DNA from: Krasilnikovia cinnamomea
GTDB lineage: Bacteria > Actinomycetota > Actinomycetes > Mycobacteriales > Micromonosporaceae
NCBI RefSeq assembly: GCF_004217545.1
Contig: NZ_SHKY01000001.1
Span: 2,418,001-2,482,000 of the forward strand
Reading direction: 5' to 3'
DNA: 64,000 nt
Below, piece after piece: positions 1-64,000 of the stretch. Within the stretch, counting starts at the first letter, position 1; each line of letters opens with the position of its first letter. Below the pieces are notes generated by a model, which made no database searches, was not told the DNA's origin, and was given only the letters and a program-made list of their open reading frames with translations. Both the position numbers and the translations under genes were made by a program.

Positions 1-130
1 CGAGCTCCTGCCAGGTCAGCGTCGCCTCGCCCGCGATCAGAGCCGGGCCGTCGGGACGGCGCGCGGCGGCCGCGCGTACGGGGTCGTGAGCATCGTCCTG
101 CACGAGGCCCGAGTCTGGCACATCGGCCAC
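1..130 (-). CDS. AMP-binding acyl-CoA ligase/synthetase, N-terminus only
   Basis: Read on the minus strand from GTG at 130, the frame runs off the window edge and gives about 43 residues. It ends in DPVRAAAARRPDGPALI followed by LTWQEL, the typical opening of ANL-superfamily AMP-dependent synthetases and ligases (MenE-like or fatty acyl-CoA ligases), which activate a carboxylate as an adenylate before transfer to CoA. The core A3 motif and catalytic residues lie outside the window, so the substrate cannot be told. An inner GTG at 103 is an alternative start. The gene is divergent from the sigma-factor gene at 398, with 267 bases between. Confidence 0.55.
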   Translation of the reverse strand, partial: MADVPDSGLVQDDAHDPVRAAAARRPDGPALIAGEATLTWQEL

Positions 131-240
131 CCGAACGGGTGCCACGGACGCGGTGTCCGTCCTCCGCCTCAACCGTGCCCGACATGATGACACAAAGTTC
201 CTGACGTCCGGTGTGTGCCACTTCGGGATAATCTCGCTCG

Positions 241-253
241 GCGCACACGGTGT
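241..253. promoter_or_regulatory. Short palindrome upstream of bldN-like gene
   Basis: GCACAC-G-GTGTGC is a perfect 6+6 inverted repeat around one base, in the 267-base gap between the divergent ligase and sigma-factor genes. It could be an operator for either gene. No factor is assigned, and such a short palindrome may be chance. Confidence 0.25.
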
Positions 254-397
254 GCGACTCCGAGTGTCCAAGGTCCGTAACACTTCCCACTCGTGTAACG
301 GACTCCACACCGGTGGGTGAGGCCGGCCCGGCAGGTTTGCGGGACGGCCCCACCCCTTTTGTTGTGATTTGATCGATTTGCCGGACTAGGAGGCGCA

Positions 398-1357
398 GTG
401 AGCCAGGTGTACGCCGGCGACCCGTACCGCCGTGACGTGTTCGCCGCACGCCTCGCGCTCACCGAGGGCCTGACCGCCCTGCGGCGCAGCGTGGACGGGA
501 TGATCGCGCACGCGATCCGTGGGGACGGCACCCGGCGGGCACCCAACCGCCCGCCACTCAACCAGTCACCCGGCCAGCACCTGCCGCCCACCGGCAACGT
601 CAAGCCGGTCGCGGGCCGGGTGGTCGTACCGGGCCGCCCCCCGATGCCGGCCCAGCCCGGCCCCGGGCACCGGCCCGGCGAGACCGCGACGGCCGACGGC
701 GACACCGGGGTGGTGGTACCCACGCAGAGCACCACCGGGCCGCCGGCCGAGACCGAGCCACCGAGGTATCCGGCCCGCCCGGATCCCAGCGACGCGGCCG
801 CCGAGGTGTGGGCGCTGGTCGAGCGGGCGAAGGAGGGCGACGCCGAGGCGTTCGGCCTGATCTACGACCGGTACGTCGACACGGTGTTCCGCTTCGTCTA
901 CTTCCGGGTCGGTAACCGCCAGCTCGCCGAGGACCTCACCTCGGACACGTTCCTGCGCGCCCTCAAGCGCATCGGCAGCTTCACCTGGCAGGGCCGCGAC
1001 CTCGGCGCCTGGCTGGTCACGATCGCCCGGAACCTGGTCGCGGACCACTTCAAGTCCGGCCGGTACCGCCTGGAGGTGACCACCGGCGACGTCCTGGACG
1101 CCGACCGCGAGGACCGGGGCCCCGAGGGCAGCCCGGAAGCGGCCGTCGTGGACCACATCACCAACGTCGCCCTGCTCACCGCGGTCAAGCAGCTCAACCC
1201 CGAACAGCAGGAGTGCATCGTGCTGCGCTTCCTGCAGGGCTTCAGCGTGGCCGAAACGGCGCAGACCATGGGCAAGAACGAGGGCGCCATCAAGGCCCTG
1301 CAGTACCGGGCCGTCCGGGCGCTCGCCCGGCTGCTGCCCGAAGGGTTCCAGTGGTGA
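398..1357 (+). CDS. bldN: ECF sigma factor, BldN family
   Basis: A 319-residue RNA polymerase sigma factor. GTG at 398 lies 4 bases behind an AGGAGG ribosome site. Region 2 spans roughly residues 145-210 (DRYVDTVFRFVYFRVGN, then LAEDLTSDTFLRAL) and region 4 roughly 255-312 (LNPEQQECIVLRFLQGFSV, helix-turn-helix AETAQTMGKNEGAIKALQ). The first 125 residues form a Pro-rich extension without sigma domains; a long N-terminal pro-region is the hallmark of Streptomyces BldN, where it is removed by proteolysis. The next gene encodes an RsbN-like membrane protein, as in the bldN-rsbN pair that controls aerial development. The family call is well supported; processing of the extension is inferred. Confidence 0.8.
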   Translation: MSQVYAGDPYRRDVFAARLALTEGLTALRRSVDGMIAHAIRGDGTRRAPNRPPLNQSPGQHLPPTGNVKPVAGRVVVPGRPPMPAQPGPGHRPGETATADGDTGVVVPTQSTTGPPAETEPPRYPARPDPSDAAAEVWALVERAKEGDAEAFGLIYDRYVDTVFRFVYFRVGNRQLAEDLTSDTFLRALKRIGSFTWQGRDLGAWLVTIARNLVADHFKSGRYRLEVTTGDVLDADREDRGPEGSPEAAVVDHITNVALLTAVKQLNPEQQECIVLRFLQGFSVAETAQTMGKNEGAIKALQYRAVRALARLLPEGFQW

Positions 1358-1535
1358 CGACGCTTTTCCCGATGTCGATCTCCACACCACCCGCCGACAG
1401 TCCCCGACCCGTAACCGTACGCGCCCACCGCGCGTTTGACCGGGTGCGACCCGCGTTGGACCGCAAGTCCCGCTCCTACGTCGCGACCGCCGGCAACGGA
1501 GCCGACGACAGAATCACGAGCGAAGGGAGGTGCCC

Positions 1536-2702
1536 GTGGTGAACTTCGATTTCCTCGACCGCCGCAGTGCCGAGCGCTTCGCGGAGCTTCTCGACGAGAC
1601 GACCGGCGGGCGTCGGCACCACGCCCGTGCCCAGGCTGACGAGCAGCTCGCGGGAATGGTCGCGATCGGTCACAGCCTCGCCGCGGTCCGGCCCGGCGTT
1701 CAGGTCGATCCCGAGTTCCGGGTCGGCCTGCGCGCCATGCTGGTCGCCACGGCGGAACGCGACGGGATCGGCCGCAGCGCGGCGGCCACGGACGCCACGT
1801 CGGCGCCCACCGGCGCCGCCGAATCCGGCTTCGGCACTCTGCGGGTCGGCACGGCCCGCCGGTTCCGGGCCCGGGGCGCCATCGTCATCGGGGTCGCGGC
1901 CGGCGCGATGGCGGTCTCCGGCATCTCCGCGGCCAGCGACAACGCGGCCCCCGGCGACGCCCTGTACGGCGTCAAGCGCTCCACCGAGCGCGCCCAGCTG
2001 GCCATGGCCGGCTCCGACCTGACCCGCGGCCAGCTCTGGCTGGACTTCGCCCGCAACCGGCTGGCCGAGGCCGCCGCGATGGGGGACAGCACCCGCTTCG
2101 GCCAGGTTCTAGACGACATGGACGCGGACACCCGCACGGGAGTGCGGCTGCTCGCCTCGGCGGCCGTCGCCCGGCAGGACGACGGGCCACTGGCCACGAT
2201 CGAGTCGTTCGCGGTCGGTCAGCAGCGGACCCTCACCACCGTCCTGGACGGGCTGAACCAGGCCAACCGGGCCCGGGCGATCACCTCCCTGGACCTGCTC
2301 GACGACGTCCTGCAGCGCGCCAAGGACCTGAAGGCCGGCCTGGCCTGCGACCCCCCCATCCCGGACGGAACGGACTCCCTGGGCCCGAAGCTGCAGGACT
2401 GCCCGGCCGGGACGAACACCGCGACCGAGCGGGAGGAGCCGGGCCGCTCCGAGAAGCCCGGCAAGCCCGCCACCGCCGCCGAGAAGGACACCTCGAAGGC
2501 GAAGCCGGAACCCACCGCGACCGAACCGGCCCCGGACCGGCAGCTGAACGCGGACGCGGTACCGCCCGGCACGGCGGAGACCGACGACGACCACGCACCG
2601 ACGGCCTCCGCGGCACCGTCCACCGGATCCCAGGACGGTGCCGAAGGCGACCAGGGGCTGCTCGGCGGTCTCCTGAACGGCATCTTCGGCGCCAGCGCCT
2701 GA
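1536..2702 (+). CDS. rsbN: RsbN-like membrane anti-sigma factor (DUF5667 type)
   Basis: About 388 residues. The N-terminus (FDFLDRRSAERFAELLD) is a short cytosolic region that in RsbN proteins binds the cognate sigma factor. A single hydrophobic segment lies near residues 113-133 (GAIVIGVAAGAMAVSGIS). It is followed by the DUF5667-type helical domain with NAAPGDALYGVKRSTERAQLAM and paired helices to about 255, then a long Pro/Ala/Glu-rich tail, presumably extracytoplasmic. An AAGGGAGG site at 1523-1530 favours GTG 1536 or GTG 1539 over GTG 1530, which overlaps it. It lies 178 bases behind the BldN-like gene, so it probably holds that sigma factor at the membrane. Function is inferred from family and neighbourhood. 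Confidence 0.68.
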   Translation: MVNFDFLDRRSAERFAELLDETTGGRRHHARAQADEQLAGMVAIGHSLAAVRPGVQVDPEFRVGLRAMLVATAERDGIGRSAAATDATSAPTGAAESGFGTLRVGTARRFRARGAIVIGVAAGAMAVSGISAASDNAAPGDALYGVKRSTERAQLAMAGSDLTRGQLWLDFARNRLAEAAAMGDSTRFGQVLDDMDADTRTGVRLLASAAVARQDDGPLATIESFAVGQQRTLTTVLDGLNQANRARAITSLDLLDDVLQRAKDLKAGLACDPPIPDGTDSLGPKLQDCPAGTNTATEREEPGRSEKPGKPATAAEKDTSKAKPEPTATEPAPDRQLNADAVPPGTAETDDDHAPTASAAPSTGSQDGAEGDQGLLGGLLNGIFGASA

Positions 2703-2736
2703 GCTCGCGCCCGGCGGCGGCCGGATCCCTGGACGG

Positions 2737-3636
2737 CTACAGGCCGAAGGGGTCCGGCCGCTTTTCGAGCAGCGCGTACAGCGTGGCCTGGATGGTCTCG
2801 CGCACCTGGTCCGCGAGGTTGTAGACCACCATCGGATCGTCGGCGGAGTCGCGCAGGTGCGCGGTCGGAATCGGCGGGCAGAACTGGATCAGCCATTTGC
2901 TGGGCAGCGGCACCAGCCCCAGCGGCCCCAGCCACGGGAAGGTCGGGGTGACCGGAAAGTACGGGATCCCGAGCAGGCGGGCCAGCGGCTTGAAGTCGGC
3001 CAGGATCGGGTAGATCTCCTCGGCCCCGACGATCGCGACCGGGATGATCGGGGTGCCGGTGCGCAGCGCGGCGGAGACGAAGCCGCCCCGGCCGAAGCGC
3101 TGCAGCTTGTACCGCTCCGAGAAGCGCTTGCCGATCCCCTTGAAGCCCTCGGGAAAGACACCGACCATCTCGCCCGTGCGCATCAGCCGCTCGGCGTCGG
3201 GGTTGCACGCCACGGTCGCCCCGGCCTTGCGGGCCAGCTCGGACATCACCGGGACGCTGAACACCAGGTCCGCGCCGAGCAGCCGCAGGTGGCGTCCGGC
3301 CGGGGTGTGGTCGCGCAGCGCCACGGACAGCATCAGCGCGTCCAGCGCGATCGTCCCGGAGTGGTTGCCGACCACCAGGCCACCGCCGTCGTCCGGCACG
3401 TTCTCGACGCCGAACACCTCGGTACGGAACCAGTCCCGGTACAGGAGCCGCAGCATCGGGTAGAAGACCGTGTCGGTCAGCTCGGGGTCGAAGCCGAAAT
3501 CGTCGACCTCGTACGCCCCGGCCAGCCGTCGGCGCAGGAAGGCCAGGCCGCTCGCGACCCGCTGGTCCCACACGTCGACCATGTCCCGCGGGCGGGACTC
3601 GTCCGGGCCGGGTGGCGTGTTCTCGTCCAGGGTCAT
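2737..3636 (-). CDS. Lysophospholipid acyltransferase (PlsC family)
   Basis: 299 residues. The PlsC domain shows NHSGTIALD at residues 91-99, a spaced-out form of the acyltransferase NHX4D motif, and later VFPEGFKGIGK, the EGXXK block that helps bind the phosphate of the acceptor. Such enzymes transfer acyl chains to lysophosphatidic acid or related lysolipids at the inner face of the membrane. The ATG overlaps the stop of the upstream epimerase gene as ATGA, so the two are probably translationally coupled; the same pair sits near bldN in other actinomycetes, from memory. The exact acceptor is not predictable. No signal peptide is seen. Confidence 0.78.
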   Translation of the reverse strand: MTLDENTPPGPDESRPRDMVDVWDQRVASGLAFLRRRLAGAYEVDDFGFDPELTDTVFYPMLRLLYRDWFRTEVFGVENVPDDGGGLVVGNHSGTIALDALMLSVALRDHTPAGRHLRLLGADLVFSVPVMSELARKAGATVACNPDAERLMRTGEMVGVFPEGFKGIGKRFSERYKLQRFGRGGFVSAALRTGTPIIPVAIVGAEEIYPILADFKPLARLLGIPYFPVTPTFPWLGPLGLVPLPSKWLIQFCPPIPTAHLRDSADDPMVVYNLADQVRETIQATLYALLEKRPDPFGL

Positions 3637-4757
3637 TGCTGCTCCCCCACCCCCACCGCGGTATCGGGCGGACCCGCCTCGACGGCCGGTCGCCGCGCGG
3701 CGGCCTCGCGGACCCGGCGGATCCCGTCGAGGATGGCGCGCTCGGCCATGGCCAGCCGGTCCGCAGTGAGCGAGGAGCCACCCATGTGGCCCCGGATGAA
3801 GTCGTCGAACGCGGCCGCGGTGGTGCGGGGCGTGAAGCCGAACTCGCGGACCAGCCGGGCCGTGTCCACCACCCGGCCGTGGACGAACAGGTCGATCTGA
3901 TCCAGCCCGATCTGCCCGATGCCGACCGCCCGGGCGACCCCGCCGAGCGAGGAGAGGGTGGACTCGGGCAACGGCACCGAGATCCGGCCGGCCCGGCGTA
4001 CGGCCTGGGACAGGTTGAGCACCCCGGCGCCCGCCACGTTGAAGGTGCCCGGATGGTCCTCGATGACCGCCCGGTGCAGGACCTCCAGCGCGTCGTCGAC
4101 GTGCACGAACTGCAGGCGGGCGTCGCGGCCCAGCACCGTGGGCACGACGGCCTGGGCGAAGTACCGGGTCAGGCTGGTCTCGGCGGTGGAGCTGATGAAC
4201 GGCGCGAACCGCAGCACCGTGGCGGTCACCTCGGGGCGGCGGCGGCGGAAGCCGCGCACGTACCCCTCGATGTCGAGGATGTCGCGGGCGAACGAGCCGC
4301 GCGGCACCGCGCGCGGCTCCGTGTCCTCGGTGAATACGGCCGGGTCGCGGAACGACGCGCCGTACGCGGCGGTCGACGAGCGGACCACGAGCTTGCGCAG
4401 CCGGGTGGCGCCCTGGGCGGCGGCCAGCAGCTGCATGGTGCCGATGACGTTCTGTTCCTTCATCGCCGCGCGGCCGCCGTGCTGGGGGTCGGGCGCGCCG
4501 TTGATGGCGAGGTGGACGAGCCCCTCGGCACCGAGGTCGGCGAGCGCGCCGGTGGCGGCCCGCGCGTCGGCCCGGATCAGCTCGACGTCCCCCAGCAGGC
4601 TCGCGAAGGCCGGTGGCGGGGTCTGCGGATCCAGGCCGATGACGCGTTCGACCCGGGGGTCGGCGGCGAGCCGCGACGCCACGTGGGCGCCGAGTAGGCG
4701 GCTGACCCCGGTGACCACGACGACCCGCGGCGCGTCCGGGGTGGAAGACGTCACCAC
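3633..4757 (-). CDS. NAD-dependent epimerase/dehydratase (extended SDR)
   Basis: About 374 residues of an extended short-chain dehydrogenase. The N-terminal Rossmann motif reads VVVTGVSRLLGAHVASRL; the third glycine of the classical TGXXGXXG is shifted, as in atypical SDRs. The region RSSTAAYGA holds a possible catalytic Tyr, but the usual YXXXK is not evident, so catalysis is uncertain. GTG 4757 or the adjacent GTG 4754 follows GAAGGG at a good distance; the frame is open further upstream but lacks SDR sequence there. The downstream acyltransferase start overlaps its stop (ATGA). A role in envelope or nucleotide-sugar metabolism is possible, not shown. Confidence 0.7.
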   Translation of the reverse strand: MVTSSTPDAPRVVVVTGVSRLLGAHVASRLAADPRVERVIGLDPQTPPPAFASLLGDVELIRADARAATGALADLGAEGLVHLAINGAPDPQHGGRAAMKEQNVIGTMQLLAAAQGATRLRKLVVRSSTAAYGASFRDPAVFTEDTEPRAVPRGSFARDILDIEGYVRGFRRRRPEVTATVLRFAPFISSTAETSLTRYFAQAVVPTVLGRDARLQFVHVDDALEVLHRAVIEDHPGTFNVAGAGVLNLSQAVRRAGRISVPLPESTLSSLGGVARAVGIGQIGLDQIDLFVHGRVVDTARLVREFGFTPRTTAAAFDDFIRGHMGGSSLTADRLAMAERAILDGIRRVREAAARRPAVEAGPPDTAVGVGEQQ

Positions 4758-4797
4758 GTATGCCCTTCGGGGGTCGGCGGCGGTGGGGCGGGTGACG

Positions 4798-4820
4798 CGG
4801 CCGGGCCTACGGCCCGGCCG
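4798..4820 (-). terminator. GC-rich hairpin after bS22 gene
   Basis: A perfect 10-bp stem (CGGCCGGGCC) with a 3-base loop, TAC, lies 4 bases beyond the bS22 stop and before the epimerase start. There is no clear U run, so it may be a weak terminator or a processing hairpin that lets bS22 and the epimerase share a promoter at different levels. Confidence 0.5.
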
Positions 4821-4824
4821 GGGG

Positions 4825-4926
4825 TCACTTGCCGAGACGGCGACGCTGGACGCGGGTCTTGCGCAGCAGCTTACGGTGCTTCTTCTTCGCCATACGCTTG
4901 CGGCGCTTCTTGACCACGGAGCCCAT
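4825..4926 (-). CDS. Small ribosomal subunit protein bS22 (AURKAIP1/COX24 type)
   Basis: A 33-residue, extremely basic protein: it begins [19 protein letters not shown] and ends [14 protein letters not shown] lies 8 bases before the ATG. It matches the tiny AURKAIP1/COX24-domain protein that was seen as an extra 30S component, bS22, in mycobacterial ribosomes, where it binds rRNA near the decoding site; it is widely conserved in actinobacteria with this length. About half the residues are Lys or Arg, as expected for an rRNA-embedded peptide. Its place beside bdtA-like and epimerase genes follows the usual actinobacterial order, from memory. Confidence 0.85.
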
Positions 4927-5123
4927 ACGACAAGCCTCTCGAAACCATGTAGGGGTCGGAGCGGACCGCGCACGTAGACGCGTCCGGCCTCCGAACTGGA
5001 CCGCTGCCCAGGCCCGGCACAGGGCGGTGACCTACGCCGCACGCGCGCACGACGACCTGGGAACCAGCCGCTCCAGCGTAGCGGCCCGGCCGCGCCCGGA
5101 CCAACAGGGCCCCCGCCACGCCG

Positions 5124-5336
5124 TCAGGCACTCTGACTGAACGCCCCGCGCAGATACTCATGTACTGCGTGTTCCGGCACGCGGAACGAGCGGCCGACCC
5201 GTACGGCGGTGAGGTCGCCACCGTGAACCAGGCGATAGACGGTCATCTTGGAGACCCGCATGAGAGCGGCCACCTCGGCCACGGTCAGGAAGCGCACCTC
5301 CGAGAGACGTTCCTCGGACTGGGCTGGTCCCGTCAT
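5124..5336 (-). CDS. Small excisionase/MerR-type DNA-binding protein (BdtA-like)
   Basis: A 70-residue protein made of one winged helix-turn-helix: VRFLTVAEVAALMRVSKMTVYRLVHGGDLTAVRVGRSFRVPEHAV. This is the excisionase/BldC-like fold that binds DNA as head-to-tail dimers. The ATG at 5336 starts right behind GAGGAG, which is too close for ideal spacing; ATG 5375 would add 13 residues and is a possible alternative. The gene is monocistronic-looking, upstream of bS22. In Streptomyces the counterpart near bldN is called bdtA; the role there is poorly known, so no function is claimed beyond DNA binding. Confidence 0.75.
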   Translation of the reverse strand: MTGPAQSEERLSEVRFLTVAEVAALMRVSKMTVYRLVHGGDLTAVRVGRSFRVPEHAVHEYLRGAFSQSA

Positions 5337-5492
5337 CTCCTCGCACCGATCCCTTCGCGCCGACGTGCGTGTCATCAGTACGGTATCGAGACGGCTGTGA
5401 CCAGGGCGATACGTTCCGTGAAAACGCCACCAAAAAGTCAAGGCGACACGCAGGGGATTCGTGGCATTTCCCCCGAATTGGTTATTTCCGCG

Positions 5493-6413
5493 CTACTTGC
5501 GGGACGCCAGGGCCCGGCCGAAGAACGCCAGGTTCGCCGGGCGCTCGGCCAGCCGGCGCATCAGGTAGCCGTACCACTGGTCCCCGTACGGGACGTACAC
5601 GCGCACGGTGTAGCCCGCGGCGGCCAGCCGGGCCTGCTCGTCGGGGCGCACGCCGTACAGCATCTGGATCTCGAACTCGGACGGGTCGCGGTCGAACCAG
5701 CGGGCCCGGTCCTCGGTGATCGCGATCAGCCGGGGGTCGTGGGTCGCCAGCATCGGGTAACCCTCGCCGGCCATCAGGATGTTGAGGCAGCGCACGTACG
5801 ACTTGTCCACGTCCAGCGCCGACTGGAACGCCACCGACTCGGGCTCCGCGTACGCGCCCTTGCACAGCCGCACCCGCGACCCGCTGGCCGCCAGTTCCCG
5901 GCAGTCCCCCTCGGTGCGCCGCAGGTACGCCTGCAGCACCGCACCGGTCGCCGGGTGGTCCTTGCGCAACTCGGCCAGGATCTCCAGGGTCGAGTCCGTG
6001 GTGGTGTGATCCTCCATGTCCAGCGTCACGGTGGTGCCCGCGTCGGCCGCCGCCGCGCAGATCGCCCGCGCGTGCTCGTACGCCGTACGGTCATCGACCT
6101 TCTGCCCCAGCGCCGACAGCTTCACGCTGACCTCGGTCGCCGGCGTCAGGCCGGTCTCCTTCAGCCGGCCCAGCAGCCGCAGGTACTCATCCTTGGTCGC
6201 CTCCGCCTGCTCGGCGGTGAGGGTGTCCTCGCCCAGGTGGTCGAGACTGACCGCCAGGCCGTCGTCCGCGAGTTCGCGGCTGACCCGCAGGGCGTCCTCG
6301 GTGCCGTCACCCGCGACGAACCGGTGGACGATGTTCTTACTGATGGGGGCGTTGGCGACGAACCGCTCCATCCGGGCGGAACCGGCGGCGGCGAGGATGA
6401 CGGATCGGAGCAT
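5493..6413 (-). CDS. putA: Proline dehydrogenase (FAD-dependent)
   Basis: 306 residues, the size of monofunctional bacterial PRODH. It oxidises L-proline to pyrroline-5-carboxylate with FAD and passes electrons to quinone, the first step of proline breakdown. The TIM-barrel signature is clear: GLAVSLDHLGEDT near residue 50, TLDMEDHTTTD (FAD and substrate region), RLCKGAYAEPE, and the C-terminal YVPYGDQWYGYLMRRLAE, whose paired Arg bind the proline carboxylate. ATG 6413 is chosen because homology begins there; the longer open frame adds only a non-conserved stretch. The P5C dehydrogenase partner is not next to it. Confidence 0.88.
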   Translation of the reverse strand: MLRSVILAAAGSARMERFVANAPISKNIVHRFVAGDGTEDALRVSRELADDGLAVSLDHLGEDTLTAEQAEATKDEYLRLLGRLKETGLTPATEVSVKLSALGQKVDDRTAYEHARAICAAAADAGTTVTLDMEDHTTTDSTLEILAELRKDHPATGAVLQAYLRRTEGDCRELAASGSRVRLCKGAYAEPESVAFQSALDVDKSYVRCLNILMAGEGYPMLATHDPRLIAITEDRARWFDRDPSEFEIQMLYGVRPDEQARLAAAGYTVRVYVPYGDQWYGYLMRRLAERPANLAFFGRALASRK

Positions 6414-6532
6414 GGGCCGAGCGTATCGCCCACCTGCCCGGTGCCTGCGGCCAACGGTCACCACCACGGGCGCGCCCGGTCGTGCCCATTCGGACGCGGC
6501 GGCGACGGGCTCGCATTGGCTACGGTTGACGG

Positions 6533-7093
6533 GTGAACTTCGACGCGTACGCGCGCACTGCCGTGGATCTCGTCAACGCCGGGCTGGACGACTTCGAGGG
6601 GCTTCGCACCCTGTTCACCGAGGACCAGGCCTGGATGTGCGACGAGGTCGTGGAGAAGGACCTGCCGGTCTTCCGCCGTGCGCAGCGCCGCCTGCGCGAC
6701 ATCTTCGAGTACGGCACCTCCGGCCGGGACGCCGAAGCCGTGACGGAGCTGAACGCGTTGCTGGAGGCGTTCCCGGTGCAGCCGCGCATCTCCGGGCACG
6801 ACGCCCATGACTGGCACATGCACGTCACCAGCCGTGGTGCCTCGGTCAGCGCGGAGTTCCTGGCCGGCGCGGTGTGGGGCCTGTCGGTCTGGCTGTGCGA
6901 GTACGGCAGCGCCCGCTTCGGCATCTGCGCCGACGACCGCTGCGGCAACGTCTACCTCGACACGTCGTCGAACAACTGCCGCCGGTTCTGTTCGGAGCGC
7001 TGCGCCACCCGTTCCCACGTGGCCGCGCACCGCGCCCGCAAACGCGCCGCCACCATGACCCTTTCCCCGGCCGACGCCGGGGCCACGGTCTGA
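6533..7093 (+). CDS. CGNR zinc-finger / ABATE-domain regulator-like protein
   Basis: 186 residues. The N-terminal two thirds match the ABATE domain style (AVDLVNAGLDD, later LNALLEAFPVQPRI). The C-terminus is a CGNR zinc finger: CADDRCGNVYLDTSSNN, then CRRFCSERCATR with a basic tail HRARKRAA. Four to five Cys are placed to hold one zinc ion, and the basic end suggests nucleic-acid binding. These proteins are abundant in actinobacteria and are presumed transcription regulators, often stress-responsive, but direct evidence is thin. It is divergent from proline dehydrogenase with 119 bases between; a link to proline use is possible but not shown. Confidence 0.72.
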   Translation: MNFDAYARTAVDLVNAGLDDFEGLRTLFTEDQAWMCDEVVEKDLPVFRRAQRRLRDIFEYGTSGRDAEAVTELNALLEAFPVQPRISGHDAHDWHMHVTSRGASVSAEFLAGAVWGLSVWLCEYGSARFGICADDRCGNVYLDTSSNNCRRFCSERCATRSHVAAHRARKRAATMTLSPADAGATV

Positions 7094-7118
7094 CGCCCTC
7101 GCCGCCCTGACGCCGGGA

Positions 7119-7934
7119 TCAGCTCGGCAGCGGGGCCGGGGAGTCGGCGGCCGCCAGGTGGCGACGGGCGAATTCCAGGGATTCGCGCAGATCCGCCTCG
7201 CGGACGGCCCGGCTGGTGACCTTGCGGGTGGAGACCTCCAGGGCGACCGAGCCCCGGAATCCGCGCGGCGCCAGCGAACGCAGCAGTTCCGCGCAGGGCT
7301 GGGCACCCCGGCCGGGCACGAGATGCTCGTCGCGCCCCTCGCCGGTCCCGTCGCCGAGGTGCACGTGCTTGAGGCCCGCGCCCATCCGCTCGGCCATCTC
7401 CATCGCGTCGCCGCGGGCCGCCGCGCAGTGCGACAGGTCGAGCGTGTACGCGTCGTACCCGGCCTCGGTGGGGTCCCAGCCCGGCACGTACGGCACGAAG
7501 GTCCGCCCGGCCATCCGCACGGGGTACATGTTCTCGATCGCGAAGGTCGTGTCGGGGTGCCGGGCCTGCACCTTGGCCAGGCCGGCCGCGAAGCCGCGGG
7601 CGTAGTCGCGCTGCCAGGTGAACGGCGGGTGCACCACCACGGTCGGGGCGCCGAGGGTCTCGGCCAGCTGGGCGGCCCGGTTCAGCCGCTCCCACGGGTC
7701 GGGGCTCCACACCCGCTGGGTGACGAGCAGGCAGGGGGCGTGGACCGAGAGCACCGGGACGCCGTAGTGGTCGGCCAGGCCCTGCAGCGCGCCGGCGTCC
7801 TGGCTGACGGCGTCGGTCCACACCATGACCTCGAGACCGTCGTAGCCGACGGTGGCCGCCATCTCGAAGGCGGCCGCGGTGGGTTCGGGGAACACCGAGG
7901 AACTGGACAGGAGCACGGGGACGCGGAAGGCCAC
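7119..7934 (-). CDS. Sugar phosphate isomerase/epimerase (xylose isomerase-like TIM barrel)
   Basis: 271 residues of the AP endonuclease 2 / xylose isomerase-like barrel. Metal-ligand regions are visible: VHAPCLL, VVVHPPFTWQRDY, FAIENMYPVR (Glu ligand), TLDLSHCAA (Asp and His ligands), HVHLGDGTGEGRDEHLVPGRG (His and Asp), and a late VALEVSTRK (Glu). All expected divalent-metal ligands seem kept, so it is likely an active isomerase or epimerase on a ketose or inositol-like compound; the substrate is unknown. GTG 7934 is the start by homology (FRVPVLLSSSSVF). It stands alone, divergent from the next gene. Confidence 0.75.
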   Translation of the reverse strand: MAFRVPVLLSSSSVFPEPTAAAFEMAATVGYDGLEVMVWTDAVSQDAGALQGLADHYGVPVLSVHAPCLLVTQRVWSPDPWERLNRAAQLAETLGAPTVVVHPPFTWQRDYARGFAAGLAKVQARHPDTTFAIENMYPVRMAGRTFVPYVPGWDPTEAGYDAYTLDLSHCAAARGDAMEMAERMGAGLKHVHLGDGTGEGRDEHLVPGRGAQPCAELLRSLAPRGFRGSVALEVSTRKVTSRAVREADLRESLEFARRHLAAADSPAPLPS

Positions 7935-8044
7935 GGGACCAGGGTAGACCCGCGACGCGCGCCGCTCCGGAGTCGATCAGGACATAACCCGTCAAACAGG
8001 TCGACATCCCGCACCCGGATTCACCCCCGCGTACGCTGTCAGGG

Positions 8045-8875
8045 GTGAGCCGCAAGACCCCCGTACGCATCACCCTGGATTCCGAGGCCGCGCGCGATCG
8101 TGAGGTCGAGCTCGACTTCCCTCGCGAGTGGATCGAATTCGTCGACCCCGCCGACGAGCAGCATGTCGTGCGCGCCGACCTGACCTGGCTGCTGTCGCGC
8201 TGGACGTGCGTGTTCGGCTCCGCCTGCCACGGCATCATCGCCGGACGCGCGCGGGAGGGCTGCTGCTCGCACGGCGCCTTCTTCACCGACGCCGACGACG
8301 AGCACCGGATCAAGGCCGCCGCCGCCAAGCTCACCCCGCAGACCTGGCAGCACTACCGGCGGGGCTTCAAGAACTACACCGAAATGGACACGGTCGACGG
8401 GACCAAGCCGTCCCGGCGTACCGCGACCCAGCCCGACGACGGGCCGTGCGTCTTCCTCAACGACCCGGACTTCCCCGGCGGCGGCGGGTGCGCCCTGCAC
8501 GCCCAGGCCCTGCGCGACGGCCGGCATCCGCTCACCTACAAGCCCGACGTGTGCTGGCAGCTGCCGGTGCGCCGCGAGCAGGACTGGATCAAGCGCCCCG
8601 ACGGCACCAAGGTGCTGCAGAGCACGCTGGCGGAGTTCGACCGGCGCGGCTGGGGCCCCGGCGGCCACGACCTCGACTGGTGGTGCACGTCCTCCCCGGA
8701 CGCCCACGTCGGGACGGAACCGATGTTCCGCAGCTACGCGGCCGAGCTGGCGGCGCTGGTCGGCGACGAGGCGTACACCAAGCTGGCCGAGCTGTGCGAG
8801 GCCCGCCTCAAGACGGGCCTGGTGGCGGTGCACCCGGCCACCACGGCCGCGGCACGCCTGCGCAAACGAGGCTGA
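8045..8875 (+). CDS. Conserved cysteine-rich protein, putative metal-binding
   Basis: 276 residues, no signal peptide or membrane segment. I do not recognise a named family with certainty. Conserved-looking clusters are CVFGSACHG, then GCCSHGAFF near residues 70-80, CVFLND and GCALHAQAL near 140-160, and DVCWQLPV. This spacing of Cys and His resembles YkgJ/DUF3109-type proteins that hold zinc or an iron-sulfur cluster. The C-terminal third is helical and Glu/Leu-rich. Start GTG 8045 has a weak CAGGG site. Its stop abuts the stop of regX3 on the other strand with no spare base. Function unknown. Confidence 0.6.
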
Positions 8876-9559
8876 TCAGGGCTCGAACTTGTAGCCCAGG
8901 CCGCGCACGGTCACGATGTAGCGCGGCGCGCTGGGCTCCGGTTCCACCTTGGACCGCAGCCGCTTGACGTGCACGTCCAGGGTCTTGGTGTCGCCCACGT
9001 AGTCGGCGCCCCACACCCGGTCGATGAGCTGGCCCCGGGTCAGCACCCGGCCCGCGTTGCGCAGCAGCAGCTCCAGCAGCTCGAACTCCTTCAGCGGTAG
9101 CTGCACCGAGGAGCCGTCGACCGTGACCACGTGCCGTTCGACGTCCATCCGGACCGGTCCGGCCGCCAGGGTCGGGGTGCTGACCTCCGCCGCCTCGCTG
9201 CCGTGCCGGCGCAGCACGGCCCGGATCCGGGCGACCAGTTCGCGCGGCGAGTACGGCTTGGTGACGTAGTCGTCGGCGCCGATCTCCAGGCCGACCACCT
9301 TGTCGATCTCACTGTCCCGCGCGGTGACCATGATGATGGGTACGGCGGAGCGCTGCCGCAGTTGACGGCAGACCTCGGTGCCGGACATCTCGGGCAGCAT
9401 CAGGTCGAGCAGCACGATGTCGGCCCCGGTCCGGTCGAACTGCGTCAGCGCCGAGGTCCCGGTCGGCGCGACCGACACCTCGAACCCTTCTTTGCGCAGC
9501 ATGTACGACAGGGCGTCGGAGAACGATTCCTCGTCCTCGACCACGAGCACGCGGGCCAA
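8876..9559 (-). CDS. regX3: Response regulator RegX3 (OmpR/PhoB family)
   Basis: 227 residues. Receiver domain 1-118 with acidic pocket VVEDEE, phosphoacceptor Asp52 (LLDLMLPEMSG), MVTARDS and Lys in DDYVTKPYSPREL. The winged-helix effector domain covers about 130-226 (LPLKEFELLELLLRNAGRVL, VDVHVKRLRSKVE-like helix, TVRGLGYKFE). The start is TTG 9559 with AAGGA 8 bases ahead. Paired with senX3 (31 bases away) and divergent phoU, it is the phosphate-starvation regulator that binds PHO-type direct repeats; such repeats lie in the senX3-phoU gap. Confidence 0.92.
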   Translation of the reverse strand: MARVLVVEDEESFSDALSYMLRKEGFEVSVAPTGTSALTQFDRTGADIVLLDLMLPEMSGTEVCRQLRQRSAVPIIMVTARDSEIDKVVGLEIGADDYVTKPYSPRELVARIRAVLRRHGSEAAEVSTPTLAAGPVRMDVERHVVTVDGSSVQLPLKEFELLELLLRNAGRVLTRGQLIDRVWGADYVGDTKTLDVHVKRLRSKVEPEPSAPRYIVTVRGLGYKFEP

Positions 9560-9589
9560 AGCGGTTCCTTCCGTCAGTCGGTGGCGGGG

Positions 9590-10882
9590 TCAGCGGCCCG
9601 TCGCACCGGACTCGATCTCAGTCGCCGCGGGTAACGGCAGCGGGGACTCCGGGGGTCGCGCGGGTAGGCGCAAGGTGAACGTCGAGCCACCGCCCAGTGT
9701 GCTGGAGACGTCGACGCGGCCACCGTGGTTGGTGGCGATGTGCTTGACGATGGCCAGACCGAGGCCGGTGCCGCCGGTGGCGCGGGAGCGGGCCTGATCG
9801 GCACGGTAGAACCGTTCGAAGATCCGGTCGAGGTCGTGCGGGGCGATGCCGATCCCCTCGTCGGCCACGTCGATCTCGATCCAGTCGTCGCCCGGCCGCA
9901 CGGCCAGCGACACCTTGGTGTCCTCCCCCGAGTACGCGATGGCGTTCTCGACCAGGTTGGTCACGGCGGTGGCGATCTGGCTGTCGCTGCCGTACACGGT
10001 GGCGCCCTTGGGGCCGGTGTATTCGACGTCGATGCCCTTGGCCGAGGCCGTGGTGCGGGTCCGGTCGATCACCTCGGCGATCACCCAGTCCAGGGCCACC
10101 GGTTCGGGGGTGGGCAGCGGCTCGGCGCCCTGCAGCCGGGTGAGTTCGAGCAGCTCGTTGACGAGCCGTCCCATCCGGGCGGACTCGTGGTGGATGCGCT
10201 CGGCGAAGCGCCGGGCGGCCAGCAGGTCCTCGCTCTGCGCGTCCGGCGCGGGTTCGGGCAGCTCGGTGGCGTCCAGCAGGGCCTCGGCCAGCAGTTGCAG
10301 CGCGCCGATCGGGGTCTTGAGCTCGTGGCTGACGTTGGCCACGAAGTCGCGCCGGACCCGGGCGAGGCGGTGCGACTCGGTCACGTCCGCGGCCTCGACC
10401 GCGACGTGTGTGGCGTTGAGGGCCACGGCGCGCAGGTGCAGCCCGAGCGGCGCCGACGCGCCGCCCGCGCGGCCCCGCGGCAGGTCGAGCTCGACCTCGC
10501 GGCGCACGCCGGTGCGCCGGACCTGGCCGGCCAGCGTACGCAGAATGGGGTGGGCCGCGATCGTGCCCGGCGCCCCGCCGGAGCGCAGCAGGCCCATCGC
10601 CCGGGCGGCGGGATTGACCAGTACGGGCTCGTCGTCCGCGTCGAGCACCACCACCCCGACCCGCAGCGAGTCGAGGCTCCGGCGGCCCAGCCCCTTGAGG
10701 CCGGTCTTGCCCTGCGGCTGCCCTTCGTCCATGTCGACGGCACGTCCTCCTCGCGGGTCGTCCGCGCCGCCCGTCCCGGCGGTCGCTCGGGCGGACCGGC
10801 GGCCGCGGGCGAGCAGCATCCCCGCCGCCACCCCGAAGGCGAGTGCGGCGAGGAGGAGGCCGACGCGGTACACCCAGTCCAC
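9590..10882 (-). CDS. senX3: Sensor histidine kinase SenX3
   Basis: 430 residues. One membrane segment at residues 5-25 (VGLLLAALAFGVAAGMLLA), a PAS-like sensing domain about 60-165, dimerisation domain with phospho-His in FVANVSHELKTPIGAL (about residue 186), and ATPase core with NLVENAIAYS (N box), DEGIGIAPHDLDRIFERFYR (G1/F) and GGTGLGLAIVKHIA (G2). It senses phosphate supply through the Pst/PhoU system and phosphorylates RegX3. The start is GTG 10882. Transcribed ahead of regX3. Its promoter faces the PHO repeats shared with phoU. Confidence 0.9.
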   Translation of the reverse strand: MDWVYRVGLLLAALAFGVAAGMLLARGRRSARATAGTGGADDPRGGRAVDMDEGQPQGKTGLKGLGRRSLDSLRVGVVVLDADDEPVLVNPAARAMGLLRSGGAPGTIAAHPILRTLAGQVRRTGVRREVELDLPRGRAGGASAPLGLHLRAVALNATHVAVEAADVTESHRLARVRRDFVANVSHELKTPIGALQLLAEALLDATELPEPAPDAQSEDLLAARRFAERIHHESARMGRLVNELLELTRLQGAEPLPTPEPVALDWVIAEVIDRTRTTASAKGIDVEYTGPKGATVYGSDSQIATAVTNLVENAIAYSGEDTKVSLAVRPGDDWIEIDVADEGIGIAPHDLDRIFERFYRADQARSRATGGTGLGLAIVKHIATNHGGRVDVSSTLGGGSTFTLRLPARPPESPLPLPAATEIESGATGR

Positions 10883-10954
10883 GCAGCGATCGTAGGGTCA
10901 TTGTTTACCTGACCCGTCAGAAAATTTGGACAAATCCGGCACCGGTCAGGGAAT

Positions 10955-10997
10955 GTTCACCGGCCCGCCCGGCTTCGTTCACCGCCGTTCACGTCCG
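10955..10997 (+). promoter_or_regulatory. PHO box (RegX3/PhoP-type direct repeats)
   Basis: Three GTTCAC repeats at 10955, 10977 and 10987 are spaced 22 and 10 bases apart, close to multiples of the 11-base unit of actinobacterial PHO boxes. They lie between the divergent senX3 and phoU genes, as expected for autoregulation. A TAGCGT element at 11014-11019 may be the phoU -10. Binding is inferred. Confidence 0.72.
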
Positions 10998-11078
10998 CGC
11001 CGCACCGCACCCCTAGCGTGGGGCCTACCCAGGCCGCCGCCTGTCGACAGCGGCGGCCCCGAGATCCGGGACGAGAAG

Positions 11079-11726
11079 ATGCGCGCAGAGTTTCATGCCG
11101 ATCTCATGGAGGTCAATCGGCTCCTGGTCACCATGTCGGAGGCGGTCCGCGCCGCGCTGACCAAGGCCACCACCGCCCTGCTGACCGCCGACCGGGCCGC
11201 CGCCGAGGCGGTCATCGGGCGCGACGAGGAGGTGGACGACATGTACCGCCAGATCGAGGCGCTGGTGTCGGACACCATCGCCCGGCAGGCCCCGGTCGCC
11301 TCCGACCTGCGTACGGTCATCACGGCCCTGCACATCTCCGCCGACCTGGAGCGGATGGGTGACCTAGCCGAGCACGTCGCCAAGACCGCGGCCCGGCGGC
11401 ACCCGTCCCCGGCCGTCCCCGCCGAGCTGCGGCCGGTCTTCCGGCAGATGGCCGACGTGGCCGGCCGGATGGCCGAGAAGATCACGAACCTGCTGGCCGA
11501 ACCGAACGCCGAGGTCGCCGCCGGGCTGGAGAAGGACGACGACGCGATCGACGACCTGGAACGCGACCTGTTCGCGGTACTGCTGGCCGAGGACTGGCCG
11601 TACGGCGCCGAGACCGCGATCGACGGCGCCCTGCTCGGCCGCTTCTACGAGCGCTACGCCGACCACGCCGTGAACATCGGCGAGCACGTCGTCTACCTGG
11701 TCACGGGCGAGACGGTGGCCAACTGA
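11079..11726 (+). CDS. phoU: Phosphate signalling protein PhoU
   Basis: 215 residues, the normal length. Two PhoU three-helix repeats, each with an acidic metal-cluster motif: RDEEVDDMYRQIE near residue 47 and KDDDAIDDLERDLF near 150; between them ADLERMGDLAEHV, and the second copy ERYADHAVNIGEHVVYLVTG at the end. PhoU links the PstSCAB phosphate transporter to SenX3 and keeps the kinase off when phosphate is plentiful. ATG 11079 gives the conserved MRAEFH start; an open extension upstream covers the promoter region and is not coding. The order phoU / senX3-regX3 is typical. Confidence 0.92.
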   Translation: MRAEFHADLMEVNRLLVTMSEAVRAALTKATTALLTADRAAAEAVIGRDEEVDDMYRQIEALVSDTIARQAPVASDLRTVITALHISADLERMGDLAEHVAKTAARRHPSPAVPAELRPVFRQMADVAGRMAEKITNLLAEPNAEVAAGLEKDDDAIDDLERDLFAVLLAEDWPYGAETAIDGALLGRFYERYADHAVNIGEHVVYLVTGETVAN

Positions 11727-11747
11727 CGGTCCCCTCCACGGGCGAGA

Positions 11748-11764
11748 CGGTCAGCTGCTGACCG
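11748..11764 (+). terminator. Small hairpin after phoU
   Basis: CGGTCAG-CTG-CTGACCG is a perfect 7-bp stem 21 bases behind the phoU stop, in the gap between convergent phoU and gpmA. No U run follows, so terminator activity is only likely. Confidence 0.4.
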
Positions 11765-11871
11765 CCGCCCGAAAGGGCCGCCGGGGCGGGCCCGCGTTTC
11801 GCCGCCCGCCCGGCCGCCCAACACCGCGGCCGGGGCGCTCCCGCAACGGGACGCGACCCGGCCGTGGTGTC

Positions 11872-12621
11872 TCAGCGGCCCTGGTTGGCGACCGCGGCGG
11901 CGGCCTCCTTGGCGGCGTCCGGGTCGAGGTACTCGCCGCCCGCCCTGACCGGCTTGAGGTCCGCGTCGAGGTCGTAGCGCAGCGGGATGCCGGTCGGGAT
12001 GTTCAGCTTCGCGATCGCCTCGTCGGAGATGCCGTCGAGGTGCTTGACGACCGCGCGCAGCGAGTTGCCGTGCGCGGCCACCAGCACGGTGCGCCCGGTG
12101 AGCAGATCCGGCACGATCTGGTCGTACCAGTACGGCAGCGCGCGGATCAGCACGTCCTTGAGGCACTCCGTGCGGGGCTTGAGCTCGTCCGGCAGGGTCG
12201 CGTAGCGCGGGTCGGCGACCTGCGACCACTCGTCGTCGTCCGCGATCGCGGGCGGCGGGACGTCGTACGAGCGGCGCCAGAGCATGAACTGCTCCTCGCC
12301 GTACGCATCCAGCGTCTCCTTCTTGTTCTTGCCCTGCAGCGCGCCGTAGTGGCGCTCGTTGAGCCGCCAGGACCGGCGCACCGGGATCCAGTGCCGGTCC
12401 GCGGCATGCAACGCGATCTCGCTCGTGCGGATCGCGCGGCGCAGCACACTCGTGTGCACCACGTCGGGCAGCAGCCCGTGCTCCTTGAGCAGCTCGCCGC
12501 CGCGGCGCGCCTCGGTCTCACCCTTGGCGTTCAGGTCGACGTCGACCCAGCCGGTGAAGAGGTTCTTGGCGTTCCATTCGCTTTCGCCGTGCCGCAGCAG
12601 CACCAGGGTCCCCACAGTCAT
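11872..12621 (-). CDS. gpmA: 2,3-bisphosphoglycerate-dependent phosphoglycerate mutase
   Basis: 249 residues. It interconverts 3- and 2-phosphoglycerate in glycolysis through a phosphohistidine. The N-terminal [12 protein letters not shown] holds the catalytic His, [12 protein letters not shown] and [12 protein letters not shown] the substrate Arg and Glu, and [17 protein letters not shown] the second His. Length and the ERHYGALQG insert are those of the cofactor-dependent dPGM. ATG 12621 is preferred because AGGA is 8 bases ahead; ATG 12630 would add three residues. The gene sits beside phoU and ybjN/mshA in many actinobacteria. Confidence 0.92.
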
Positions 12622-12774
12622 GAGGGTCATCCTGCCCCAGGCCGGTTGCGGCCGTGCGCGGACCCGGTAGTGGCGACCACCACGTGGAAACCCCGCTGCG
12701 CGGCAAGATCACGGCCGATAGCGTGTAAGGCAGCGATGGCGTATCGGTGCTTACGGGAGTACGGGGGTGGGGGC

Positions 12775-14067
12775 GTGCCGGGCTGGCTGCGGCAGGCCGC
12801 GGGTGGATTGCCGCGGCCCTACTGGTTCCTCTGGACCGGGACGCTCATCAACAAACTGGGCGCCTTCGCCATCGTCTACCTCGCCATCTACCTGACCGCG
12901 CACCTGCACTTCAGCCAGACCCAGGCCGGTCTCGTCATCGGCGCGTACGGCGCGGGCGGCGCGCTCGGCACCCTCACCGGCGGCGTCCTCGCCGACCGGT
13001 GGGGCCGCCGGCCCACGCTGCTGACCGCCCAGTTCGGCACGGCCGCGCTGATGCTGGCGCTCGGCTTCGCCCAGGGCTTCTGGCAGCTCGCGGTCTGCGC
13101 GTTCCTGCTCGGGGCGTCCGCCGACGCGGCCCGGCCGGCGTTCCAGGCCATGATGATCGACGTGGTGCCCCCGAAGGACCGCCTGCGGGCCTTCGCGCTG
13201 CACTACTGGGCGGTCAACCTCGGCTTCGCGTTCGCCGCGATTCTGGCCGGGTTCGCCGCCCAGGCCGACTACCTGCTGCTGTTCGCCATCGACGCCGGCA
13301 CCACGGCGGTCACCGCCGTCACCACGCTGGTCTTCCTGAAGGAGAGCCGCCCCGCGCTCGCGCCCGCGACCGGGGTCTCGCCGGGCCGCCCGGCCGGCCT
13401 CCGCGCGGTCCTGCGCGACCGGGTCTTCCTCGGCTTCATCGGCCTCAACCTGCTCATCGTGCTCGTGCTCATGCAGCACATGTCCACGTTGCCCATCACC
13501 ATGACCGCCGGCGGACTCAGCCCGGCCACGTACGGCTGGGTCGCCGCGGTCAACGGCATCATGATCGTCGCCGGGCAGCTCTTCGTCCCCCGGCTGCTGG
13601 CCGGGCGCCAACGGTCCCGGGTCCTGGCCATGGCCGCGCTGCTCATCGGCGCCGGCTTCGGCCTCTGCGCGTTCGCCGGCACGGCGTGGATGTTCGCGGG
13701 CACCGTGGTGATCTGGACCCTGGGCGAGATGATCCAGTCACCGTCCAACTCGGCGCTGGTCGCGGAGCTGTCCCCCGCCGCGCTGCGCGGCCGCTACCAG
13801 GGGATGAGCTCACTGTCCTGGTCGGTGGCGACCGCGCTGGCGCCGATCCTGGGGGGCTTCGTCCAGGAACACCTCGGCGACTCGGCGCTGTGGCTGTCCT
13901 GCGCCGGGCTCGGCGTCGTCGTCGCCGCCGGGCAGCTCGCGTCCGGCCCGGCCCGGGAACGACGCGTGGCCGCGCTGCGGGCCGCCGCGGCGAGCGCCGC
14001 GTCCGCCGTGGTCGTCGCGCGACCGCGCCGCGCGGTGCCGCGGGAGAAGGTCAAGGAAGTCGCCTGA
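12775..14067 (+). CDS. MFS transporter
   Basis: About 430 residues with 12 predicted membrane helices, starting at PRPYWFLWTGTLINKLGAF. The MFS signature loop between helices 2 and 3 is GGVLADRWGRRPTLL, and a second copy-like loop LAGRQRSRVLAM lies between helices 8 and 9. The C-terminal 35 residues are a basic, Ala-rich cytosolic tail. It resembles the MdtH/YfcJ-type drug or metabolite exporters found between gpm and mshA in actinomycetes; the substrate cannot be told. GTG 12775 follows a G-rich ribosome site; ATG 12736, with AAGG ahead, would add 13 residues and is a fair alternative. Confidence 0.8.
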   Translation: MPGWLRQAAGGLPRPYWFLWTGTLINKLGAFAIVYLAIYLTAHLHFSQTQAGLVIGAYGAGGALGTLTGGVLADRWGRRPTLLTAQFGTAALMLALGFAQGFWQLAVCAFLLGASADAARPAFQAMMIDVVPPKDRLRAFALHYWAVNLGFAFAAILAGFAAQADYLLLFAIDAGTTAVTAVTTLVFLKESRPALAPATGVSPGRPAGLRAVLRDRVFLGFIGLNLLIVLVLMQHMSTLPITMTAGGLSPATYGWVAAVNGIMIVAGQLFVPRLLAGRQRSRVLAMAALLIGAGFGLCAFAGTAWMFAGTVVIWTLGEMIQSPSNSALVAELSPAALRGRYQGMSSLSWSVATALAPILGGFVQEHLGDSALWLSCAGLGVVVAAGQLASGPARERRVAALRAAAASAASAVVVARPRRAVPREKVKEVA

Positions 14068-14626
14068 GGCCAGGCGGGTCTCGGACCAGCGGCCGCCTCT
14101 GGGCCAGCCGGTCCGTGGAGCCTCGGGGCCAGCCGGGCCGTGGAGCCTCGGGGCCGGCCGGGCCGTGGACAGGAAACGGCGCCGCCCAGTGCCGGACGGC
14201 GCCGAAGTTGGCGCCGGCGGCGGCGGACGACACCCATCCCCATAGGCGCCGCCCGCACATGCCGCCGGTCTCGGGTCGCGCCGTCCCCCAACGGCTCATG
14301 CCACCCGTCCCCGACATCGAACCGTGGCCACCGTTGCCGGTGGACCCGTTCCCCGAACTGACGGTTCGATGTCCATTGACCACGCTAGTTCGGCCGGTCA
14401 ACTGTCACAAGCCAGTTGGCTGTCTGCCATCTGTCTGAACCGTCACAGCAGGCGACAGATGCATCAAACATCACGGAAGAACCGCCGATTTTGCGGTCCA
14501 CCGGGCGCTCGACAGTGATCCTTACGAGCCAGCGGGTACCGGACAATCGTACGGTCCGGTGTCCTTCCCAAGGCAGGCGCGACACGCGAACAGTCGCCGA
14601 ACGCCGGCGAAACGGCCGACCGAGGG
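14068..14626. other. 559-base gap with tandem repeat and AT-richer tract
   Basis: No convincing gene. It begins with the 24/25-base tandem repeat at 14101-14170. Around 14370-14560 the base composition is clearly less GC-rich than elsewhere, and a CCGGAC...GTCCGG inverted repeat (14539-14559) could end transcription of the ybjN-like gene. A short Pro-rich open frame near 14297-14378 has no ribosome site and is not called. Confidence 0.5.
14101..14170. repeat. Tandem repeat, 2.8 units of 24-25 bases
   Basis: Three near-identical units beginning GGGCCAGCCGG at 14101, 14125 and 14150, each containing CCGTGGAG (last copy CCGTGGAC). Located just after the MFS gene stop. Noncoding minisatellite; no function evident. 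Confidence 0.75.
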
Positions 14627-15211
14627 TCAGTCGACCGCGGTGGAGCTGTCCGACGGGGCCGGGCTGTCCGACGGAGCCGGGCTGTCCGACGGAGCCGGGC
14701 CGTCCGACGGGGCGGCGAAGTGGGCGAACGCCTGCAGGTTCGCCAGCGACTCGCCGCGCTTGACCCGCCACTGCCACTCGCGGCGGATGGCGGTGCCGAA
14801 ACCGATCTCCAGCATCGTGTCGAACGACTCGTCCGCGTACGTGACGACCGCGCCGAGCAGCCGGTCCAGCTCGTCCTCGTCGAGGCCGGTCAGGCGCACC
14901 CGGCCGGTGAGATACACGTCGCCGGCCGCGTCGATGGAGAACGCGACGCCGTACATGCGGGCGTTGCGGCGCAGCAGCCAGGCCCACAGCTGCTCGTGGT
15001 TCTCGTCGGGGCGGCGCATGACGAACGCCTCGACGCGCAGCGCGTGCTCGCCGACGATCAGGTTGCACACGGTCTTCAGCTTGTGGGTGCCGGGCAGGGT
15101 GACCGCGTACCCCCGGTCACCGGTCGGCTCGCACGGCAGCTCCCGCTCGGCACAGACCCGCTCGATGAGCGCCGCGTACTCGCCGGTCGGGCCCTCGCTG
15201 CGGTCGGTCAT
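14627..15211 (-). CDS. YbjN-domain protein
   Basis: 194 residues. The fold matches YbjN / type III secretion chaperone-like proteins: [54 protein letters not shown] and the helix [20 protein letters not shown]. No catalytic residues are known for the family. The ATG at 15211 overlaps the mshA stop as ATGA, so it is translated with mshA, a linkage kept across actinobacteria; a role in mycothiol production or protein stability is possible but unproven. The C-terminus is a low-complexity tail of four six-residue repeats (APSDSP type), which looks recently expanded. Confidence 0.82.
14645..14716. repeat. Four 18-base tandem repeats in ybjN-like gene
   Basis: Units begin at 14645, 14663, 14681 and 14699, consensus GCTGTCCGACGGAGCCGG. 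They encode the repeated Ser-Asp-Ser-Pro-Ala-Pro tail on the minus strand. In-frame period, so copy number can vary without breaking the gene. Confidence 0.85.
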
Positions 15212-16584
15212 GCCAGGCAACCGGTGAGGCGGGACGCGATGAGGGCGCGGTGCTCGGTCACGGCCTCACGGTAGACCCGCAGCAGCCCGTCGGCCGTACG
15301 GTCCCAGGAGAAGTCCGTCGCGTGCCGTACCGCCCCGGCGGACAGCTGTGCGCGCCGGTCCGGGGCCCGCAACAGCGCGGCTAGCACCCGGGCCCAGTCC
15401 CGCGGGTCGTGCCCGTCGACCAGGGTCCCGCTGGTCCCGTCGCGGACGGCCGTGACCAGTCCACCGACGGCCGCCGCGACCACGGGCGTGCCGCAGGCCT
15501 GCGCCTCCAGCGCCACCAGCCCGAACGACTCGCTGTGCGAGGGCACGGCCACCAGGTCGGCGGCCCGGTACAGCGCGGCCAGCGCGTTGCCGGTCTGCGG
15601 CGGCAGGAACCGCACCGCGTCCGCGACACCGAGGGCGGCGGCCTGATCCATCAGGGAGGTCGGGCGGTCCAGGCCGCTGCCGCTGGGCCCGCCGCAGATC
15701 ACGACGGTCACCTCGCGGGCCAGCTCGGGGTCGCGGCGGCGCAGCTCGGCCAGGGCCGCGACGAGCACATCGGGACCCTTCAGCGGCTGGATGCGCCCGA
15801 CGAACGCGACGACGAGCCCGCGCTCGGGCAGGCCCAGCCGGCGCCGGTCGGCGGCACGGGTGGGGCGGGGCCGGAACCGGTCGAGATCCACGCCGGGCTG
15901 CACGACGGTGACCCGGGTGGGTTCGGCGGCGTAGTGGCCGACCAGATCCTGCGCCTCGAACCTGGTGTTGGCCACCAGCGCCTGCGCCTCGCTGATGACC
16001 TGCTCCTCGCCGATCACCCGGGCCTTCGGCTCGGGGCGGTCGCCCTCGGCGATGAACCTGTTCTTCACCTTGGCCAGGGTGTGCGCGGTGTGCACGTGCG
16101 GCACCCCCCAGCGCTCCCCGGCCAGCCAGCCCACCTGCCCGGACATCCAGTAGTGCGAGTGGATGAGGGCGTAGTGGCCCGGGGCGCGGGCCGCCTCGGC
16201 GCGCAGCACCCCGTGCGTGAACGCGCACAGCTGCGAGGGCAGTTCCTCCTTCGACAGCCCTTCGAACGGGCCGGCGGTGACGTGCCGTACGGTCACGCCC
16301 GGCGTCATCTCGACCACCGGCGGCAGCTCGCTGGAGGTGGCGCGGGTGAAGATCTCGACCTCGACGCCCCGCGCGGCCAGCCGCTTGGAGACCTCGACGA
16401 TGTACACGTTCATGCCGCCCGCGTCGCCCGTGCCGGGCTGTTCGAGGGGCGACGTGTGCACCGAGAGGGTGGCGATGCGTCGGGGGGTCGGCCAACGGCC
16501 AGCGGCCGGCAGCTCAGCCACGTCGAATCCCTTCAGAGCGGAAAAGTGACGTGCAAGTGTTACGCCGTCGTTCATCTTCCCCAT
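15208..16584 (-). CDS. mshA: D-inositol-3-phosphate glycosyltransferase MshA
   Basis: About 458 residues of a GT4 glycosyltransferase. MshA joins UDP-GlcNAc to 1L-myo-inositol-1-phosphate, the first committed step of mycothiol synthesis. Diagnostic features are the N-terminal block [20 protein letters not shown] and [68 protein letters not shown] and the EX7E motif [21 protein letters not shown] 16584 is supported by GGAGGAG 9 bases ahead; ATG 16575 is possible. It leads a two-gene unit with the ybjN-like gene. Mycothiol places the organism in the Actinobacteria. Confidence 0.93.
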
Positions 16585-16616
16585 CGACCCCAACTCCTCC
16601 TATCCCCAGGGCGCGC

Positions 16617-16704
16617 GGGGTGACCCAGCTCTCTTACCGAGCTGAGCCTGCCCTGCCGCCACGGCGGTAGGAACGCCTGGCGGTGCGCGGGTGATCCAGC
16701 TCTC
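16617..16704. repeat. Two direct copies of a 16-base element between mshA and SDR gene
   Basis: GGGTGACCCAGCTCTC at 16618-16633 and GGGTGATCCAGCTCTC at 16689-16704, one mismatch, 71 bases apart. The first copy also forms CAGCTC-N7-GAGCTG. Both lie in the divergent promoter region, so they may be regulator sites. Confidence 0.5.
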
Positions 16705-16754
16705 CCCGCCGGGGTGGCCGGGTCGGCGGGACGGCCCTGCGGCAGGATCGACCC

Positions 16755-17513
16755 ATGGTGCAGAAGAACATCGCCGTGGTGACCGGCGCCTCCAGCGGCA
16801 TCGGGGCCGCCAGCGCCCGCCGGCTGGCCGCCGAGGGCTTCCACGTGGTGGCCGCGGCCCGGCGCGCCGACCGGCTCGACGCCCTGGTCGCCGAGATCGG
16901 CGCCGACGCGACCGCGGTCGCCTGCGACGTCACGGCCGACGACAGCGTGGCCGCGCTGGCCGCCGCGGTGCGTGCGCTGGGCGCGCCGGTCACCCTGCTG
17001 GTCAACAACGCGGGCGGGGCCCGCGGCGCGGACCCGGTCGAGGCGGGCGCGGTCGCGGACTGGCAGTGGATGTACGAGGTGAACGTGCTCGGCACGCTGC
17101 GGGTCACCCAGGCGCTGCTGCCGGACCTGGAGTGCAGCGGCGCCGGCACGATCGTGACGGTCGGCTCGACCGCCGCCTTCACGGTGTACGAGGGCGGGGC
17201 CGGGTACACCGCCGCCAAGCACGCGGAGACCGCGCTGGTCGGCACGCTGCGGCTGGAGCTGGCCGGGCGGCCCGTCCGGGTCGTCGAGATCGACCCGGGC
17301 ATGGTGCGCACCGACGAGTTCGCCCTGAACCGGCTCGGCGACCAGGCCAAGGCCGACGCCGTGTACGCGGGCGTCCGGCACCCCCTGGTTGCCGACGACA
17401 TCGCGGACTGCGTGGCCTGGGTGGCGACCCGCCCGCACCACGTGAACGTGGACCGGCTCGTCGTCCGCCCGATCGCGCAGGCGGCGCAGCACAAGGTGGC
17501 GCGGGACCTCTGA
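16755..17513 (+). CDS. Short-chain dehydrogenase/reductase (YdfG-like)
   Basis: 252 residues, classical SDR. Cofactor motif VVTGASSGIGAASARRL, with AARRADR after strand 2 favouring NADP; LVNNAGGARG; catalytic Ser in TVGSTAAF and YTAAKHAETA (Tyr-X3-Lys). The tail ATRPHHVNVDRLVVRPIAQ is typical of the YdfG / serine 3-dehydrogenase group, which oxidise L-serine, L-allo-threonine and 3-hydroxy acids, so that activity is likely though not certain. ATG 16755 has CAGGA 8 bases ahead. The next gene starts inside its stop (TGATG), so both are cotranslated. Confidence 0.82.
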   Translation: MVQKNIAVVTGASSGIGAASARRLAAEGFHVVAAARRADRLDALVAEIGADATAVACDVTADDSVAALAAAVRALGAPVTLLVNNAGGARGADPVEAGAVADWQWMYEVNVLGTLRVTQALLPDLECSGAGTIVTVGSTAAFTVYEGGAGYTAAKHAETALVGTLRLELAGRPVRVVEIDPGMVRTDEFALNRLGDQAKADAVYAGVRHPLVADDIADCVAWVATRPHHVNVDRLVVRPIAQAAQHKVARDL

Positions 17514-18292
17514 TGGCCAAGCCGGTCGGGGCGGTCACCCGGGGGACCACGAATCCCAACCGGCTGCGCCGCGTCGACGCCTTCCTCGCGTACCGGTGTG
17601 GGGCGCTGCTGGCGGACGCCGAAGACCCGCTGGTCGTGGACCTGGGGTACGGCGCGACGCCGGTCACCGCGGTCGAGCTGTGGGCCCGGCTGGCGGCCAC
17701 GGTGCGCCCGGACGTGCGGGTCGTGGGGTTGGAGATCGATCCGGAACGGGTGGCCGCCGCGCAGCCGGACGCGGACCCGCCCGGGCTGGAGTTCCGGCGC
17801 GGTGGGTTCGAGCTGGCCGGGCTGCGCCCGGTGGTGGTGCGGGCGTTCAACGTGCTGCGCCAGTACGCCGAGGACGAGGTGGCCGCCGCGTGGCGGGCCA
17901 TGACCGCCGGGGGTGCGTTCCTGGTCGAGGGCACGTGTGACGAATTGGGCCGGATCGCCACGTGGGCGTGCGTGGACTCCACCGGACCGCGGTCGCTGAC
18001 GTTCTCGGCCCGGCTGGCCGCCCTGGATCACCCGGCCACGTTCGCGGAACGGCTGCCCAAGGCGCTGATCCACCGCAATGTGCCCGGCGAGCCGGTGTAC
18101 GACCTGATGCGGGCGCTGGGCCGGGCATGGGACTCGTCGGCGACCCCGTTCGGGGCGCGGCAGCGCTGGCTGGCGACCGTGGCCCGGCTACGTGACGAGG
18201 GGCTGCCGGTGCTGGACGGCCCGGCCCGCTGGCGGCTCGGTGAGCTGAGCGTGCCCTGGCCGGAAACGGCGGCCGGGCCGATCCTCCACTGA
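17513..18292 (+). CDS. SAM-dependent class I methyltransferase
   Basis: 259 residues. The Rossmann motif I is DPLVVDLGYGATPVTAVELWARL, followed by VVGLEIDPERVAAA (acidic residue of motif II binding the ribose) and an AFNVLRQYAEDEVAAAWRAM stretch in the place of motif IV. The C-terminus (ALGRAWDSSATPFGARQRWLATVARLRDEGLPVL) is conserved among actinobacterial homologues near mshA as far as I recall. The substrate is unknown; no lipid, protein or RNA-binding domain is attached. ATG 17513 overlaps the SDR stop. The 30 bases to the next, convergent gene hold no clear terminator. Confidence 0.72.
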   Translation: MAKPVGAVTRGTTNPNRLRRVDAFLAYRCGALLADAEDPLVVDLGYGATPVTAVELWARLAATVRPDVRVVGLEIDPERVAAAQPDADPPGLEFRRGGFELAGLRPVVVRAFNVLRQYAEDEVAAAWRAMTAGGAFLVEGTCDELGRIATWACVDSTGPRSLTFSARLAALDHPATFAERLPKALIHRNVPGEPVYDLMRALGRAWDSSATPFGARQRWLATVARLRDEGLPVLDGPARWRLGELSVPWPETAAGPILH

Positions 18293-18322
18293 GGACCGGC
18301 CCGGCCGTGATCGCGTTGCGTG

Positions 18323-20029
18323 TTACTCGCTGATCGTCACGTCGAACCGCGGGTCGGCAGCGACCTTCCGGAACGCCGCGAGGCTGCTGGCGGTGGAGTC
18401 GACCGCGATGTTGCGGTCGCCTTCGTTGTCGGCGGCGGTGTCGAAGTAGACGACGGCCTTGACCTGGGGGTGCTGGTCCAGTTCGGGCAGCACGGTGTTG
18501 AACGCGGCGGACTTGTCGGTGGGGTACTTGACGCGGTGGTACATGCCCCACTCGGCCAGCATGATGGGCTTGCTGGGGTGGTTGGTGACCGACCAGTCGT
18601 AGAAGCCCAGGCCGCCGCCGGTGGGCTGGCGGTCGAGGATGTCACCGAAGTCGCCGTAGTGGTAGTAGCCCTTCTCGACGCTGACGTAGGAGTCCAGGCC
18701 GATCCAGTCGACGACGTCGTCGCCGGGGTAGAGGTCCTTCCACCAGGACTGGGCCATCCACTTCTCGTTGCCCATGTAGGCCAGCACGTTGATCGCGTTG
18801 GTGACGCCGTTGGCGCGCAGCCGCTCGATGACGTGGCGGTACATGTTGGCGTAGTCCTTGGCGGTCATCCCGGACCCGGCGGTGGGGTTGACGTCGTTCT
18901 CCGGCTCGTGGTGCAGGGCCAGGTAGAACTTCTGCTGGTAGTTGGCCTTGACGTACTTGGACCAGTTGTCGATGCGGGTGTCCTGCTGCCCGGCGGCGAC
19001 CTTGGCCCAGGTGGTGCCGTAGGCGACCTTCCAGTTCAGCAGCAGCACGCGGGGCTTGGCCGGGTCCTGGGTCATCGCGATCTCGGCCTTGGTGGGGAAC
19101 TGCTCGTCGCCCTTGTGGTAGGTGTGGAAGATCGCCGCGGTACGGCCGGTCTTCGCCTCCCAGTCCTTGAGCGCCTGATCCCGCGGCGTGTCGGTGAAGC
19201 CACCGGCGGCGGCACCCCACAACACACCACAGCTGGGCACCAGCAACGCGTCGGTCACGCACTCCTGGGTCGGCGGCGTGGTCGGCGGCGTCGTCGTGGG
19301 CGGCGTCGTCGGCGGAGTGGTGGTCGGCGGCGTCGTGGGAGGCGTGGTCGGCGGCGCCGTGGGAGGCGTGGTCGGCGGCGTCGTCGGCGGCGTCGTGGGA
19401 GGCGTCGTCGGTGGCGTCGTCGGCGGAGGGGTCACCACGGTGCGGCTCCAGTTGACCTCCAGCTGCGGGCCGCCCGTCGTGTCGTCGCCGTACTCGGTGG
19501 CGTACAGGCGGGTCACGTCCGTGGTCGACGCGGACTTGAGCACGAAGGCGTACGTGCCGGCCTTGGTGACCCACTTGGACACGTCCACCTTGAGGATGGT
19601 GTCGGTGGTGGCGGGCTTGATCGTCACGGCCGTGGACGACGCCGCGGGCGCGGTCGCGGCGGTGATCTTCGACTCGGTCCACGACGTGCCGACCGGCTGC
19701 ACACTGAAGTTCGCGGCGACGGGCGTGCCGTTCAGCGGCAGCCGCAGCGTGGCGTTCTTGACGACCGCGCCGCTCGGCAGCGCACCGGTCGCGAACTTCA
19801 CATAGGACAGACGCGTCTCGCCGTCCGCCTTGCCCACCACGAGCTTGTCGGCGCCGCCGAAGTTGGTGCTGCGCCTCGTGCTCGAGGTGTATGCGTCGTC
19901 GGTGGCCCACTTCGACACGGTGCCCGTGGTCGTCGTGGCCGCGGCTTCGGCGGTTCCCGCCACGGCGAGCCCACCGCCCACCATGGCACCGGCAACGGCG
20001 GTAGAAAGGATTACCCGCCTGGCGTCCAT
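18323..20029 (-). CDS. Secreted CBM96-like / GH26 glycoside hydrolase
   Basis: 568 residues. Signal peptide 1-29 (RRVILSTAVAGAMVGGGLAVA, cleavage near TAEA-A). Residues 32-195 form a DNRLRE/CBM96-like beta-sandwich (DDAYTSSTRRSTNFGGADKL, RLSYVKFATG, GTSWTESKIT, YGDDTTGGPQLEV). A Thr-Pro linker spans 198-255. The rest is a GH26-type barrel: LALHHEPEND (acid/base Glu about residue 376) and KPIMLAEWGMYHR (nucleophile Glu about 489), with DWIGLDSYVS between. GH26 enzymes cut beta-mannan or mixed-linkage glucan. GGGGGAA precedes ATG 20029. Probably secreted for plant-polymer use; sporangium or matrix work is an alternative. Confidence 0.8.
   Translation of the reverse strand: MDARRVILSTAVAGAMVGGGLAVAGTAEAAATTTTGTVSKWATDDAYTSSTRRSTNFGGADKLVVGKADGETRLSYVKFATGALPSGAVVKNATLRLPLNGTPVAANFSVQPVGTSWTESKITAATAPAASSTAVTIKPATTDTILKVDVSKWVTKAGTYAFVLKSASTTDVTRLYATEYGDDTTGGPQLEVNWSRTVVTPPPTTPPTTPPTTPPTTPPTTPPTAPPTTPPTTPPTTTPPTTPPTTTPPTTPPTQECVTDALLVPSCGVLWGAAAGGFTDTPRDQALKDWEAKTGRTAAIFHTYHKGDEQFPTKAEIAMTQDPAKPRVLLLNWKVAYGTTWAKVAAGQQDTRIDNWSKYVKANYQQKFYLALHHEPENDVNPTAGSGMTAKDYANMYRHVIERLRANGVTNAINVLAYMGNEKWMAQSWWKDLYPGDDVVDWIGLDSYVSVEKGYYHYGDFGDILDRQPTGGGLGFYDWSVTNHPSKPIMLAEWGMYHRVKYPTDKSAAFNTVLPELDQHPQVKAVVYFDTAADNEGDRNIAVDSTASSLAAFRKVAADPRFDVTISE
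19264..19434. repeat. Low-complexity Thr-Pro linker repeat in GH26 gene
   Basis: About 170 bases of GGCGTCGTGGGA-like 12-base units on the plus strand, which encode runs of TTPP on the minus strand. It separates the binding and catalytic domains. Copy number is likely to vary between strains. Confidence 0.85.
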
Positions 20030-20219
20030 CAGTTCCCCCTGACTCGTGGATCGCTTGTGCCATCCACGGTCGGGAGCGGTGGGTGCGCGTCCGGGCTCCG
20101 AACAGGTGCAGGCAAGGTGCACCGAAAAGCAGGGTGGAATGCGGCCGCTGACGGGGCTCTCACCCGTACGGCCGGGACGATCCGGCGGCCCCCTGCGGGC
20201 GCGGATCACCGGGACGAAA

Positions 20220-20248
20220 CCTCCGGTGGCCTTGATCGGCACCGGAGG
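20220..20248. other. Perfect 9-bp inverted repeat upstream of GH26 gene
   Basis: CCTCCGGTG and CACCGGAGG flank an 11-base loop, 191 bases before the GH26 start and behind the receiver gene terminator. It could be a leader hairpin or an operator for the hydrolase gene. No known riboswitch core was recognised in 20030-20275, and this stretch holds no gene. Confidence 0.4.
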
Positions 20249-20275
20249 ATCAATCATGAGCGGATCAAGATGCGG

Positions 20276-20321
20276 CGCAGCCCACCCTGCCGGCACCTAC
20301 AGTCCGGCGGGGTGGGCTGCG
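20276..20321 (-). terminator. Strong terminator of receiver-domain gene
   Basis: An 18-bp stem (CGCAGCCCACCC then GCCGG, one G-U position) with a 10-base loop, ending 17 bases beyond the response-regulator stop. Very stable and well placed between two minus-strand genes. Confidence 0.78.
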
Positions 20322-20337
20322 GTTCGGCTGTCGCGGG

Positions 20338-20739
20338 TCAGGCGGTGGAGGGTGCCTCACCGGAGATGACGGTGTGCAGGGTGTCGATCAGCACGTCCGA
20401 GGTGAACGGCTTCTTGATCAGCACCGCGTCGCCGGGGATCAGACCCTGGTCGACCGCGATCTCCTTGAGCAGGCCCGACACGTAGACGACGGCCATCGTG
20501 GGGCGCAGCTCGGCCGCGGCGTGGGCCAGCTCCCCGCCCGACACGCCGGGCAGGCCGAGGTCGGTGACCAGGATGTCGATGGCACCGTCCTGGCTCCGGC
20601 AGATCTCCAGGGCCTGCTCGGAGTTGCCCGCGACGAGGGCGCGGAAGCCGCGGCGCTCCAGCATGCGGCGCATGATGTCGCGCAGGTCCTCCTCGTCGTC
20701 CACGACGAGGACGGTGGGTTGTGCCGGAGCCTCCGTCAT
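20338..20739 (-). CDS. Single-domain response regulator (receiver only)
   Basis: 133 residues, a receiver domain alone. VLVVDDEEDLRDIMRRML gives the acidic pair, LVTDLGLPGVSG the phosphoacceptor Asp (about residue 60), VVYVSGLLKE the switch Ser, and AVLIKKPFTSDVL the conserved Lys. There is no output domain, so it must act by binding a partner, for example as a phosphorelay intermediate or on an enzyme. The PFTSDVL style is that of receivers linked to hybrid or PAS kinases. A membrane PAS kinase lacking a neighbour regulator lies 2.2 kb away (22947-24785); pairing is possible but only inferred. ATG 20739. Confidence 0.85.
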   Translation of the reverse strand: MTEAPAQPTVLVVDDEEDLRDIMRRMLERRGFRALVAGNSEQALEICRSQDGAIDILVTDLGLPGVSGGELAHAAAELRPTMAVVYVSGLLKEIAVDQGLIPGDAVLIKKPFTSDVLIDTLHTVISGEAPSTA

Positions 20740-20826
20740 GGGGCCTCCCCCGAGTCACCGCGAAGTGCGGACCCGGATCCCGGGCAGGCCCGCCCGGATG
20801 CCCGCCTCCGCCCTCGCGGCGCGAGG

Positions 20827-22419
20827 TCAGAGAGCCAGGGTCCAGGAGTCAAGGTACCCCGTACGGGCGCCGCGCGGGTTCGTGATCCGCAGCGTCCAGG
20901 TGCCGTTTCGCCGGTACGAGCTGAGGTTGAGCCGGTACGTCATGACCACGTTGCCGTCGCGGGCGGTGGTGGTGGCGGTCTTGAGAACCCGGGTCCGGCC
21001 GCCCGAGGTGACCAGCACGGCCACGAAGCGAGCGCGGTACGGACTGCGCACGCGTACGGTGACCGACGAGGTCGTCGACGCCCGGCCCGAGCAGGTCGAG
21101 ACGGCCCGACCGCGCTTGACGGTCTGGCCACCCCTGATGGCCACCCCGCTGGCGTTGGTGAACGGCCCGCACTGCGGCGCCTTCGGCGCGGGGGCCCGCG
21201 TCGGCGTGGTCGGCGCCACGCTGTCCGCCCCGGTGTAGAGCAGCCGGTTCGGCGAGCCCGTCCCGGGGCTGGTCACGACGTTGGTGGTGGTCGTGCCGAC
21301 CAGGTCGTCGCGCACCTGGGCGGGGCTCCAGCTGGGGTGGGCCGCGAGGGCGAGCGCGGCGGCGCCCGCGACGTGCGGCGAGGCCATCGAGGTACCGCTC
21401 AGGTCGGCCGTGGCCGTGTCGGAGTTGTGCCAGGCCGAGGTGATGTCCACGCCGGGGGCGAAGAGGTCGACGCAGGTGCCGTAGTTCGAGAACCACGCGC
21501 GGGCGTCGTCGGAGCCGGTGGCGCCGACCGTGATCGCGGCCGGGGCGGAGGAGGGCGAGTACTGGCAGGCGTCGGCGTCGCTGTTGCCCGCGGCGACCGC
21601 GTACGTGATCCCGGCGGCGATCGAGTTGGCCACCGCGGCGTTCAGGGCGGTGCTGCGCGAACCGCCGAGGCTCATGTTGGCGACCGCGGGCTTGGCCGCG
21701 TGGGTGGTGACCCAGTCGACGCCCGCGATGATCGCCGAGTAGGACCCGGAGCCGTTGCAGTCGAGCACCCGTACGCCGACGAGCTGGACGTCCTTGGCCA
21801 CCCCGGTGGTGGTCCCGCCGATCGTGCCCGCGACGTGGGTGCCGTGGCCGTTGCAGTCCTGGGCCACCGAGTCGCCGTCGATGAAGTCCCAGCCGTTGCG
21901 GGCCCGGCCGCCGAACTCGGTGTGGCCCAGCCGGATCCCGGTGTCCAGCACGTACGCGGTGACGTTCGAGGCGGAGCGGTAGGTGTACGAATCCGACAGC
22001 GGCAGTGCCCGCTGGTCGATGCGGTCCAGGCCCCACGCCGGGTCGCTCTGCGTGTCGGCCAGCGAGATCTTTGCGTCCTGCTCGACGTACTGGACGGCCG
22101 GGTCGGCGGCGAGGCGGGCGGCCTGGGTGGCGGTCATCCGGATGTGGAAGCCGCGAACGGCGGTGAGGTAGTTGTCCTCGATCTCGCCGCCGTACTTGCG
22201 GGCCATCTGCTGGGAGGCGGAGGTGACCTGTTCGGCGGCGGCCGAGTCCGGCTTCAGCACGACGATGTAGCTGTTGCTGATCGCCTCGCCCGGCTCGGCG
22301 GCCAGCACCGTGCCGGTGGGCGCGGTCGGCGTCTCGGCGAGGGCGGGGCCCACGGTCGCGGTCAGAACGGCCGCGGTGGCCAGGCCCGCGGCCATGGCGA
22401 GTCGGGCGATGCTGATCAT
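20827..22419 (-). CDS. Secreted S8 subtilisin-like protease (aqualysin/proteinase K type)
   Basis: 530 residues. Signal peptide 1-29 (ARLAMAAGLATAAVLTATVG, ALA cleavage site). I9 inhibitor prodomain about 50-125 (NSYIVVLKPD, VQYVEQDAKISLA). Catalytic triad: Asp in AYVLDTGIRLGHTEF (about 158), His in NGHGTHVAGTIGG (about 193), Ser in LSGTSMASPHVAGAAAL (about 342); the oxyanion Asn sits in YAVAAGNSDADACQYSP. After about residue 415 a beta-rich P-domain-like region ends in GTWTLRITNPRGARTGYLDSWTL. Mature enzyme is a secreted endoprotease. ATG 22419 has GGAG 7 bases ahead. Confidence 0.92.
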   Translation of the reverse strand: MISIARLAMAAGLATAAVLTATVGPALAETPTAPTGTVLAAEPGEAISNSYIVVLKPDSAAAEQVTSASQQMARKYGGEIEDNYLTAVRGFHIRMTATQAARLAADPAVQYVEQDAKISLADTQSDPAWGLDRIDQRALPLSDSYTYRSASNVTAYVLDTGIRLGHTEFGGRARNGWDFIDGDSVAQDCNGHGTHVAGTIGGTTTGVAKDVQLVGVRVLDCNGSGSYSAIIAGVDWVTTHAAKPAVANMSLGGSRSTALNAAVANSIAAGITYAVAAGNSDADACQYSPSSAPAAITVGATGSDDARAWFSNYGTCVDLFAPGVDITSAWHNSDTATADLSGTSMASPHVAGAAALALAAHPSWSPAQVRDDLVGTTTTNVVTSPGTGSPNRLLYTGADSVAPTTPTRAPAPKAPQCGPFTNASGVAIRGGQTVKRGRAVSTCSGRASTTSSVTVRVRSPYRARFVAVLVTSGGRTRVLKTATTTARDGNVVMTYRLNLSSYRRNGTWTLRITNPRGARTGYLDSWTLAL

Positions 22420-22538
22420 CAAGCTGCTCCGTCTCCGCCCCGCGCGAGTGGCTCCACGGGAGGCCTGTCGAGAACAAGTCGCAGCTCAGCGTGCCGATCG
22501 GCGGGAAGGCGCCGGTGCCCACACGGGTGCGGGCGGGT

Positions 22539-22573
22539 AGCGATCCGGCCTACCCCGGGTCCGCCGGATCGCT
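22539..22573. promoter_or_regulatory. Perfect 11-bp inverted repeat in divergent gap
   Basis: AGCGATCCGGC and GCCGGATCGCT are separated by 13 bases, midway between the divergent subtilase gene and the small Cys-protein gene. Length and perfection make chance unlikely. It fits an operator for a dimeric regulator or a 5-prime leader hairpin. Confidence 0.5.
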
Positions 22574-22640
22574 AAGCCGGCCCCGTGATAGGCCGAACGT
22601 GGGGTCAGGACCGCCGTACCGCTATCGAAGGAGCCCCAGG

Positions 22641-22868
22641 ATGAGCGCCACCACCCTGTCGCCCGAGATCGTCACCGTCGCCTCGCTCGCTGAGCGCTGC
22701 GACCGCTGCAGCGCTGCGGCCAAGCTGGAGGTCACCATCGCCGGCGGCGGCACGCTGGCGTTCTGTGGGCACCACGGCAACAAGCACGCCGCGGACCTGT
22801 CCCGGGTGGCCGCCCGGGTGGCGGTTGAGCAGGGCTTCGCGTGGGCGGGCGAGGTTCGCACAGCGTGA
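22641..22868 (+). CDS. Small DUF7455-type Cys/His protein
   Basis: 75 residues. CDRC near residue 20 and FCGHHGNKH near 42 make a C-X2-C...C-X2-H type site, probably for one zinc ion, inside a small beta-rich domain (AAKLEVTIAGGGTLAFCGHH). The N- and C-termini are helical. Matches the DUF7455 proteins that are near-universal, single-copy and of unknown role in actinobacteria. ATG 22641 with AAGGAG 9 bases upstream. It stands alone; the kinase gene begins 78 bases on. Confidence 0.78.
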   Translation: MSATTLSPEIVTVASLAERCDRCSAAAKLEVTIAGGGTLAFCGHHGNKHAADLSRVAARVAVEQGFAWAGEVRTA

Positions 22869-22946
22869 GCTGTTGACCACATCCGTGGCGTTATGATCGA
22901 TCCCTCACTTCCGGGCGGATAGGCCCGTAATAGAGGGGCTTTGTCA

Positions 22947-24785
22947 GTGCGGATCGCGGCGCAGGACGTGGGTCGGCTGTCCCGGGTGCTGTCCGGGTGC
23001 GCCGGAGCCACGGTCGCCGCGTCCGCCCTGATCGTGCTGCTCAGCTTGGATCGGTCGGCGGCCTGGGAGCTCGTCGCCGTACCGGCCGCCGCCCTGGTCA
23101 CCGGGGGTCTGGCCCTGCTGCTGCACGTGCTGCCGGGGGCCGGTCCGGCGCTACGCGCGACGGCCCGCGCCCTGGGCGCCGTCACCGCCGCCATCGGCCT
23201 GGCGTCCCTCGCCCGTTATCCGGCGGCCGGGATCGCCGCCTTCCTCATCGGGCTCGCCCTGGTCGGCATCGACGTCCGGATCCGGCTGCGGCCCGGCGCG
23301 GCGGCCCGCTTCCGCGTGGCCGACGCGCTGCTCGGCGCCGCGGCGATCGTCGCGCTGGTCGCCCTGGTGCCCCGGATGTTCGCGCCGTCATTCCCGCCGG
23401 GCCGTGCGCCGGTCGGCGTGATGTCCACGTACGTGGCCAGCGCCCTGCTGATCCTCGCCGCCGGTGCGATCCTGGCCCGCCCGGAGGCTGGCCCGTTGCG
23501 GACCGCGGCTCCGGCCGGACCGGGCACCACGGTGCGCCACGTGCTGCCCCTGCTGGTCGCCGTTCCGGTCGTCGCGGCCGTGGTCAGCGCGCTGGCGGGC
23601 CGGGCCGGCGTCAGCCGCCCGGTCGCCGCGATCAGCACCGGCGTCATCCTCACCGCGCTCGTCCTGCTGGCACTGGCCGGCCGCCTGGTGCGTTCGCTGG
23701 ACGCCGCCGACCGGCGCCAGCGTGACCTGGTGGCACAGCTGCGCGACCGCGGCGAGTACGCCGACACCCTGCTGCAATCGATCAACGAGGCCGTGATGGT
23801 GCTCGACGCCAACTACCGGGTGCTCGACGTCAACCGGCGCTGGCACGAGCTGTCCGGCCGGCCCCCCGAGGACGAGCTGGGCCGACGGCCGGACGGCCTG
23901 CCCCCGGTCCGCAGCGGCGAGTGGATCGGGGAGATGCGGGTCCGCCGCCCGGACGGCGCGGACGTGCCGGTGCTGGCCACGATGGCACCGATCCCGGACG
24001 CGGAGGGCCAGCCGCGCGGCTACGTCGCCACGTACGTCGACATCGCCGAGCGCAAGCGGGCCGAGCAGGCCCTCACGGAGCGCGCTGGTGAGCTGGAGCG
24101 CAGCAACGTGGGGCTGCGCGAGGCGAACACGAGGCTGGAGGAGGCCCTGGCGTTCAAGAACGACCTGACCTCGATGCTGACCCACGACGTGGCACAGCCG
24201 ATCAGCTCGATCGCCAGCCTGGCGGAGCTGCTGGCGGCGGACTGGGCGGAGCTGCCGGAGGACATCCGGCTCGAACTGGCCACGAAGATCGACAAGAACA
24301 CCCGGCGGCTCATCAAGATGATGAACGACCTGCAGTTGCTGTTCCGGCTGGACACGGGCACGGTGACCGCCCGGCGGACCCCGGTCCCGCTGCGCGAGGT
24401 GGCGGAGACGGTCGCCGCCGACACCGCCCCGGACGCCGAGATCGACATCGAGGACGAGCTGGCGGCGCTCGCGGACCGCGGCCACCTGGAGGCGGTGCTG
24501 CAGCACCTGTTGAGCAACGCCGTGGCGTACGGTGACGCACCCGTGCAGGTGCGGGCGTGGCGGCTGGGCGAGGGGGTCGAGCTGATGGTCCAGGACCGCG
24601 GCCCGGGCATTCCCGAGGAGCTGGTGCCCCGGCTGTTCGACCGGTTCGCGCGGGGCTCCGGGCTGGGTCTGTTCATCGTGCGCCATCTGGTCGAGGCGAA
24701 CGGCGGCTCGGTCCGCTATGAGCGGGCCGAGCCGCGCGGCGCCCGGATGGTGCTCGCCCTGGAGGAGGCGGCGGTACGCGGCTGA
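22947..24785 (+). CDS. Membrane-bound PAS sensor histidine kinase
   Basis: 612 residues. The first 245 residues hold about seven hydrophobic segments without a known sensor name. A PAS domain follows at roughly 270-375 (LLQSINEAVMVLDANYRVLDVN, then YVATYVDIAERKRAE). A short coiled coil leads to the HisKA domain with phospho-His in SMLTHDVAQPISSIASL (about residue 411). The ATPase core shows LLSNAVAYG, VQDRGPGIPEELVPRLFDRF and GSGLGLFIVRHLVEANGG. No receiver domain is fused and no response regulator is adjacent. GTG 22947, with GAGGGG 8 bases ahead, is preferred over TTG 22941. Stimulus unknown. Confidence 0.85.
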   Translation: MRIAAQDVGRLSRVLSGCAGATVAASALIVLLSLDRSAAWELVAVPAAALVTGGLALLLHVLPGAGPALRATARALGAVTAAIGLASLARYPAAGIAAFLIGLALVGIDVRIRLRPGAAARFRVADALLGAAAIVALVALVPRMFAPSFPPGRAPVGVMSTYVASALLILAAGAILARPEAGPLRTAAPAGPGTTVRHVLPLLVAVPVVAAVVSALAGRAGVSRPVAAISTGVILTALVLLALAGRLVRSLDAADRRQRDLVAQLRDRGEYADTLLQSINEAVMVLDANYRVLDVNRRWHELSGRPPEDELGRRPDGLPPVRSGEWIGEMRVRRPDGADVPVLATMAPIPDAEGQPRGYVATYVDIAERKRAEQALTERAGELERSNVGLREANTRLEEALAFKNDLTSMLTHDVAQPISSIASLAELLAADWAELPEDIRLELATKIDKNTRRLIKMMNDLQLLFRLDTGTVTARRTPVPLREVAETVAADTAPDAEIDIEDELAALADRGHLEAVLQHLLSNAVAYGDAPVQVRAWRLGEGVELMVQDRGPGIPEELVPRLFDRFARGSGLGLFIVRHLVEANGGSVRYERAEPRGARMVLALEEAAVRG

Positions 24786-24804
24786 GCGTGACCGCCGCGC
24801 CCGC

Positions 24805-25641
24805 TCAGTAGTCCAGGGCCCCGCCCCGGTCCGCTTCGTTGATCATCCCGTCGCCCCAGGCATCCTGCGCGGACATCCGCTGCCCGCCCATCGGGGCGCT
24901 GCCGTGCCCGCCCATCGGCATGCTCCCGGTGCCACCGGTGGCCGGCCAGGTGCCCGCGGCGCCACCGCGGATCGGGCGGTTGCCGGCGATGCGGCGACCC
25001 GGTGCCAGCACATCGTCGAGGTCGGTCGCGCTGTGGATGCCGGGCGCCGAGGTGATGTCGACGATCTCGTCCGGGGCGTCCGGTCGCCGGGCGGACATGT
25101 CGCTGCGGCCAGTGGCCGCGCGGTTCGCCTTGATCCGGGCCGCGACCGACGCGGGCGACGCGAGATCCGATCGGTCGCCGGGGAGCCGCTTGGTGCTCGC
25201 TCCGCCGAACGCGGCGGTGCCGGCCAGCTCGCCGGACTCGATGAGGTACTTGAACTCCTCGAGATCCATCTTGAGCCGGCGGTTGAGCGTCTCCTGCCCG
25301 TGCCGGTCGCTGGGCATGAGGTACGCGATGTCGGCCTCGAGCTGGGCGACCACCTGGGTGCGCATCTCACCCAGCGGCCGGACGGTGATGGTCTCCGCCA
25401 GCAGCGGGCCTTCCATCGTCGACCAGGAGACCCGCTCGTCGAGCGAGCACTCCGTGATCTGGGCGTCGAACTCGCGGCGATGGCCGTCGACGTCCATCAC
25501 CCAGTGAGTCTGGTCGTTGCCGGTCGCGGTGACCCGATGCACGCCGGCCATGAAGCGCGGGTAGTTCTCGAACGTGGCGAGCTGCTCGTACACCATGTGC
25601 AGCGGCGCGCCGATCTCGATGGCCTGCTGAACCATACTCAT
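24805..25641 (-). CDS. SRPBCC-fold (polyketide cyclase-like) protein with disordered tail
   Basis: 278 residues. The first 145 form a SRPBCC/START-like hydrophobic-pocket domain: QQAIEIGAPLHMVYEQLATFENYPRFMAGVHRVT, WVMDVDGHRREFDAQIT, RVSWSTMEGP, and the long C-terminal helix with LNRRLKMDLEEFKYLIE. No catalytic residues are evident; members bind lipids or aromatic ligands or act as cyclases. Residues 150-278 are low-complexity and rich in Gly, Met, Arg and Asp (PMGGHGSAPMGG), probably disordered. A single gene with its own promoter region of 76 bases to the PHP gene. Function unknown. Confidence 0.72.
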   Translation of the reverse strand: MSMVQQAIEIGAPLHMVYEQLATFENYPRFMAGVHRVTATGNDQTHWVMDVDGHRREFDAQITECSLDERVSWSTMEGPLLAETITVRPLGEMRTQVVAQLEADIAYLMPSDRHGQETLNRRLKMDLEEFKYLIESGELAGTAAFGGASTKRLPGDRSDLASPASVAARIKANRAATGRSDMSARRPDAPDEIVDITSAPGIHSATDLDDVLAPGRRIAGNRPIRGGAAGTWPATGGTGSMPMGGHGSAPMGGQRMSAQDAWGDGMINEADRGGALDY

Positions 25642-25717
25642 CGCGTCTCTCCCCCATGCTGAAGTGCTGGCATGACAGAGAGTACGTAGAAGTTAACTGT
25701 CCGCGTCTGGTTTCCCG

Positions 25718-26470
25718 TCAGATCCGGCGCAGGTACTGCCAGCGGCCCACCTCGACCGCGTACCGGGCGTCGCTGGCGGCCAGCAAGGATACGCCCGCGT
25801 CGCGCAGCAGCGCCACGATGCGCGGCGACGGGCTGCGCCAGGCCTCGCTGATCTCCACCGAGGTGCCGGTCGAGCGGCACGCGGTGGCCAGGGCGTCCAC
25901 CAGTTCGGCGGTGATCACGCAGTCGTCGAGGCCCACCTGGGTCAGCAGGCTGAGCGGGCGGGCGAGCTGGGTGGGCGCGTACCGGGAGGCCCGCTCGACC
26001 GCGTGGATCATGGCGGTGACGGCCTGCTCGGCCACCTGCTCGGGGGTGAGCTCACCGGTGCCGAGCAGCGCGCGGATGTCGCGGGGGCCCACCGGGCCGT
26101 CCGGCAGCGGCAGCCGGGACATGGCGACCGAGACGGCCTCCAACTGGCCGAGGTCGGCCGGGAAGGCCAGCCAGCCGTCCGGCTGCACGATCTCGATCTC
26201 GGCCGCGACCCGCAGGGTCAGCTCGGTACGGCGGCTGGCCCGGCGCACCGCGTCCGCGTACGCCTGCAGCCAGGTCGTCTCCGGCCCGGCCTGATCCGCG
26301 AACGTGATCGCGGTGAGGCCGGCGCGGTCGGCCGCCGACACGACCACCCCGATGGCGTCCCGCCCGGCCGCGAAACCGGTGTGCACGTGCGCGTCGACGA
26401 GCAGGTCGACCGGGCGTGCGGCCCCGACGGTACCGCCACCCACGATGACTGATTCCCGCTCCACGCTCAC
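25718..26470 (-). CDS. PHP-domain metal-dependent phosphoesterase-like protein
   Basis: 250 residues. The N-terminal DLLVDAHVHTGFAAGRDAIGVVVSAADRAGLTAITFADQAG is motif I of the PHP fold (HVH metal ligands), AEIEIVQPDG supplies the Glu of motif II, MIHAVERA the His of motif III, and the C-terminal LLAASDARYAVEVGRW the Asp of motif IV. The tenth-ligand His of motif IV (normally DXH) is replaced by Arg here, so metal content and activity may be altered. Members include polymerase proofreading and histidinol phosphatase domains; the physiological substrate cannot be stated. GTG 26470. Confidence 0.68.
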   Translation of the reverse strand: MSVERESVIVGGGTVGAARPVDLLVDAHVHTGFAAGRDAIGVVVSAADRAGLTAITFADQAGPETTWLQAYADAVRRASRRTELTLRVAAEIEIVQPDGWLAFPADLGQLEAVSVAMSRLPLPDGPVGPRDIRALLGTGELTPEQVAEQAVTAMIHAVERASRYAPTQLARPLSLLTQVGLDDCVITAELVDALATACRSTGTSVEISEAWRSPSPRIVALLRDAGVSLLAASDARYAVEVGRWQYLRRI

Positions 26471-26657
26471 CTTGTACTCCCGGACCTCTCTGCGACGAGT
26501 GCTCCCCGCCTCGCAGTTGACAGTCGGTTCGCGGTGTTGTGGGCCGGGGTCCGCGGCAGGTGCATTCCGGGTGCGCCACCCCGGTGCGCTCCAGGCCCGA
26601 ACCCGGCGGCCCTACACTCGCCCGGCCGCGATCCGGCGGAGCCTGCCCGGCGGGACA

Positions 26658-28391
26658 TCACGTGTCGCGGCCCGGCACGCCGTGGCCGCCGAGGCCCGCG
26701 ATCTGGCGGATGGCGTCGTCGAGGTCGCGGCTGAGCTGCTCCACCAGCCCGCGCTGGCGTTCGGCGAGGCCGTGGACCTCGCCGGTGGTACCGGTGATGT
26801 CGGTGACGGAACCGGCCATGGTCTGGATCGTCGTGGACATCGCGCGCATCTCGCGCTCCAGTTCGCCGACGATGCTGGTGATCTCGTCGGTGGATTCGGC
26901 GGTCGAGGTGGCCAGGTTCTTGACCTCCCCGGCGACGACCGCGAACCCGCGCCCGGCCTCGCCGGCCCGGGCGGCCTCGATCGTTGCGTTCAGCGCCAGC
27001 AGGTTCGTCTGCGCCGCCACCTCGGTGATCATCTCGGCGATCCCGGCGACCCGGCGCAGGCTGTCGCCGAGAGCGTCGACCGCGTGTTCGGCGTTGCCGG
27101 CATGCTCCACCAGGTTGCGGCTGGCCGCGTGCGCGGCGTCGATCCGGGCATCGATGTCGCGGGTGGCGGTGCGGACGTCGCCGACGTGGCCGACCACCCC
27201 GGCGAGGCGGTCCACGACCGCGCCCGAGGTGCGGTCGACGGTCTCCCGGGCCTGCCGGCGGGACTCGTCCTGGACGCGTTCCTGCTCCGCGTACGTCCGG
27301 CGCAGCTGTTCCTCGCGCTGGGCCTGTTCGGCGTGCAGCGCGGCGTCCTGGGCGGCCAGCGTCTCCAGCATGGTGTCGATCGTCGCGGCCAGCGCACCGA
27401 TGTCGCCCTTGCCGGGGTGCCCGATGCGCAGGCTGCGGTCACCGGAGGCGATGACGGCCTCGGTGGTACGCCGCAGCGGCCGCACCTGCTGGCGTACCGC
27501 GCGGCGCGACAGGATCCCGAACGCGCCGAGCAGCAGCAGCGTGCCGACCGCGGTGAACAGGAAGATCTGGTTGGCGGTCCGGCCGGCGATCCGGTGCAGC
27601 TGCCGGTCGCCGATCGAGCGCAGGACGATCGGGCCGCCGTTCGCGGTCGGTACGACGGCGTCCACGGCGACCTGGGTTTCGTTCAGCGTGGCGGTGCTGA
27701 CCGCGATGCGTCCCAGCCGACTGGCGAGCACGGAACGCTCGGCGGCGCCGGTGTGCCGCTGGGCCACCCGGGTCAGCGACAGGTCGACCTCGGCGCCCAG
27801 CTTGGTCAGGGCCGCCGGGTCGAGCGACTTGAGGTAGATCAGGCCGCCGGTGGCCGGTGGCTCCCCGCTGCTGCGGTACGCGGCGAAGCCGCAGTACAGG
27901 TACGGGCGGTCGGCGGCCAGGATCATGCCGCAGATGCCGTCACCGCTCTCGGCGGCGGGGTCGAACAGGCGCCGCAGCAGCGCCCGGTCCCGCAGCTCGG
28001 CCGGGACGTCGGCGAGTTCCGCGGCGCCCGAGGCGTCCGCCAGCACTCCCACCCGTGGCGTGCCGTCGAGCCCGGCACCCATGACCCCGTCGACCACACC
28101 GGTGCCGCGCAGGTATTCCGGTTCGAAGCTCTCCAGGAAGCCCTCGCTGTCGGCGGCGGCGACCTGGTCGGCGGAGTCGTCCCACTCCGAGTTCGTGGCG
28201 CCGAACGTGCTCAGCAGCGCCACCTGACCGTCGAGCGCGATGCCCAACCGCTGGGCGTCGCGGGCCAGCTGGTTGGCCTCGAGATCCTCGAACGGGCCGG
28301 TGGCGATCGCACGGAGCGCCAGGAAGACGGCCAGCAGCACGATCGCGCCCGCCACTACCGGGCGGAGATAGCGCAGGAGTCGAAAGGTCAC
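26658..28391 (-). CDS. Methyl-accepting chemotaxis protein
   Basis: 577 residues from GTG 28391. First membrane segment about 8-30, periplasm-side sensor domain 31-265 of CHASE4-like appearance ([14 protein letters not shown]), second membrane segment about 270-293, HAMP 295-345, and a signalling coiled coil to the end. The hairpin tip is intact: [26 protein letters not shown], then [15 protein letters not shown]. No pentapeptide tether for CheR is seen. The longer frame to GTG 28418 would start inside the -35 element, so it is rejected. Placed beside the flagellar genes and preceded by a FliA-type promoter, it likely guides zoospore chemotaxis; no che genes are in the window. Confidence 0.88.
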
Positions 28392-28399
28392 ACATTTAG

Positions 28400-28425
28400 T
28401 TCGGCCACCGGCTCGCACAATTGTG
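28400..28425 (-). promoter_or_regulatory. FliA-type promoter of chemoreceptor gene
   Basis: Minus strand CACA, 16 bases, GCCGAA. One mismatch to the CTCA-N16-GCCGAA pattern of the flagellar genes. The expected start point is about 28393, which would make the mRNA leaderless or nearly so at GTG 28391. Confidence 0.68.
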
Positions 28426-28429
28426 CGAG
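28412..28429. promoter_or_regulatory. 18-bp perfect palindrome over chemoreceptor promoter
   Basis: CTCGCACAATTGTGCGAG, a perfect uninterrupted palindrome covering the -35 and part of the spacer. A repressor or activator dimer bound here would control the chemoreceptor gene directly. Confidence 0.6.
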
Positions 28430-28486
28430 ATCACCGCGTGACACTCGACACGCGTCGGCCGCCACCGGCATGTCGGCCGCGCGGCG

Positions 28487-30271
28487 CTAAACCGTCGCGA
28501 GAAGGCGCTCCCGCGCGAGGAGATCCGGCGCGTCGAACCACTCGTCGTAGTGCGTGGCCGGACCGAGCAGAGTGAGCGCGGCGACATACGCCTCGCCATC
28601 GAGCCGCCGCCCGGTCACCAGCCCGGCCAGCGCCTGCAGATAGTGGTAGTCGGTATACCCCGGAAACGCTTCCAGACCGTTCTTGATGAGGTCGTTCGCC
28701 TCGGCGTCGCGCCCGAGTTGCAGGAGCGTGATGGCCATCCACCGGCCGAGTGCCGCCCGGGCCGAGTCGTCCTCGTCGCGTTGGTAGGCGTCGAGGAAAC
28801 CCGCCATCGCGGCGTCGAAACGCCCGGCGGTGAACGCGCGCAGAGCGGCGGCGTACGGCAGGTCGCGCGGCGCGGTGTTCGCGTGGGCCGGCACGTACGC
28901 GCGGGTGGTGCCCGCCCCGCCGTGCCGTCGCCGGCCGACGACCTGCCACCGGACGACGCGGTGGCCTTCGAACGCCGGGAAGGACACGGGTACGGCCAGG
29001 CGGGCGGCCGCGGTCGCTGCCGCGCGTCGGCGCAGCGTGTTCTCGGCGTCTCCGTCCGCGAAGTGCAGCCCGCGGAGGTCGAACTGCCACGTGTCGTCGA
29101 TCGTCGGAGCTGACCACGTCGCGCACACGCCGCGGTAGGTGTCTTCGACCCGCCTCATGATCGCGTCCCAGGAGTACTCCGCCGCGGTAGCCAGCCCGCC
29201 CTCGCGCAGCCTGCCGGCCAGTTCCGGCTCGTCGAGCACCCGACGCACCGCGCTCACCAGCCCGTCCACGTCACGTACGTCGCAGAGCAGGGCGTTCACG
29301 CCGTCGCGTGCGTACTCCAGGACGCCGACGTTGCGGGTGGACACGACCGGTGTCCCCGAGGCCATCGCCTCGATGACCGGTAACGCGAACGACTCGTAAT
29401 GGGAGCAGCAGACATACACCGACGCACCCCGGTAGATTGCGCCCAGCGTGGCTTGATCCGGAGCGACGACCACGTGGCCCAGCGGTTCCCGCGGCGGGCG
29501 TGGCGTGACCCAGACGAGGTCCAGCTCGCGCCGGTCGGCCTGCAGCGCCTGCCACATCCGGCGCATCTCGGCCATGCCCTTGAACTCGTTGCCATCCCAG
29601 CCGACGACCATCACGTACGGGCGGTCCCTGCTGAACCTGGTACCGGCGGGGTGGAACACGTCCGGGTCGGCGGCGTTGTGCACGACCACCGCCTCGACGC
29701 CGAAGCGGGTCCGGAGCACCTCGGCGGTCGTGCCGCTCACGGTGATCGTCGCGTCGGCCGCCGCCATGCTGCGGGAGACCAGCGCGTGGGTCTCCTCGTC
29801 GATGTCCTCGAACAGGTGAAGATCGCCCTGCTCGAAGTGAACGACCGGGGCGGTGCCGAGGACCCGCGCGGCCATGATCTGATCCCACGCTCCCGCGACG
29901 ACCAGATCGCAGGCGGGATCGCACGCCGGTACGGCCTCGGCGAGTTCCAGCCCCCACGGCACCTGCATGAACGGCACTCGCAGGTCGAACCAGTCCGGTT
30001 GCCGGTAGTGGCTGAGAACGGTGACCCGGTGACCCCGCGCGGCCATGCGGTTCGCCTGCTCGAACTGCACCCGTGTCCCGCCGCAGATGTCGGTGCGCGG
30101 GACGAGATAGCACAGCCGGAGCCGCGCGGGCGCATCGCCGGACGGGGATCGGTGCGGGGCGACCGGCAGCACCTCCCGGCGGGCGATGAACTCGGTGCGG
30201 CGGGCACCGGCGACCGCGGCGTACAGGTCAGGCCGCAGCACGTCGCCCGAGTCGTGCGAAGAAGCTTTCAC
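28487..30271 (-). CDS. GT4 glycosyltransferase with helical-repeat tail
   Basis: 594 residues. A GT-B fold: RLCYLVPRTDICGGTRVQFEQANRMAARG at the N-terminus, then VMVVGWDGNEFKGMAEMRRM (donor-domain start) and the EX7E motif in YVCCSHYESFALPVIEAMASGTPVV with NVGVLEYARDGVNALL. After about residue 430 come a non-catalytic region and two or three TPR-like helix pairs (AFTAGRFDAAMAGFLDAYQRDEDD, LGRDAEANDLIKNGLEAFPGY). GTG 30271, 21 bases after the neighbouring GT2 gene, so one operon. Set between csrA/fliW and a chemoreceptor gene, it may glycosylate flagellin or surface polymers; the acceptor is inferred. Confidence 0.78.
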   Translation of the reverse strand: MKASSHDSGDVLRPDLYAAVAGARRTEFIARREVLPVAPHRSPSGDAPARLRLCYLVPRTDICGGTRVQFEQANRMAARGHRVTVLSHYRQPDWFDLRVPFMQVPWGLELAEAVPACDPACDLVVAGAWDQIMAARVLGTAPVVHFEQGDLHLFEDIDEETHALVSRSMAAADATITVSGTTAEVLRTRFGVEAVVVHNAADPDVFHPAGTRFSRDRPYVMVVGWDGNEFKGMAEMRRMWQALQADRRELDLVWVTPRPPREPLGHVVVAPDQATLGAIYRGASVYVCCSHYESFALPVIEAMASGTPVVSTRNVGVLEYARDGVNALLCDVRDVDGLVSAVRRVLDEPELAGRLREGGLATAAEYSWDAIMRRVEDTYRGVCATWSAPTIDDTWQFDLRGLHFADGDAENTLRRRAAATAAARLAVPVSFPAFEGHRVVRWQVVGRRRHGGAGTTRAYVPAHANTAPRDLPYAAALRAFTAGRFDAAMAGFLDAYQRDEDDSARAALGRWMAITLLQLGRDAEANDLIKNGLEAFPGYTDYHYLQALAGLVTGRRLDGEAYVAALTLLGPATHYDEWFDAPDLLARERLLATV

Positions 30272-30292
30272 CGCAACATCCGTCCCCTCGCG

Positions 30293-32437
30293 TCACACCA
30301 TCTCGATCGCGGACGCCACACCGGGAGCGAGCGCGCGCAGTTCCTCCAGCACCGCGCTGGTCTGCTCGTCGGGCACCTGGTCGAGCGCCTCGGCCAGCGG
30401 GGCGAGCGCGGCCTGGTCACCGAAGAACTCCAGCGCGGCCGCCGCCGCCAGTGCCCGCTGGACGGCGGGACGTTCGGTGGAGGTTGCGGTAGCCAGCAGT
30501 GGGCAGTATTTCGCGAGGTCCTGTTCCCGCAGCCGGCGCGACCACTCGATCGCCCGGTTCAGCGGCAGCCGATCGGCCAGCCAGACCACCACCCCGAAGA
30601 TCCGGGGGTCGCCGGGGAAGCGTTGCCAGAGCGCCTCGATCACGGCATCGGCCAGCTCGGGTGACGCCGTACGCGTGCTGTACAGCACCTCCCGGACTGC
30701 GGGTTCGGGAATCAGCCGGACCAGCTCGGTCAGGTCGGAACCCGCTTCGTCCAGCACTGTGCTCATCACTTCGAGTGGGAGCAGCAGACGTCCGGCGCGC
30801 AGCGCCGGGCGCAGAATCTCGGCCGCCTCTGCCGCCCGGCCGGTGGCTCTGAGGCTGGCGACCTCGTTCGGTGCCATCTCGCGGCGGCCGGCCGCCATGC
30901 CGAAGTCGTTGGTGGCGGTTTCCGGCATCCCGCGGAGAATCTCCAGCACTCGCTCGTGGTCGCCCTCGGTGGCCCGGATGACGATCTCCGCCTCGTCCAC
31001 CGTGACCGGCTCACGGGCGACCTTGCGCAGATCCGAGAGGGCCGCGCTCGCCTCGTCGAGTCGGCCGGTCTGCGCGCAGCACCGGATCAGCGTGTAGAGC
31101 AGTCCGGTCCGGATGAAGCTGTCGGGGTGGGCGGCGAGCCCGGACCGGCATGCTTCGATGGCAGCCTCCGGGTCGCCGGCCTTGCTGACCGATCGGGCGA
31201 GGTTGAAGAGGGCCTCCGGCCCCTCGTCTCGGGCCAGCTCGGCGAGACGGGCGTTGCGACCCACCTTGTCCTTGGTCGCGAACGAGGTCTCGAGGTAGCC
31301 GGAATGCAGGAGAGCCAGCCCGTCGATGGGCCGGGTCTCCGGGATTTCGCCGGTGATCCGGTGGACGACGTGTTCGTGCAGCCGGCCGCGGTACCGGTTC
31401 TCGTGCGCGCGGAACAAGCGCGTGGACTGCACCGTGACGTTGCCGGTCGCGGTCTGGCTGACCTGGGGGACGAGGAACCCGTCGACGGTCCGTTCGGCGG
31501 TGGCCAACTGGTGTCGCAGTGCGGTGACGTCGCCCTGGACGACTTCGTCGGCGTCGACGGTGAAGGACCACTGGCCTCGGCTGTGGGCGATGGATCGGTT
31601 GCGGGCGTCGCCGAAGTGGTCGTCCCAGTAGCCGTCGACGACGTGGGCGCCGTGTTCGCGGGCGATCTCCCGGGTGCGGTCGGTGGAGCCGGTGTCGTAG
31701 ACGACGATCTCGTCCGCCGCGTCGCGCAGCGCACTCAGGCACTCGGCGATGACCGCTTCCTCGTCCTTGGTGATCAGGCACGCCGACAGTAGCGGCGCGT
31801 CGATGGGCGGGGCGGGCACCAGCGCACACTGCCGCCCGCCGAAGTGGGCGATCAGCGCGCTCTCGACCAGCAGCAGGCGGCCGTGCTCGCGCAGCTTTTC
31901 GTACGGCATGTCCAGGGTGGGCCCGCCGACGCGCGCCAACGCTTCCCGGCGGACCGCGACGCATACCGGGCCGAGCCGGTCCACCTCGGTCAGGCCGCGA
32001 TTGTCCTGGCGCCACTGCCGGGCGTACGCCTTGAACTTGGTGACACTGGCGAGCGCCTCGGGGGGCAGCCCGACGCGCTGCGGGCCGAACGTACGAAAGC
32101 AACGGGGCCCGGCGGCGACGACGGTGGGGTCGTCGAACGCCGCGGCGACGGCGTCCAGCCAGTTTGGGGTCAGGAGCGTGTCGCCGTCGAGCAGCACGGC
32201 GATCGGATGGTTGGTGGCGGACAATCCGGCCGACCAGCGAGCGCCCTGCTCCGGTGACGCATCGTCCACAACGGTCAGCCAGGACTGGGCGCGGGTCTTG
32301 GCGGCGAGATCAGGCCGGCGCGGCGGGAGCACGCAGACGACCTCGTCGCGCAGCCCGAGTGTCGGTCGCAGACCGTCCAGGAATTTCTGGAATTCGTCGG
32401 CGGTGCCGCTGGCGGTGACGATCACGGAGACGGGCAC
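30293..32437 (-). CDS. Tandem GT2 glycosyltransferase with TPR-like domain
   Basis: About 714 residues with two family-2 (GT-A) domains. The first, 1-215, has PVSVIVTASGTADEF and LLDGDTLLTPNWLDAV (DXD-like). The second, 215-440, has LLSACLITKDEEAVIAECLSALR, YDTGSTDRTREIAREHGA and TVDADEVVQGD (DXD). From about 440 helical repeats follow (ALFNLARSVSKAGDPEAAIEACRSGLAAHPDS). GTG 32437 is preceded by GAGGTGA at 5 bases, better than GTG 32446. Domain order GT2-GT2-TPR is typical of enzymes that decorate secreted proteins or glycans. It follows csrA by 85 bases and overlaps the flagellar region, suggesting flagellin glycosylation; not proven. Confidence 0.76.
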   Translation of the reverse strand: MPVSVIVTASGTADEFQKFLDGLRPTLGLRDEVVCVLPPRRPDLAAKTRAQSWLTVVDDASPEQGARWSAGLSATNHPIAVLLDGDTLLTPNWLDAVAAAFDDPTVVAAGPRCFRTFGPQRVGLPPEALASVTKFKAYARQWRQDNRGLTEVDRLGPVCVAVRREALARVGGPTLDMPYEKLREHGRLLLVESALIAHFGGRQCALVPAPPIDAPLLSACLITKDEEAVIAECLSALRDAADEIVVYDTGSTDRTREIAREHGAHVVDGYWDDHFGDARNRSIAHSRGQWSFTVDADEVVQGDVTALRHQLATAERTVDGFLVPQVSQTATGNVTVQSTRLFRAHENRYRGRLHEHVVHRITGEIPETRPIDGLALLHSGYLETSFATKDKVGRNARLAELARDEGPEALFNLARSVSKAGDPEAAIEACRSGLAAHPDSFIRTGLLYTLIRCCAQTGRLDEASAALSDLRKVAREPVTVDEAEIVIRATEGDHERVLEILRGMPETATNDFGMAAGRREMAPNEVASLRATGRAAEAAEILRPALRAGRLLLPLEVMSTVLDEAGSDLTELVRLIPEPAVREVLYSTRTASPELADAVIEALWQRFPGDPRIFGVVVWLADRLPLNRAIEWSRRLREQDLAKYCPLLATATSTERPAVQRALAAAAALEFFGDQAALAPLAEALDQVPDEQTSAVLEELRALAPGVASAIEMV

Positions 32438-32522
32438 GCGGATCACCTCTGGTCGATCGGCCGTTGGGGCGCAAGCCCGAGGAGTACGGCCGACCTTCGG
32501 CGGATCAATCCGGGCACACGCC

Positions 32523-32771
32523 TCAGCTCTTGTCCGGCTTGGCCGCCGGTCGGAGGCTGTCGGCCAGTGCCTGCACCGCCTCGTCGTCCGGTGACGCCGC
32601 CGCGCGGTTGGCGGCCTGCAACTCCCGGTAGACCTCCTCGCGGTGCACCTGCACGTCGCGCGGGGCCTGGATGCCGATCCGGATGACATCGCCGCGCGCC
32701 TCGAGCACGGTCACGACGATGTCATCGCCGATGATCACGCTCTCGCCGGCCTTCCTGGTGAGCACCAGCAT
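32523..32771 (-). CDS. csrA: Carbon storage regulator CsrA
   Basis: 82 residues: the CsrA core [50 protein letters not shown], followed by a 25-residue Ala/Asp/Lys tail. Arg near position 6 and the VHREEVY segment, which contact GGA motifs in RNA, are kept. CsrA is a translational repressor; in Bacillus it blocks flagellin mRNA and is held back by FliW. ATG 32771 follows GAGAGGG at 6 bases. The fliW gene lies upstream behind a terminator hairpin. A TAGATT element (minus strand, 32809-32804) may be its own -10. Likely target: the fliC leader in this window. Confidence 0.92.
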
Positions 32772-32838
32772 TGGCTGCCCTCTCGCCATCCGTGGACAAG
32801 GACAATCTAGCCGCGCCCGCGACACACGGCCGCCGACG

Positions 32839-32870
32839 GCACGGGTCCGGCTCGCTGGCCGGACCCGTGC
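32839..32870 (-). terminator. Terminator between fliW and csrA
   Basis: GCACGGGTCCGGC and its perfect complement form a 13-bp stem with a 6-base loop, 2 bases beyond the fliW stop. No U run, but very stable. It separates fliW from csrA, which are usually cotranscribed in other bacteria. Confidence 0.68.
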
Positions 32871-32872
32871 TG

Positions 32873-33304
32873 TCAGTAGTTGCGGCGCATGACCGCCCGA
32901 ACCGGCATCTTGCTGCCCTGCAGGATGACCTGCATGGCCCGGCGGGTGTCCCGGTCCACGATTATCGGCGCCATCAGGTTCGCCGTGGTCTCCTCTGTTC
33001 CGGCGGTGATGACGACCATGACCAGTACCCGGTCCGGATCCTGGTTGTTCAACGCCGCGAGAGCTTCGTTGTCGATCTCCGGCGCGTAGTCCGGGAAGAA
33101 CGGCTCGGGCGGGGCCACCAGGAACCGCAGGCTCGGGTCCTGAACCGAGGTGAACGCGTAGAGCAAACCCTCGTCGTTCAGCCGGACCAGCACGAACTGC
33201 CGATGGGCGGGGAAGCCGGCCATGGGCGCGGCCATCTCGATGATCGGCAGATCGATGTCGGTCATGATGTCCCCCATAGGTCGGGACGCGGTGCGAGTAG
33301 TCAT
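32873..33304 (-). CDS. fliW: Flagellar assembly factor FliW
   Basis: 143 residues. Typical FliW core: [58 protein letters not shown], then [36 protein letters not shown]. FliW binds free flagellin or CsrA and so ties flagellin synthesis to its export. GAGGTGACC precedes ATG 33304; ATG 33265, with GGGGGA ahead, would shorten it by 13 residues. The ribosome site lies in the last codons of the decayed flgL fragment, which shows that fliW once directly followed a flgL gene. Confidence 0.9.
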
Positions 33305-33306
33305 GG

Positions 33307-33435
33307 TCACCTCAGAAAGTCGATGAGCGAGGGCTGGCCCGCCTTGGCCACTCGGGCAAGGCGGCCTGGTACGACGTCTGCTGGAGCTGTGTTTCCATGA
33401 TGGTCTCGGCAGAGCGAGTCCTCGATGTCGGACAT
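33307..33435 (-). pseudogene. Decayed C-terminal fragment of a second flgL
   Basis: On the minus strand the pieces MSDIED, ETIMETQLQQTSYQAAL and [16 protein letters not shown]-stop align in order with the FlgL C-terminus (VSDIEDVDLP, KTIMEMQLQQTAYQSAL, TAKVIQPSLLDYLR). A 2-base loss after MSDIED and a 1-base loss after QAAL put them in different frames. Upstream of MSDIED the similarity fades. It abuts fliW by 2 bases. Confidence 0.82.
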
Positions 33436-33566
33436 TTCGCGGCGCCCACGGCACCAAGTGGTCCCCCGGCAGCGTCCTCGTCTGCGTGATCCGATTCTAT
33501 CGGCTTCCGATCTCTGGAACGGGCGGTTTCCGCTAGTCACCGGCATTGTTGTGCTCGTTTCGGAAA

Positions 33567-33606
33567 CGACGACGGCCCCCGGGGGATCCCCCGGGGGCCG
33601 TCGTCG
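33567..33606 (-). terminator. 40-base perfect palindrome ending flgN-flgK-flgL
   Basis: A perfect 20+20 palindrome centred at 33586/33587, arms beginning CGACGACGGCCCCCGGGG, 7 bases beyond the flgL stop. As RNA it folds into a very stable hairpin. It would separate flgL from the pseudogene and fliW. Confidence 0.82.
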
Positions 33607-33613
33607 ATCACGT

Positions 33614-34501
33614 CTACCGCAAGTAGTCCAGCAGCGATGGCTGGATGACCTTGGCAGTCGCGGCCAGCGCCGACTGGTACGCGGTCTGCTGCAGCTGCAT
33701 CTCCATGATCGTCTTGGGCAGGTCGACGTCCTCGATGTCCGAGACCTGGTTCTTCAGCGCGTCCACTCGCCTCTGCGCGGTGTCCTTCGCCTGCGACACC
33801 CGGTTGTACCGGGCACCCACATCCGCCAGGGTCGACTTGATGAGGTCGCCGGAGGCGTTCAGCTTGTCCATGCTGGCCTGCAACGCCGGTGTGTTGTTGG
33901 CGCGCAGGCTCGTGGCGATGTCCGACAGCACCGTGAAGAGCTGGTCCGGACCGGTACCAAAGACGTTCGGACCGACTTCGCCGACCCGTACCTGGGAGCC
34001 GTTGCCGATCGTGCGCATCACGTCGCCGGTGTCACCGAGGTAGACCCCGGTGCTGTCGTACGCGGCAGGCAGCGTGGTGGTGCCGCCGAACACCGGCCGT
34101 CCGAGGTAGGTGGTGTTCGCGACGCCGATCAGGCCGTCCCGGATGTTCTCCACCTCGACCGCCAGCGCCTCGCGCGATTCCTGCGAGGCGGCGCCGTTCT
34201 GGCTCTGGATGCCGAGTTCCCGCACCCGGTTCAGCTGGGTCAGCGACGTGGTGAGGATGTTGTCGACCGTACCGAGCCAGCCCAGGCCGTCGTCGGCGTT
34301 GCGGGAGTACTGCTCGTTGACCCGCGCCTCGCCACGCAGCTGCATCGACGAGAGCGTGCCGCTCGGCGAGTCGGACGGCCGGCTGATCAGCTTGCCGCTG
34401 GACAGCTGCTCCTGGAGCTTGCCACTGCGGGCGACGTTGCGCTGCAGGTTGGCCATCACCCGGGTGGTGATGCTGCCCTCGGTGACCCTTATCTGAGGCA
34501 T
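33614..34501 (-). CDS. flgL: Hook-filament junction protein FlgL (HAP3)
   Basis: 295 residues. Flagellin-like D0/D1 ends: IRVTEGSITTRVMANLQRNVARSGKLQEQLSSGKLISRPSD at the N-terminus and the C-terminal helix KTIMEMQLQQTAYQSALAATAKVIQPSLLDYLR. The middle (about 130-190) is a short beta domain. FlgL forms the ring between FlgK and the filament and is exported with the FlgN chaperone. It follows flgK by 10 bases. Its length is normal for Gram-positive species. The strong palindrome behind it ends the operon, and a broken second copy lies just beyond. Confidence 0.93.
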   Translation of the reverse strand: MPQIRVTEGSITTRVMANLQRNVARSGKLQEQLSSGKLISRPSDSPSGTLSSMQLRGEARVNEQYSRNADDGLGWLGTVDNILTTSLTQLNRVRELGIQSQNGAASQESREALAVEVENIRDGLIGVANTTYLGRPVFGGTTTLPAAYDSTGVYLGDTGDVMRTIGNGSQVRVGEVGPNVFGTGPDQLFTVLSDIATSLRANNTPALQASMDKLNASGDLIKSTLADVGARYNRVSQAKDTAQRRVDALKNQVSDIEDVDLPKTIMEMQLQQTAYQSALAATAKVIQPSLLDYLR

Positions 34502-34511
34502 GTCGTCCTAC

Positions 34512-35903
34512 CTACCTTCCGACCAGGCCGGTGCGGTTGATCAGCTGGTCAAGCATCTGGTCGATCGTGGTCAGCACCCGGGAGGCCGCCTCGTACCCGC
34601 GCTGGTACGTCAGCAGGTTCGTCATCTCCTCGTCGAGGTTGACGCCCGCCTCCGCCTCCCGCGCCGAGTCGATCTGCAGGGTGATGTTGCCTTGGATATC
34701 GGCACGGCGGCCGAGCGTCTGAGACGCCACACCCAGTTCGGCGATCATGTTCTGGTACACCGTGTCCGGGCCGGTGCTCGTCGCGCCGGTGCGCGACAAC
34801 AGGTCGGCCACCGTGCCGTCGAACGTGCCGGCGGTCGGTGCGGCCCCGACCCAGGTCGGCTTGTCCATGGGGATGTCGACCGCGATGTCGGACGCGACGG
34901 TGCCGCTGAAGAAAGGCCGGCCGTTGACTCCGTCCAGGCCGAACGCCGGGGTGTGCGCGGCGTTGACCGTGTCGATGAGCGTCTTGGCGACGTTGTCGAG
35001 GTCTGCGGAGAGGTCCGGGATGATGGTGGTGAGCGCGTCGAGCATCGCACCCATCTTGCCGCCGGCGATGGGGCTCACCGCAGGCGCGTCCGTCCACCGC
35101 AGCTGCACGGGGTCGACACCCTGGTCCTGGAGCCGCTGCGCGCCGGTCACCTCGAGGCTGCGCGCGTTGAACTCGCTGACCAGGGGCGAGCCACCGACCA
35201 GGACGTCCACCGCGCCGTTCTGGCGCTGGTAGGCGGTCGCCCCGACCATCTCGGCCAGGTGCATGACGTGCAGGTCGCGCTGGTCCTCAAGCTCGTTGAC
35301 CGTCGCCCCGGACGCCCTGGCCAGCACGATGTTCTTGTTCAGGTCCGCGATCGCGGTCGCGGTCTGGTTGATCTCGGCGGCGAACGCGTCCACCTGACCA
35401 CGCATGTCCTCCCACTGCGAGGCCAGCGCGCCGTGGGCGTTGCGCAGTCCGTCGGCCACGGTCGCGCTCTTCTGCAGCAGCGCGGAGCGGGCCGCGAGGT
35501 CGTCCGGCGCGTTGGCCACGTCGGCCCAGCTGGCCCACATGTCGTGCAACTGCGCCTGCATCGCGGTGTCGCTCGGCTCGGCGAACGTGTCCTCGATCGA
35601 GTTGTAGATCGCGGCCGTGGTGGTCAGGTAGGAGCCGATGGCGTGCTCGGAGCGGCCCCGCTCCTCCAGGAACTGGCTGCGCAGACGCTGCACGCTGGTC
35701 ACTTCGACGCCGTCGCCGAGTCCGTCGGATCGGGCGTACATGGCGGCCGCGCTCCCGCCGACCACCGACTGCATCTGTACGCGCTGCCGGGAGTATCCCT
35801 CGGTGTTCACGTTCGCGATGTTCTGGCCGGACACGTCCAGCCCGCGCCGGTTGGCGTACAGGCCGCTCAGGGCGATGCTCAGGGAACCGAATGAACTCGA
35901 CAT
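34512..35903 (-). CDS. flgK: Hook-associated protein FlgK (HAP1)
   Basis: 463 residues. N-terminal rod/hook signature SSSFGSLSIALSGLYANRRGLDVSGQNIANVNTEGYSRQRV, coiled-coil region with EDTFAEPSDTAMQAQLHDMWASWADVANAPDD, and C-terminal NLDEEMTNLLTYQRGYEAASRVLTTIDQMLDQLI, which packs into the D0 shell. It is the first junction ring on the hook. ATG 35903 overlaps the flgN stop (TGATG), so chaperone and client are made together. The D2 part is small compared with enteric FlgK (about 550 residues), as usual in actinobacteria. Confidence 0.94.
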   Translation of the reverse strand: MSSSFGSLSIALSGLYANRRGLDVSGQNIANVNTEGYSRQRVQMQSVVGGSAAAMYARSDGLGDGVEVTSVQRLRSQFLEERGRSEHAIGSYLTTTAAIYNSIEDTFAEPSDTAMQAQLHDMWASWADVANAPDDLAARSALLQKSATVADGLRNAHGALASQWEDMRGQVDAFAAEINQTATAIADLNKNIVLARASGATVNELEDQRDLHVMHLAEMVGATAYQRQNGAVDVLVGGSPLVSEFNARSLEVTGAQRLQDQGVDPVQLRWTDAPAVSPIAGGKMGAMLDALTTIIPDLSADLDNVAKTLIDTVNAAHTPAFGLDGVNGRPFFSGTVASDIAVDIPMDKPTWVGAAPTAGTFDGTVADLLSRTGATSTGPDTVYQNMIAELGVASQTLGRRADIQGNITLQIDSAREAEAGVNLDEEMTNLLTYQRGYEAASRVLTTIDQMLDQLINRTGLVGR

Positions 35904-36388
35904 CAGATCGCCTCATCTACCAGGCTCGGGCGGCGGGTCCCGCCGACGACGGTTTGGCCCTGCCGGCCGTAGGTCTCCACGTTGCCCGAGATCGCGTGCA
36001 TGGTGTCGCGCACCGCGCGCTGGCCCGCGGTGAGCAGCTCACGGTTGGCGCTCGCCATGCCGTTGATCTCGGCGGTCAGCGTCAGGAACGCCTTGCGGTG
36101 CTGATGCAGCAGGTCCGACCAGGGTTCCGGGGCGGCGTCGGCCAGTTCGCCGAGCGACGCCTCCGGCGCCAGGCCCAGATCGACCGCGACGCCCTGCGAG
36201 TAGGCGGCCCGGGCCACCTCGGTCTGCCGGATCTGGTCCAGCACCACCTCCACCTCGCGGGTGGCATGCGGCAACCAGCGCGTGCGGCCCGCGGCGAGGA
36301 TCAGCTGCTCCTCCTCGAGCTTGAACAGCAACAGTTCCAACAGTTCACGCGAACGCCACAGCACGCTGGAAAGGTCTGTCAGGCTCAC
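35903..36388 (-). CDS. flgN: FlgN-like export chaperone
   Basis: 161 residues, all helical: LTDLSSVLWRSRELLELLLFKLEEEQLILAAG with a basic-hydrophobic heptad pattern, later LLHQHRKAFLTLTAEINGMASANRELLTAGQRAVRDTMHAI, matching FlgN-family antiparallel helices. FlgN binds FlgK and FlgL before export and docks on FlhA. GTG 36388 with GAGGAG 7 bases ahead is preferred to GTG 36403. First gene of flgN-flgK-flgL, driven by the promoter at 36470-36495. Confidence 0.84.
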   Translation of the reverse strand: MSLTDLSSVLWRSRELLELLLFKLEEEQLILAAGRTRWLPHATREVEVVLDQIRQTEVARAAYSQGVAVDLGLAPEASLGELADAAPEPWSDLLHQHRKAFLTLTAEINGMASANRELLTAGQRAVRDTMHAISGNVETYGRQGQTVVGGTRRPSLVDEAI

Positions 36389-36469
36389 CCGCGGGCTCCT
36401 CACTCTCGGGTCGGGACTCGGCTCGTACGGGGCAGGCCACGCCGGCCGTTTTCCCGTTCACACGCAATG

Positions 36470-36495
36470 GTCGGCATGTTCCCGGCACGACTGAG
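36470..36495 (-). promoter_or_regulatory. FliA-type promoter of flgN-flgK-flgL
   Basis: Minus strand CTCA (36495-36492), 16 bases, GCCGAC (36475-36470); one mismatch in the -10. About 75 bases of leader before GTG 36388. It faces away from the fliC promoter in the same 374-base gap. Confidence 0.72.
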
Positions 36496-36521
36496 GGTTC
36501 CCCGTCGATCGGGCGGTCAGA

Positions 36522-36555
36522 CGATTTCCGCTCCGTTGGCGGAGGCGTGAAATCG
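36522..36555. promoter_or_regulatory. Nested inverted repeat between the flgN and fliC promoters
   Basis: Outer arms CGATTTC and GAAATCG, inner arms CTCCG and CGGAG. It lies about 30 bases upstream of the flgN -35 and 115 upstream of the fliC -35, in an otherwise empty gap. Possible shared operator. Confidence 0.4.
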
Positions 36556-36638
36556 CGTTTTGCATATAAGAGGTATCCGCAGCGGGCGCGCCTAGTTGCG
36601 GAGGTCAGGGCCGGCTCAAGCGAGGCGCAAGCGCGGCT

Positions 36639-36652
36639 CTGGAAAGTTCCAG
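36639..36652. promoter_or_regulatory. Palindrome upstream of fliC promoter
   Basis: CTGGAA-AG-TTCCAG, perfect 6+6, ending 17 bases before the fliC -35. A plausible activator or repressor site; no factor assigned. Confidence 0.35.
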
Positions 36653-36669
36653 AAATTCTCTGCACTGTC

Positions 36670-36695
36670 CTCATGATCGTCGGGGGACGGCCGAA
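36670..36695 (+). promoter_or_regulatory. FliA-type promoter of fliC
   Basis: CTCA (36670-36673), 16 bases, GCCGAA (36690-36695): exact match to the window consensus. Expected start near 36702, giving a leader of about 60 bases with a GGA hairpin and an AAGGAGG ribosome site. Confidence 0.82.
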
Positions 36696-36716
36696 TAATG
36701 AGGGCGTAAGTCAAAC

Positions 36717-36732
36717 GGCTCACGGATGAGTC
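36717..36732 (+). promoter_or_regulatory. Predicted CsrA-binding hairpin in fliC leader
   Basis: GGCTCA-CGGA-TGAGTC forms a 6-bp stem (one G-U) that shows GGA in the loop, with ACGGATG matching the CsrA core. A second GGA lies in the ribosome site AAGGAGG (36749-36755), about 27 bases away. Such a pair lets one CsrA dimer bridge and block translation. Confidence 0.55.
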
Positions 36733-36762
36733 GACCAGGACCCCACTCAAGGAGGAACTTCC

Positions 36763-37563
36763 ATGGGTCTGCGCATCAACCAGAACATCGCTGCTCAGAA
36801 CGCCTACCGCAACCTGTCCGTCACCGACGGCCAGATGGGCAAGGCGCTCGAGAAGCTGTCGTCGGGTTTCCGGATCAACCGGGCGGCCGACGACGCCGCG
36901 GGTCTCGCCATCAGCGAGGGCCTGCGGGGCCAGATCGGCGGCCTCAAGGTCGGCGCCCGCAACGCCCAGGACGGCATCAGCGTCGTGCAGACCGCTGAGG
37001 GTGCCCTCACCGAGGTCCACAGCATGCTGCAGCGCATGAACGACCTGGCCGTGCAGTACAACAGCGGCGCGCAGAACACCGACTCGCAGGCCGCTCTGCA
37101 GGGCGAGTTCGACGCCCTGACGACCGAGATCGCCCGGATCCAGACCAACACGAAGTTCAACGGTGTCCAGCTGTTCGCCGGCACCACCATGACCTTCCAG
37201 GTCGGCTTCGGCAGCGCCGACACGATCGACGTCGGTGCGAACAGCGAGCTGAACGACTTCACGGCGGGCGCGGCGTACGGCGCGGTCGACATCACGGACA
37301 GCGACACGATCCAGGCTGCCATCACCGAGGTCTCGACCCAGCGGGCCGGGCTCGGTGCTCTGCAGAACCGGTTCGAGCACACCGTGAACTCGGTCAACGT
37401 CGCGATCGAGAACCTGTCGGCGTCCGAGTCCCGGATCCGGGACACCGACATGGCGCAGGAGATGATGGGCTTCACCCGCTCGCAGATCCTGTCCCAGGCC
37501 GGCACCGCGATGCTGGCGCAGGCGAACCAGGCGTCGCAGGGCGTGCTCTCCCTGCTCCGCTGA
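36763..37563 (+). CDS. fliC: Flagellin FliC
   Basis: 266 residues, a minimal flagellin. D0/D1 helices: MGLRINQNIAAQNAYRNLSV, KLSSGFRINRAADDAAGLAISEGLR at the N-terminus; NRFEHTVNSVNVAIENLSASESRIRDTDMAQEM and SQAGTAMLAQANQASQGVLSLLR at the C-terminus. The middle is only a short beta stretch (about 130-185), so the outer D2/D3 domains are absent. About 20 Ser/Thr sit in the middle and could carry glycans from the nearby transferases. AAGGAGG is 7 bases ahead of ATG 36763. Own promoter and terminator; CsrA control is likely. Confidence 0.95.
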   Translation: MGLRINQNIAAQNAYRNLSVTDGQMGKALEKLSSGFRINRAADDAAGLAISEGLRGQIGGLKVGARNAQDGISVVQTAEGALTEVHSMLQRMNDLAVQYNSGAQNTDSQAALQGEFDALTTEIARIQTNTKFNGVQLFAGTTMTFQVGFGSADTIDVGANSELNDFTAGAAYGAVDITDSDTIQAAITEVSTQRAGLGALQNRFEHTVNSVNVAIENLSASESRIRDTDMAQEMMGFTRSQILSQAGTAMLAQANQASQGVLSLLR

Positions 37564-37611
37564 TCTCGGTTCAGTACAACCGGATAGTGACGGCCTCACC
37601 GAGCTGAAAAG

Positions 37612-37637
37612 CTCAGCCAATTGAATAGACAACCGAA
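37612..37637 (+). promoter_or_regulatory. FliA-type promoter of fliD, abutting fliC terminator
   Basis: CTCA (37612-37615), 16 bases, ACCGAA (37632-37637); one mismatch. The expected start, about 37644, falls inside the first arm of the fliC terminator. Confidence 0.55.
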
Positions 37638-37640
37638 CAG

Positions 37641-37672
37641 ACGGGCGGTCGGCGATGACGCCGACCGCCCGT
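37641..37672 (+). terminator. Terminator of fliC
   Basis: ACGGGCGGTCGGCG-ATGA-CGCCGACCGCCCGT, a perfect 14-bp stem followed by TTTC. It lies 77 bases behind the fliC stop and 45 before fliD. Confidence 0.85.
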
Positions 37673-37716
37673 TTCATACCCGCACAGCGGGCAGCCAGTG
37701 AAGGGGGAACGCCGGG

Positions 37717-39237
37717 ATGGCCATGACCGTTGATGGTCTCGGCTCGGGATTGAACACCTCAGACATCATCAATAAGTTGATGCAGGCCGAGGCGCTCCCG
37801 CAGACCCAGCTCAGGAACAAGGTCACGACCCAGAACAAGGCGGTCAGCGCCTACCAGGCCATCAACACCAAGATGGCCGCCCTGGCGACCGCCGCGAAGG
37901 CGCTCGGCACCGCCGACACCTGGGGCGCGATGAAGACCAGCAGCAGCTCCGACGCTGCGGTCGTCACCGCGCAGGCCGGGGCGTCCGCGGGGTCGCTGAG
38001 CTTCCGGGTCGAGTCCGTCGCGACCACCCACGTCATGACGTTCTCGAACATGACGGTCGCCTCCCCCACCGACGTGGTCACGGACGGCAACCCGCTGGAC
38101 ATCGCGATCGCCGACCCCGCCGACCCCGCCAACGTCACCAAGACGTTGTCCCCGGCGAGCGGGTCGCTGCGCGACGTCGCGGCGGCGATCAACGCCGAGC
38201 CGCTGGCGGTGTACAAGGCGTCCGTCGTGCAGATCGGCTCCGGCCAGTACACGCTGCAACTGACCGCCAAGACGAGCGGCGCCTCCGCCGCGTTCGACGA
38301 CAGCAAGCTGCCCACCGGTCTCGCGCTGGGCGCCGCGACCACCACCGTGCTGGGCTCCGACGCCCAGATCCGGATCGGTGAGGACACGGTCGACGCCTTC
38401 GGCAACCCGCTCTCGTCGTCGTACACGATCAGCTCGTCGTCCAACACCTTCGCCGACGTGCTGCCCGGGGTGACCATCACGGCCACCCGGAAGCAGGCCG
38501 CCGCCGACGCGCCGGTGACGGTTGGCATCACCCCCGACGCCGACGCCGTCGCGGCGAAGGTGCAGTCCCTGGTCGACAGCCTGAACGCGGCGCTGACCGA
38601 GATCAACAACCAGAGCAAGGGAAAGACCGACACCACAGCGGCCGCCCCGCTGGCCGGCGACTCGACGCTGCGCGGTCTGAAGCAGGACCTGCTGAGCGCC
38701 GTGGCCACCGGGGTGACCGGCGTCGACCCGCTCCAGCCCGGCGCGCTCAGCAGCTTCGCGGACATCGGCATCTCGCTGACCCGCGACGGCACGGTCAAGT
38801 TCGACAAGACCAAGTTCGTCGCCGAGCTGGCCAAGGACCCGGAGAAGACCGCTCGCTACTTCGACTCGTACACCGAGACGGACTCCAAGACGGCCGCCAA
38901 CCCGGGCGGTCTGGGCACGGAGGGCAAGTTCCAGCCCGACTACGACGTCGCCCGCGGGCTCGGCCGCAAGCTGGAGACACTCTCGCTGCTGGCGACCGAG
39001 GGCGTCATCCGCCCCGGTGACCCGGCCAGCAAGGTCAAGCAGGGCACGCTGCAGGGCCTGATCCAGCACCGCAACGACACCATCAGCGACCTCAACGACC
39101 AGATCAGCAGCTGGGACGACCGCCTGGCGCTGCGCCGCCTGAACCTGGAACGCCAGTTCTCCGCCATGGAAACCGCACTCAACAGCCTGCACCAGCAGTC
39201 CAACTGGCTCGCCAGCCAGATCTCCAGCCTCGGTTGA
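37717..39237 (+). CDS. fliD: Filament cap protein FliD (HAP2)
   Basis: 506 residues. N-terminal D0 helix MTVDGLGSGLNTSDIINKLMQAEALPQTQLRNKV, then AYQAINTKMAALATAAKALG; central beta domains to about 380; C-terminal coiled coil RNDTISDLNDQISSWDDRLALRRLNLERQFSAMETALNSLHQQSNWLASQI. FliD forms the cap that folds flagellin at the filament tip. ATG 37717 has AAGGGGGAA ahead. Followed 4 bases later by fliS, as is typical. Confidence 0.94.
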   Translation: MAMTVDGLGSGLNTSDIINKLMQAEALPQTQLRNKVTTQNKAVSAYQAINTKMAALATAAKALGTADTWGAMKTSSSSDAAVVTAQAGASAGSLSFRVESVATTHVMTFSNMTVASPTDVVTDGNPLDIAIADPADPANVTKTLSPASGSLRDVAAAINAEPLAVYKASVVQIGSGQYTLQLTAKTSGASAAFDDSKLPTGLALGAATTTVLGSDAQIRIGEDTVDAFGNPLSSSYTISSSSNTFADVLPGVTITATRKQAAADAPVTVGITPDADAVAAKVQSLVDSLNAALTEINNQSKGKTDTTAAAPLAGDSTLRGLKQDLLSAVATGVTGVDPLQPGALSSFADIGISLTRDGTVKFDKTKFVAELAKDPEKTARYFDSYTETDSKTAANPGGLGTEGKFQPDYDVARGLGRKLETLSLLATEGVIRPGDPASKVKQGTLQGLIQHRNDTISDLNDQISSWDDRLALRRLNLERQFSAMETALNSLHQQSNWLASQISSLG

Positions 39238-39241
39238 TGAA

Positions 39242-39646
39242 ATGAGCGCCTCAATGACCTCTGCCTCACCCGCCATGCGCGAGCGATACCTCGCCGACTC
39301 CATCGCCACCGCATCCCCCGCCAAGCTGCTGGTGATGCTCTACGACCGGCTCGTACTGGACCTGACGCGGGGCGAACAGGCCCTGCTCGACGGCGACCGG
39401 GAGGACGCCCGGACCAACCTGCTGCACGCCCAGGACATCGTCCTGGAATTGCAGACCTCGTTGAAACCGGACGTGTGGGACGGCGCCGCCGATCTGGCCG
39501 CGATCTACGCTTTCGTGATGACCGAGCTGGTCACCGCGAACGTCAAGGGTGATCCGGTCAAGGTGCGGCAGTGCCGCGAGCTGATGGAGCCGCTGCGCGA
39601 CACGTGGCGCGAGGCGGCGCTGGCCACCGCGTCCACCGGGAGCTGA
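39242..39646 (+). CDS. fliS: Flagellin chaperone FliS
   Basis: 134 residues, normal size. ATASPAKLLVMLYDRLVLDLTRGEQALLDGD is the hallmark N-terminal region (MLYD), with the helix bundle NLLHAQDIVLELQTSLKPD and a C-terminal amphipathic helix. FliS binds the flagellin C-terminus, prevents early assembly and delivers it to FlhA. In Bacillus it also takes part in the FliW switch. Starts with ATG 39242 just past the fliD stop. Confidence 0.93.
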   Translation: MSASMTSASPAMRERYLADSIATASPAKLLVMLYDRLVLDLTRGEQALLDGDREDARTNLLHAQDIVLELQTSLKPDVWDGAADLAAIYAFVMTELVTANVKGDPVKVRQCRELMEPLRDTWREAALATASTGS

Positions 39647-39652
39647 GCGCCG

Positions 39653-39976
39653 ATGACCGGCGACTGGCGCGACGCCTGGATCGGCGCCCTGGACGAGCTG
39701 GAGGCGAACGTCGAGGTCATCGAGGAGATGATCAAGGAGGAGCACCGCATCCGGGACCTGCCGGAGGCCACGCCGTGGGCGCCACCGCGAGGTATCGGCC
39801 CGATCCCGCAGGACCTGCGCTCGCGCGCGGAGGAAATCCTGGCCCGCCAGATGGAAGCGGCGAAGGCGGCTGCGCTGGCGATCACCGCCAACCGGCGGCA
39901 GACCGCCTTCGCGGCCAAGGTCGAGGTCGGTACGCCCGGCAAGGCGATCCCGTCGTACGTCGACTGCGCCATGTGA
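39653..39976 (+). CDS. Unknown small protein in the fliT position
   Basis: 107 residues, no recognised domain. Acidic helix WIGALDELEANVEVIEEMIKEEHRIRD near the N-terminus, a Pro-rich middle PWAPPRGIGPIPQ, then a long helix LRSRAEEILARQMEAAKAAALAITANRRQTAF and a C-terminal extension ending VDCAM. Six bases behind fliS and before a strong terminator, the slot that often holds the FliD chaperone fliT. Helix content would suit a chaperone, but sequence likeness to FliT is not visible. Probably a flagellar accessory protein; function open. Confidence 0.7.
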   Translation: MTGDWRDAWIGALDELEANVEVIEEMIKEEHRIRDLPEATPWAPPRGIGPIPQDLRSRAEEILARQMEAAKAAALAITANRRQTAFAAKVEVGTPGKAIPSYVDCAM

Positions 39977-39998
39977 CCACAACGTAAGAACCGTCAAT

Positions 39999-40036
39999 CC
40001 CGGTAGCCCCGCAGACGCGGGGCTACCGGGTTTTTT
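39999..40036 (+). terminator. Rho-independent terminator of fliD-fliS unit
   Basis: CCCGGTAGCCCCGC-AGAC-GCGGGGCTACCGGG followed by six T. A 14-bp perfect stem with a U run, the best classical terminator in the window. Confidence 0.95.
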
Positions 40037-40040
40037 GCAT

Positions 40041-40058
40041 GCAACTCCACGGCAACCG
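40041..40058 (+). promoter_or_regulatory. 11-bp-period direct repeat upstream of flgB promoter
   Basis: GCAACTC-CACG-GCAACCG ends 7 bases before the flgB -35. It matches, with two mismatches in the first half, the perfect GCACCCG-N4-GCACCCG repeat in front of fliJ (opposite orientation). Likely activator site. Confidence 0.5.
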
Positions 40059-40065
40059 TTTCCGG

Positions 40066-40091
40066 CTCAGTGGATGAGCGAGTACGCCGAA
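40066..40091 (+). promoter_or_regulatory. FliA-type promoter of the flgB operon
   Basis: CTCA (40066-40069), 16 bases, GCCGAA (40086-40091): exact consensus. About 75 bases of leader before flgB. It drives flgB-flgC-fliE-fliF-fliG-fliH-fliI and perhaps more. Confidence 0.82.
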
Positions 40092-40170
40092 GCGGAGTAC
40101 GAGCACGGATAGCTCAGCGACACGCCACGGACCGGCGGCAACCAGGTAGGTGACGAAAGGAGTTGTTGCC

Positions 40171-40518
40171 GTGTTCGACGACGTGTCGTCATCCGCGCTG
40201 CGTGTGGCCGTGGCCGGCCTGGCCGCCCGCCAGAGCGCCATCGCGGACAACATCGCGAACATCGAGACCCCGGGCTACCACGCCCGCAAGGTCAAGTTCG
40301 AAGAGGCATTGAGCGGCGCCGTCGCCGCCGGCCGGTCGCCGGAGTCGGTGACCCCGAGCGTGCAGCGCTCACTGGAGCCCACCCGGCTCAACGGGAACAA
40401 CGTCAACCTCGACGAGGAGACGCTGTCGCACATCGACACGACGATGCGCTACCAGCTCACCCTGCGTGCCGTGGAGTTCAAGCACAACCTGCTGCGCGAC
40501 GCGATCCGGGGGGTCTGA
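40171..40518 (+). CDS. flgB: Proximal rod protein FlgB
   Basis: 115 residues. Rod signature SALRVAVAGLAARQSAIADNIANIETPGYHARKVKFEEAL and C-terminal LNGNNVNLDEETLSHIDTTMRYQLTLRAVEFKHNLLRDAIRG. FlgB is the first rod subunit on the MS ring and FliE. GTG 40171 has AAAGGAG 8 bases ahead, better than the in-frame GTG 40150, which lies before that site. First gene of the large basal-body operon. Confidence 0.94.
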   Translation: MFDDVSSSALRVAVAGLAARQSAIADNIANIETPGYHARKVKFEEALSGAVAAGRSPESVTPSVQRSLEPTRLNGNNVNLDEETLSHIDTTMRYQLTLRAVEFKHNLLRDAIRGV

Positions 40519-40520
40519 TC

Positions 40521-40913
40521 ATGAGCATCTTCAACGCGATCGGCGTGGCCGGCACCGGCGTCACGGTCTACCGCAAGTGGCTCGACGCGATCTCCGACAA
40601 CATCGCGAACATCGACACGGTCAAGCGGACCTCCGAGAACGCCTTCCAGGCCCGGTACGTCATCGCCCAGGAGGCGCAGGACGGCAACGGCGCCCAGGTC
40701 GGCGGCATCGCCCTGGGCAGTGCCGAGGGCAAGCTCGAATACGACCCGGACAACCCGCTGGCCGACACCGAGGGCTACGTCCGCCGCCCGGACATCGACC
40801 TCGGCAGCCAGATGGCCCAGATGATCATGGCGCAGCGCTCGTACCAGGCGAACCTCGCCGTGGTGGACCGCGCCCGTGACTCGTACGCCGCCGCCATCAA
40901 CCTCGGGAAGTGA
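40521..40913 (+). CDS. flgC: Proximal rod protein FlgC
   Basis: 130 residues. N-terminal GVAGTGVTVYRKWLDAISDNIANIDTVKRTSENAFQARYV and C-terminal PDIDLGSQMAQMIMAQRSYQANLAVVDRARDSYAAAINLGK, the usual FlgC pattern with NP-rich middle (YDPDNPLAD). It stacks on FlgB in the rod. The second residue block lacks the standard ASGL motif near the start, a mild variation. Separated from flgB by 2 bases. Confidence 0.93.
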   Translation: MSIFNAIGVAGTGVTVYRKWLDAISDNIANIDTVKRTSENAFQARYVIAQEAQDGNGAQVGGIALGSAEGKLEYDPDNPLADTEGYVRRPDIDLGSQMAQMIMAQRSYQANLAVVDRARDSYAAAINLGK

Positions 40914-40918
40914 CGACC

Positions 40919-41245
40919 ATGACCTCTCCGATCGATGCGATCAGCGCCGTTTCCGGCGTCGGCGGTATCTCCGGGATCGACGGCCTCTCGGCCGCCTCCG
41001 GCACTCCCGCCGTCACCGGCCCGAACTCGGACTTCGCCGGAATGCTGGCCAACGGCCTGGAAAGCGTGCAGGCCTCCCAGAACAAGGCGAACGACCTGGC
41101 GGTACAGGTCGCCAACGGCACGTTGAGCGACCCCGCGCAGTACACGATGGCCGCGAACGATGCTGCGCTGGCCATGCAACTGACCGTGGCGATCCGGAAC
41201 AAGGCCGTCGAGGCCTTCCAGGAAATCATGAGGATGCAGGCCTGA
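40919..41245 (+). CDS. fliE: MS ring-rod junction protein FliE
   Basis: 108 residues from ATG 40919 (GGGAAG 8 bases ahead); GTG 40910 overlapping the flgC stop is an alternative. The N-terminal 40 residues are Gly/Ser-rich; the conserved part is FAGMLANGLESVQASQNKANDLAVQVANGTLSDPAQYTMAANDAALAMQLTVAIRNKAVEAFQEIMRMQ, which ends like all FliE. FliE joins the FliF ring to FlgB and is the first exported substrate. Confidence 0.92.
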   Translation: MTSPIDAISAVSGVGGISGIDGLSAASGTPAVTGPNSDFAGMLANGLESVQASQNKANDLAVQVANGTLSDPAQYTMAANDAALAMQLTVAIRNKAVEAFQEIMRMQA

Positions 41246-41246
41246 C

Positions 41247-42839
41247 ATGATTAACCGCCTTCCCGCGCCCGTACGCAAAGTCACCGACGGTTTCAAGGCG
41301 TTCACGCCTGGCCAGAAGTCCGTCACGATCGTCGCGGTGCTCGCACTCGCGATCGGTGGCTACTTCTTCGCCACGTGGGCCGCCAAGCCGACGTACGCGA
41401 CGTTGTTCAACAACCTGTCCGCCAAGGACGCCAGCGCGATCGTCGAGACGCTGCAGAAGTCCGGCACGCCGTACGAGCTGGCCAACAGTGGCCAGACCAT
41501 CCTGGTCCCCAAGGAGCAGGTGTACGACCTGCGGCTGCAGCTGTCCGGCGAGGGCCTGCCCGGTGAGTCCGACACCGGATACGCGTTGCTGGACAAGCAG
41601 GGCGTGACCACGAGCGACTTCATGCAGCACGTGGGCTACCAGCGGGCGCTGGAAGGCGAACTCGCCAACACCATCAAGAGCATCGACGGGGTGCAGGCCG
41701 CCACCGTGCACCTGGTCATCCCGCAGAAGGACGTCTTCGCCGACGACCAGAAGAAGCCGACCGCTTCGGTCCTGGTCACCTCGAAGGCGAACGACCAGCT
41801 GAACAACCAGCAGGTGCAGTCGGTCGTGCACCTGGTCGCCTCCAGTGTGGAGGGTCTGCAGCCGGAGCAGGTCACCGTGGCCGACGCCAACGGCCGGATG
41901 CTGTCCACCGGTAACGGCACCGCGATCGGCACGGGCAACGGCGGGGACGGCTCGGACGACCAGACGGTCACGTTCCAGAACCGGCTCAACAGCTCGCTGC
42001 AGACGATGCTGGACGCGGTCGTCGGCCCGGGTCACGCCAAGGTGACCACGAACGCGCAGCTCGACTTCGACCAGACGCAGACGAAGAAGGAGACGTACCA
42101 GGCCGACCCGTCGCTGCCGGCGCTCGCGGAAAGCATCAGCCGGGAGGCGTACAACGGCGCGGGCACCAACACCGGTGGGGTGCTCGGCCCGGACAACATC
42201 CAGGTGCCCAACGGCGCCAACAACGGCAACGGCCAGTACGAGAACACCGCGCAGACCCGCAACAACGCGCTGAACAAGACCATCGAGGACCGCAAGAGCG
42301 CGCCCGGCACGGTCAAGCGGCTCAGCGTCGCGGTGCTGCTGGACAGCAAGACCGCCGGCCTGGTGAACCCGGCCGACGTGCAGCAGCTGGTCAGCGCCGC
42401 CGCCGGCGTCGACGCCACCCGGGGCGACACCATCGCGGTCAGCGCGATGCCGTTCGACACCACCGCCGCGGACCAGGCGAAGCAGGAGATGCTGGCGATC
42501 GAGGCAGCGAAGAAGGCCGACGAGCAGATGTCGATGCTCAAGACCGGTGGTCTGGTCCTGCTCGTCCTGCTCCTGCTGCTGGCAGTGTGGTGGCGTGGCC
42601 GGCGGATCAAGAAGCGCAAGGCGCTGACCGCCGCCGAGATCGCCCACCTGGAGGCCATGCAGGCCGCGCTGGAGCAGCAGCGCCTGGCCGAACTGAACGC
42701 CGCCATCCCGCAGCCCGCGATCGAGTCGACGCACAACGAGCACCTCGAGGAACGGCAGCGCGAGATCGAGAAGATGGTCGAACAGCAGCCCGAGGAAATC
42801 GCCGCCCTGCTTCGGGGCTGGCTGGGCGCTGGCCGCTGA
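41247..42839 (+). CDS. fliF: MS-ring protein FliF
   Basis: 530 residues. First membrane segment about 27-47 (SVTIVAVLALAIGGYFFATWA), ring-building motifs with LFNNLSAKDASAIVETLQKSGTPYEL, RYQRALEGELANTIKSIDGVQAATVHLVIP and VVHLVASSVEGLQPEQVTVAD, beta-collar region with Asn/Gly-rich loop, second membrane segment about 433-452 (GGLVLLVLLLLLAVWW), and the C-terminal tail that binds FliG. It forms the inner-membrane platform of the basal body. ATG 41247 directly follows the fliE stop. Confidence 0.95.
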   Translation: MINRLPAPVRKVTDGFKAFTPGQKSVTIVAVLALAIGGYFFATWAAKPTYATLFNNLSAKDASAIVETLQKSGTPYELANSGQTILVPKEQVYDLRLQLSGEGLPGESDTGYALLDKQGVTTSDFMQHVGYQRALEGELANTIKSIDGVQAATVHLVIPQKDVFADDQKKPTASVLVTSKANDQLNNQQVQSVVHLVASSVEGLQPEQVTVADANGRMLSTGNGTAIGTGNGGDGSDDQTVTFQNRLNSSLQTMLDAVVGPGHAKVTTNAQLDFDQTQTKKETYQADPSLPALAESISREAYNGAGTNTGGVLGPDNIQVPNGANNGNGQYENTAQTRNNALNKTIEDRKSAPGTVKRLSVAVLLDSKTAGLVNPADVQQLVSAAAGVDATRGDTIAVSAMPFDTTAADQAKQEMLAIEAAKKADEQMSMLKTGGLVLLVLLLLLAVWWRGRRIKKRKALTAAEIAHLEAMQAALEQQRLAELNAAIPQPAIESTHNEHLEERQREIEKMVEQQPEEIAALLRGWLGAGR

Positions 42840-42868
42840 CCACAACCGGTTAAGAGGGGGATTCTGAG

Positions 42869-43894
42869 TTGAGCACAGCGGCACTGACCACGACGTCCAT
42901 GACGGGCCTGCGCAAGGCCGCCATCCTGCTGGTACGGATGGGCACGAAGTACTCCAGCAAGGTGCTCTCCACGCTGCGGGAGAACGAGGTGGAGGAACTC
43001 TCCGCCGAGATCGCCCGGCTCGGCAAGCTGGAGACCGACGTCGTCACGGACGTGATCGACGAGTTCTACGCCATGGCCACCACCCAGAGCGCCGGCGTCG
43101 GCGGCCTCGCGTACGCCCGGGACCTGCTGGAGGCGTCGCTCGGCCCCGAGCGGGCGGCGCTGATCCTGGACCGTCTCGAAGCCTCGATGACGGACATGCC
43201 GTTCAACTTCCTCAGCCATGCCGACCCGCGCCAGCTGCTCTCGTACGTGCAGTACGAGCACCCGCAGACCATCGCGCTGGTCCTGGCGCACGTACCGGCG
43301 GCGCTCGGTTCGTCGATCCTGTCCGGCCTCGCGCCCGAGGTGCAGTCGGACGTCGCACACCGCATCGCGGTGATGGACCGTACCTCGCCGGACGTGATCC
43401 GGCAGGTGGAGCAGGCCCTGCAGCGCAAGCTCTCCACCGTGCTGCAGCCCGACCAGCTCTCCACGGTCGGCGGCGTGCAGCCGCTGGTCGACATCATCAA
43501 CCGGGCCGACCGCACCACCGAGCGGCTCATCCTGGAGGCGCTGGAAGAGCGCAACCCGGAGATCGCCGAGGAGATCCGGCGCCGGATGTTCATGTTCGAG
43601 GACATCACCCTGCTCGACGACCGTGCGGTGCAGCTGGTGCTGCGCCAGGTCGAGCCCAACGACCTCGCCACCGCGCTCAAGGGTGTCAACGACCTGGTGA
43701 GGAACAAGGTCACCGGCAACCTCTCCGAGCGCGGCCGGGAGAACCTGCTCGAGGAGATGGACCTGCTCGGCCCGGTCAAGCTGCGGATGGTCGAGGAGTC
43801 GCAGCAGAAGATCGTGTCGGTGATCCGCTCGCTCGAGGACTCCGGCCAGATCGAGATCCAGCGTGGTGGAGAAGCCGATGAACTCGTCGACTGA
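42869..43894 (+). CDS. fliG: Rotor switch protein FliG
   Basis: 341 residues. FliG_N (about 10-110) binds FliF; the middle domain has the EHPQTIALVLAHV motif (EHPQR-like surface for FliM, about residue 130); the C-terminal torque helix carries the charged residues in REREN-type sequence (LVRNKVTGNLSERGRENLLEEMDLLGPVKLRMVEESQQKI). It converts ion flow at the stator into rotation. TTG 42869 is the start, with AGAGGGGG 8 bases ahead. fliH begins inside its end. Confidence 0.94.
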   Translation: MSTAALTTTSMTGLRKAAILLVRMGTKYSSKVLSTLRENEVEELSAEIARLGKLETDVVTDVIDEFYAMATTQSAGVGGLAYARDLLEASLGPERAALILDRLEASMTDMPFNFLSHADPRQLLSYVQYEHPQTIALVLAHVPAALGSSILSGLAPEVQSDVAHRIAVMDRTSPDVIRQVEQALQRKLSTVLQPDQLSTVGGVQPLVDIINRADRTTERLILEALEERNPEIAEEIRRRMFMFEDITLLDDRAVQLVLRQVEPNDLATALKGVNDLVRNKVTGNLSERGRENLLEEMDLLGPVKLRMVEESQQKIVSVIRSLEDSGQIEIQRGGEADELVD

Positions 43895-44552
43895 CAACCG
43901 GGTGTTCCTGCGCGGCTCGGTCGCCGACTCCGCGGCCACCGTCCGGTTCGCGGTGGACCTGCGCCGCCGCGAACCGGGCGACACCCCGCCGGTGCAGCGG
44001 GCCAAGGAGGAGGCCCGCACCGCCGGGTACGCCGAGGGATGGGCACAGGGCCAGCGCGCGGCCGCGATCGAGGCGACCGCCGCGCTGGAGCGCACACGCG
44101 AGGCGGAACGGGCGTTCGATCAGCGGCGCGCCGCCGCGCTGGCGCAAGCGGTGGAGGCGGCCGGTCGGGCCGCCGACAAGCTGGAGACCCGGCACGTGAC
44201 GAGCGTGCACGACATCCAGGAGGAGATCCTCGCGCAGGCGTTCGAGCTGGCCGAGGCGATCATCGGGCGCACCCTGGCCGACCCGCAGGGACGTGCGGTC
44301 GACGCGCTGCGCCGCGCCATGTCCGTCGCCCCGGAACGTCCCGGGCTCGTGGTGGCGCTGCACCCCGACGATTATCGGGTTCTGGTCGGCACGGCAACCG
44401 ACACGGACTACAACTACGAGGGACGGCCGGTGCACCTGCGCCCGGACCCGGCGTTGCAGCCGGGTGACGCCGTCGCAGAGATCGGCGCCACCACGGTGGA
44501 CGCCTCGATCGCCGCCGCCGTGCAACGGGCCCGGGAGGCATTACGGCTGTGA
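43878..44552 (+). CDS. fliH: Export ATPase regulator FliH
   Basis: 224 residues from ATG 43878 (GGAG 6 bases ahead), overlapping fliG by 17 bases; GTG 43863 is less likely. N-terminal region then a long Ala/Glu/Arg coiled coil (AKEEARTAGYAEGWAQGQRAAAIEATAAL) with GXXXG-like spacing typical of FliH, and a C-terminal domain EILAQAFELAEAIIGRTLAD, LVVALHPDDYRVL. A dimer binds the FliI N-terminus and links it to the C ring. Confidence 0.88.
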   Translation: MNSSTDNRVFLRGSVADSAATVRFAVDLRRREPGDTPPVQRAKEEARTAGYAEGWAQGQRAAAIEATAALERTREAERAFDQRRAAALAQAVEAAGRAADKLETRHVTSVHDIQEEILAQAFELAEAIIGRTLADPQGRAVDALRRAMSVAPERPGLVVALHPDDYRVLVGTATDTDYNYEGRPVHLRPDPALQPGDAVAEIGATTVDASIAAAVQRAREALRL

Positions 44553-45859
44553 CGGACGCGTTCCGTAACCGGCTCAGCGCCGCGATGGTCGCCGCCCGGC
44601 CTCAGGCCAGGGGCAAGGTGACCGGCGCGGTCGGGTTGCGGGTCACGGTCAGCGGGCTGGAGGCCCGGGTCGGCGAGCTGCTGGCCATCGGCGAGGGCGC
44701 GGACACCGTACTGGCGGAGGTTGCCGCGCTCGACGGCGAGCGGCTGTCCTGCCTGCCGTTGGGCCCGATCACCGGGCTGGGTACCGGCAGCCCGGTAGTC
44801 GCCACCGGCGGCCCGCTGCGCGTCCGGGTCGGCCCCGATCTGCGCGGGCGCATCCTGGACGGCCTGGGCCGCCCGATGGACGGTGGCCCGCCGCTGACCG
44901 GTGAGCCGGTCGGCATCGACGCCGCACCACCGTCCGCGCTGGAACGCCAGCTGGTCGCGGAACCGATGCCGCTGGGCATCCGGGTGCTCGACACGCTGGT
45001 GCCGTGCGGCAGGGGCCAGCGCATCGGCATCTTCGCCGGCTCCGGTGTCGGCAAGTCCACGCTCATGTCGATGATCACCCGCGGTACGGCAGCGGAGCTG
45101 AACGTCATCGCGCTGGTCGGTGAGCGCGGCCGGGAGGTGCGCGAGTTCATCGAACACGACCTGGGCGACGAGGGCCTGGCCCGGTCCGTGGTGGTCGTCG
45201 CCACCTCGGATCAGCCACCACTGGTCCGGCTGCGTGCCGGATCGGTGGCCACCCGGATCGCGGAGTACTACCGGGACGAGGGCGCCGACGTACTGCTGAT
45301 GATGGACAGCGTGACCCGCGCGGCGATGGCGCAGCGCGAGGTGGGGCTGTCGGTGGGCGAGCCCCCGGCCACCCGCGGCTATCCGCCGAGTGTCTTCGCC
45401 ATGCTCGCCTCGCTGCTGGAACGCGCCGGTCCGGGCGCCCGCGGCAGCATCACGGGGCTGTACACGGTGCTGGTGGAGGGCGACGACCACAACGAGCCGA
45501 TCGCCGACGCGGCCCGCTCGATCCTCGACGGCCACATCGTGCTCGACCGTAAGCTCGCCACCGCGGGCCACTTCCCCAGCATCGAGGCGCTGGATTCCAT
45601 CTCCCGGGTCGCCAACAAGATCACCACAGCGGAGCAGCGGGCCGACGCCACGGAGCTGCGCCGGATGATGGCGGCCCACCGGGAGATCCGCGAACTGGTC
45701 GAGATCGGCGCATACGTGCCGGGCACCAACCCCGACGCGGACCGCGCCACCGCCATCTGGCCGGAGATCACCGCGTTCCTGCGGCAGGGCCTCGACGAGC
45801 GGGTCACCGCCGAACAGGCGTGGCAGGGGCTGCACGCTCTGGTGCAGCCGGCCGGGTAG
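44549..45859 (+). CDS. fliI: Flagellum-specific ATPase FliI
   Basis: 436 residues, related to F1-beta. Walker A FAGSGVGKSTLM near residue 165, catalytic Glu in ALVGERGREVREFIE, Walker B DVLLMMDSVTRAAMAQRE, and PPATRGYPPSVFAMLASLLERAG. It hexamerises at the export gate and helps unfold or release substrates with FliH and FliJ. GTG 44549 overlaps the fliH stop (GTGA). The stop ends the first operon segment; fliJ behind it has its own promoter. Confidence 0.95.
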   Translation: MTDAFRNRLSAAMVAARPQARGKVTGAVGLRVTVSGLEARVGELLAIGEGADTVLAEVAALDGERLSCLPLGPITGLGTGSPVVATGGPLRVRVGPDLRGRILDGLGRPMDGGPPLTGEPVGIDAAPPSALERQLVAEPMPLGIRVLDTLVPCGRGQRIGIFAGSGVGKSTLMSMITRGTAAELNVIALVGERGREVREFIEHDLGDEGLARSVVVVATSDQPPLVRLRAGSVATRIAEYYRDEGADVLLMMDSVTRAAMAQREVGLSVGEPPATRGYPPSVFAMLASLLERAGPGARGSITGLYTVLVEGDDHNEPIADAARSILDGHIVLDRKLATAGHFPSIEALDSISRVANKITTAEQRADATELRRMMAAHREIRELVEIGAYVPGTNPDADRATAIWPEITAFLRQGLDERVTAEQAWQGLHALVQPAG

Positions 45860-45870
45860 GCGCACCGCAC

Positions 45871-45888
45871 CGGGTGCAGCTCGGGTGC
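45871..45888 (-). promoter_or_regulatory. Perfect 11-bp-period direct repeat upstream of fliJ promoter
   Basis: CGGGTGC-AGCT-CGGGTGC, that is GCACCCG-N4-GCACCCG on the minus strand, 5 bases before the -35. From memory this equals the binding pattern reported for the Actinoplanes missouriensis regulator TcrA; to be verified. Confidence 0.62.
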
Positions 45889-45893
45889 AGGCG

Positions 45894-45919
45894 CTCAGCG
45901 CCTTCCGGGCCGGGCCGAA
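45894..45919 (+). promoter_or_regulatory. FliA-type promoter of fliJ
   Basis: CTCA (45894-45897), 16 bases, GCCGAA (45914-45919): exact consensus, 35 bases behind fliI and 42 before fliJ. It divides the basal-body cluster into separate units. Confidence 0.8.
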
Positions 45920-45961
45920 GGTCGGGGTGAGGACGCCCATCCCGCCCCGCCAGGAGGCCTC

Positions 45962-46636
45962 GTGAACCGGTTCTTTAGGCTCGCGCCAGTACTGCGCGCA
46001 CGCAAAGCGCAGGAGGACGTGGCCCGCGGCGCCGTGCTTCAGTCACAGGCCGAGATCCGCCACGCCCAGGCCCTCGTCAAGCGGCGACACCTCGAACTCA
46101 CCGGCTCGGACGCACCCACCGAAGGCACGGCCCGCGCCATGGTCGCCTCACTGGTGGCCCGGCAGTCCCTGGCGGCCGGCCTCTTCGACGCGCACCGGAT
46201 GGTCGCCGAGGCCGAAGAGGCCACCCAGGAAAAGATGGACGAGCTGGCCGACGCCGCCAAGCGCCGCCGGGCCGTCGAGCTGCTGGCCGAGCGGCACGCC
46301 GAGGCCGTACGGCGGCACGACCTCGCACTGGACCAGCAGAACCTCGACGAGCTGGCCGTCACCGCCAAGGCCCGCAACGCCGCCCGCGGCGTCGACGGGC
46401 TCCGCGAGGAACGCGCCAACCCGCTGCGCCACGGCCACGGCAGCGCCGCCGACCGCGAGGCGGCCAGCCGCGCCGTCGCCAACTCGGTGGCCGCCCAGCG
46501 CCCCACGTACGACCTGGCCGACCCGGCCCAGACTCTCGCCGCCCGCCGCGCGGCCCTGCTGAGCGCTCAGCAGACTGCACGGCCGGCCGACCTCTCCGAC
46601 GACAGCACCGACGACGACAACCGGAGCCGCGCATGA
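45962..46636 (+). CDS. fliJ: Flagellar export protein FliJ
   Basis: 224 residues, longer than enteric FliJ (147). Begins NRFFRLAPVLRARKAQEDVARGAVLQSQAEI, the usual FliJ opening, followed by a long antiparallel coiled coil rich in Ala, Glu and Arg with the conserved-type QQNLDELAVTAKARN. The last 75 residues are a variable Ala/Asp tail. FliJ sits in the FliI ring and couples the ATPase to FlhA. GTG 45962 has AGGAGG ahead. The next start overlaps its stop. Confidence 0.87.
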   Translation: MNRFFRLAPVLRARKAQEDVARGAVLQSQAEIRHAQALVKRRHLELTGSDAPTEGTARAMVASLVARQSLAAGLFDAHRMVAEAEEATQEKMDELADAAKRRRAVELLAERHAEAVRRHDLALDQQNLDELAVTAKARNAARGVDGLREERANPLRHGHGSAADREAASRAVANSVAAQRPTYDLADPAQTLAARRAALLSAQQTARPADLSDDSTDDDNRSRA

Positions 46637-47622
46637 TGGGCATCGACGGGGTCCTGGCCCGAATCTCGGAGCTGAACAGCCAGCTCAGGGTCGTACCCGC
46701 CACCGTCGGCGCCGCCACGAGCGCGCCCCGGACCGGCGGCACGGCGTTCGCCTCCGCCCTGGCCAACGCCACCGCCACGGACACCGCCACGGACACCGGC
46801 ACGACCCGCGCCGGGGCGACCGGCGCGGACGTCGTGGCGGCCGCCAAGAAGTACCTGGGCACCCGGTACGTGTTCGGCAGCACCGACCCCGCCAAGGGGC
46901 TGGACTGCTCCGCGCTGGTGCAGCGGGCGTACCGCGACCTCGGCATCGAACTGCCGCGCAACTCGTGGCAGCAGGCCAAGGCGGGCACAAAGGTCGCCAA
47001 CCTCGCCGCCGCGCAGCCCGGCGACATCCTCGCGTTCAACTCCCCCGTCAACCACGTCGCCATCTACCTCGGCGACAACAAGATGATCGCGGCGCCGAAG
47101 CCCGGCGACCACGTCAAGATCCAGTCGGTGTACGAGACGCCGACCCACATCCGGCGGGTGCTCGGCACCGAGGCCGCGACCGGCGCAACCACCGCGGCGG
47201 CCCGCCCGGCCGCGCTGCGGCAGACCGGCGGCCTGGCCGGGGTGCCGTACGCGGACCTGTTCCTGAAGGCCGGCGCGAAGTACCACGTCTCGCCGGAGCT
47301 GCTGGCCGCGGTCGCCAAGGTCGAATCCAGCTACAACCCGAAGGCAGTCAGCCCCGCCGGGGCGCAGGGCCTCATGCAGCTGATGCCGGCCACCGCCCGC
47401 GGGCTGGGCGTGCGCAACTCGTTCGACCCGGCGCAGGCCGTCGACGGCGCCGCCAAGCTGCTCGCGAACCACCTCAAGGAGTTCAAGTCGCTGCCGCTGG
47501 CCCTCGCGGCCTACAACGCGGGCGGCGGCGCGGTGCACAAGTACGGGGGCATCCCCCCGTTCGCGGAAACCCAGGCGTACGTGCCGAAGGTCCAGAAGGC
47601 GCTCGCCGCGCTGGGCGGCTGA
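46633..47622 (+). CDS. NlpC/P60 endopeptidase - SLT lytic transglycosylase fusion
   Basis: 329 residues. N-terminus resembles a flagellar or export-type region (GIDGVLARISELNSQLR) without signal peptide. NlpC/P60 domain about 70-175 with catalytic Cys in GLDCSALVQRAYRDLGI, His in NHVAIYLGDNKMI, and a later His in DHVKI. SLT domain about 205-329 with catalytic Glu in AAVAKVESSYNPKAVSPAGAQGLMQLMPATA and AAYNAGGGAVHKYGG. It cuts both peptide stems and glycan strands. Between fliJ and fliK (ATG overlaps the fliJ stop), it probably opens the wall for the rod, replacing FlgJ. Export through the flagellar gate is inferred. Confidence 0.9.
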   Translation: MMGIDGVLARISELNSQLRVVPATVGAATSAPRTGGTAFASALANATATDTATDTGTTRAGATGADVVAAAKKYLGTRYVFGSTDPAKGLDCSALVQRAYRDLGIELPRNSWQQAKAGTKVANLAAAQPGDILAFNSPVNHVAIYLGDNKMIAAPKPGDHVKIQSVYETPTHIRRVLGTEAATGATTAAARPAALRQTGGLAGVPYADLFLKAGAKYHVSPELLAAVAKVESSYNPKAVSPAGAQGLMQLMPATARGLGVRNSFDPAQAVDGAAKLLANHLKEFKSLPLALAAYNAGGGAVHKYGGIPPFAETQAYVPKVQKALAALGG

Positions 47623-47651
47623 CCATCGAGACAACAGGAGGAGATCTGCCG

Positions 47652-49787
47652 ATGAGCACGCCGAGCACCATCGTCGGTACGGACCGCACGGCGACGACCG
47701 ATGTCACCCGCCGCCCCACGGCCGCGCCCAGCGGCGGCGGGGAGGCGTTCGGTTCGGCGCTCTCCGCCGAGCTGAGCCGCAGGCCCGCCGGTACGGACCC
47801 GGCCGACCTGCAGCGTGCCGCGGCGGACCGGGCCGCGCAGACCCGGAACGCCCAGGACCGCGCCGCGCACGAGGACGCGACCCAGAACCGCGCCGCCCAT
47901 GACCGGGCCGCCCACGATCGGGCCGCCCACGATCGGGCCGCCCAGGACCGGGCCATGCAGGCCGACCGCGGCCGGGCCGCCCAGGACCGCGTGCTGCAGA
48001 ACCGCGCCGCCCGCGAACGGGCCCAGGATCGCGCGGAGCAGCGGCGGGTACAGTCCCGTGCCGCCGAACAGCGGTACGCCGAAGTCACCGGCCGACGCCC
48101 CGCCCAGGCGCGTCGCGACGACCCGGACACCACCGAGCCGCAGGTGACCGGTCCGGTGAACCCCGCGGTCACGGCCGTCCCGCCCACCGGGCCCGGCCAC
48201 ACCGGCACCACCGAGGCGGTCAGCGCGACGGACGGCCCGGCGGTCACCGCCACCACCGCCGCCGCCGACGTCCCGCCGGTCGCACCGGACGCGGGCTCGC
48301 CCGCTGTCGCGGACGAGGCGGCGGCGCGGACACAGCCGAGCACCGTGCCGGGTACCGCGCTCGGGCAGGCCGTGCCCGGTCTGCCGGGAGCGCCCGCCGA
48401 GGACCCGGCCGCGACCGGCCCCGACCAGCCCGCGACCGTGCCTGTGCCAGCGGGAGGGGACGCGGTGGGGGTCGCCGCAGCGGGCGTGCCGTCGCCGGCT
48501 CCGGACCACGCCGCCGCGCCGCCGCCTGCCACCGGCCCGGCCACGGGCGGCCAGGTCGCCACCGGCCCGGCCACGGGCGGCCCGGCCGCCACCGGCCCGG
48601 CCACGGGCGGCCCGGCTACCACCGGCCCGGCCACGGGTGGCCCGGCCGCCACCGGCCAGACCGCCGACGGCCCGACCGCCGACAGCCCGGTCCCGGCCGC
48701 CCCGACGCAGCCCGGCGTACCCGTCACGGGCTCCGACCCGGCACCCGCCGGTCCGGGCAGCCCCGTCACCGGCCCGGTCCTGACCGCCGCGGTCCAGCCC
48801 GGCCTGCAAGCCGCCGCGGCCACCCCGGCCCAGCCCGGGACCCCGGCCACCCCGGTGCCGGCCAGCCCGGCCCCGGGCACCGCGCCCACCGACGCCACCC
48901 CGCCGGTCACGCCGGCCGGACCCACCGCCGCCGGCGTCGCGCCCGCGGGACCGACCGCCGCCGCGAACCCCACCGACGCCCAGAGCGGACCCGCCGCCCC
49001 GGGCACCACCACGCCGAGCGACGCTCAGCCGTACGCCGCCGCCGCGGCTGCGGCCAGCGCCGAACCGAGCCCGGCCGCGCCCGAAGCGCGGGCCGCCACC
49101 GCGGCAGGCCCCGACGCCCCCGAGACCCCGGCGCCCGCCACCGGCCCGGCACCGGCCGCCTCCGCCGGCCGCCCGGGGTCGGAAGCCGGCGACAACCCGG
49201 ACGGCCGTCCAGCCCCCGACCAGGGGGTGCCGCTAGCCTCGGGCGCGGCGCGCGCGGAGGTGTCCGGTCCGCCGCCCGCCGTACCCGGCCCGGTGAGCGT
49301 GGCCGTGTCCGCGGCCGGTCCGGTCGCCCGTGCGGAGGCGCCCGCGCCGCCCGCACCGGCACCGCCGGTCCCGGCCGCGGCCCAGCTGGCGCTGCGGATC
49401 GCCCCGCTGCGGCTGGACGCCGACGGCGTGCATCGCCTGACCGTCCATCTGCATCCGGCAGACCTGGGCCCGGTCCAGGTGGTCGCGGAGATCCGAAACG
49501 GCGAGATCAACCTCCAGCTGACCGGTACGACCGACGCCGGCACGGACACGCTCCGGCAGTCCCTGGACGACCTGCGACGTCAGCTGACCGAATCCGGGTT
49601 CACGAACTGCTCCCTGGACCTGCGGCAGGGCTCCGCCCAGCAGGAGCAGGCCCGCCAGCAGTTCACGCTGCGGGAGGGCGGCTCACCCGGCGGTACGCGG
49701 GCGAGCGCCGGCCCGGAGGCAGCGGAACCGCCCGTCGCCGCCCCGGTCCGGGCCGACGGCACCAGCCGTCTCGACGTCCGGGCCTGA
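47652..49787 (+). CDS. fliK: Hook-length control protein FliK
   Basis: 711 residues, large for FliK. ATG 47652 has GGAGGAG ahead. Residues 1-60 lead into a charged repeat (AAHDRAAHDRAA...) to about 140, then some 400 residues of Pro/Ala/Thr/Gly low complexity with 10-residue repeats. Only the end is conserved: LRIAPLRLDADGVHRLTVHLHPADLGPVQVVAEIRNGEINLQL (about 577-640), the FliK switch domain that contacts FlhB. The long disordered part acts as ruler; its length and repeats may set or vary hook length. Confidence 0.9.
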   Translation: MSTPSTIVGTDRTATTDVTRRPTAAPSGGGEAFGSALSAELSRRPAGTDPADLQRAAADRAAQTRNAQDRAAHEDATQNRAAHDRAAHDRAAHDRAAQDRAMQADRGRAAQDRVLQNRAARERAQDRAEQRRVQSRAAEQRYAEVTGRRPAQARRDDPDTTEPQVTGPVNPAVTAVPPTGPGHTGTTEAVSATDGPAVTATTAAADVPPVAPDAGSPAVADEAAARTQPSTVPGTALGQAVPGLPGAPAEDPAATGPDQPATVPVPAGGDAVGVAAAGVPSPAPDHAAAPPPATGPATGGQVATGPATGGPAATGPATGGPATTGPATGGPAATGQTADGPTADSPVPAAPTQPGVPVTGSDPAPAGPGSPVTGPVLTAAVQPGLQAAAATPAQPGTPATPVPASPAPGTAPTDATPPVTPAGPTAAGVAPAGPTAAANPTDAQSGPAAPGTTTPSDAQPYAAAAAAASAEPSPAAPEARAATAAGPDAPETPAPATGPAPAASAGRPGSEAGDNPDGRPAPDQGVPLASGAARAEVSGPPPAVPGPVSVAVSAAGPVARAEAPAPPAPAPPVPAAAQLALRIAPLRLDADGVHRLTVHLHPADLGPVQVVAEIRNGEINLQLTGTTDAGTDTLRQSLDDLRRQLTESGFTNCSLDLRQGSAQQEQARQQFTLREGGSPGGTRASAGPEAAEPPVAAPVRADGTSRLDVRA
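47886..47960. repeat. 15-base tandem repeats in fliK
   Basis: About five units of a 15-base element such as GCCGCCCACGATCGG, encoding Asp-Arg-Ala-Ala-His repeats. In frame with fliK. Confidence 0.8.
48528..48657. repeat. 30-base tandem repeats in fliK
   Basis: Four and a third units of 30 bases (start GCCACCGGCCCGGCCACGGG), encoding Ala-Thr-Gly-Pro-Ala-Thr-Gly-Gly-Pro-Ala repeats. Near identity between units suggests recent expansion. Confidence 0.85.
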
Positions 49788-49799
49788 CCGCGGCCGGGC

Positions 49800-49817
49800 G
49801 CACCCGAACTGCACCTA
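49800..49817 (+). promoter_or_regulatory. 11-bp-period direct repeat at flgD promoter
   Basis: GCACCCG-AACT-GCACCTA, the second half overlapping the -35 CTAA. Same pattern as the repeats before fliJ and flgB, with two mismatches in the second half. Confidence 0.5.
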
Positions 49818-49840
49818 AGCCACCGGGGAACCCCGCCGAA
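49815..49840 (+). promoter_or_regulatory. FliA-type promoter of flgD
   Basis: CTAA (49815-49818), 16 bases, GCCGAA (49835-49840); one mismatch in the -35. About 49 bases of leader before flgD. Confidence 0.72.
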
Positions 49841-49849
49841 TTCGATGAC

Positions 49850-49868
49850 GGGCGAAGAATTTTCGCCC
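49850..49868 (+). other. Leader hairpin before flgD
   Basis: GGGCGAA-GAATT-TTCGCCC, a perfect 7-bp stem at the 5-prime end of the predicted flgD mRNA, 16 bases ahead of its ribosome site AGGAGGG. May protect the mRNA end or bind a regulator. Confidence 0.45.
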
Positions 49869-49895
49869 CACCCACGCCGACCCAGGAGGGCCGTC

Positions 49896-50339
49896 ATGAC
49901 CACGCCGATCAACGGCTACGTCAGCAAGGACTACGACGTCAACCGGACGCCGACCTCGCTGTACACCAACAAGACGACCACCGACAGCGGCTCACGGAAG
50001 AACCTGGCCGACCAGGACACGTTCCTCAAGCTCCTGGTCGCGCAGCTGAAGTACCAGGACCCGTCGAACCCCGCCGACTCGACCCAGTTCCTGGCCCAGA
50101 CGGCGCAGTTCACCCAGGTCGAGAAGCTCGGCGCGATCGAGAACGTCTTGAAGGGCCAGCAGCTGATCGGGGCCAGCGCCCTGGTCGGTCAGACGGTCAG
50201 CTTCAAGGACCCCAACGGTGACACCCAGGTGGGTGTCGTCAGCACGGCACGGCTCAACGGAGACAGCGAACCGGTCCTCGTGATCGGGAACATGGATGTG
50301 CAGCTGTCCAAGGTCACGGAAGTCCACCGGGCGGGCTGA
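49896..50339 (+). CDS. flgD: Hook capping protein FlgD
   Basis: 147 residues from ATG 49896 (CAGGAGGG 6 bases ahead). Core LADQDTFLKLLVAQLKYQDPSNPADSTQFLAQTAQFTQVEKLGAIENVL is diagnostic of FlgD. The C-terminal part is only a short beta segment (SFKDPNGDTQVGVVSTARLNGD...VQLSKVTEV), so the Ig-like domains of enteric FlgD are absent, as in other Gram-positives. It caps the growing hook. flgE follows after 50 bases. Confidence 0.92.
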   Translation: MTTPINGYVSKDYDVNRTPTSLYTNKTTTDSGSRKNLADQDTFLKLLVAQLKYQDPSNPADSTQFLAQTAQFTQVEKLGAIENVLKGQQLIGASALVGQTVSFKDPNGDTQVGVVSTARLNGDSEPVLVIGNMDVQLSKVTEVHRAG

Positions 50340-50389
50340 CCTCAGCCCACCCGCCCACTCTCCTCAACCGGGAAGGACACCCCAACCGC

Positions 50390-51613
50390 ATGCTGCGTTC
50401 CCTGTTCTCCGGCATCTCCGGTCTGCGCGCCCACCAGCAGATGATGGACGTGACCGGCAACAACATCGCCAACGTCAACACGACCGGCTACAAGACCAGC
50501 CAGGCCGTCTTCCAGGACACCCTGTCGCAGATGGTCAACGCCGCCGGCGCGCCACAGACGCAGGCCGGTGGCACCAACCCGGCCCAGGTCGGTCTCGGTG
50601 TGCGCCTGGCCAGCATCAGCGCCAACTTCAGCCAGGGTGCCGCGCAGACCACGGGCAAGTCGTCGGACATGATGATCCAGGGCGACGGCTTCTTCATCGT
50701 CAAGAGCAACGGTGAGTCGCTGTACACCCGCGCGGGATCCTTCAGCTTCGACGGCAACGGCTCGCTGACCACCCCGAACGGCCAGATCGTGCAGGGCTGG
50801 AGCGCGAACGCCGCCGGTGTCGTCAACACCGCGGGCGCGCCCGGGAACATCAAGCTGCCGATCGGCATCAGCCTGGCACCCACCGCGACCACGAGCTTCA
50901 CCCTCACCGGCAACCTCTCCTACGAGGCCAATGTCGGCGACTTCAAGGTGATCCCGGTGCCGGTGATCGACGCCAACGGTGCGTCCAGCGTCATGAACGT
51001 CACCCTGACGGAAACCGTCAAGGGCGACCCCGCCATCCCGACGGTGCCGGAGTGGACGATGACGCTGCCCGACGGCAGCACCCAGGCGCTGTCCTTCCCC
51101 AGCGGAAGGCCAGAGGATCCCGCCTTCCCGGGCGTCCCGCTCACCACTGTCAGCCTCGGCGCCGCGCCGAACACCTACACCATCGACGTCCGCGACCTCA
51201 CCTGCTACAGCGGTAACACCGAGGCGCGGGTGAGCGCGTCGGACGGCTCCGCGGCCGGCATCCTGAGCTCGTACACGGTGTCGAACACCGGCCAGATCGT
51301 GGGTGTGTTCAGCAACGGTCTCAAGCAGACGCTGGGCCAGCTGGCGCTCGCGAACTTCAACAACGTCAACGGTCTGGAGAAGATCGGTGACTCGATGTTC
51401 CGCAGCACGGTGAACTCGGGTCTGGCCCAGGTCGGCGCGGCCGGCTCCGCCGGTCTCGGCCTCATCTCCAGCGGCATGCTGGAAATGTCGAACGTGGACC
51501 TGGCGCAGGAGTTCACGAACCTGGTCATCGCCCAGCGCGGTTTCCAGGCGAACAGCCGGATCATCACCACCAGCGACGAGATCCTGCAGGAACTCGTCAA
51601 CCTCAAGCGCTGA
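50390..51613 (+). CDS. flgE: Flagellar hook protein FlgE
   Basis: 407 residues. N-terminal MLRSLFSGISGLRAHQQMMDVTGNNIANVNTTGYKTSQAVFQ (D0), the FlgE/F/G DUF1078-type block MMIQGDGFFIVKSNGESLYTRAGSFSFDGNGSLTTPNGQIVQGW, a central beta domain, and C-terminal SNVDLAQEFTNLVIAQRGFQANSRIITTSDEILQELVNLKR. It builds the universal joint. It is the only member of the FlgE/F/G group in the window, so the distal rod proteins are either encoded elsewhere or missing. Confidence 0.94.
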   Translation: MLRSLFSGISGLRAHQQMMDVTGNNIANVNTTGYKTSQAVFQDTLSQMVNAAGAPQTQAGGTNPAQVGLGVRLASISANFSQGAAQTTGKSSDMMIQGDGFFIVKSNGESLYTRAGSFSFDGNGSLTTPNGQIVQGWSANAAGVVNTAGAPGNIKLPIGISLAPTATTSFTLTGNLSYEANVGDFKVIPVPVIDANGASSVMNVTLTETVKGDPAIPTVPEWTMTLPDGSTQALSFPSGRPEDPAFPGVPLTTVSLGAAPNTYTIDVRDLTCYSGNTEARVSASDGSAAGILSSYTVSNTGQIVGVFSNGLKQTLGQLALANFNNVNGLEKIGDSMFRSTVNSGLAQVGAAGSAGLGLISSGMLEMSNVDLAQEFTNLVIAQRGFQANSRIITTSDEILQELVNLKR

Positions 51614-51628
51614 CGATGACCGTGTGCC

Positions 51629-51658
51629 GGCCGGGATGGGTCTCGCCCCGTCCCGGCC
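51629..51658 (+). terminator. Possible terminator after flgE
   Basis: GGCCGGGA and TCCCGGCC with a 14-base loop that can pair further (GGG with CCC), 15 bases behind flgE. No U run. Confidence 0.45.
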
Positions 51659-51750
51659 GCCGCGTGTCCGGGCACCGCCCGCCCGGCCGCCGCCGATCCG
51701 CGCGCCTCGCACCCGGATGGCGACCCGTACGCCCTTATTCGCACCACCCG

Positions 51751-51767
51751 CATGTCCGATGGACATG
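51751..51767. promoter_or_regulatory. CATGTCC-N3-GGACATG inverted repeat upstream of flbD
   Basis: A perfect 7+7 repeat, 52 bases before flbD. A weak FliA-like element (GCCA-N16-GCCGAC, 51774-51799) follows it. Operator or leader hairpin; uncertain. Confidence 0.35.
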
Positions 51768-51819
51768 TGACGGGCCACGGATGGCCCCGACCAGCCGACG
51801 AACGACCAAGGACGGACCC

Positions 51820-52089
51820 GTGATCCTCGTAACCCGCCTCAACGGTGCTGTGTTCGCCCTGAACCCGGACCTGGTCGAGCGTGCCGACTGCACGCCCGAC
51901 ACGGTCATCACTCTGGTGGACGGCACCAAGTACGTCATCGCGGAGTCTGTGCCCGAGTTCATCGACTCGGTCCGCCACTACCGCGCCTCCCTGATCGCCC
52001 AGGCGAGCCGCATCGAGGACGCCGAAGCGCCCGCCTCCGATGAATCGCAGGACGCCGTGGTGCTCCCGCTGCACCGAAAGGACCGCTGA
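51820..52089 (+). CDS. flbD: FlbD/SwrD family flagellar protein
   Basis: 89 residues. ILVTRLNGAVFALNPDLVERADCTPDTVITLVDGTKYVIAESVPEFIDSVRHYRASLI is the FlbD (Pfam) domain, known in Bacillus as SwrD, which raises stator power. The last 30 residues are an acidic tail ending LHRKDR. Not to be confused with the Caulobacter regulator of the same name. GTG 51820 with AAGGA ahead. motA begins inside its stop (TGATG), which suits a stator role. Confidence 0.9.
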   Translation: MILVTRLNGAVFALNPDLVERADCTPDTVITLVDGTKYVIAESVPEFIDSVRHYRASLIAQASRIEDAEAPASDESQDAVVLPLHRKDR

Positions 52090-52877
52090 TGGACATCGCC
52101 ACCATCGTCGGCGTTGTCGCCGCCCTGGTCATCGTCTTCACCGTCCAGATCCTGGAGGGTGGCTCGCCGGCGTCGATCCTGCTGATTCCGTCGCTGCTGC
52201 TGGTGTTCGGCGGCGCGTTCATGGCCGCCATGGCCGGCGGCGTGCTGAAGGACGCCCTCAACTTCCCCAAGCTGCTGCAGAAGGCGTTCCTCGCCAAGGT
52301 GGCGCCGCCGACCCGGCTCGTGGACGACATCGTCAAGCTGGCCGAGCGGGCGCGCCGCGAGGGCCTGCTGGCGCTGGAGGACGCGGTCAAGGAGGTCCAG
52401 CACCCCTTCCTCAAGCGCGGCCTGCAGCTGGCCATCGACGGCACCGACCCGGAGGAGCTGCACGACATCCTGCACGCCGAGATCGCCGCGAAGAAGAAGG
52501 CCGACAAGGCCGGCATGAAGATCTTCGAGAGCATGGGCGGCTACGCGCCGACGATCGGCATCATCGGCACGGTCATGGGCCTGGTGCACGTGCTGGAGAA
52601 CCTCAGCAAGCCGGAGACGCTGGGCCATTCCATCTCCGCCGCGTTCGTCGCGACGCTGTGGGGCGTGATGAGCGCCAACGTGATCTGGCTGCCGATCGCC
52701 TCCCGGCTCACCCGGCTCTCCGGTGTCGAGTGCGAGGAGATGGAGCTGATTATCGACGGTGTGCTGGCCATCCAGTCCGGCTCGAACCCGCGCCTGGTGG
52801 CCCAGAAGCTGCGCAGTCTGCTCCCGCCGGAGGTACGCAAGGCCGCCGAGGCCGCGTCCACCAAGAAGGCGGCGTAG
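52089..52877 (+). CDS. motA: Flagellar stator protein MotA
   Basis: 262 residues, four membrane segments: 3-24, 30-50, about 150-170 and 182-205. Conserved cytoplasmic loop with charged residues (RARREGLLALEDAVKEVQHPFLKRGLQLAIDGTDPEELHD) that touches FliG, then KIFESMGGYAPTIGIIGTVMGLVHVLENLSKPETLGHSISAAFVATLWGVMSANVIWLP with the two Pro-rich channel helices. Forms the MotA5B2 unit. Typical of the proton-type MotA with GGYAPTIGIIGTVMGL. Confidence 0.95.
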   Translation: MDIATIVGVVAALVIVFTVQILEGGSPASILLIPSLLLVFGGAFMAAMAGGVLKDALNFPKLLQKAFLAKVAPPTRLVDDIVKLAERARREGLLALEDAVKEVQHPFLKRGLQLAIDGTDPEELHDILHAEIAAKKKADKAGMKIFESMGGYAPTIGIIGTVMGLVHVLENLSKPETLGHSISAAFVATLWGVMSANVIWLPIASRLTRLSGVECEEMELIIDGVLAIQSGSNPRLVAQKLRSLLPPEVRKAAEAASTKKAA

Positions 52878-52880
52878 CCG

Positions 52881-53888
52881 ATGGCGACAAAGAGCGCGAG
52901 GCGCCGCAAGGGCGGCCACGAGGAGCACGAGGAGCACGTCAATCACGAGCGCTGGCTCGTGTCGTACGCCGACATGCTCACGCTGCTGTTCGTGCTGTTC
53001 GTGGTGCTGTTCGCGATGAGTACGGTCGACCAGAAGAAGTTCAACGAGCTGGCGGCGGGTCTGTCCGCCGGCTTCGGGGCGCCGACGGTTGTCTTCCAGG
53101 GCCAGACGTCGACCCTCGACGGGGACGGCCCGGCCGCGCAGCTGCTCAACATCGACCCGGGGGCGCGGCCCGACGACGGCACCTCCGGTACGCAGAAGAT
53201 GACCAAGGAGCAGCAGCAGGCGGTCCAGCGGGCGATCCAGGCCGAGGGCCGGATCCGGGCTTCCAAGAACGCCGACGCGGCGGCCAAGGAGGCCGAGGAC
53301 CTCAAGAAGATCGAGCGGAAGATCGCGGACGCACTCGCGAAGGTGAAGCTGCTCGACCAGGTGCGGTTCACGATCGACCGGCGGGGTCTGGTGGTCACCG
53401 TGGTGACCAACGAGGTGGTCTTCGCGGGCAACCGGGCCGACCTGCGGCCGGGTGGGGCCAAGATCCTGGACGCGGTGACGCCGCCGCTGCTGGCGCTGCC
53501 GAACCCGATCGAGGTGGACGGCCACACCAACCAGCTCAACTCCCCGACCACGTTCTACCCGAGCGGTTGGGAGCTGTCCGCTGCCCGCGCCTCGCGGGTG
53601 GTCCGTTACCTGACCGACCACGGGCTGGCCAAGAGCCGGATGAGCGCGGTCGGGTACTCCGACACCAAGCCGTTGATCGACCCCAGGGACCCGCGGGCGA
53701 TCACCATGAACCGCCGGGTCGACGTGGTCGTCCTGACCATGCTGAAGCCGGATCAGGCCGGGCTGCTGCCGGCCGCCGCGGGAGACGACGCGAAGCCGCA
53801 CGTCGGCCAGACCACGGCCGAGGCGAACGCCGAGGCGAACGCCGAAGCGGGCACCACCCCGTCCACCACCACGACCACGCACGACTGA
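52881..53888 (+). CDS. motB: Flagellar stator protein MotB
   Basis: 335 residues. N-terminal basic segment, then one membrane helix with the ion-binding Asp in WLVSYADMLTLLFVLFVVLFAMS (about residue 33). Plug region follows, then an OmpA/MotB peptidoglycan-binding domain about 150-275: LVVTVVTNEVVFAGNRADLRPGG, VDGHTNQLNSPTTFYPSGWELSAARASRVVRYL, MSAVGYSDTKPL and NRRVDVVVL. The tail has three copies of an Ala-Glu-Ala-Asn unit. It anchors MotA to the wall and carries the ion; residue pattern suggests protons, though this is not firm. Confidence 0.95.
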   Translation: MATKSARRRKGGHEEHEEHVNHERWLVSYADMLTLLFVLFVVLFAMSTVDQKKFNELAAGLSAGFGAPTVVFQGQTSTLDGDGPAAQLLNIDPGARPDDGTSGTQKMTKEQQQAVQRAIQAEGRIRASKNADAAAKEAEDLKKIERKIADALAKVKLLDQVRFTIDRRGLVVTVVTNEVVFAGNRADLRPGGAKILDAVTPPLLALPNPIEVDGHTNQLNSPTTFYPSGWELSAARASRVVRYLTDHGLAKSRMSAVGYSDTKPLIDPRDPRAITMNRRVDVVVLTMLKPDQAGLLPAAAGDDAKPHVGQTTAEANAEANAEAGTTPSTTTTTHD

Positions 53889-53904
53889 CGACAAGGAGGT
53901 TTCG

Positions 53905-54354
53905 ATGAGCGAGAAGGATTCGGCTGCGCCGAAGAAGAAGGGCAAGCTGCTGCTGTTCCTCCTGGGCCCGGTCATTCTGCTGGGCGGTGGCGGGGCCGGC
54001 GGGTACATGCTGTTCGCGTCGCAGAAGGCGGAGGCCACGCCGAAGGCGCCGGAGAAGGGCGTGGTCGTCACGTTGGAGGATCCGCTGACGATCAACCTGT
54101 CCGCCGGGCACTATCTGAAACTGGGCTTCGCCATGCAGATGACCGCGGACGCCGGCGAGGAGGAGATCGACACCGCCGAGGCGCGTGACCTGGCGATCGA
54201 CCAGTACACCGGCCTGGACATCGCGGTGCTGGAGAACGAGAAGGGTCGGGCGAAGGCCAAGCAGGACCTGCTCGCCAAGCTCGACCAGGCATACCGCAAG
54301 GACAAGAAGCAACTGGTCATGGACATCTACTTCACCCAGTTCGTGACGCAGTGA
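53905..54354 (+). CDS. fliL: Flagellar basal-body protein FliL
   Basis: 149 residues. Lys-rich N-terminus, one membrane segment about 15-36 (LLFLLGPVILLGGGGAGGYMLFA), then the FliL stomatin-like domain: VVTLEDPLTINLSAGHYLKLGFAMQMT, LAIDQYTGLDIAVLENEKGRAKAKQDLLAKLDQAY, and the end VMDIYFTQFVTQ typical of FliL. It forms a ring around MotB and supports torque. AAGGAGG precedes ATG 53905. It closes the stator unit before the fliM promoter. Confidence 0.93.
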   Translation: MSEKDSAAPKKKGKLLLFLLGPVILLGGGGAGGYMLFASQKAEATPKAPEKGVVVTLEDPLTINLSAGHYLKLGFAMQMTADAGEEEIDTAEARDLAIDQYTGLDIAVLENEKGRAKAKQDLLAKLDQAYRKDKKQLVMDIYFTQFVTQ

Positions 54355-54419
54355 CGGTGGCGCCGGACCGGGCATCGACCTGCCCATCCGGCGTACCTGG
54401 GGACAAAGCGACCCACGGG

Positions 54420-54445
54420 CTCAGTGGTTCGCGAAACGAGCCGAT
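54420..54445 (+). promoter_or_regulatory. FliA-type promoter of fliM
   Basis: CTCA (54420-54423), 16 bases, GCCGAT (54440-54445); one mismatch. The start would fall near 54452, only about 3 bases before GTG 54455, so a leaderless mRNA is predicted. Confidence 0.74.
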
Positions 54446-54454
54446 GAGGACGAC

Positions 54455-55435
54455 GTGACCAACTCTCCGTCTGCGCCCGCCACCGGGCGGGGAACCATGC
54501 CGGCCGTCGGGCGGGGCAAGATGTCGCGCCGCGGTACCGGAGGGCCGGCACCGTACGACTTCCGGCGCCCGATCAAGCTGTCCCGCGAGCACGTCCGGAC
54601 GCTGCAGATAGCGTTCGAGACGTACGCCCGCGGCTGCGGCACGCTGCTGACCACCCGGCTGCGGGTGGTCAGCAGCGTGACGTTGAACTCGATCGAGCAA
54701 CTCAACTACGACGAGTACGTCGCGACGCTGGCCAACCCCACCATCCTGGCGCTGGTCTCCCTCGACCCGCTGCCCGGCACGGTGCTGATGGAGATGTCCT
54801 CACCGGCGGTGATGACGGCCATCGACCACATGCTGGGTGGTCCGGGCGGTCCCCAACCGGAGCGCCCGCTGACCGACGTCGAGATGCCACTGCTGCGCGG
54901 CCTGATGGAGCGGATGCTCGGCGAACTGCGCTACGGCTTCGAGACGCTGGTCGACATCAACCCGAAGCTGCGGGACATCGAGTACAACGCGCAGTTCCTG
55001 CGGGCACACCAGCCGGGCGACGCGGTGGTGATCGCCTCGTTCGAGATGAAGATCGGCACCGAGGAGTGCGTGGCGAGCATCTGCCTGCCGTTCAACACGA
55101 TCCTGCCGGTGCTGGAACACCATGAAGCGATCGAGCTGACCCCGGCCGAGCGGCTGGCCCGCGACGTCGCGCTGCGGAACCTGACGGGCGGACTTTCTGC
55201 CGCGCCGATCGATGTTGCGGTCCGATTCCACCCAATTCGGATGCGTACCGATGACATCGTGGATCTACGCCCCGGCGACGTCGTGCCGTTGGGGCACCCG
55301 ATCAGCGTGCCGCTCGACGTGACCGTCAACGACACCGTCTTCGCCCACGCCGTACCGGGTAATCAGGGCGCCCGGCTCGCGTGTCTCGTCGTGCCGTCGC
55401 CCCAGGAACCGTCGAAGGAGGTTGGCCGCCTGTGA
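54455..55435 (+). CDS. fliM: C-ring switch protein FliM
   Basis: 326 residues. Middle CheC-like domain about 45-230 with [33 protein letters not shown], the loop HMLGGPGG that touches FliG, and [27 protein letters not shown]-terminal SpoA domain ([27 protein letters not shown]). The N-terminal 40 residues are Gly/Arg/Pro-rich ([20 protein letters not shown]) and lack the usual EIDALL CheY-binding motif. fliN overlaps its stop. Confidence 0.92.
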
Positions 55436-56181
55436 CCGCGCCCACCATCACCGAGCCGCAGGTCGCGCTGGCGCGCAGCGCCGCGGAGGCGGCCCGCGCC
55501 GTCCTTCCCACGAGCCGTGAGCTGGTCGTCGGCGTACCGGTCGCGGCCAGCGAGGACGCGCTGCCCGACGGACAGGCGATCACCGCCCGGTTCAGTGGCG
55601 CCGCGACCGGCGACGTGGTCGTGGTCGTCGGGCAGGACCTGGCCGACGCGCTCAAGGAGAGCCCGCTCGGCGAGCTGGACCTGACCGCGGCGGTACGCCC
55701 GGCCCTGGAAGCCGCCGCCCGTACGTTCGGGCCGGTCGTGCTGGACCCGGGCCAGGTCATGGAGCCCGCCGTCGCGCTCAGCGCGCTGGCCGCCAAGCCG
55801 GGCGCGGTGGCCGTGCCGCTGCTCGACGGCGAGACCGTACGCGCGATCGTGGCGCTCTCGCTCACGCCCTGGCCCGCGGAAGCCGGTCCGGGCGGGGTCC
55901 CGGCCCGGCGGGCGGAGATCGGCGCCATCCGCGGTGGCCTGGACATGCTGCACGACGTCGAGATGGAGGTCTCGGCGGAGCTGGGCCGGACCAGGATGAG
56001 CGTGCGGGAGCTGCTGTCGCTGGTGCCCGGCGCGATCGTGGAGCTGGACCGGGCCGCGGGCAGCCCCGCGGACCTGCTGGTGAACGGCCGCCTCATCGCC
56101 CGCGGCGAGGTCGTCGTCATCGACGAGAACTTCGGCATCCGGATCACGGAGATCGTCGCCCCGGGCAGTGAACAGGGGTAG
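55432..56181 (+). CDS. fliN: C-ring switch protein FliN (long, FliY-like)
   Basis: 249 residues, about twice the size of short FliN. Residues 1-145 form a CheC/FliY-like region ([22 protein letters not shown]) but without a clear CheC phosphatase motif. The C-terminal SpoA domain about 170-245 is clear: [67 protein letters not shown]. It completes the C ring with FliM and FliG. GTG 55432 (GTGA overlap) with AAGGAGG ahead. Confidence 0.92.
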
Positions 56182-56187
56182 CCGTCC

Positions 56188-56688
56188 GTGATCGAACTCG
56201 TCCTGCGGATCGGCTTCTCGCTGCTGATCGTGTTCGGCCTGATGTGGGGCTTGGCCAAGGTGGTCCGGCGCCCGCTTACCGGCCGCCACAGGACGCCCAA
56301 CCTCGCCGTACTGGACCGTCAGCAGCTCGCCCGCGGCGCGGTGGTGACGGTGGTGCAGGTCGCCGACAAGGCACTCATCCTCGGCGTGACCGACCAGTAC
56401 GTGAGCCTGCTCGGTGAGACCGCGCTGGGGCCGTTCGAGCCGGTTCCGCCGGTGCACACGAAGAAGCGCGACCCGGTCTCGCTGGAGCAGGACGTCACGC
56501 TCCCGCCGGTGCACACCAAGAAGCGTGATCCCGTCGCGCTGAGGCCGGAAGCCACGCTCGCGGACGTGACGCTGCCGGCGGACCTGGCGGTACGGCACCG
56601 CGGCGGCCGCCTGGACGGCTCACTGCTGTCGCCGAGCACCTGGCGGGCGACCATGGAGTTCCTCCGCGATCGGACGTCGAGGCGATGA
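56188..56688 (+). CDS. fliO: Export apparatus protein FliO
   Basis: 166 residues. One N-terminal membrane helix (IELVLRIGFSLLIVFGLMWGLAKVV), then the FliO domain LAVLDRQQLARGAVVTVVQVADKALILGVTDQYVSLLGE. Residues about 87-124 are two exact-length 19-residue repeats, each starting PPVHTKKRDPV. The C-terminal tail is Arg-rich. FliO assists FliP ring assembly. GTG 56188 lies 6 bases behind fliN; the fliP start overlaps its stop. Confidence 0.88.
   Translation: MIELVLRIGFSLLIVFGLMWGLAKVVRRPLTGRHRTPNLAVLDRQQLARGAVVTVVQVADKALILGVTDQYVSLLGETALGPFEPVPPVHTKKRDPVSLEQDVTLPPVHTKKRDPVALRPEATLADVTLPADLAVRHRGGRLDGSLLSPSTWRATMEFLRDRTSRR
56446..56559. repeat. Two 57-base tandem repeats in fliO
   Basis: Copies at 56446-56502 and 56503-56559, both starting CCGCCGGTGCACAC. 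They encode two successive 19-residue units. The first 11 residues are identical between copies, the rest has diverged. Confidence 0.85.
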
Positions 56689-57578
56689 TGCGCCGCGGGT
56701 TCGTACTGCTGCTGACCGGGTTGGCGCTGGCGCTCGCGCCGGCCGCCCCGGCGTCGGCCGACCCAGCCCCGGCCCCGGCGCCCGCCCCGGTCGCTCCCGC
56801 ACCCGCTCCCGCCCCGGCCGTTCCCGCCCCGGCTCGGCACGCTCCGATGGTTCCTGTGGCGTACCGGGCGCCGGTCGCGCCGACCACACCGGCCGCGCCG
56901 ATCCCGCCGAGCGGCGCCGTCAACGTCAACGTCAACGTGAACGGCGAGAACCGGCCCGCCAACTCGTTGGTGATCCTGCTCGGCATCACGTTGCTGTGGG
57001 TACTGCCCGCGCTGTTGCTGGTGTGCACGCCGTTCACCAAGGTGTTCATGGTCCTGGGGATCGCCCGCAACGCGCTCGGGCTGACCAGCATGCCGCCGAA
57101 CCAGGTGCTGGCCGGGCTGGCGCTGTTCATCAGCCTGTTCATCATGGGCCCCACGCTGGCCCAGATGAACGAGCAGGGTCTGCAGCCGTACCTCAACGGC
57201 ACCAAGACGCAGTCGCAGGCGTTCGAGGACGGCATCCAGCCGCTGCGGCAGTTCATGCTCAAGACGACCCGCCCGGACGAGATCGCGCTGATGGTGCGCG
57301 TCTCCGGCCAGCCGACGCCGGCGAACCAGGACGACCTGCCGATGACCACGCTGGTGCCCGCGTTCGTACTGTCGGAGCTGCGCGCGGCGTTCATCATCGG
57401 ATTCGTCATCTTCATCCCGTTCATCATCATCGACATGGTGGTGTCCGCGTCACTGATGTCACTGGGCATGATGATGTTGCCACCGGTGACTGTGGCGCTG
57501 CCGTTCAAGTTGTTGCTGTTCGTGCTGGTCAACGGGTGGAGTCTGATCATCACGGCGCTAGTGGCGAGCTACGGATGA
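56685..57578 (+). CDS. fliP: Export gate protein FliP
   Basis: 297 residues. Signal peptide 1-25 (GFVLLLTGLALALAPAAPASA), then an unusual 40-residue Pro/Ala stretch. FliP core: NSLVILLGITLLWVLPALLLVCTPFTKVFMVLGIARNALGLTSMPPNQVLAGLALFISLFIM, DLPMTTLVPAFVLSELRAAFIIGFVIFIPFIIIDMVVSASLMSLGMMMLPPVTVALPFKLLLFVLVNGW. Five FliP with one FliR and four FliQ form the export channel. Its stop overlaps fliR; no fliQ lies between. Confidence 0.95.
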   Translation: MMRRGFVLLLTGLALALAPAAPASADPAPAPAPAPVAPAPAPAPAVPAPARHAPMVPVAYRAPVAPTTPAAPIPPSGAVNVNVNVNGENRPANSLVILLGITLLWVLPALLLVCTPFTKVFMVLGIARNALGLTSMPPNQVLAGLALFISLFIMGPTLAQMNEQGLQPYLNGTKTQSQAFEDGIQPLRQFMLKTTRPDEIALMVRVSGQPTPANQDDLPMTTLVPAFVLSELRAAFIIGFVIFIPFIIIDMVVSASLMSLGMMMLPPVTVALPFKLLLFVLVNGWSLIITALVASYG

Positions 57579-58339
57579 ACTTCGACGCCCCGCTGGCCAC
57601 GCTCCTCGCTGTGATGCTCGGAGCAGTACGGGCCGGGGCGTGGCTGGTCGTCAGCCCGCCGTTCAACTCGCGGCTCATCCCGGCTCCGGTCAAGGCGCTG
57701 ATGTCGGTGGGGATCGCGATACCGATGACGCCGTACCTGACCACGTCGCTGCCCGCGATGACCGCCCCGGCGATCATCGCGAGCGCGGCGCTGCAGTTCT
57801 TCGTCGGCGCCTCGCTCGGGTTCATCACCGCGCTGTACTTCGCGGCGCTGCAGGCGGCGGGCGACCTGCTCGACGTGTTCGGCGGTTTCACGCTGGCGTA
57901 CGCGTTCGACCCGCTGTCGCTGAGCCAGAGCTCGGTGTTCGGCCGCTTCTACAACCTGGTCGCGATGACGCTGCTGTTCGCCACGGACGCGTACCAGATG
58001 ATCCTGCGCGGGTTTCTGCAGTCGTACGAGACGCTGCCGCTGAACGCGTCGTTCTCGATGGCCACGCTGGGCCGGGTGCTCACCGAGGGGGTGAGCGAGA
58101 TGTTCCTGGCCGCGCTGCAGATCGCGGGCCCGTTGGTCGCGATCCTGTTTCTCACGGACGTGGCGTTCGGGCTGCTCAACCGCGTGGCGCCCGCTCTGAA
58201 CGCGTTCCAGCTCGGGTTCCCCGCCAAGATCTTCCTGGTGCTCGCGCTGTCCGGGATCGCGATCGCCGCGCTCCCCCGCGCGCTGGACTCCTTGATCGAC
58301 AAGGCGGTCACCGCGGTCGTGCAGCTCAGCGGCGGCTGA
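57575..58339 (+). CDS. fliR: Export gate protein FliR
   Basis: 254 residues with about six membrane segments. Typical start FDAPLATLLAVMLGAVRAGAWLVVSPPFNSRLIPAPVKALMSVGIAIPM, then GASLGFITALYFAALQAAGDLLDVFGGFTLAYAFDPLSLSQSSVFGRFYNLVAMTLLFATD and VAFGLLNRVAPALNAFQLGFPAKIF. ATG 57575 overlaps the fliP stop as ATGA. Normally fliQ stands between these two genes; here translation passes directly from FliP to FliR. Confidence 0.94.
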   Translation: MNFDAPLATLLAVMLGAVRAGAWLVVSPPFNSRLIPAPVKALMSVGIAIPMTPYLTTSLPAMTAPAIIASAALQFFVGASLGFITALYFAALQAAGDLLDVFGGFTLAYAFDPLSLSQSSVFGRFYNLVAMTLLFATDAYQMILRGFLQSYETLPLNASFSMATLGRVLTEGVSEMFLAALQIAGPLVAILFLTDVAFGLLNRVAPALNAFQLGFPAKIFLVLALSGIAIAALPRALDSLIDKAVTAVVQLSGG

Positions 58340-58353
58340 CACCGCGGGTCGGG

Positions 58354-58379
58354 CTCAGCGCCGGCCGGTTCGCGCCGAA
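58354..58379 (+). promoter_or_regulatory. FliA-type promoter of flhB
   Basis: CTCA (58354-58357), 16 bases, GCCGAA (58374-58379): exact consensus, in the 69-base gap between fliR and flhB. Confidence 0.8.
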
Positions 58380-58408
58380 CGGGATGACAGCAGACCCGGG
58401 GAGGTGAC

Positions 58409-59503
58409 GTGGCCGGCGAGAAGACCGAACAGCCCACCGCGCAACGGCTGAAGAAGGCCAGGCAGGAAGGCCAGATCGGGCGTAGCCAAGACATCGGCGC
58501 CTGGGTGGGCATGCTGGCCGCCAGTATCGTGCTGCCCAAGACGCTGAGCGCGGCGATGGATCACTCCCGGGAACTGATGGGCAAGATCCCCGCCACGATC
58601 GCCGATCCCGACCCGCACGTCGCCCTCGGCATCCTCCGGGAGGGGCTGCTGAGCGCGACGTGGACCGTGCTCCCGCTGGCCCTGACCATGATGGTGGTCG
58701 GCATCGCCGCGGCGGGCGGGCAGGGCGGCATCCGGGTCGCCACCAAGCTGTTCCTGCCGAAGTTCAACCGGCTCAACCCGCTGCCGGGGCTCAAGAAGAT
58801 GTTCGGCCCCCAGTCGCTGTGGGAGGGCACCAAGGCACTGGTGAAGACGACCGTGCTCGCCGGTGTGCTGTACGCCACGATGAAGGACATGGTGCCGCTG
58901 CTCATGACGGCGGGCCGGCTTCCGGTCAGCACCCTGCTCGCGGTGGTCACCGACGGGGCGCTCTCGGTGATCCGGGTCGCCGCCGTGGCGGGCATCGTGA
59001 TGGCCGCGGCCGACTACTTCGTGGTGCGCCGCCGCACCAACAAGCAACTGCGGATGACCAAGGAAGAGGTCAAGCAGGAGCACAAGAACACCGAGGGTGA
59101 CCCGCACGTCAAGGGGCAGATCCGCTCCCGGCAGCTGGCCATGGCCCGCAACCGGCAGATGGCCGACGTGCCGACCGCGGACGTGGTGCTGGTCAACCCG
59201 ACGCACGTGGCCGTGGCGCTGCGCTACGACCCGGCCAAGGGCGCACCCCGCATCGTGGCCAAGGGCCAGGGCGCGATCGCCACGAAGATCCGTGAGCTGG
59301 CCACGGAGCACCGCATCCCGATGGTGCAGGACGTGCCGCTGGCCCGGGCCCTGCACAAGGGCACCGAGGTGGGCCACGAGATCCCGGCCGAGTTGTTCGG
59401 CGCGGTGGCGAAGGTGCTCGCGTTTGTGATGAGTCTCAAGGCAAAGGGCTCCGCCGCCGGTATGCACCGCAACCCGCACGCAACCACGGCCGCCGCCGCA
59501 TAG
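58409..59503 (+). CDS. flhB: Export switch protein FlhB
   Basis: 364 residues. N-terminal EKTEQPTAQRLKKARQEGQIGRSQDIGAW, four membrane segments up to about 215, and the cytosolic domain with the self-cleaving NPTH motif in VVLVNPTHVAVALRYDPAKGAPRIVAKGQG (about 255-285). Cleavage lets FlhB change from rod-hook to filament export on the FliK signal. GTG 58409 with GGGGAGG ahead. Own promoter; ends 174 bases before flhA. Confidence 0.95.
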   Translation: MAGEKTEQPTAQRLKKARQEGQIGRSQDIGAWVGMLAASIVLPKTLSAAMDHSRELMGKIPATIADPDPHVALGILREGLLSATWTVLPLALTMMVVGIAAAGGQGGIRVATKLFLPKFNRLNPLPGLKKMFGPQSLWEGTKALVKTTVLAGVLYATMKDMVPLLMTAGRLPVSTLLAVVTDGALSVIRVAAVAGIVMAAADYFVVRRRTNKQLRMTKEEVKQEHKNTEGDPHVKGQIRSRQLAMARNRQMADVPTADVVLVNPTHVAVALRYDPAKGAPRIVAKGQGAIATKIRELATEHRIPMVQDVPLARALHKGTEVGHEIPAELFGAVAKVLAFVMSLKAKGSAAGMHRNPHATTAAAA

Positions 59504-59579
59504 GGGCCAATGTGGGAGATTTACTCACATCCCGGCCATAACCGCGAGACGATGGGCTCGCCGGGCCCGGAAACTGCCG

Positions 59580-59605
59580 CTCAGTGACCGCGACGGACCG
59601 CCGAT
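59580..59605 (+). promoter_or_regulatory. FliA-type promoter of flhA
   Basis: CTCA (59580-59583), 16 bases, GCCGAT (59600-59605); one mismatch. Leader of about 65 bases before flhA. A GCAACCC-N4-GCAACCA repeat lies 94 bases upstream within the flhB end (59469-59486), which may or may not be functional. Confidence 0.72.
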
Positions 59606-59677
59606 CAGAAGGACGCCAGGGATGGCGCGCCAGCAGGGCACGGATCGGCCCCGGACTTCCCACACTCGGAAGGTGCC

Positions 59678-61717
59678 GTGAAGAACAGGAACCTCAGCAG
59701 GTTCGCCGTACCCGTCGGGGTTATCGGCATCATCGTGATGATGGTCGTGCCGCTGCCGACCTTCCTCCTCGACCTCCTGATCGCACTGAACATCACCGCA
59801 GCCCTGCTGATCCTGTTGGTCAGCATGTTCGTGCAGAAGCCGCTGGACTTCTCGGTCTTCCCCGCGATCCTGCTGGTGGCCACGCTGTTCCGGTTGGCGC
59901 TCAACATCAGCGCCACGAGACTCGTGCTGCGCGACGGCGACGCCGGCAAGGTGATCCACGCGTTCGGCAGCTTCGTGGTCGGCGGCAGTCTGGTCATCGG
60001 CCTGGTGATCTTCCTGATCCTGATCATCGTGCAGATCGTCGTGGTGACCAAGGGTGCCGAGCGGGTCGCCGAGGTCGGCGCCCGGTTCACCCTCGACGCC
60101 ATGCCGGGCAAGCAGATGGCGATCGACGCCGACCTGAACGCCGGCCTGATCGACGAGGCCGAGGCCAAGAAACGCCGCGCCGAGGTCGCCGCCGAGGCGG
60201 ACTTCTACGGCGCCATGGACGGTGGCTCGAAGTTCGTCAAGGGCGACGCCATCGCGGCCATCATCATCACGGTCATCAACCTGGTCGGCGGTTTCACGAT
60301 CGGCATGATGCAGCAGGGCATGTCCCCGGCCGACGCGATGAACCACTACAGCCTGCTGACCATCGGCGACGGCCTGGTCTCCCAGATCCCGGCCCTGCTG
60401 CTCTCGGTCGCCACGGGCCTCATCGTCACCCGCTCGGCCACCTCCGGCGACATGGGCACCAGCGTCAGCCAGCAGCTGAGCCAGAACAAGCTGGCCCTGC
60501 GCATCGGCGGCGGCGCGGCGCTCGCGCTGTGTGTCATTCCCGGCCTGCCGAAGATCCCGTTCCTGCTGGTCGGCGCGACCGTGCTGATCATTGCGCAGCG
60601 GGTCAAGGACCCGGAGCCCGAGGTCGAGGTCGTCGCCGCCGAGGCGGACCGGCCCTCGCCGGACTCCCCGGACCAGCTCATGGGCGAGATGCGGGTCGAC
60701 CCGCTGGAACTGGCGCTCTCCCCGGACCTCGTCGACCTCGTCGACTCCGGCGGCGGCGACCTGCTCGACCGGGTCCGCGCCCTGCGCCGCAAGATGGCCC
60801 TGGAGCTCGGCATCGTCATGCCGCCGGTGCGTACCCGCGACGACCTCGACCTGCCGCTGTCCTCGTACGCAATCCGGATCTCCGGGATCGACGCCGGCAC
60901 CGGCCAGGCGCCGCCCGGCACGGTCCTGGCCATCGGCGACGGCCTGCAGGCCCTGCCCGGCCGGGCCGGCGTGGAGCCGGTCTTCGGGCTGGCGGGCAAG
61001 TGGGTTCCGCAGGAGCTGCACTACCAGGCCGAGCTGTCCGGCGCCACGGTCGTCGACCGCGCCTCGGTGATCATCACCCACCTGGCCGAGATCGTCCGCG
61101 GCAACGCCAGCCGCCTGCTCGGCCGCGAGGACGTGCGGGCGCTGACCGAGACGGTCAAGCGCAGCCACCCGGTCGTGGTGGAGGAGCTGACGCCCGCGCT
61201 GCTCAGCCTGGGCCAGATCCAGCGGGTGCTGCAGGGGCTGCTGGACGAGGGTGTGCCGATCCGCGACCTGGTCCGCATCTTCGAGGCGCTCTCGCTGCGC
61301 GCCAAGGTGTCGGTCGACCACGACGGCCTGGTCGAGGCCGCCCGCGCCGCGCTGGGCCCGGCCATCGCCGCCCAGTACACCGCGCACGGCCGGCTGTCCG
61401 TCATCACGCTCGACCCGATCCTGGAGCAGGGCCTGCTGGAGTCGCTGCGACCCAGCGAGACCGGCGCCTTCATGGCGATCGACGGCCTGAAGGCCGAGGC
61501 CATCGTCAGCGAGGCCGGGCACCTCGTCGAGGGCGCCGAGCAGCAGGGGCTCAGCCCCGTGCTGGCCTGCTCCCCGCAACTGCGGCTGCCGCTCATGCGC
61601 CTGCTGCGCGCCGGCAGCAAGAAGCTGCAGGTGCTGTCCTACTCGGAGATCTCCGGTTCCACCGCGCAGATCGAGACCATGGGGGTGGTGAACGGTGCCT
61701 ACGCGGGTGTTGCTTGA
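59678..61717 (+). CDS. flhA: Export gate protein FlhA
   Basis: 679 residues. About eight membrane helices to residue 320: VGIIGIIVMMVVPLPTFLLDLLIALNITAALLILLVSMFVQKPLDFSVFPAILL, with the FHIPEP-type loop GARFTLDAMPGKQMAIDADLNAGLIDEAEAKKRRAEVAAEADFYGAMDGGSKFVKGDAIA. The large cytosolic domain (340-679) forms the nonameric ring that binds chaperone-substrate pairs and carries PVVVEELTPALLSLGQIQRVLQGLLDEGVPIRDL. GTG 59678 with GGAAGG ahead. The FlhF-like gene overlaps its last 23 bases. Confidence 0.96.
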   Translation: MKNRNLSRFAVPVGVIGIIVMMVVPLPTFLLDLLIALNITAALLILLVSMFVQKPLDFSVFPAILLVATLFRLALNISATRLVLRDGDAGKVIHAFGSFVVGGSLVIGLVIFLILIIVQIVVVTKGAERVAEVGARFTLDAMPGKQMAIDADLNAGLIDEAEAKKRRAEVAAEADFYGAMDGGSKFVKGDAIAAIIITVINLVGGFTIGMMQQGMSPADAMNHYSLLTIGDGLVSQIPALLLSVATGLIVTRSATSGDMGTSVSQQLSQNKLALRIGGGAALALCVIPGLPKIPFLLVGATVLIIAQRVKDPEPEVEVVAAEADRPSPDSPDQLMGEMRVDPLELALSPDLVDLVDSGGGDLLDRVRALRRKMALELGIVMPPVRTRDDLDLPLSSYAIRISGIDAGTGQAPPGTVLAIGDGLQALPGRAGVEPVFGLAGKWVPQELHYQAELSGATVVDRASVIITHLAEIVRGNASRLLGREDVRALTETVKRSHPVVVEELTPALLSLGQIQRVLQGLLDEGVPIRDLVRIFEALSLRAKVSVDHDGLVEAARAALGPAIAAQYTAHGRLSVITLDPILEQGLLESLRPSETGAFMAIDGLKAEAIVSEAGHLVEGAEQQGLSPVLACSPQLRLPLMRLLRAGSKKLQVLSYSEISGSTAQIETMGVVNGAYAGVA

Positions 61718-63320
61718 GGGACCAGCCATCGAACCACTGCTGGCCCAGGTGCGGGAGGAGTACGGCTCCGGCGTCCGCATCATTTCCGCGGACAAGGTGC
61801 GTAGCGGCGGCTTCGGCGGCTTCTTCGCCAAGCAGCACTACGAGCTGGCCGTGGAGGTGCCCGACCCCGAGGACCGGCCCAGCGCGGACCCGTTCCGCCG
61901 GGCGGCCACCGCCACCGCCGAGGAGCCCCGCGGCCTGGAACAGCTGCTGGAGCGCGCCGAGTCGCGCGACCGGATCACCCAGGGTGGGGCCTCGGGGGGC
62001 CTCGCCGACGACGAGGCCGCCCCGGGGCCCGGCATGGCCGGCAGCGGCGCCGCTTTCGCGCAGCTGATGGCGGGCCTGGACAAGACCGAGGCCGTGCAGG
62101 CGTCCGCCCGGCAGGCCCAGGAGCGGCCACAGGCCCAGACGGTACGGCCGTTCCGCCCGTCCGAGGCCAGCGGCTCGCCGGTCAACAACGGCGGCCTGCG
62201 CGGTACGGCGACCGGCGCCGGGGCGCGCTCCGGCGGCCTGGGTTCGGCCGCGTCCGGCCTCGGTTCGGCCGCGTCCGGCATGGGCACGGCCGCCTCCGGC
62301 ATGGGCACGGCCGCATCCGGCATGGGTAGGGCAGCGTCCGGCATGGGTACGGCGGCGCCCGGGATGGGTGGGCCCGCCCTCGGGATGGGCGTGCCGTCGG
62401 CCGAGAACCCGGCCGCCGTGCGCCCGCTGCCGCCGGTGCCCAGCCTCGCCGAACTGATGGGCGGCCTCGGCATGACCGACGAGGAGAACGTCCGGTTCGA
62501 ACGGCACACCCCCACCTCCAGCACCCTCGCCCCCACCCGCTCGGCCGCCGCCGCGTACGGCATGAACCAGACCTCCACGGAGATCGCCACGTTCTCCGCC
62601 ACCTCGACCGAGCTGCGCCCGGCGCAGAGCGACCCCGTGGTGATGAACCTGCTCTCGGTCGGCATGCCCGAGCAGCTCGCCGCCCAGATCACCGGCGGCG
62701 ACACGTATGCCGGAGTGCTTTCCGTGCTGGCCGCGCGCCCGTCCGCGCCCGGGATCCCCGAAGCCCCCGGGGACATCCTCGTGCTGGCCGGCGAGGTCGC
62801 GCACGCGATCGGCATCGGCAAGCAGCTGCTGCGGGAGATCGACCTGGACGCCAACCACCTGCTGTACGCGGGCCCGTCGGCGGCCGGTACCGGCATGCAC
62901 TCCTCCCGGGTCATGCACACCCCGGCGCAGGCCGCCGCCCGCGCCGAGAAGCTGCAGTCCGCCGACAACGCCTGGGTCGTGGTGCTGGACGCCCCGGTCG
63001 GCGACACCGACCCGATCTGGGTCAACGACATGTGTGACGCGCTCGGCGCGACCGCCGTGTGGGCGGTGGTCGACGCGACCCGCAAGACTCCCGACTCCGC
63101 GCGGCACCTGCGCACGCTCGGTGACGTCGAGGCGCTGGTGGTGCACAACGTGGAGATCACCACGGATCCGGCGACCGTGCTCGGCCTGGACGTGCCGATC
63201 TACTCGCTGGACGGCCGGCCGGCGACCCCGCACGCCTGGGCGGCGATGCTCTGCGCCCGGATCGCGTCCGACATCGTGCCGATGGCCGCGACGCCACGCC
63301 GGGCGGCCCGGGGAAGGTAG
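61695..63320 (+). CDS. flhF: FlhF-like protein with degenerate NG domain
   Basis: 541 residues. The N-terminal domain is FlhF-like: TRVLLEGPAIEPLLAQVREEYGSGVRIISADKVRSGGFGGFFAKQHYELAVEV. Residues 90-310 are low complexity with seven 7-residue repeats. The last 220 residues sit where the SRP-GTPase NG domain belongs (PEQLAAQITGGDTYAGVLSVLAAR, then DILVLAGEVAHAIGIGKQLLREI) but the P-loop GXXGXGKT is broken, and DTAGR and TKXD are not seen. So it probably cannot hydrolyse GTP, yet may still place the flagellum. Directly behind flhA, as flhF usually is. Confidence 0.75.
   Translation: MPTRVLLEGPAIEPLLAQVREEYGSGVRIISADKVRSGGFGGFFAKQHYELAVEVPDPEDRPSADPFRRAATATAEEPRGLEQLLERAESRDRITQGGASGGLADDEAAPGPGMAGSGAAFAQLMAGLDKTEAVQASARQAQERPQAQTVRPFRPSEASGSPVNNGGLRGTATGAGARSGGLGSAASGLGSAASGMGTAASGMGTAASGMGRAASGMGTAAPGMGGPALGMGVPSAENPAAVRPLPPVPSLAELMGGLGMTDEENVRFERHTPTSSTLAPTRSAAAAYGMNQTSTEIATFSATSTELRPAQSDPVVMNLLSVGMPEQLAAQITGGDTYAGVLSVLAARPSAPGIPEAPGDILVLAGEVAHAIGIGKQLLREIDLDANHLLYAGPSAAGTGMHSSRVMHTPAQAAARAEKLQSADNAWVVVLDAPVGDTDPIWVNDMCDALGATAVWAVVDATRKTPDSARHLRTLGDVEALVVHNVEITTDPATVLGLDVPIYSLDGRPATPHAWAAMLCARIASDIVPMAATPRRAARGR
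62241..62387. repeat. Seven 21-base tandem repeats in flhF-like gene
   Basis: Units of 21 bases (GGTTCGGCCGCGTCCGGCATG type) from 62241, encoding Gly-Ser/Thr-Ala-Ala-Ser-Gly-Met repeats. The last two copies are degenerate. In frame. Confidence 0.88.
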
Positions 63321-63323
63321 CGG

Positions 63324-63605
63324 ATGATCCGTCCGGCCGTCCTGCTGTTCGCGCTGCTGATGAGCGCGCCCGCGGTGTACCGGTACGTCACCGACGACAT
63401 CGACATCTCGCAGGTGCTGATCCGTTTCCTCATCGCCGTGCCGATCGCCGCGCTGCTGCTGGCCGGCCTGCGCTTCGTGACCGCCGGCTACGGCAAGACC
63501 GCCGAGGCGGAGGCGGAGCCCAGCAAGCCCGCCGTCACCCCCGAGGCGGCCAAGCCGGTACCGGACGGTTCGGCCGACCCCGAGTCGGCCGAGCACCCGT
63601 CCTGA
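63324..63605 (+). CDS. Small two-helix membrane protein after FlhF-like gene
   Basis: 93 residues. Two hydrophobic segments: 3-19 (RPAVLLFALLMSAPAVY) and about 33-53 (IRFLIAVPIAALLLAGLRFVTAGY), then an acidic Ala/Glu/Pro tail of 35 residues. It is not FliQ: length is similar but the topology, the spacing of helices and the tail differ. It begins 3 bases behind the FlhF-like stop, so it belongs to the same transcript. Perhaps a membrane partner of that protein; no known family recognised. Confidence 0.72.
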   Translation: MIRPAVLLFALLMSAPAVYRYVTDDIDISQVLIRFLIAVPIAALLLAGLRFVTAGYGKTAEAEAEPSKPAVTPEAAKPVPDGSADPESAEHPS

Positions 63606-63686
63606 CGCACCGAGCGGCCCGGCGGTGACGGCGACACGCTGATCGCCCGTTTACTCCTATTAAGCCCGCGATGTCTTACGTTACCC

Positions 63687-63709
63687 CCGGTGTACCCCTA
63701 CCACACCGG
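63687..63709 (+). other. Hairpin overlapping ribosome site of sulfotransferase gene
   Basis: CCGGTGT and ACACCGG flank a 9-base loop; the second arm ends in the GG of the GGAGGTGA ribosome site. It could limit translation or be a terminator remnant. Confidence 0.35.
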
Positions 63710-63720
63710 AGGTGAGCCGG

Positions 63721-64000
63721 GTGTCCGGTGACCGTCCGATCATCGTCGTGGGCTGCCCCCGGTCCGGCACGACGATGCTCCAGCTCATGCTGCATGCTCA
63801 TCCGCGCATCGCGATCCCGCCCGAGACCCGGTTCGTACTCGACGCGTACCAGGCCCGGCGGGCGTTCGGGGATCTGCGGAATCCGGCGAACCGGTGGACG
63901 CTCGCCCGGTGGATCGTCGACCGCCAGCAGACCCGCTTCGCCGATCTGGGCGTGGACCCGGAGCAGGCCGTCCGGGCCATCGTCGCCGGGGCGCCCACCC
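63721..64000 (+). CDS. Sulfotransferase family protein, N-terminus only
   Basis: 93 residues are visible before the window ends. IIVVGCPRSGTTMLQLMLHAHPRIAIPPETRF near residue 7 is the 5-prime phosphosulfate-binding loop of PAPS-dependent sulfotransferases, followed by a helical region (NPANRWTLARWIVDRQQTRF). The enzyme would transfer sulfate from PAPS to a hydroxyl or amine of a small molecule or glycan. GTG 63721 follows GGAGGTGA at 6 bases; GTG 63712 lies inside that site. Not clearly part of the flagellar unit. Acceptor unknown. Confidence 0.8.
   Translation, partial: MSGDRPIIVVGCPRSGTTMLQLMLHAHPRIAIPPETRFVLDAYQARRAFGDLRNPANRWTLARWIVDRQQTRFADLGVDPEQAVRAIVAGAPT

Follow-up and report, generated by a model that had tools for sequence, protein, structure and literature searches.

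Flagellar promoters of the form CTCA(N15-17)GCCGAA have reportedly been described in Actinoplanes missouriensis by Jang et al. (2016, J Bacteriol 198:2219), whose 5-prime RACE is said to have led to a picture of one sigma factor, no tiers and simultaneous assembly. The locus analyzed here comes from Krasilnikovia cinnamomea, a soil bacterium and kin of Actinoplanes, and spans 64 kb (GCF_004217545.1, NZ_SHKY01000001.1, 2,418,001-2,482,000, forward strand), referred to below as the window. With A. missouriensis, as reported, it shares the motif, the kind of gene cluster, the orphan fliQ and the one-sigma conclusion; it differs in that the regulation is known here by sequence alone, and in the footprint among relatives that we provide. 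The motif itself has reportedly been published for A. missouriensis already; our additions are a family-wide contrast and a subset of promoters carrying a TcrA-type box. Another related system is the WhiG regulon of Rubrobacter, in which WhiG-type promoters stand ahead of pilus and c-di-GMP enzyme genes and the regulon is gated by RsiG, whereas Actinoplanes is without RsiG (PMC8325347). Unlike the Rubrobacter regulon, the one discussed here includes flagellar and chemoreceptor genes too. The TcrA box itself is given in PMC12691653 as nnGCA(A/C)CCG-n4-GCA(A/C)CCGn; the boxes of our locus resemble it in having the same repeat, with an 11-base period, just upstream of a core promoter, but in a subset of flagellar operons they are joined to a FliA-type promoter at a fixed distance. 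The wider question is how flagellar assembly is timed in briefly swimming spores without an evident FlgM checkpoint.

The original prediction had listed ten sites that depart from CTCA-N16-GCCGAA at no more than one position, naming a few variants, and a scan of the window recovered all ten. It had missed an eleventh, 41 bases upstream of the start of a cell-wall hydrolase gene (Table 1). At the same tolerance, the window holds 23 matches against 4.5 expected from 100 dinucleotide shuffles, the largest shuffle count being 11 and 23 being reached in 0/100. The 23 divide into the eleven promoter-placed sites and 12 others, which lie away from promoters or could not be assigned to one; 9 of the 12 fall inside genes. 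Because these 12 alone exceed the 4.5 expected, the shuffles understate the background; the case therefore rests on placement and conservation, the motif alone being insufficient. As claimed, several of the promoters are internal to the cluster; the set as a whole serves basal-body and filament genes alike.

Table 1. Predicted FliA-type promoters, TcrA-type boxes and selected genes of the window. The last column counts relatives that keep the feature.
Feature	Position in window	Strand	Match or basis	Relatives
mcp FliA-type promoter, weak	28400..28425	-	CACA-N16-GCCGAA	clear site in 2/8
fliW	32873..33277	-	PF02623, 8.3e-32; start from gene calling	
flgN-flgK-flgL FliA-type promoter	36470..36495	-	CTCA-N16-GCCGAC	24/24
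fliC FliA-type promoter	36670..36695	+	exact	N16 7/24, N17 12/24 (>=9/10)
fliD FliA-type promoter	37612..37637	+	ACCGAA	N16 best (>=8/10) in 23/25
flgB TcrA-type box	40041..40058	+	2 mismatches; ends 7 bases before -35	25/27 (<=2 mismatches)
flgB-flgC-fliEFGHI FliA-type promoter	40066..40091	+	exact	25/26
fliJ TcrA-type box	45871..45888	-	perfect, inverted; ends 5 bases before -35	19/25 (<=2 mismatches)
fliJ FliA-type promoter	45894..45919	+	exact	24/26
slt/NlpC (lytA-like) FliA-type site, eleventh	46566..46591	+	CTCA-N16-GCCGAC; window scan	
slt + NlpC/P60 cell-wall hydrolase	46633..47622	+	PF01464 and PF00877	
flgD possible TcrA-type box	49800..49817	+	2 mismatches; overlaps -35	0/5
flgD-flgE-flbD-motAB-fliL FliA-type promoter	49815..49840	+	CTAA-N16-GCCGAA	5/5
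fliM-fliN-fliO-fliP-fliR FliA-type promoter	54420..54445	+	GCCGAT	5/5
flhB FliA-type site	58354..58379	+	exact	footprint gives no support
flhA + following gene, FliA-type promoter	59580..59605	+	GCCGAT	12/17

Judged from their letters, the window sites belong to the zoospore flagellar regulon as promoters of the ordinary FliA/WhiG type (sigma-28 family), read one base early: CTCA-N16 is (C)TCAR-N15-GCCGA in a frame shifted by one base, and canonical sigma-28 promoter spacing corresponds to TCAR-N15. With this spacing, they share with sigma-28 promoters the -10 element, here GCCGAW, and the T and A of the -35 in their places; together with the cognate sigma genes found in the genome, this bears out the predicted FliA/WhiG type. 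The claim of a lineage-specific form falls, since the geometry is the canonical one and a TCA-type -35, with an N17 spacer, also occurs in Geodermatophilaceae. Where details are concerned, the FliA/SigD/WhiG consensus is given as TAAA at -35 and GCCGATAA at -10 (PMC8325347); unlike it, the sites here have C rather than A as the second base of the -35, and their -10 ends in GCCGAA/T with no conserved TAA. That a single sigma factor serves the cluster was an overstatement: among 16 matches to TIGR02479 in the genome, four close FliA/WhiG-family sigmas stand out (176-195 bits, two of them above the cut-off of 189.6), all encoded outside the window. Compared with solved structures, two of the four matched FliA and another sigma factor, which we take to be Streptomyces WhiG. 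PF04316 (FlgM) had no match at E <=10 in the 99% complete genome, a search that a diverged FlgM could escape; on this result, there is no sign of the late stage that FlgM gates in the classical three-tier flagellar cascade.

Conservation was assessed in 26 loci of the Actinoplanes clade, a site being scored present at >=9/10 letters with an N16 spacer; distant actinobacterial loci were treated separately, and loci L064-L084 and L086-L090 were left out. At this threshold the site is kept upstream of flgN, flgB, fliJ, flgD, fliM and flhA (Table 1), at fliD in 3/4 loci and at fliC in 7/24. Genes without a predicted site served as controls: fliS, flgC, fliE, fliF, fliG, fliH, fliI, flgK, motA, fliL and fliN scored 0 at N16, flgE had a site in 1/6 loci, and the loci covering motB, flgL and fliP were too few to count. 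The invariant 16-base spacer, true of the ten sites, does not extend to the clade, where fliC has N17 in 12/24 relatives. The relatives' fliD sites mostly read CTGA-N16-ACCGAA; most fliD relatives had been dropped at the 45% identity cut-off and were regained with a lower one. Upstream of slt, CTAA-N16-GCCGAA/T stands at the matching place in 5/26 loci (L017, L020, L021, L032, L037). We rejected flhB and mcp as firm promoters, the relatives giving them little support: the flhB site recurs (9/10) in 2/15 relatives, both times within the coding sequence of the preceding gene, with one N17 site 24 bases upstream at a further locus (L022), and one of the two mcp sites is a partial match, among mcp relatives that are just 33-48% identical. 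The -10 of the mcp site lies only 8 bases from the likely GTG start at 28391, a near-leaderless arrangement. Pooling 151 of the relatives' sites gave 80-100% per position for both CTCA and GCCGA, percentages that lean towards the motif since the sites had been picked by motif match; the sixth base of the -10 was A in 60%, C in 25% and T in 13%, and the spacer after CTCA was N16 or N17. The unselected bases following CTCA were G (72%), C/T (75%) and G (73%), and the conserved elements read CTCAGYG at -35 and GCCGAW at -10.

Across the whole genome, the exact CTCA-N16-GCCGAA is not enriched (19 matches versus 23 for the reversed control), and we dropped it as a genome-wide marker in favor of CTCAR-N15-GCCGAW; this form, chosen after the window sites had been seen, gave 57 matches versus 20 reversed, compared with 17 versus 17 for a shifted spacer. 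A scan with CTCAG-N{14,16}-GCCGA (at least 106 versus at least 78) was left aside. Among the sites outside the window, 29/51 lie at most 250 bases upstream of a called gene, versus 1/17 for the shifted spacer, and downstream of these 29 are 5 chemoreceptors, 9 GGDEF/EAL proteins and 1 Flp pilin. The fixed spacer is not clearly kept here either: near 30 of the 37 chemoreceptor genes, N16 was counted 7 times, N17 twice and N15 once, other spacers 0-2 times. Three of the 57 matches (C1:105303, 1083354, 4462107) lie antisense within genes, beside opposite-strand GGDEF matches; by our own reading of these three, the codons of DDFGTGYSS would spell the motif, which would slightly inflate counts in genomes rich in GGDEF genes. 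Flagellated zoospore formers are described as rich in such genes in PMC10746217.

The family-wide contrast covered 81 Micromonosporaceae genomes. In the 21 with FlhA, CTCAR-N15-GCCGAW outnumbered its reverse 1128 to 490 (2.30), versus 1422 to 1408 (1.01) in the 60 without. Three genomes grouped as non-flagellated have a clear excess: G059 (2.6), which is 82% complete, yielded no FlhA and is a congener of a flagellated genome, G066 (1.9) and G080 (1.8); G063, 77% complete with FlhA in pieces, was counted as flagellated. The motif excess belongs to flagellated genomes as a group, and the contrast offers an easy way to gain an initial view of the FliA regulon from Micromonosporaceae genome sequences.

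What sets some of these promoters apart is the TcrA-type box. It precedes the promoters of flgB and fliJ in most relatives (Table 1) and is rare or absent at fliC (1/23), fliM (0/8) and flhA (0/17); at fliD and flgN it stands against the -35 in some species. The distance from the end of the box to the -35 is 4-8 bases, or 14-15 at flgN. The relatives' loci, 28 in all, contain 58 box-promoter composites, with gaps of 5 and 7 dominant, compared with 0 in one shuffle. The possible box at flgD in the window was set aside as probably due to chance. At lyt the count was 0/13, a figure that includes loci with the best motif in coding sequence, promoter-placed sites being just 5; one scrambled box scored 4/13 there. 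Boxes with at most one mismatch also lie upstream of 3/4 FliA-family sigma genes, while the whole 64 kb window holds 4. Because a conserved box at flgB and fliJ is lacking at fliC and flhA, the flagellar units are not equal. The original interpretation is borne out in part; its parallel units overlook this division.

This pattern of boxes suggests a feed-forward loop from TcrA to FliA, and a composite-promoter account, in which a FliA-type regulon contains a TcrA-type subset within a coherent loop, is in our judgment the probable explanation. The response regulator TcrA would first raise the FliA-family sigmas and would then act jointly with them at flgB and fliJ, where the basal-body and export units start, while fliC, fliM and flhA would need the sigma alone. 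All units would fire within one developmental window, some of them requiring both inputs. Reading the units instead as equal FliA-dependent operons, with the repeats at flgB and fliJ inert or meant for another protein, would accord with the FliA-type promoter common to all of them, with the conclusion reportedly drawn from RACE in A. missouriensis and with the 51 other genome sites, 0/51 of which have a box at flagellar distance. It would also accord with the joint rise of flagellar genes in A. missouriensis, where 136 genes were induced by a factor of 100 or more on day 3 relative to day 1, including 29 flagellar, 9 MCP and 4 pilus genes, tcrA, hhkA and fliA2 (PMC11960193). The same expression data also count in favor of the composite-promoter account. 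We nevertheless regard such equality as unlikely, as the box at flgB and fliJ keeps its distance and is conserved nearly as well as the promoter itself, and fliC, fliM and flhA almost entirely lack it.

That the boxes are bound by a direct-repeat regulator other than TcrA seems rather improbable to us: the repeat agrees with the TcrA consensus from the literature in both sequence and period, control repeats with periods 10, 12 and 13 and two scrambled boxes scored just 0-2 at flgB and fliJ, and matching boxes precede the three sigma genes, although at fliD a 10-base period outscores that of TcrA (9/24 versus 7/24). Chance likeness in GC-rich sequence could be argued from the genome-wide count of the exact motif and from the window matches off promoters; set against the shuffles, the footprint with its control genes and the contrast between flagellated and non-flagellated genomes, it is hardly credible, and the footprint has already refuted it for flgN, flgB, fliJ, flgD, fliM, flhA and fliC, though not for mcp and flhB.

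Under the composite-promoter account, the second input at some start signals would probably be a developmental switch protein, acting through the TcrA-type box. The composite subset would consist of flgB and fliJ, of fliD and flgN in some species, and perhaps of the orphan fliQ. Whether zoospore-forming actinomycetes build their flagella without FlgM in just this manner, with flgB, fliJ and perhaps fliQ AND-gated and the flagellin, motor-switch, FlhA, chemoreceptor and c-di-GMP units under the sigma only, is in our estimate evenly balanced. Two promoter classes with fixed geometry in one cluster make the composite TcrA-FliA promoters a concrete test. The orphan fliQ lies outside the flagellar cluster; upstream of it the motif was not found at 9/10, and the sequence there contains only a degenerate composite, a box with 2 mismatches and CTCT-N16-CCCGAA.

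Conserved FliA-type promoters are shared by the flagellar units of K. cinnamomea, and the same motif marks out a predicted regulon elsewhere in its genome (7.6 Mb, two contigs). Its FliI shares 84-90% identity with the FliI proteins of Actinoplanes, Paractinoplanes, Pseudosporangium, Jidongwangia and Couchioplanes, which places the organism in the Actinoplanes clade of the Micromonosporaceae. The minus-strand part of the flagellar cluster holds mcp, two glycosyltransferases, then fliW, flgL, flgK and flgN; there follow fliC, fliD, fliS, flgBC, fliEFGHIJ, slt, fliK, flgDE, flbD, motAB, fliL, fliMNOP, fliR, flhB, flhA and a last gene without a Pfam match. Names besides mcp, the glycosyltransferases, fliW, slt and flbD were read from translations and gene order, many of them backed by tblastn matches in relatives. 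No fliQ was read between fliP and fliR in the window, and the sole match in the genome lies at C1:5372421 on contig 1. The two glycosyltransferase genes, both large, are flanked by mcp on one side and fliW/flgL on the other, and may form a flagellin glycosylation island.

With at most one mismatch, CTCA-N16-GCCGAA occurs 23 times in the window, against 4.5 expected. All ten originally predicted promoters are among these matches, and the scan adds an eleventh (see table). Another site lies about 40 bases upstream of a DUF7455 gene that is small and has a good ribosome-binding site; it is possibly a further regulon member, or chance. Written as (C)TCAR-N15-GCCGA, the motif reads as a FliA/SigD/WhiG promoter, N15 after (C)TCAR being the canonical spacing. 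The Geodermatophilaceae have the same type with a spacer one base longer: at spacer 17, sites scoring 9/10 or better precede flgB in 18/18 loci, fliM in 15/15 and fliC in 13/16, so the form, which had looked lineage-specific, is not. In the four loci of this family listed in sequence (from the set L039-L057, L062, L063), GTCA-N17-GCCGAT stands before flgB and CTCA-N17-GCCGTA before fliC. For A. missouriensis, Jang et al. 2016 reportedly described CTCA(N15-17)GCCGAA, mapped eleven start points and concluded that one sigma acts and that assembly is simultaneous; the motif was not found in the other Actinoplanes papers searched. The FliA/SigD/WhiG consensus has -35 TAAA and -10 GCCGATAA (PMC8325347).

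Features located in the window (gap, bases from box end to -35)
Feature	Position	Strand or orientation	Details
Eleventh promoter-placed site	46566		before slt; same motif scan
TcrA-type box, flgB	40041		2 mismatches, gap 7, directly before -35
TcrA-type box, fliJ	45871	inverted	perfect, gap 5, directly before -35
CTAA-N16-GCCGAA site	22572-22597	+	upstream of DUF7455 gene
Glycosyltransferase gene pair	28487-32689	-	between mcp and fliW/flgL

How well are these sites conserved? As a footprint test, the region upstream of each gene was scanned in 26 Actinoplanes-clade loci at spacers 12 to 20. Genes with a predicted site respond, nearly always at spacer 16: flgN in 24/24 loci, flgB 25/26, fliJ 24/26, flgD 5/5, fliM 5/5, flhA 12/17 and fliD 3/4 (23/25 at 8/10 once the identity cut-off is laxer). 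Among genes without a predicted site, 11 of 12 score 0 at spacer 16, the remaining one, flgE, giving 1/6. The 16-base spacer, described as invariant, holds in relatives at most predicted genes but not at fliC, where 17 (12/24) outnumbers 16 (7/24). The flhB site fails in relatives (2/15, and both of these appear to lie within the preceding gene's coding sequence); for slt, 5/26 loci carry a site in the corresponding position, and mcp has a clear one in 2/8 relatives. Pooling 151 sites gives the consensus CTCAGYG followed by GCCGAW, at a spacing of N16-17 as measured from CTCA; three bases behind the -10, G reaches 85%. Sites were picked by CTCA and GCCGAA, flanking letters playing no part.

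A genome-wide scan finds CTCAR-N15-GCCGAW in excess (57 sites versus 20 for the reversed control); the shifted-spacer pattern gives 17 versus 17. Of the 51 sites outside the window, 29 precede a called gene by no more than 250 bases, versus 1/17 for the shifted spacer. The 29 genes encode five chemoreceptors and nine GGDEF/EAL proteins, one each of histidine kinase, Flp pilin, TPR protein, GroEL, cellulase, subtilase, aldehyde dehydrogenase and solute-binding protein, one protein whose DUF4190 match falls below the cut-off, and six without a Pfam match. Chemoreceptor matches number 37 in the whole genome and GGDEF matches 85, so that a random draw of 29 genes would contain about 0.15 and 0.35, respectively (~7,000 genes assumed). 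This content agrees with the A. missouriensis RNA-seq results in summary form (PMC11960193). At the groEL locus (L106), CTCAA-N15-GCCGAA lies 39 bases upstream of the start. In three loci (L092, L097, L119), the antisense of GGDEF/EAL coding sequence (hand-read DDFGTGYSS codons) spells CTCA-N16-GCCGAA, and as promoters these matches were rejected as a recurring false positive.

FlhA is present in 21 of 81 Micromonosporaceae genomes, where CTCAR-N15-GCCGAW outnumbers its reversed control 1128 to 490 (ratios 1.48 to 4.6); the other 60 together show no excess (1422 versus 1408; 0.53 to 2.64), three of them (G059, G066, G080) reaching 1.8 or more. A Mann-Whitney test on the ratios gives p 3e-11, which is optimistic because genomes are related.

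By sequence match to the published consensus (PMC12691653), TcrA-type boxes are predicted at a subset of promoters and before sigma genes. At up to two mismatches the window holds 19, against 9.8 expected. In relatives, boxes at this threshold precede flgB in 25/27 loci, fliJ in 19/25, fliD in 7/24 (14/24 at three mismatches) and flgN in 6/24; they are hardly present at fliC (1/23), fliM (0/8), flhA (0/17) and flgD (0/5), and absent at the slt hydrolase gene (0/13, most of these loci without a promoter-placed site). At flgB and fliJ, two scrambled boxes and repeats with a period of 10, 12 or 13 give 0-2; against specificity, the 10-base period reaches 9/24 at fliD and one scrambled box 4/13 at slt. 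Composites of a box (up to two mismatches), a gap of 0-15 and a promoter at 8/10 number 58 in 28 relatives' loci and 0 when that sequence was shuffled once, with gaps dominated by 7 (30) and 5 (16). The orphan fliQ, far from the cluster (L091, C1:5370921-5374136), has a degenerate box 7 bases before CTCT-N16-CCCGAA, which is the flgB distance. Among the 51 outside sites, a box (up to three mismatches, within 70 bases) occurs at only five, none at the flagellar distance of 4-8. The portions of the literature searched yielded no link between TcrA box and flagellar promoter.

Four FliA/WhiG-family sigma genes, pairwise 54-64% identical, are found in the genome. Three carry a box with at most one mismatch, whose end lies 45-90 bases upstream of the earliest possible start codon (background, 4 in the 64 kb window), one of them together with a FliA-type site; the fourth has a FliA-type site upstream in place of the box. 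A genome search gave no match for FlgM. HhkA is the probable partner of TcrA in A. missouriensis (PMC10733313). TcrA, with HhkA, would induce the FliA-family sigmas and co-activate flgB, fliJ and perhaps fliQ, the remaining units following sigma. On this model the predicted picture of parallel units is therefore half right: FliA-type promoters are common to the units, but only a subset has TcrA-type boxes. Of the four sigma genes (loci L003-L006), two lie about 3 kb apart, and upstream of the one at L004 several TcrA-type boxes overlap in 11-base steps.
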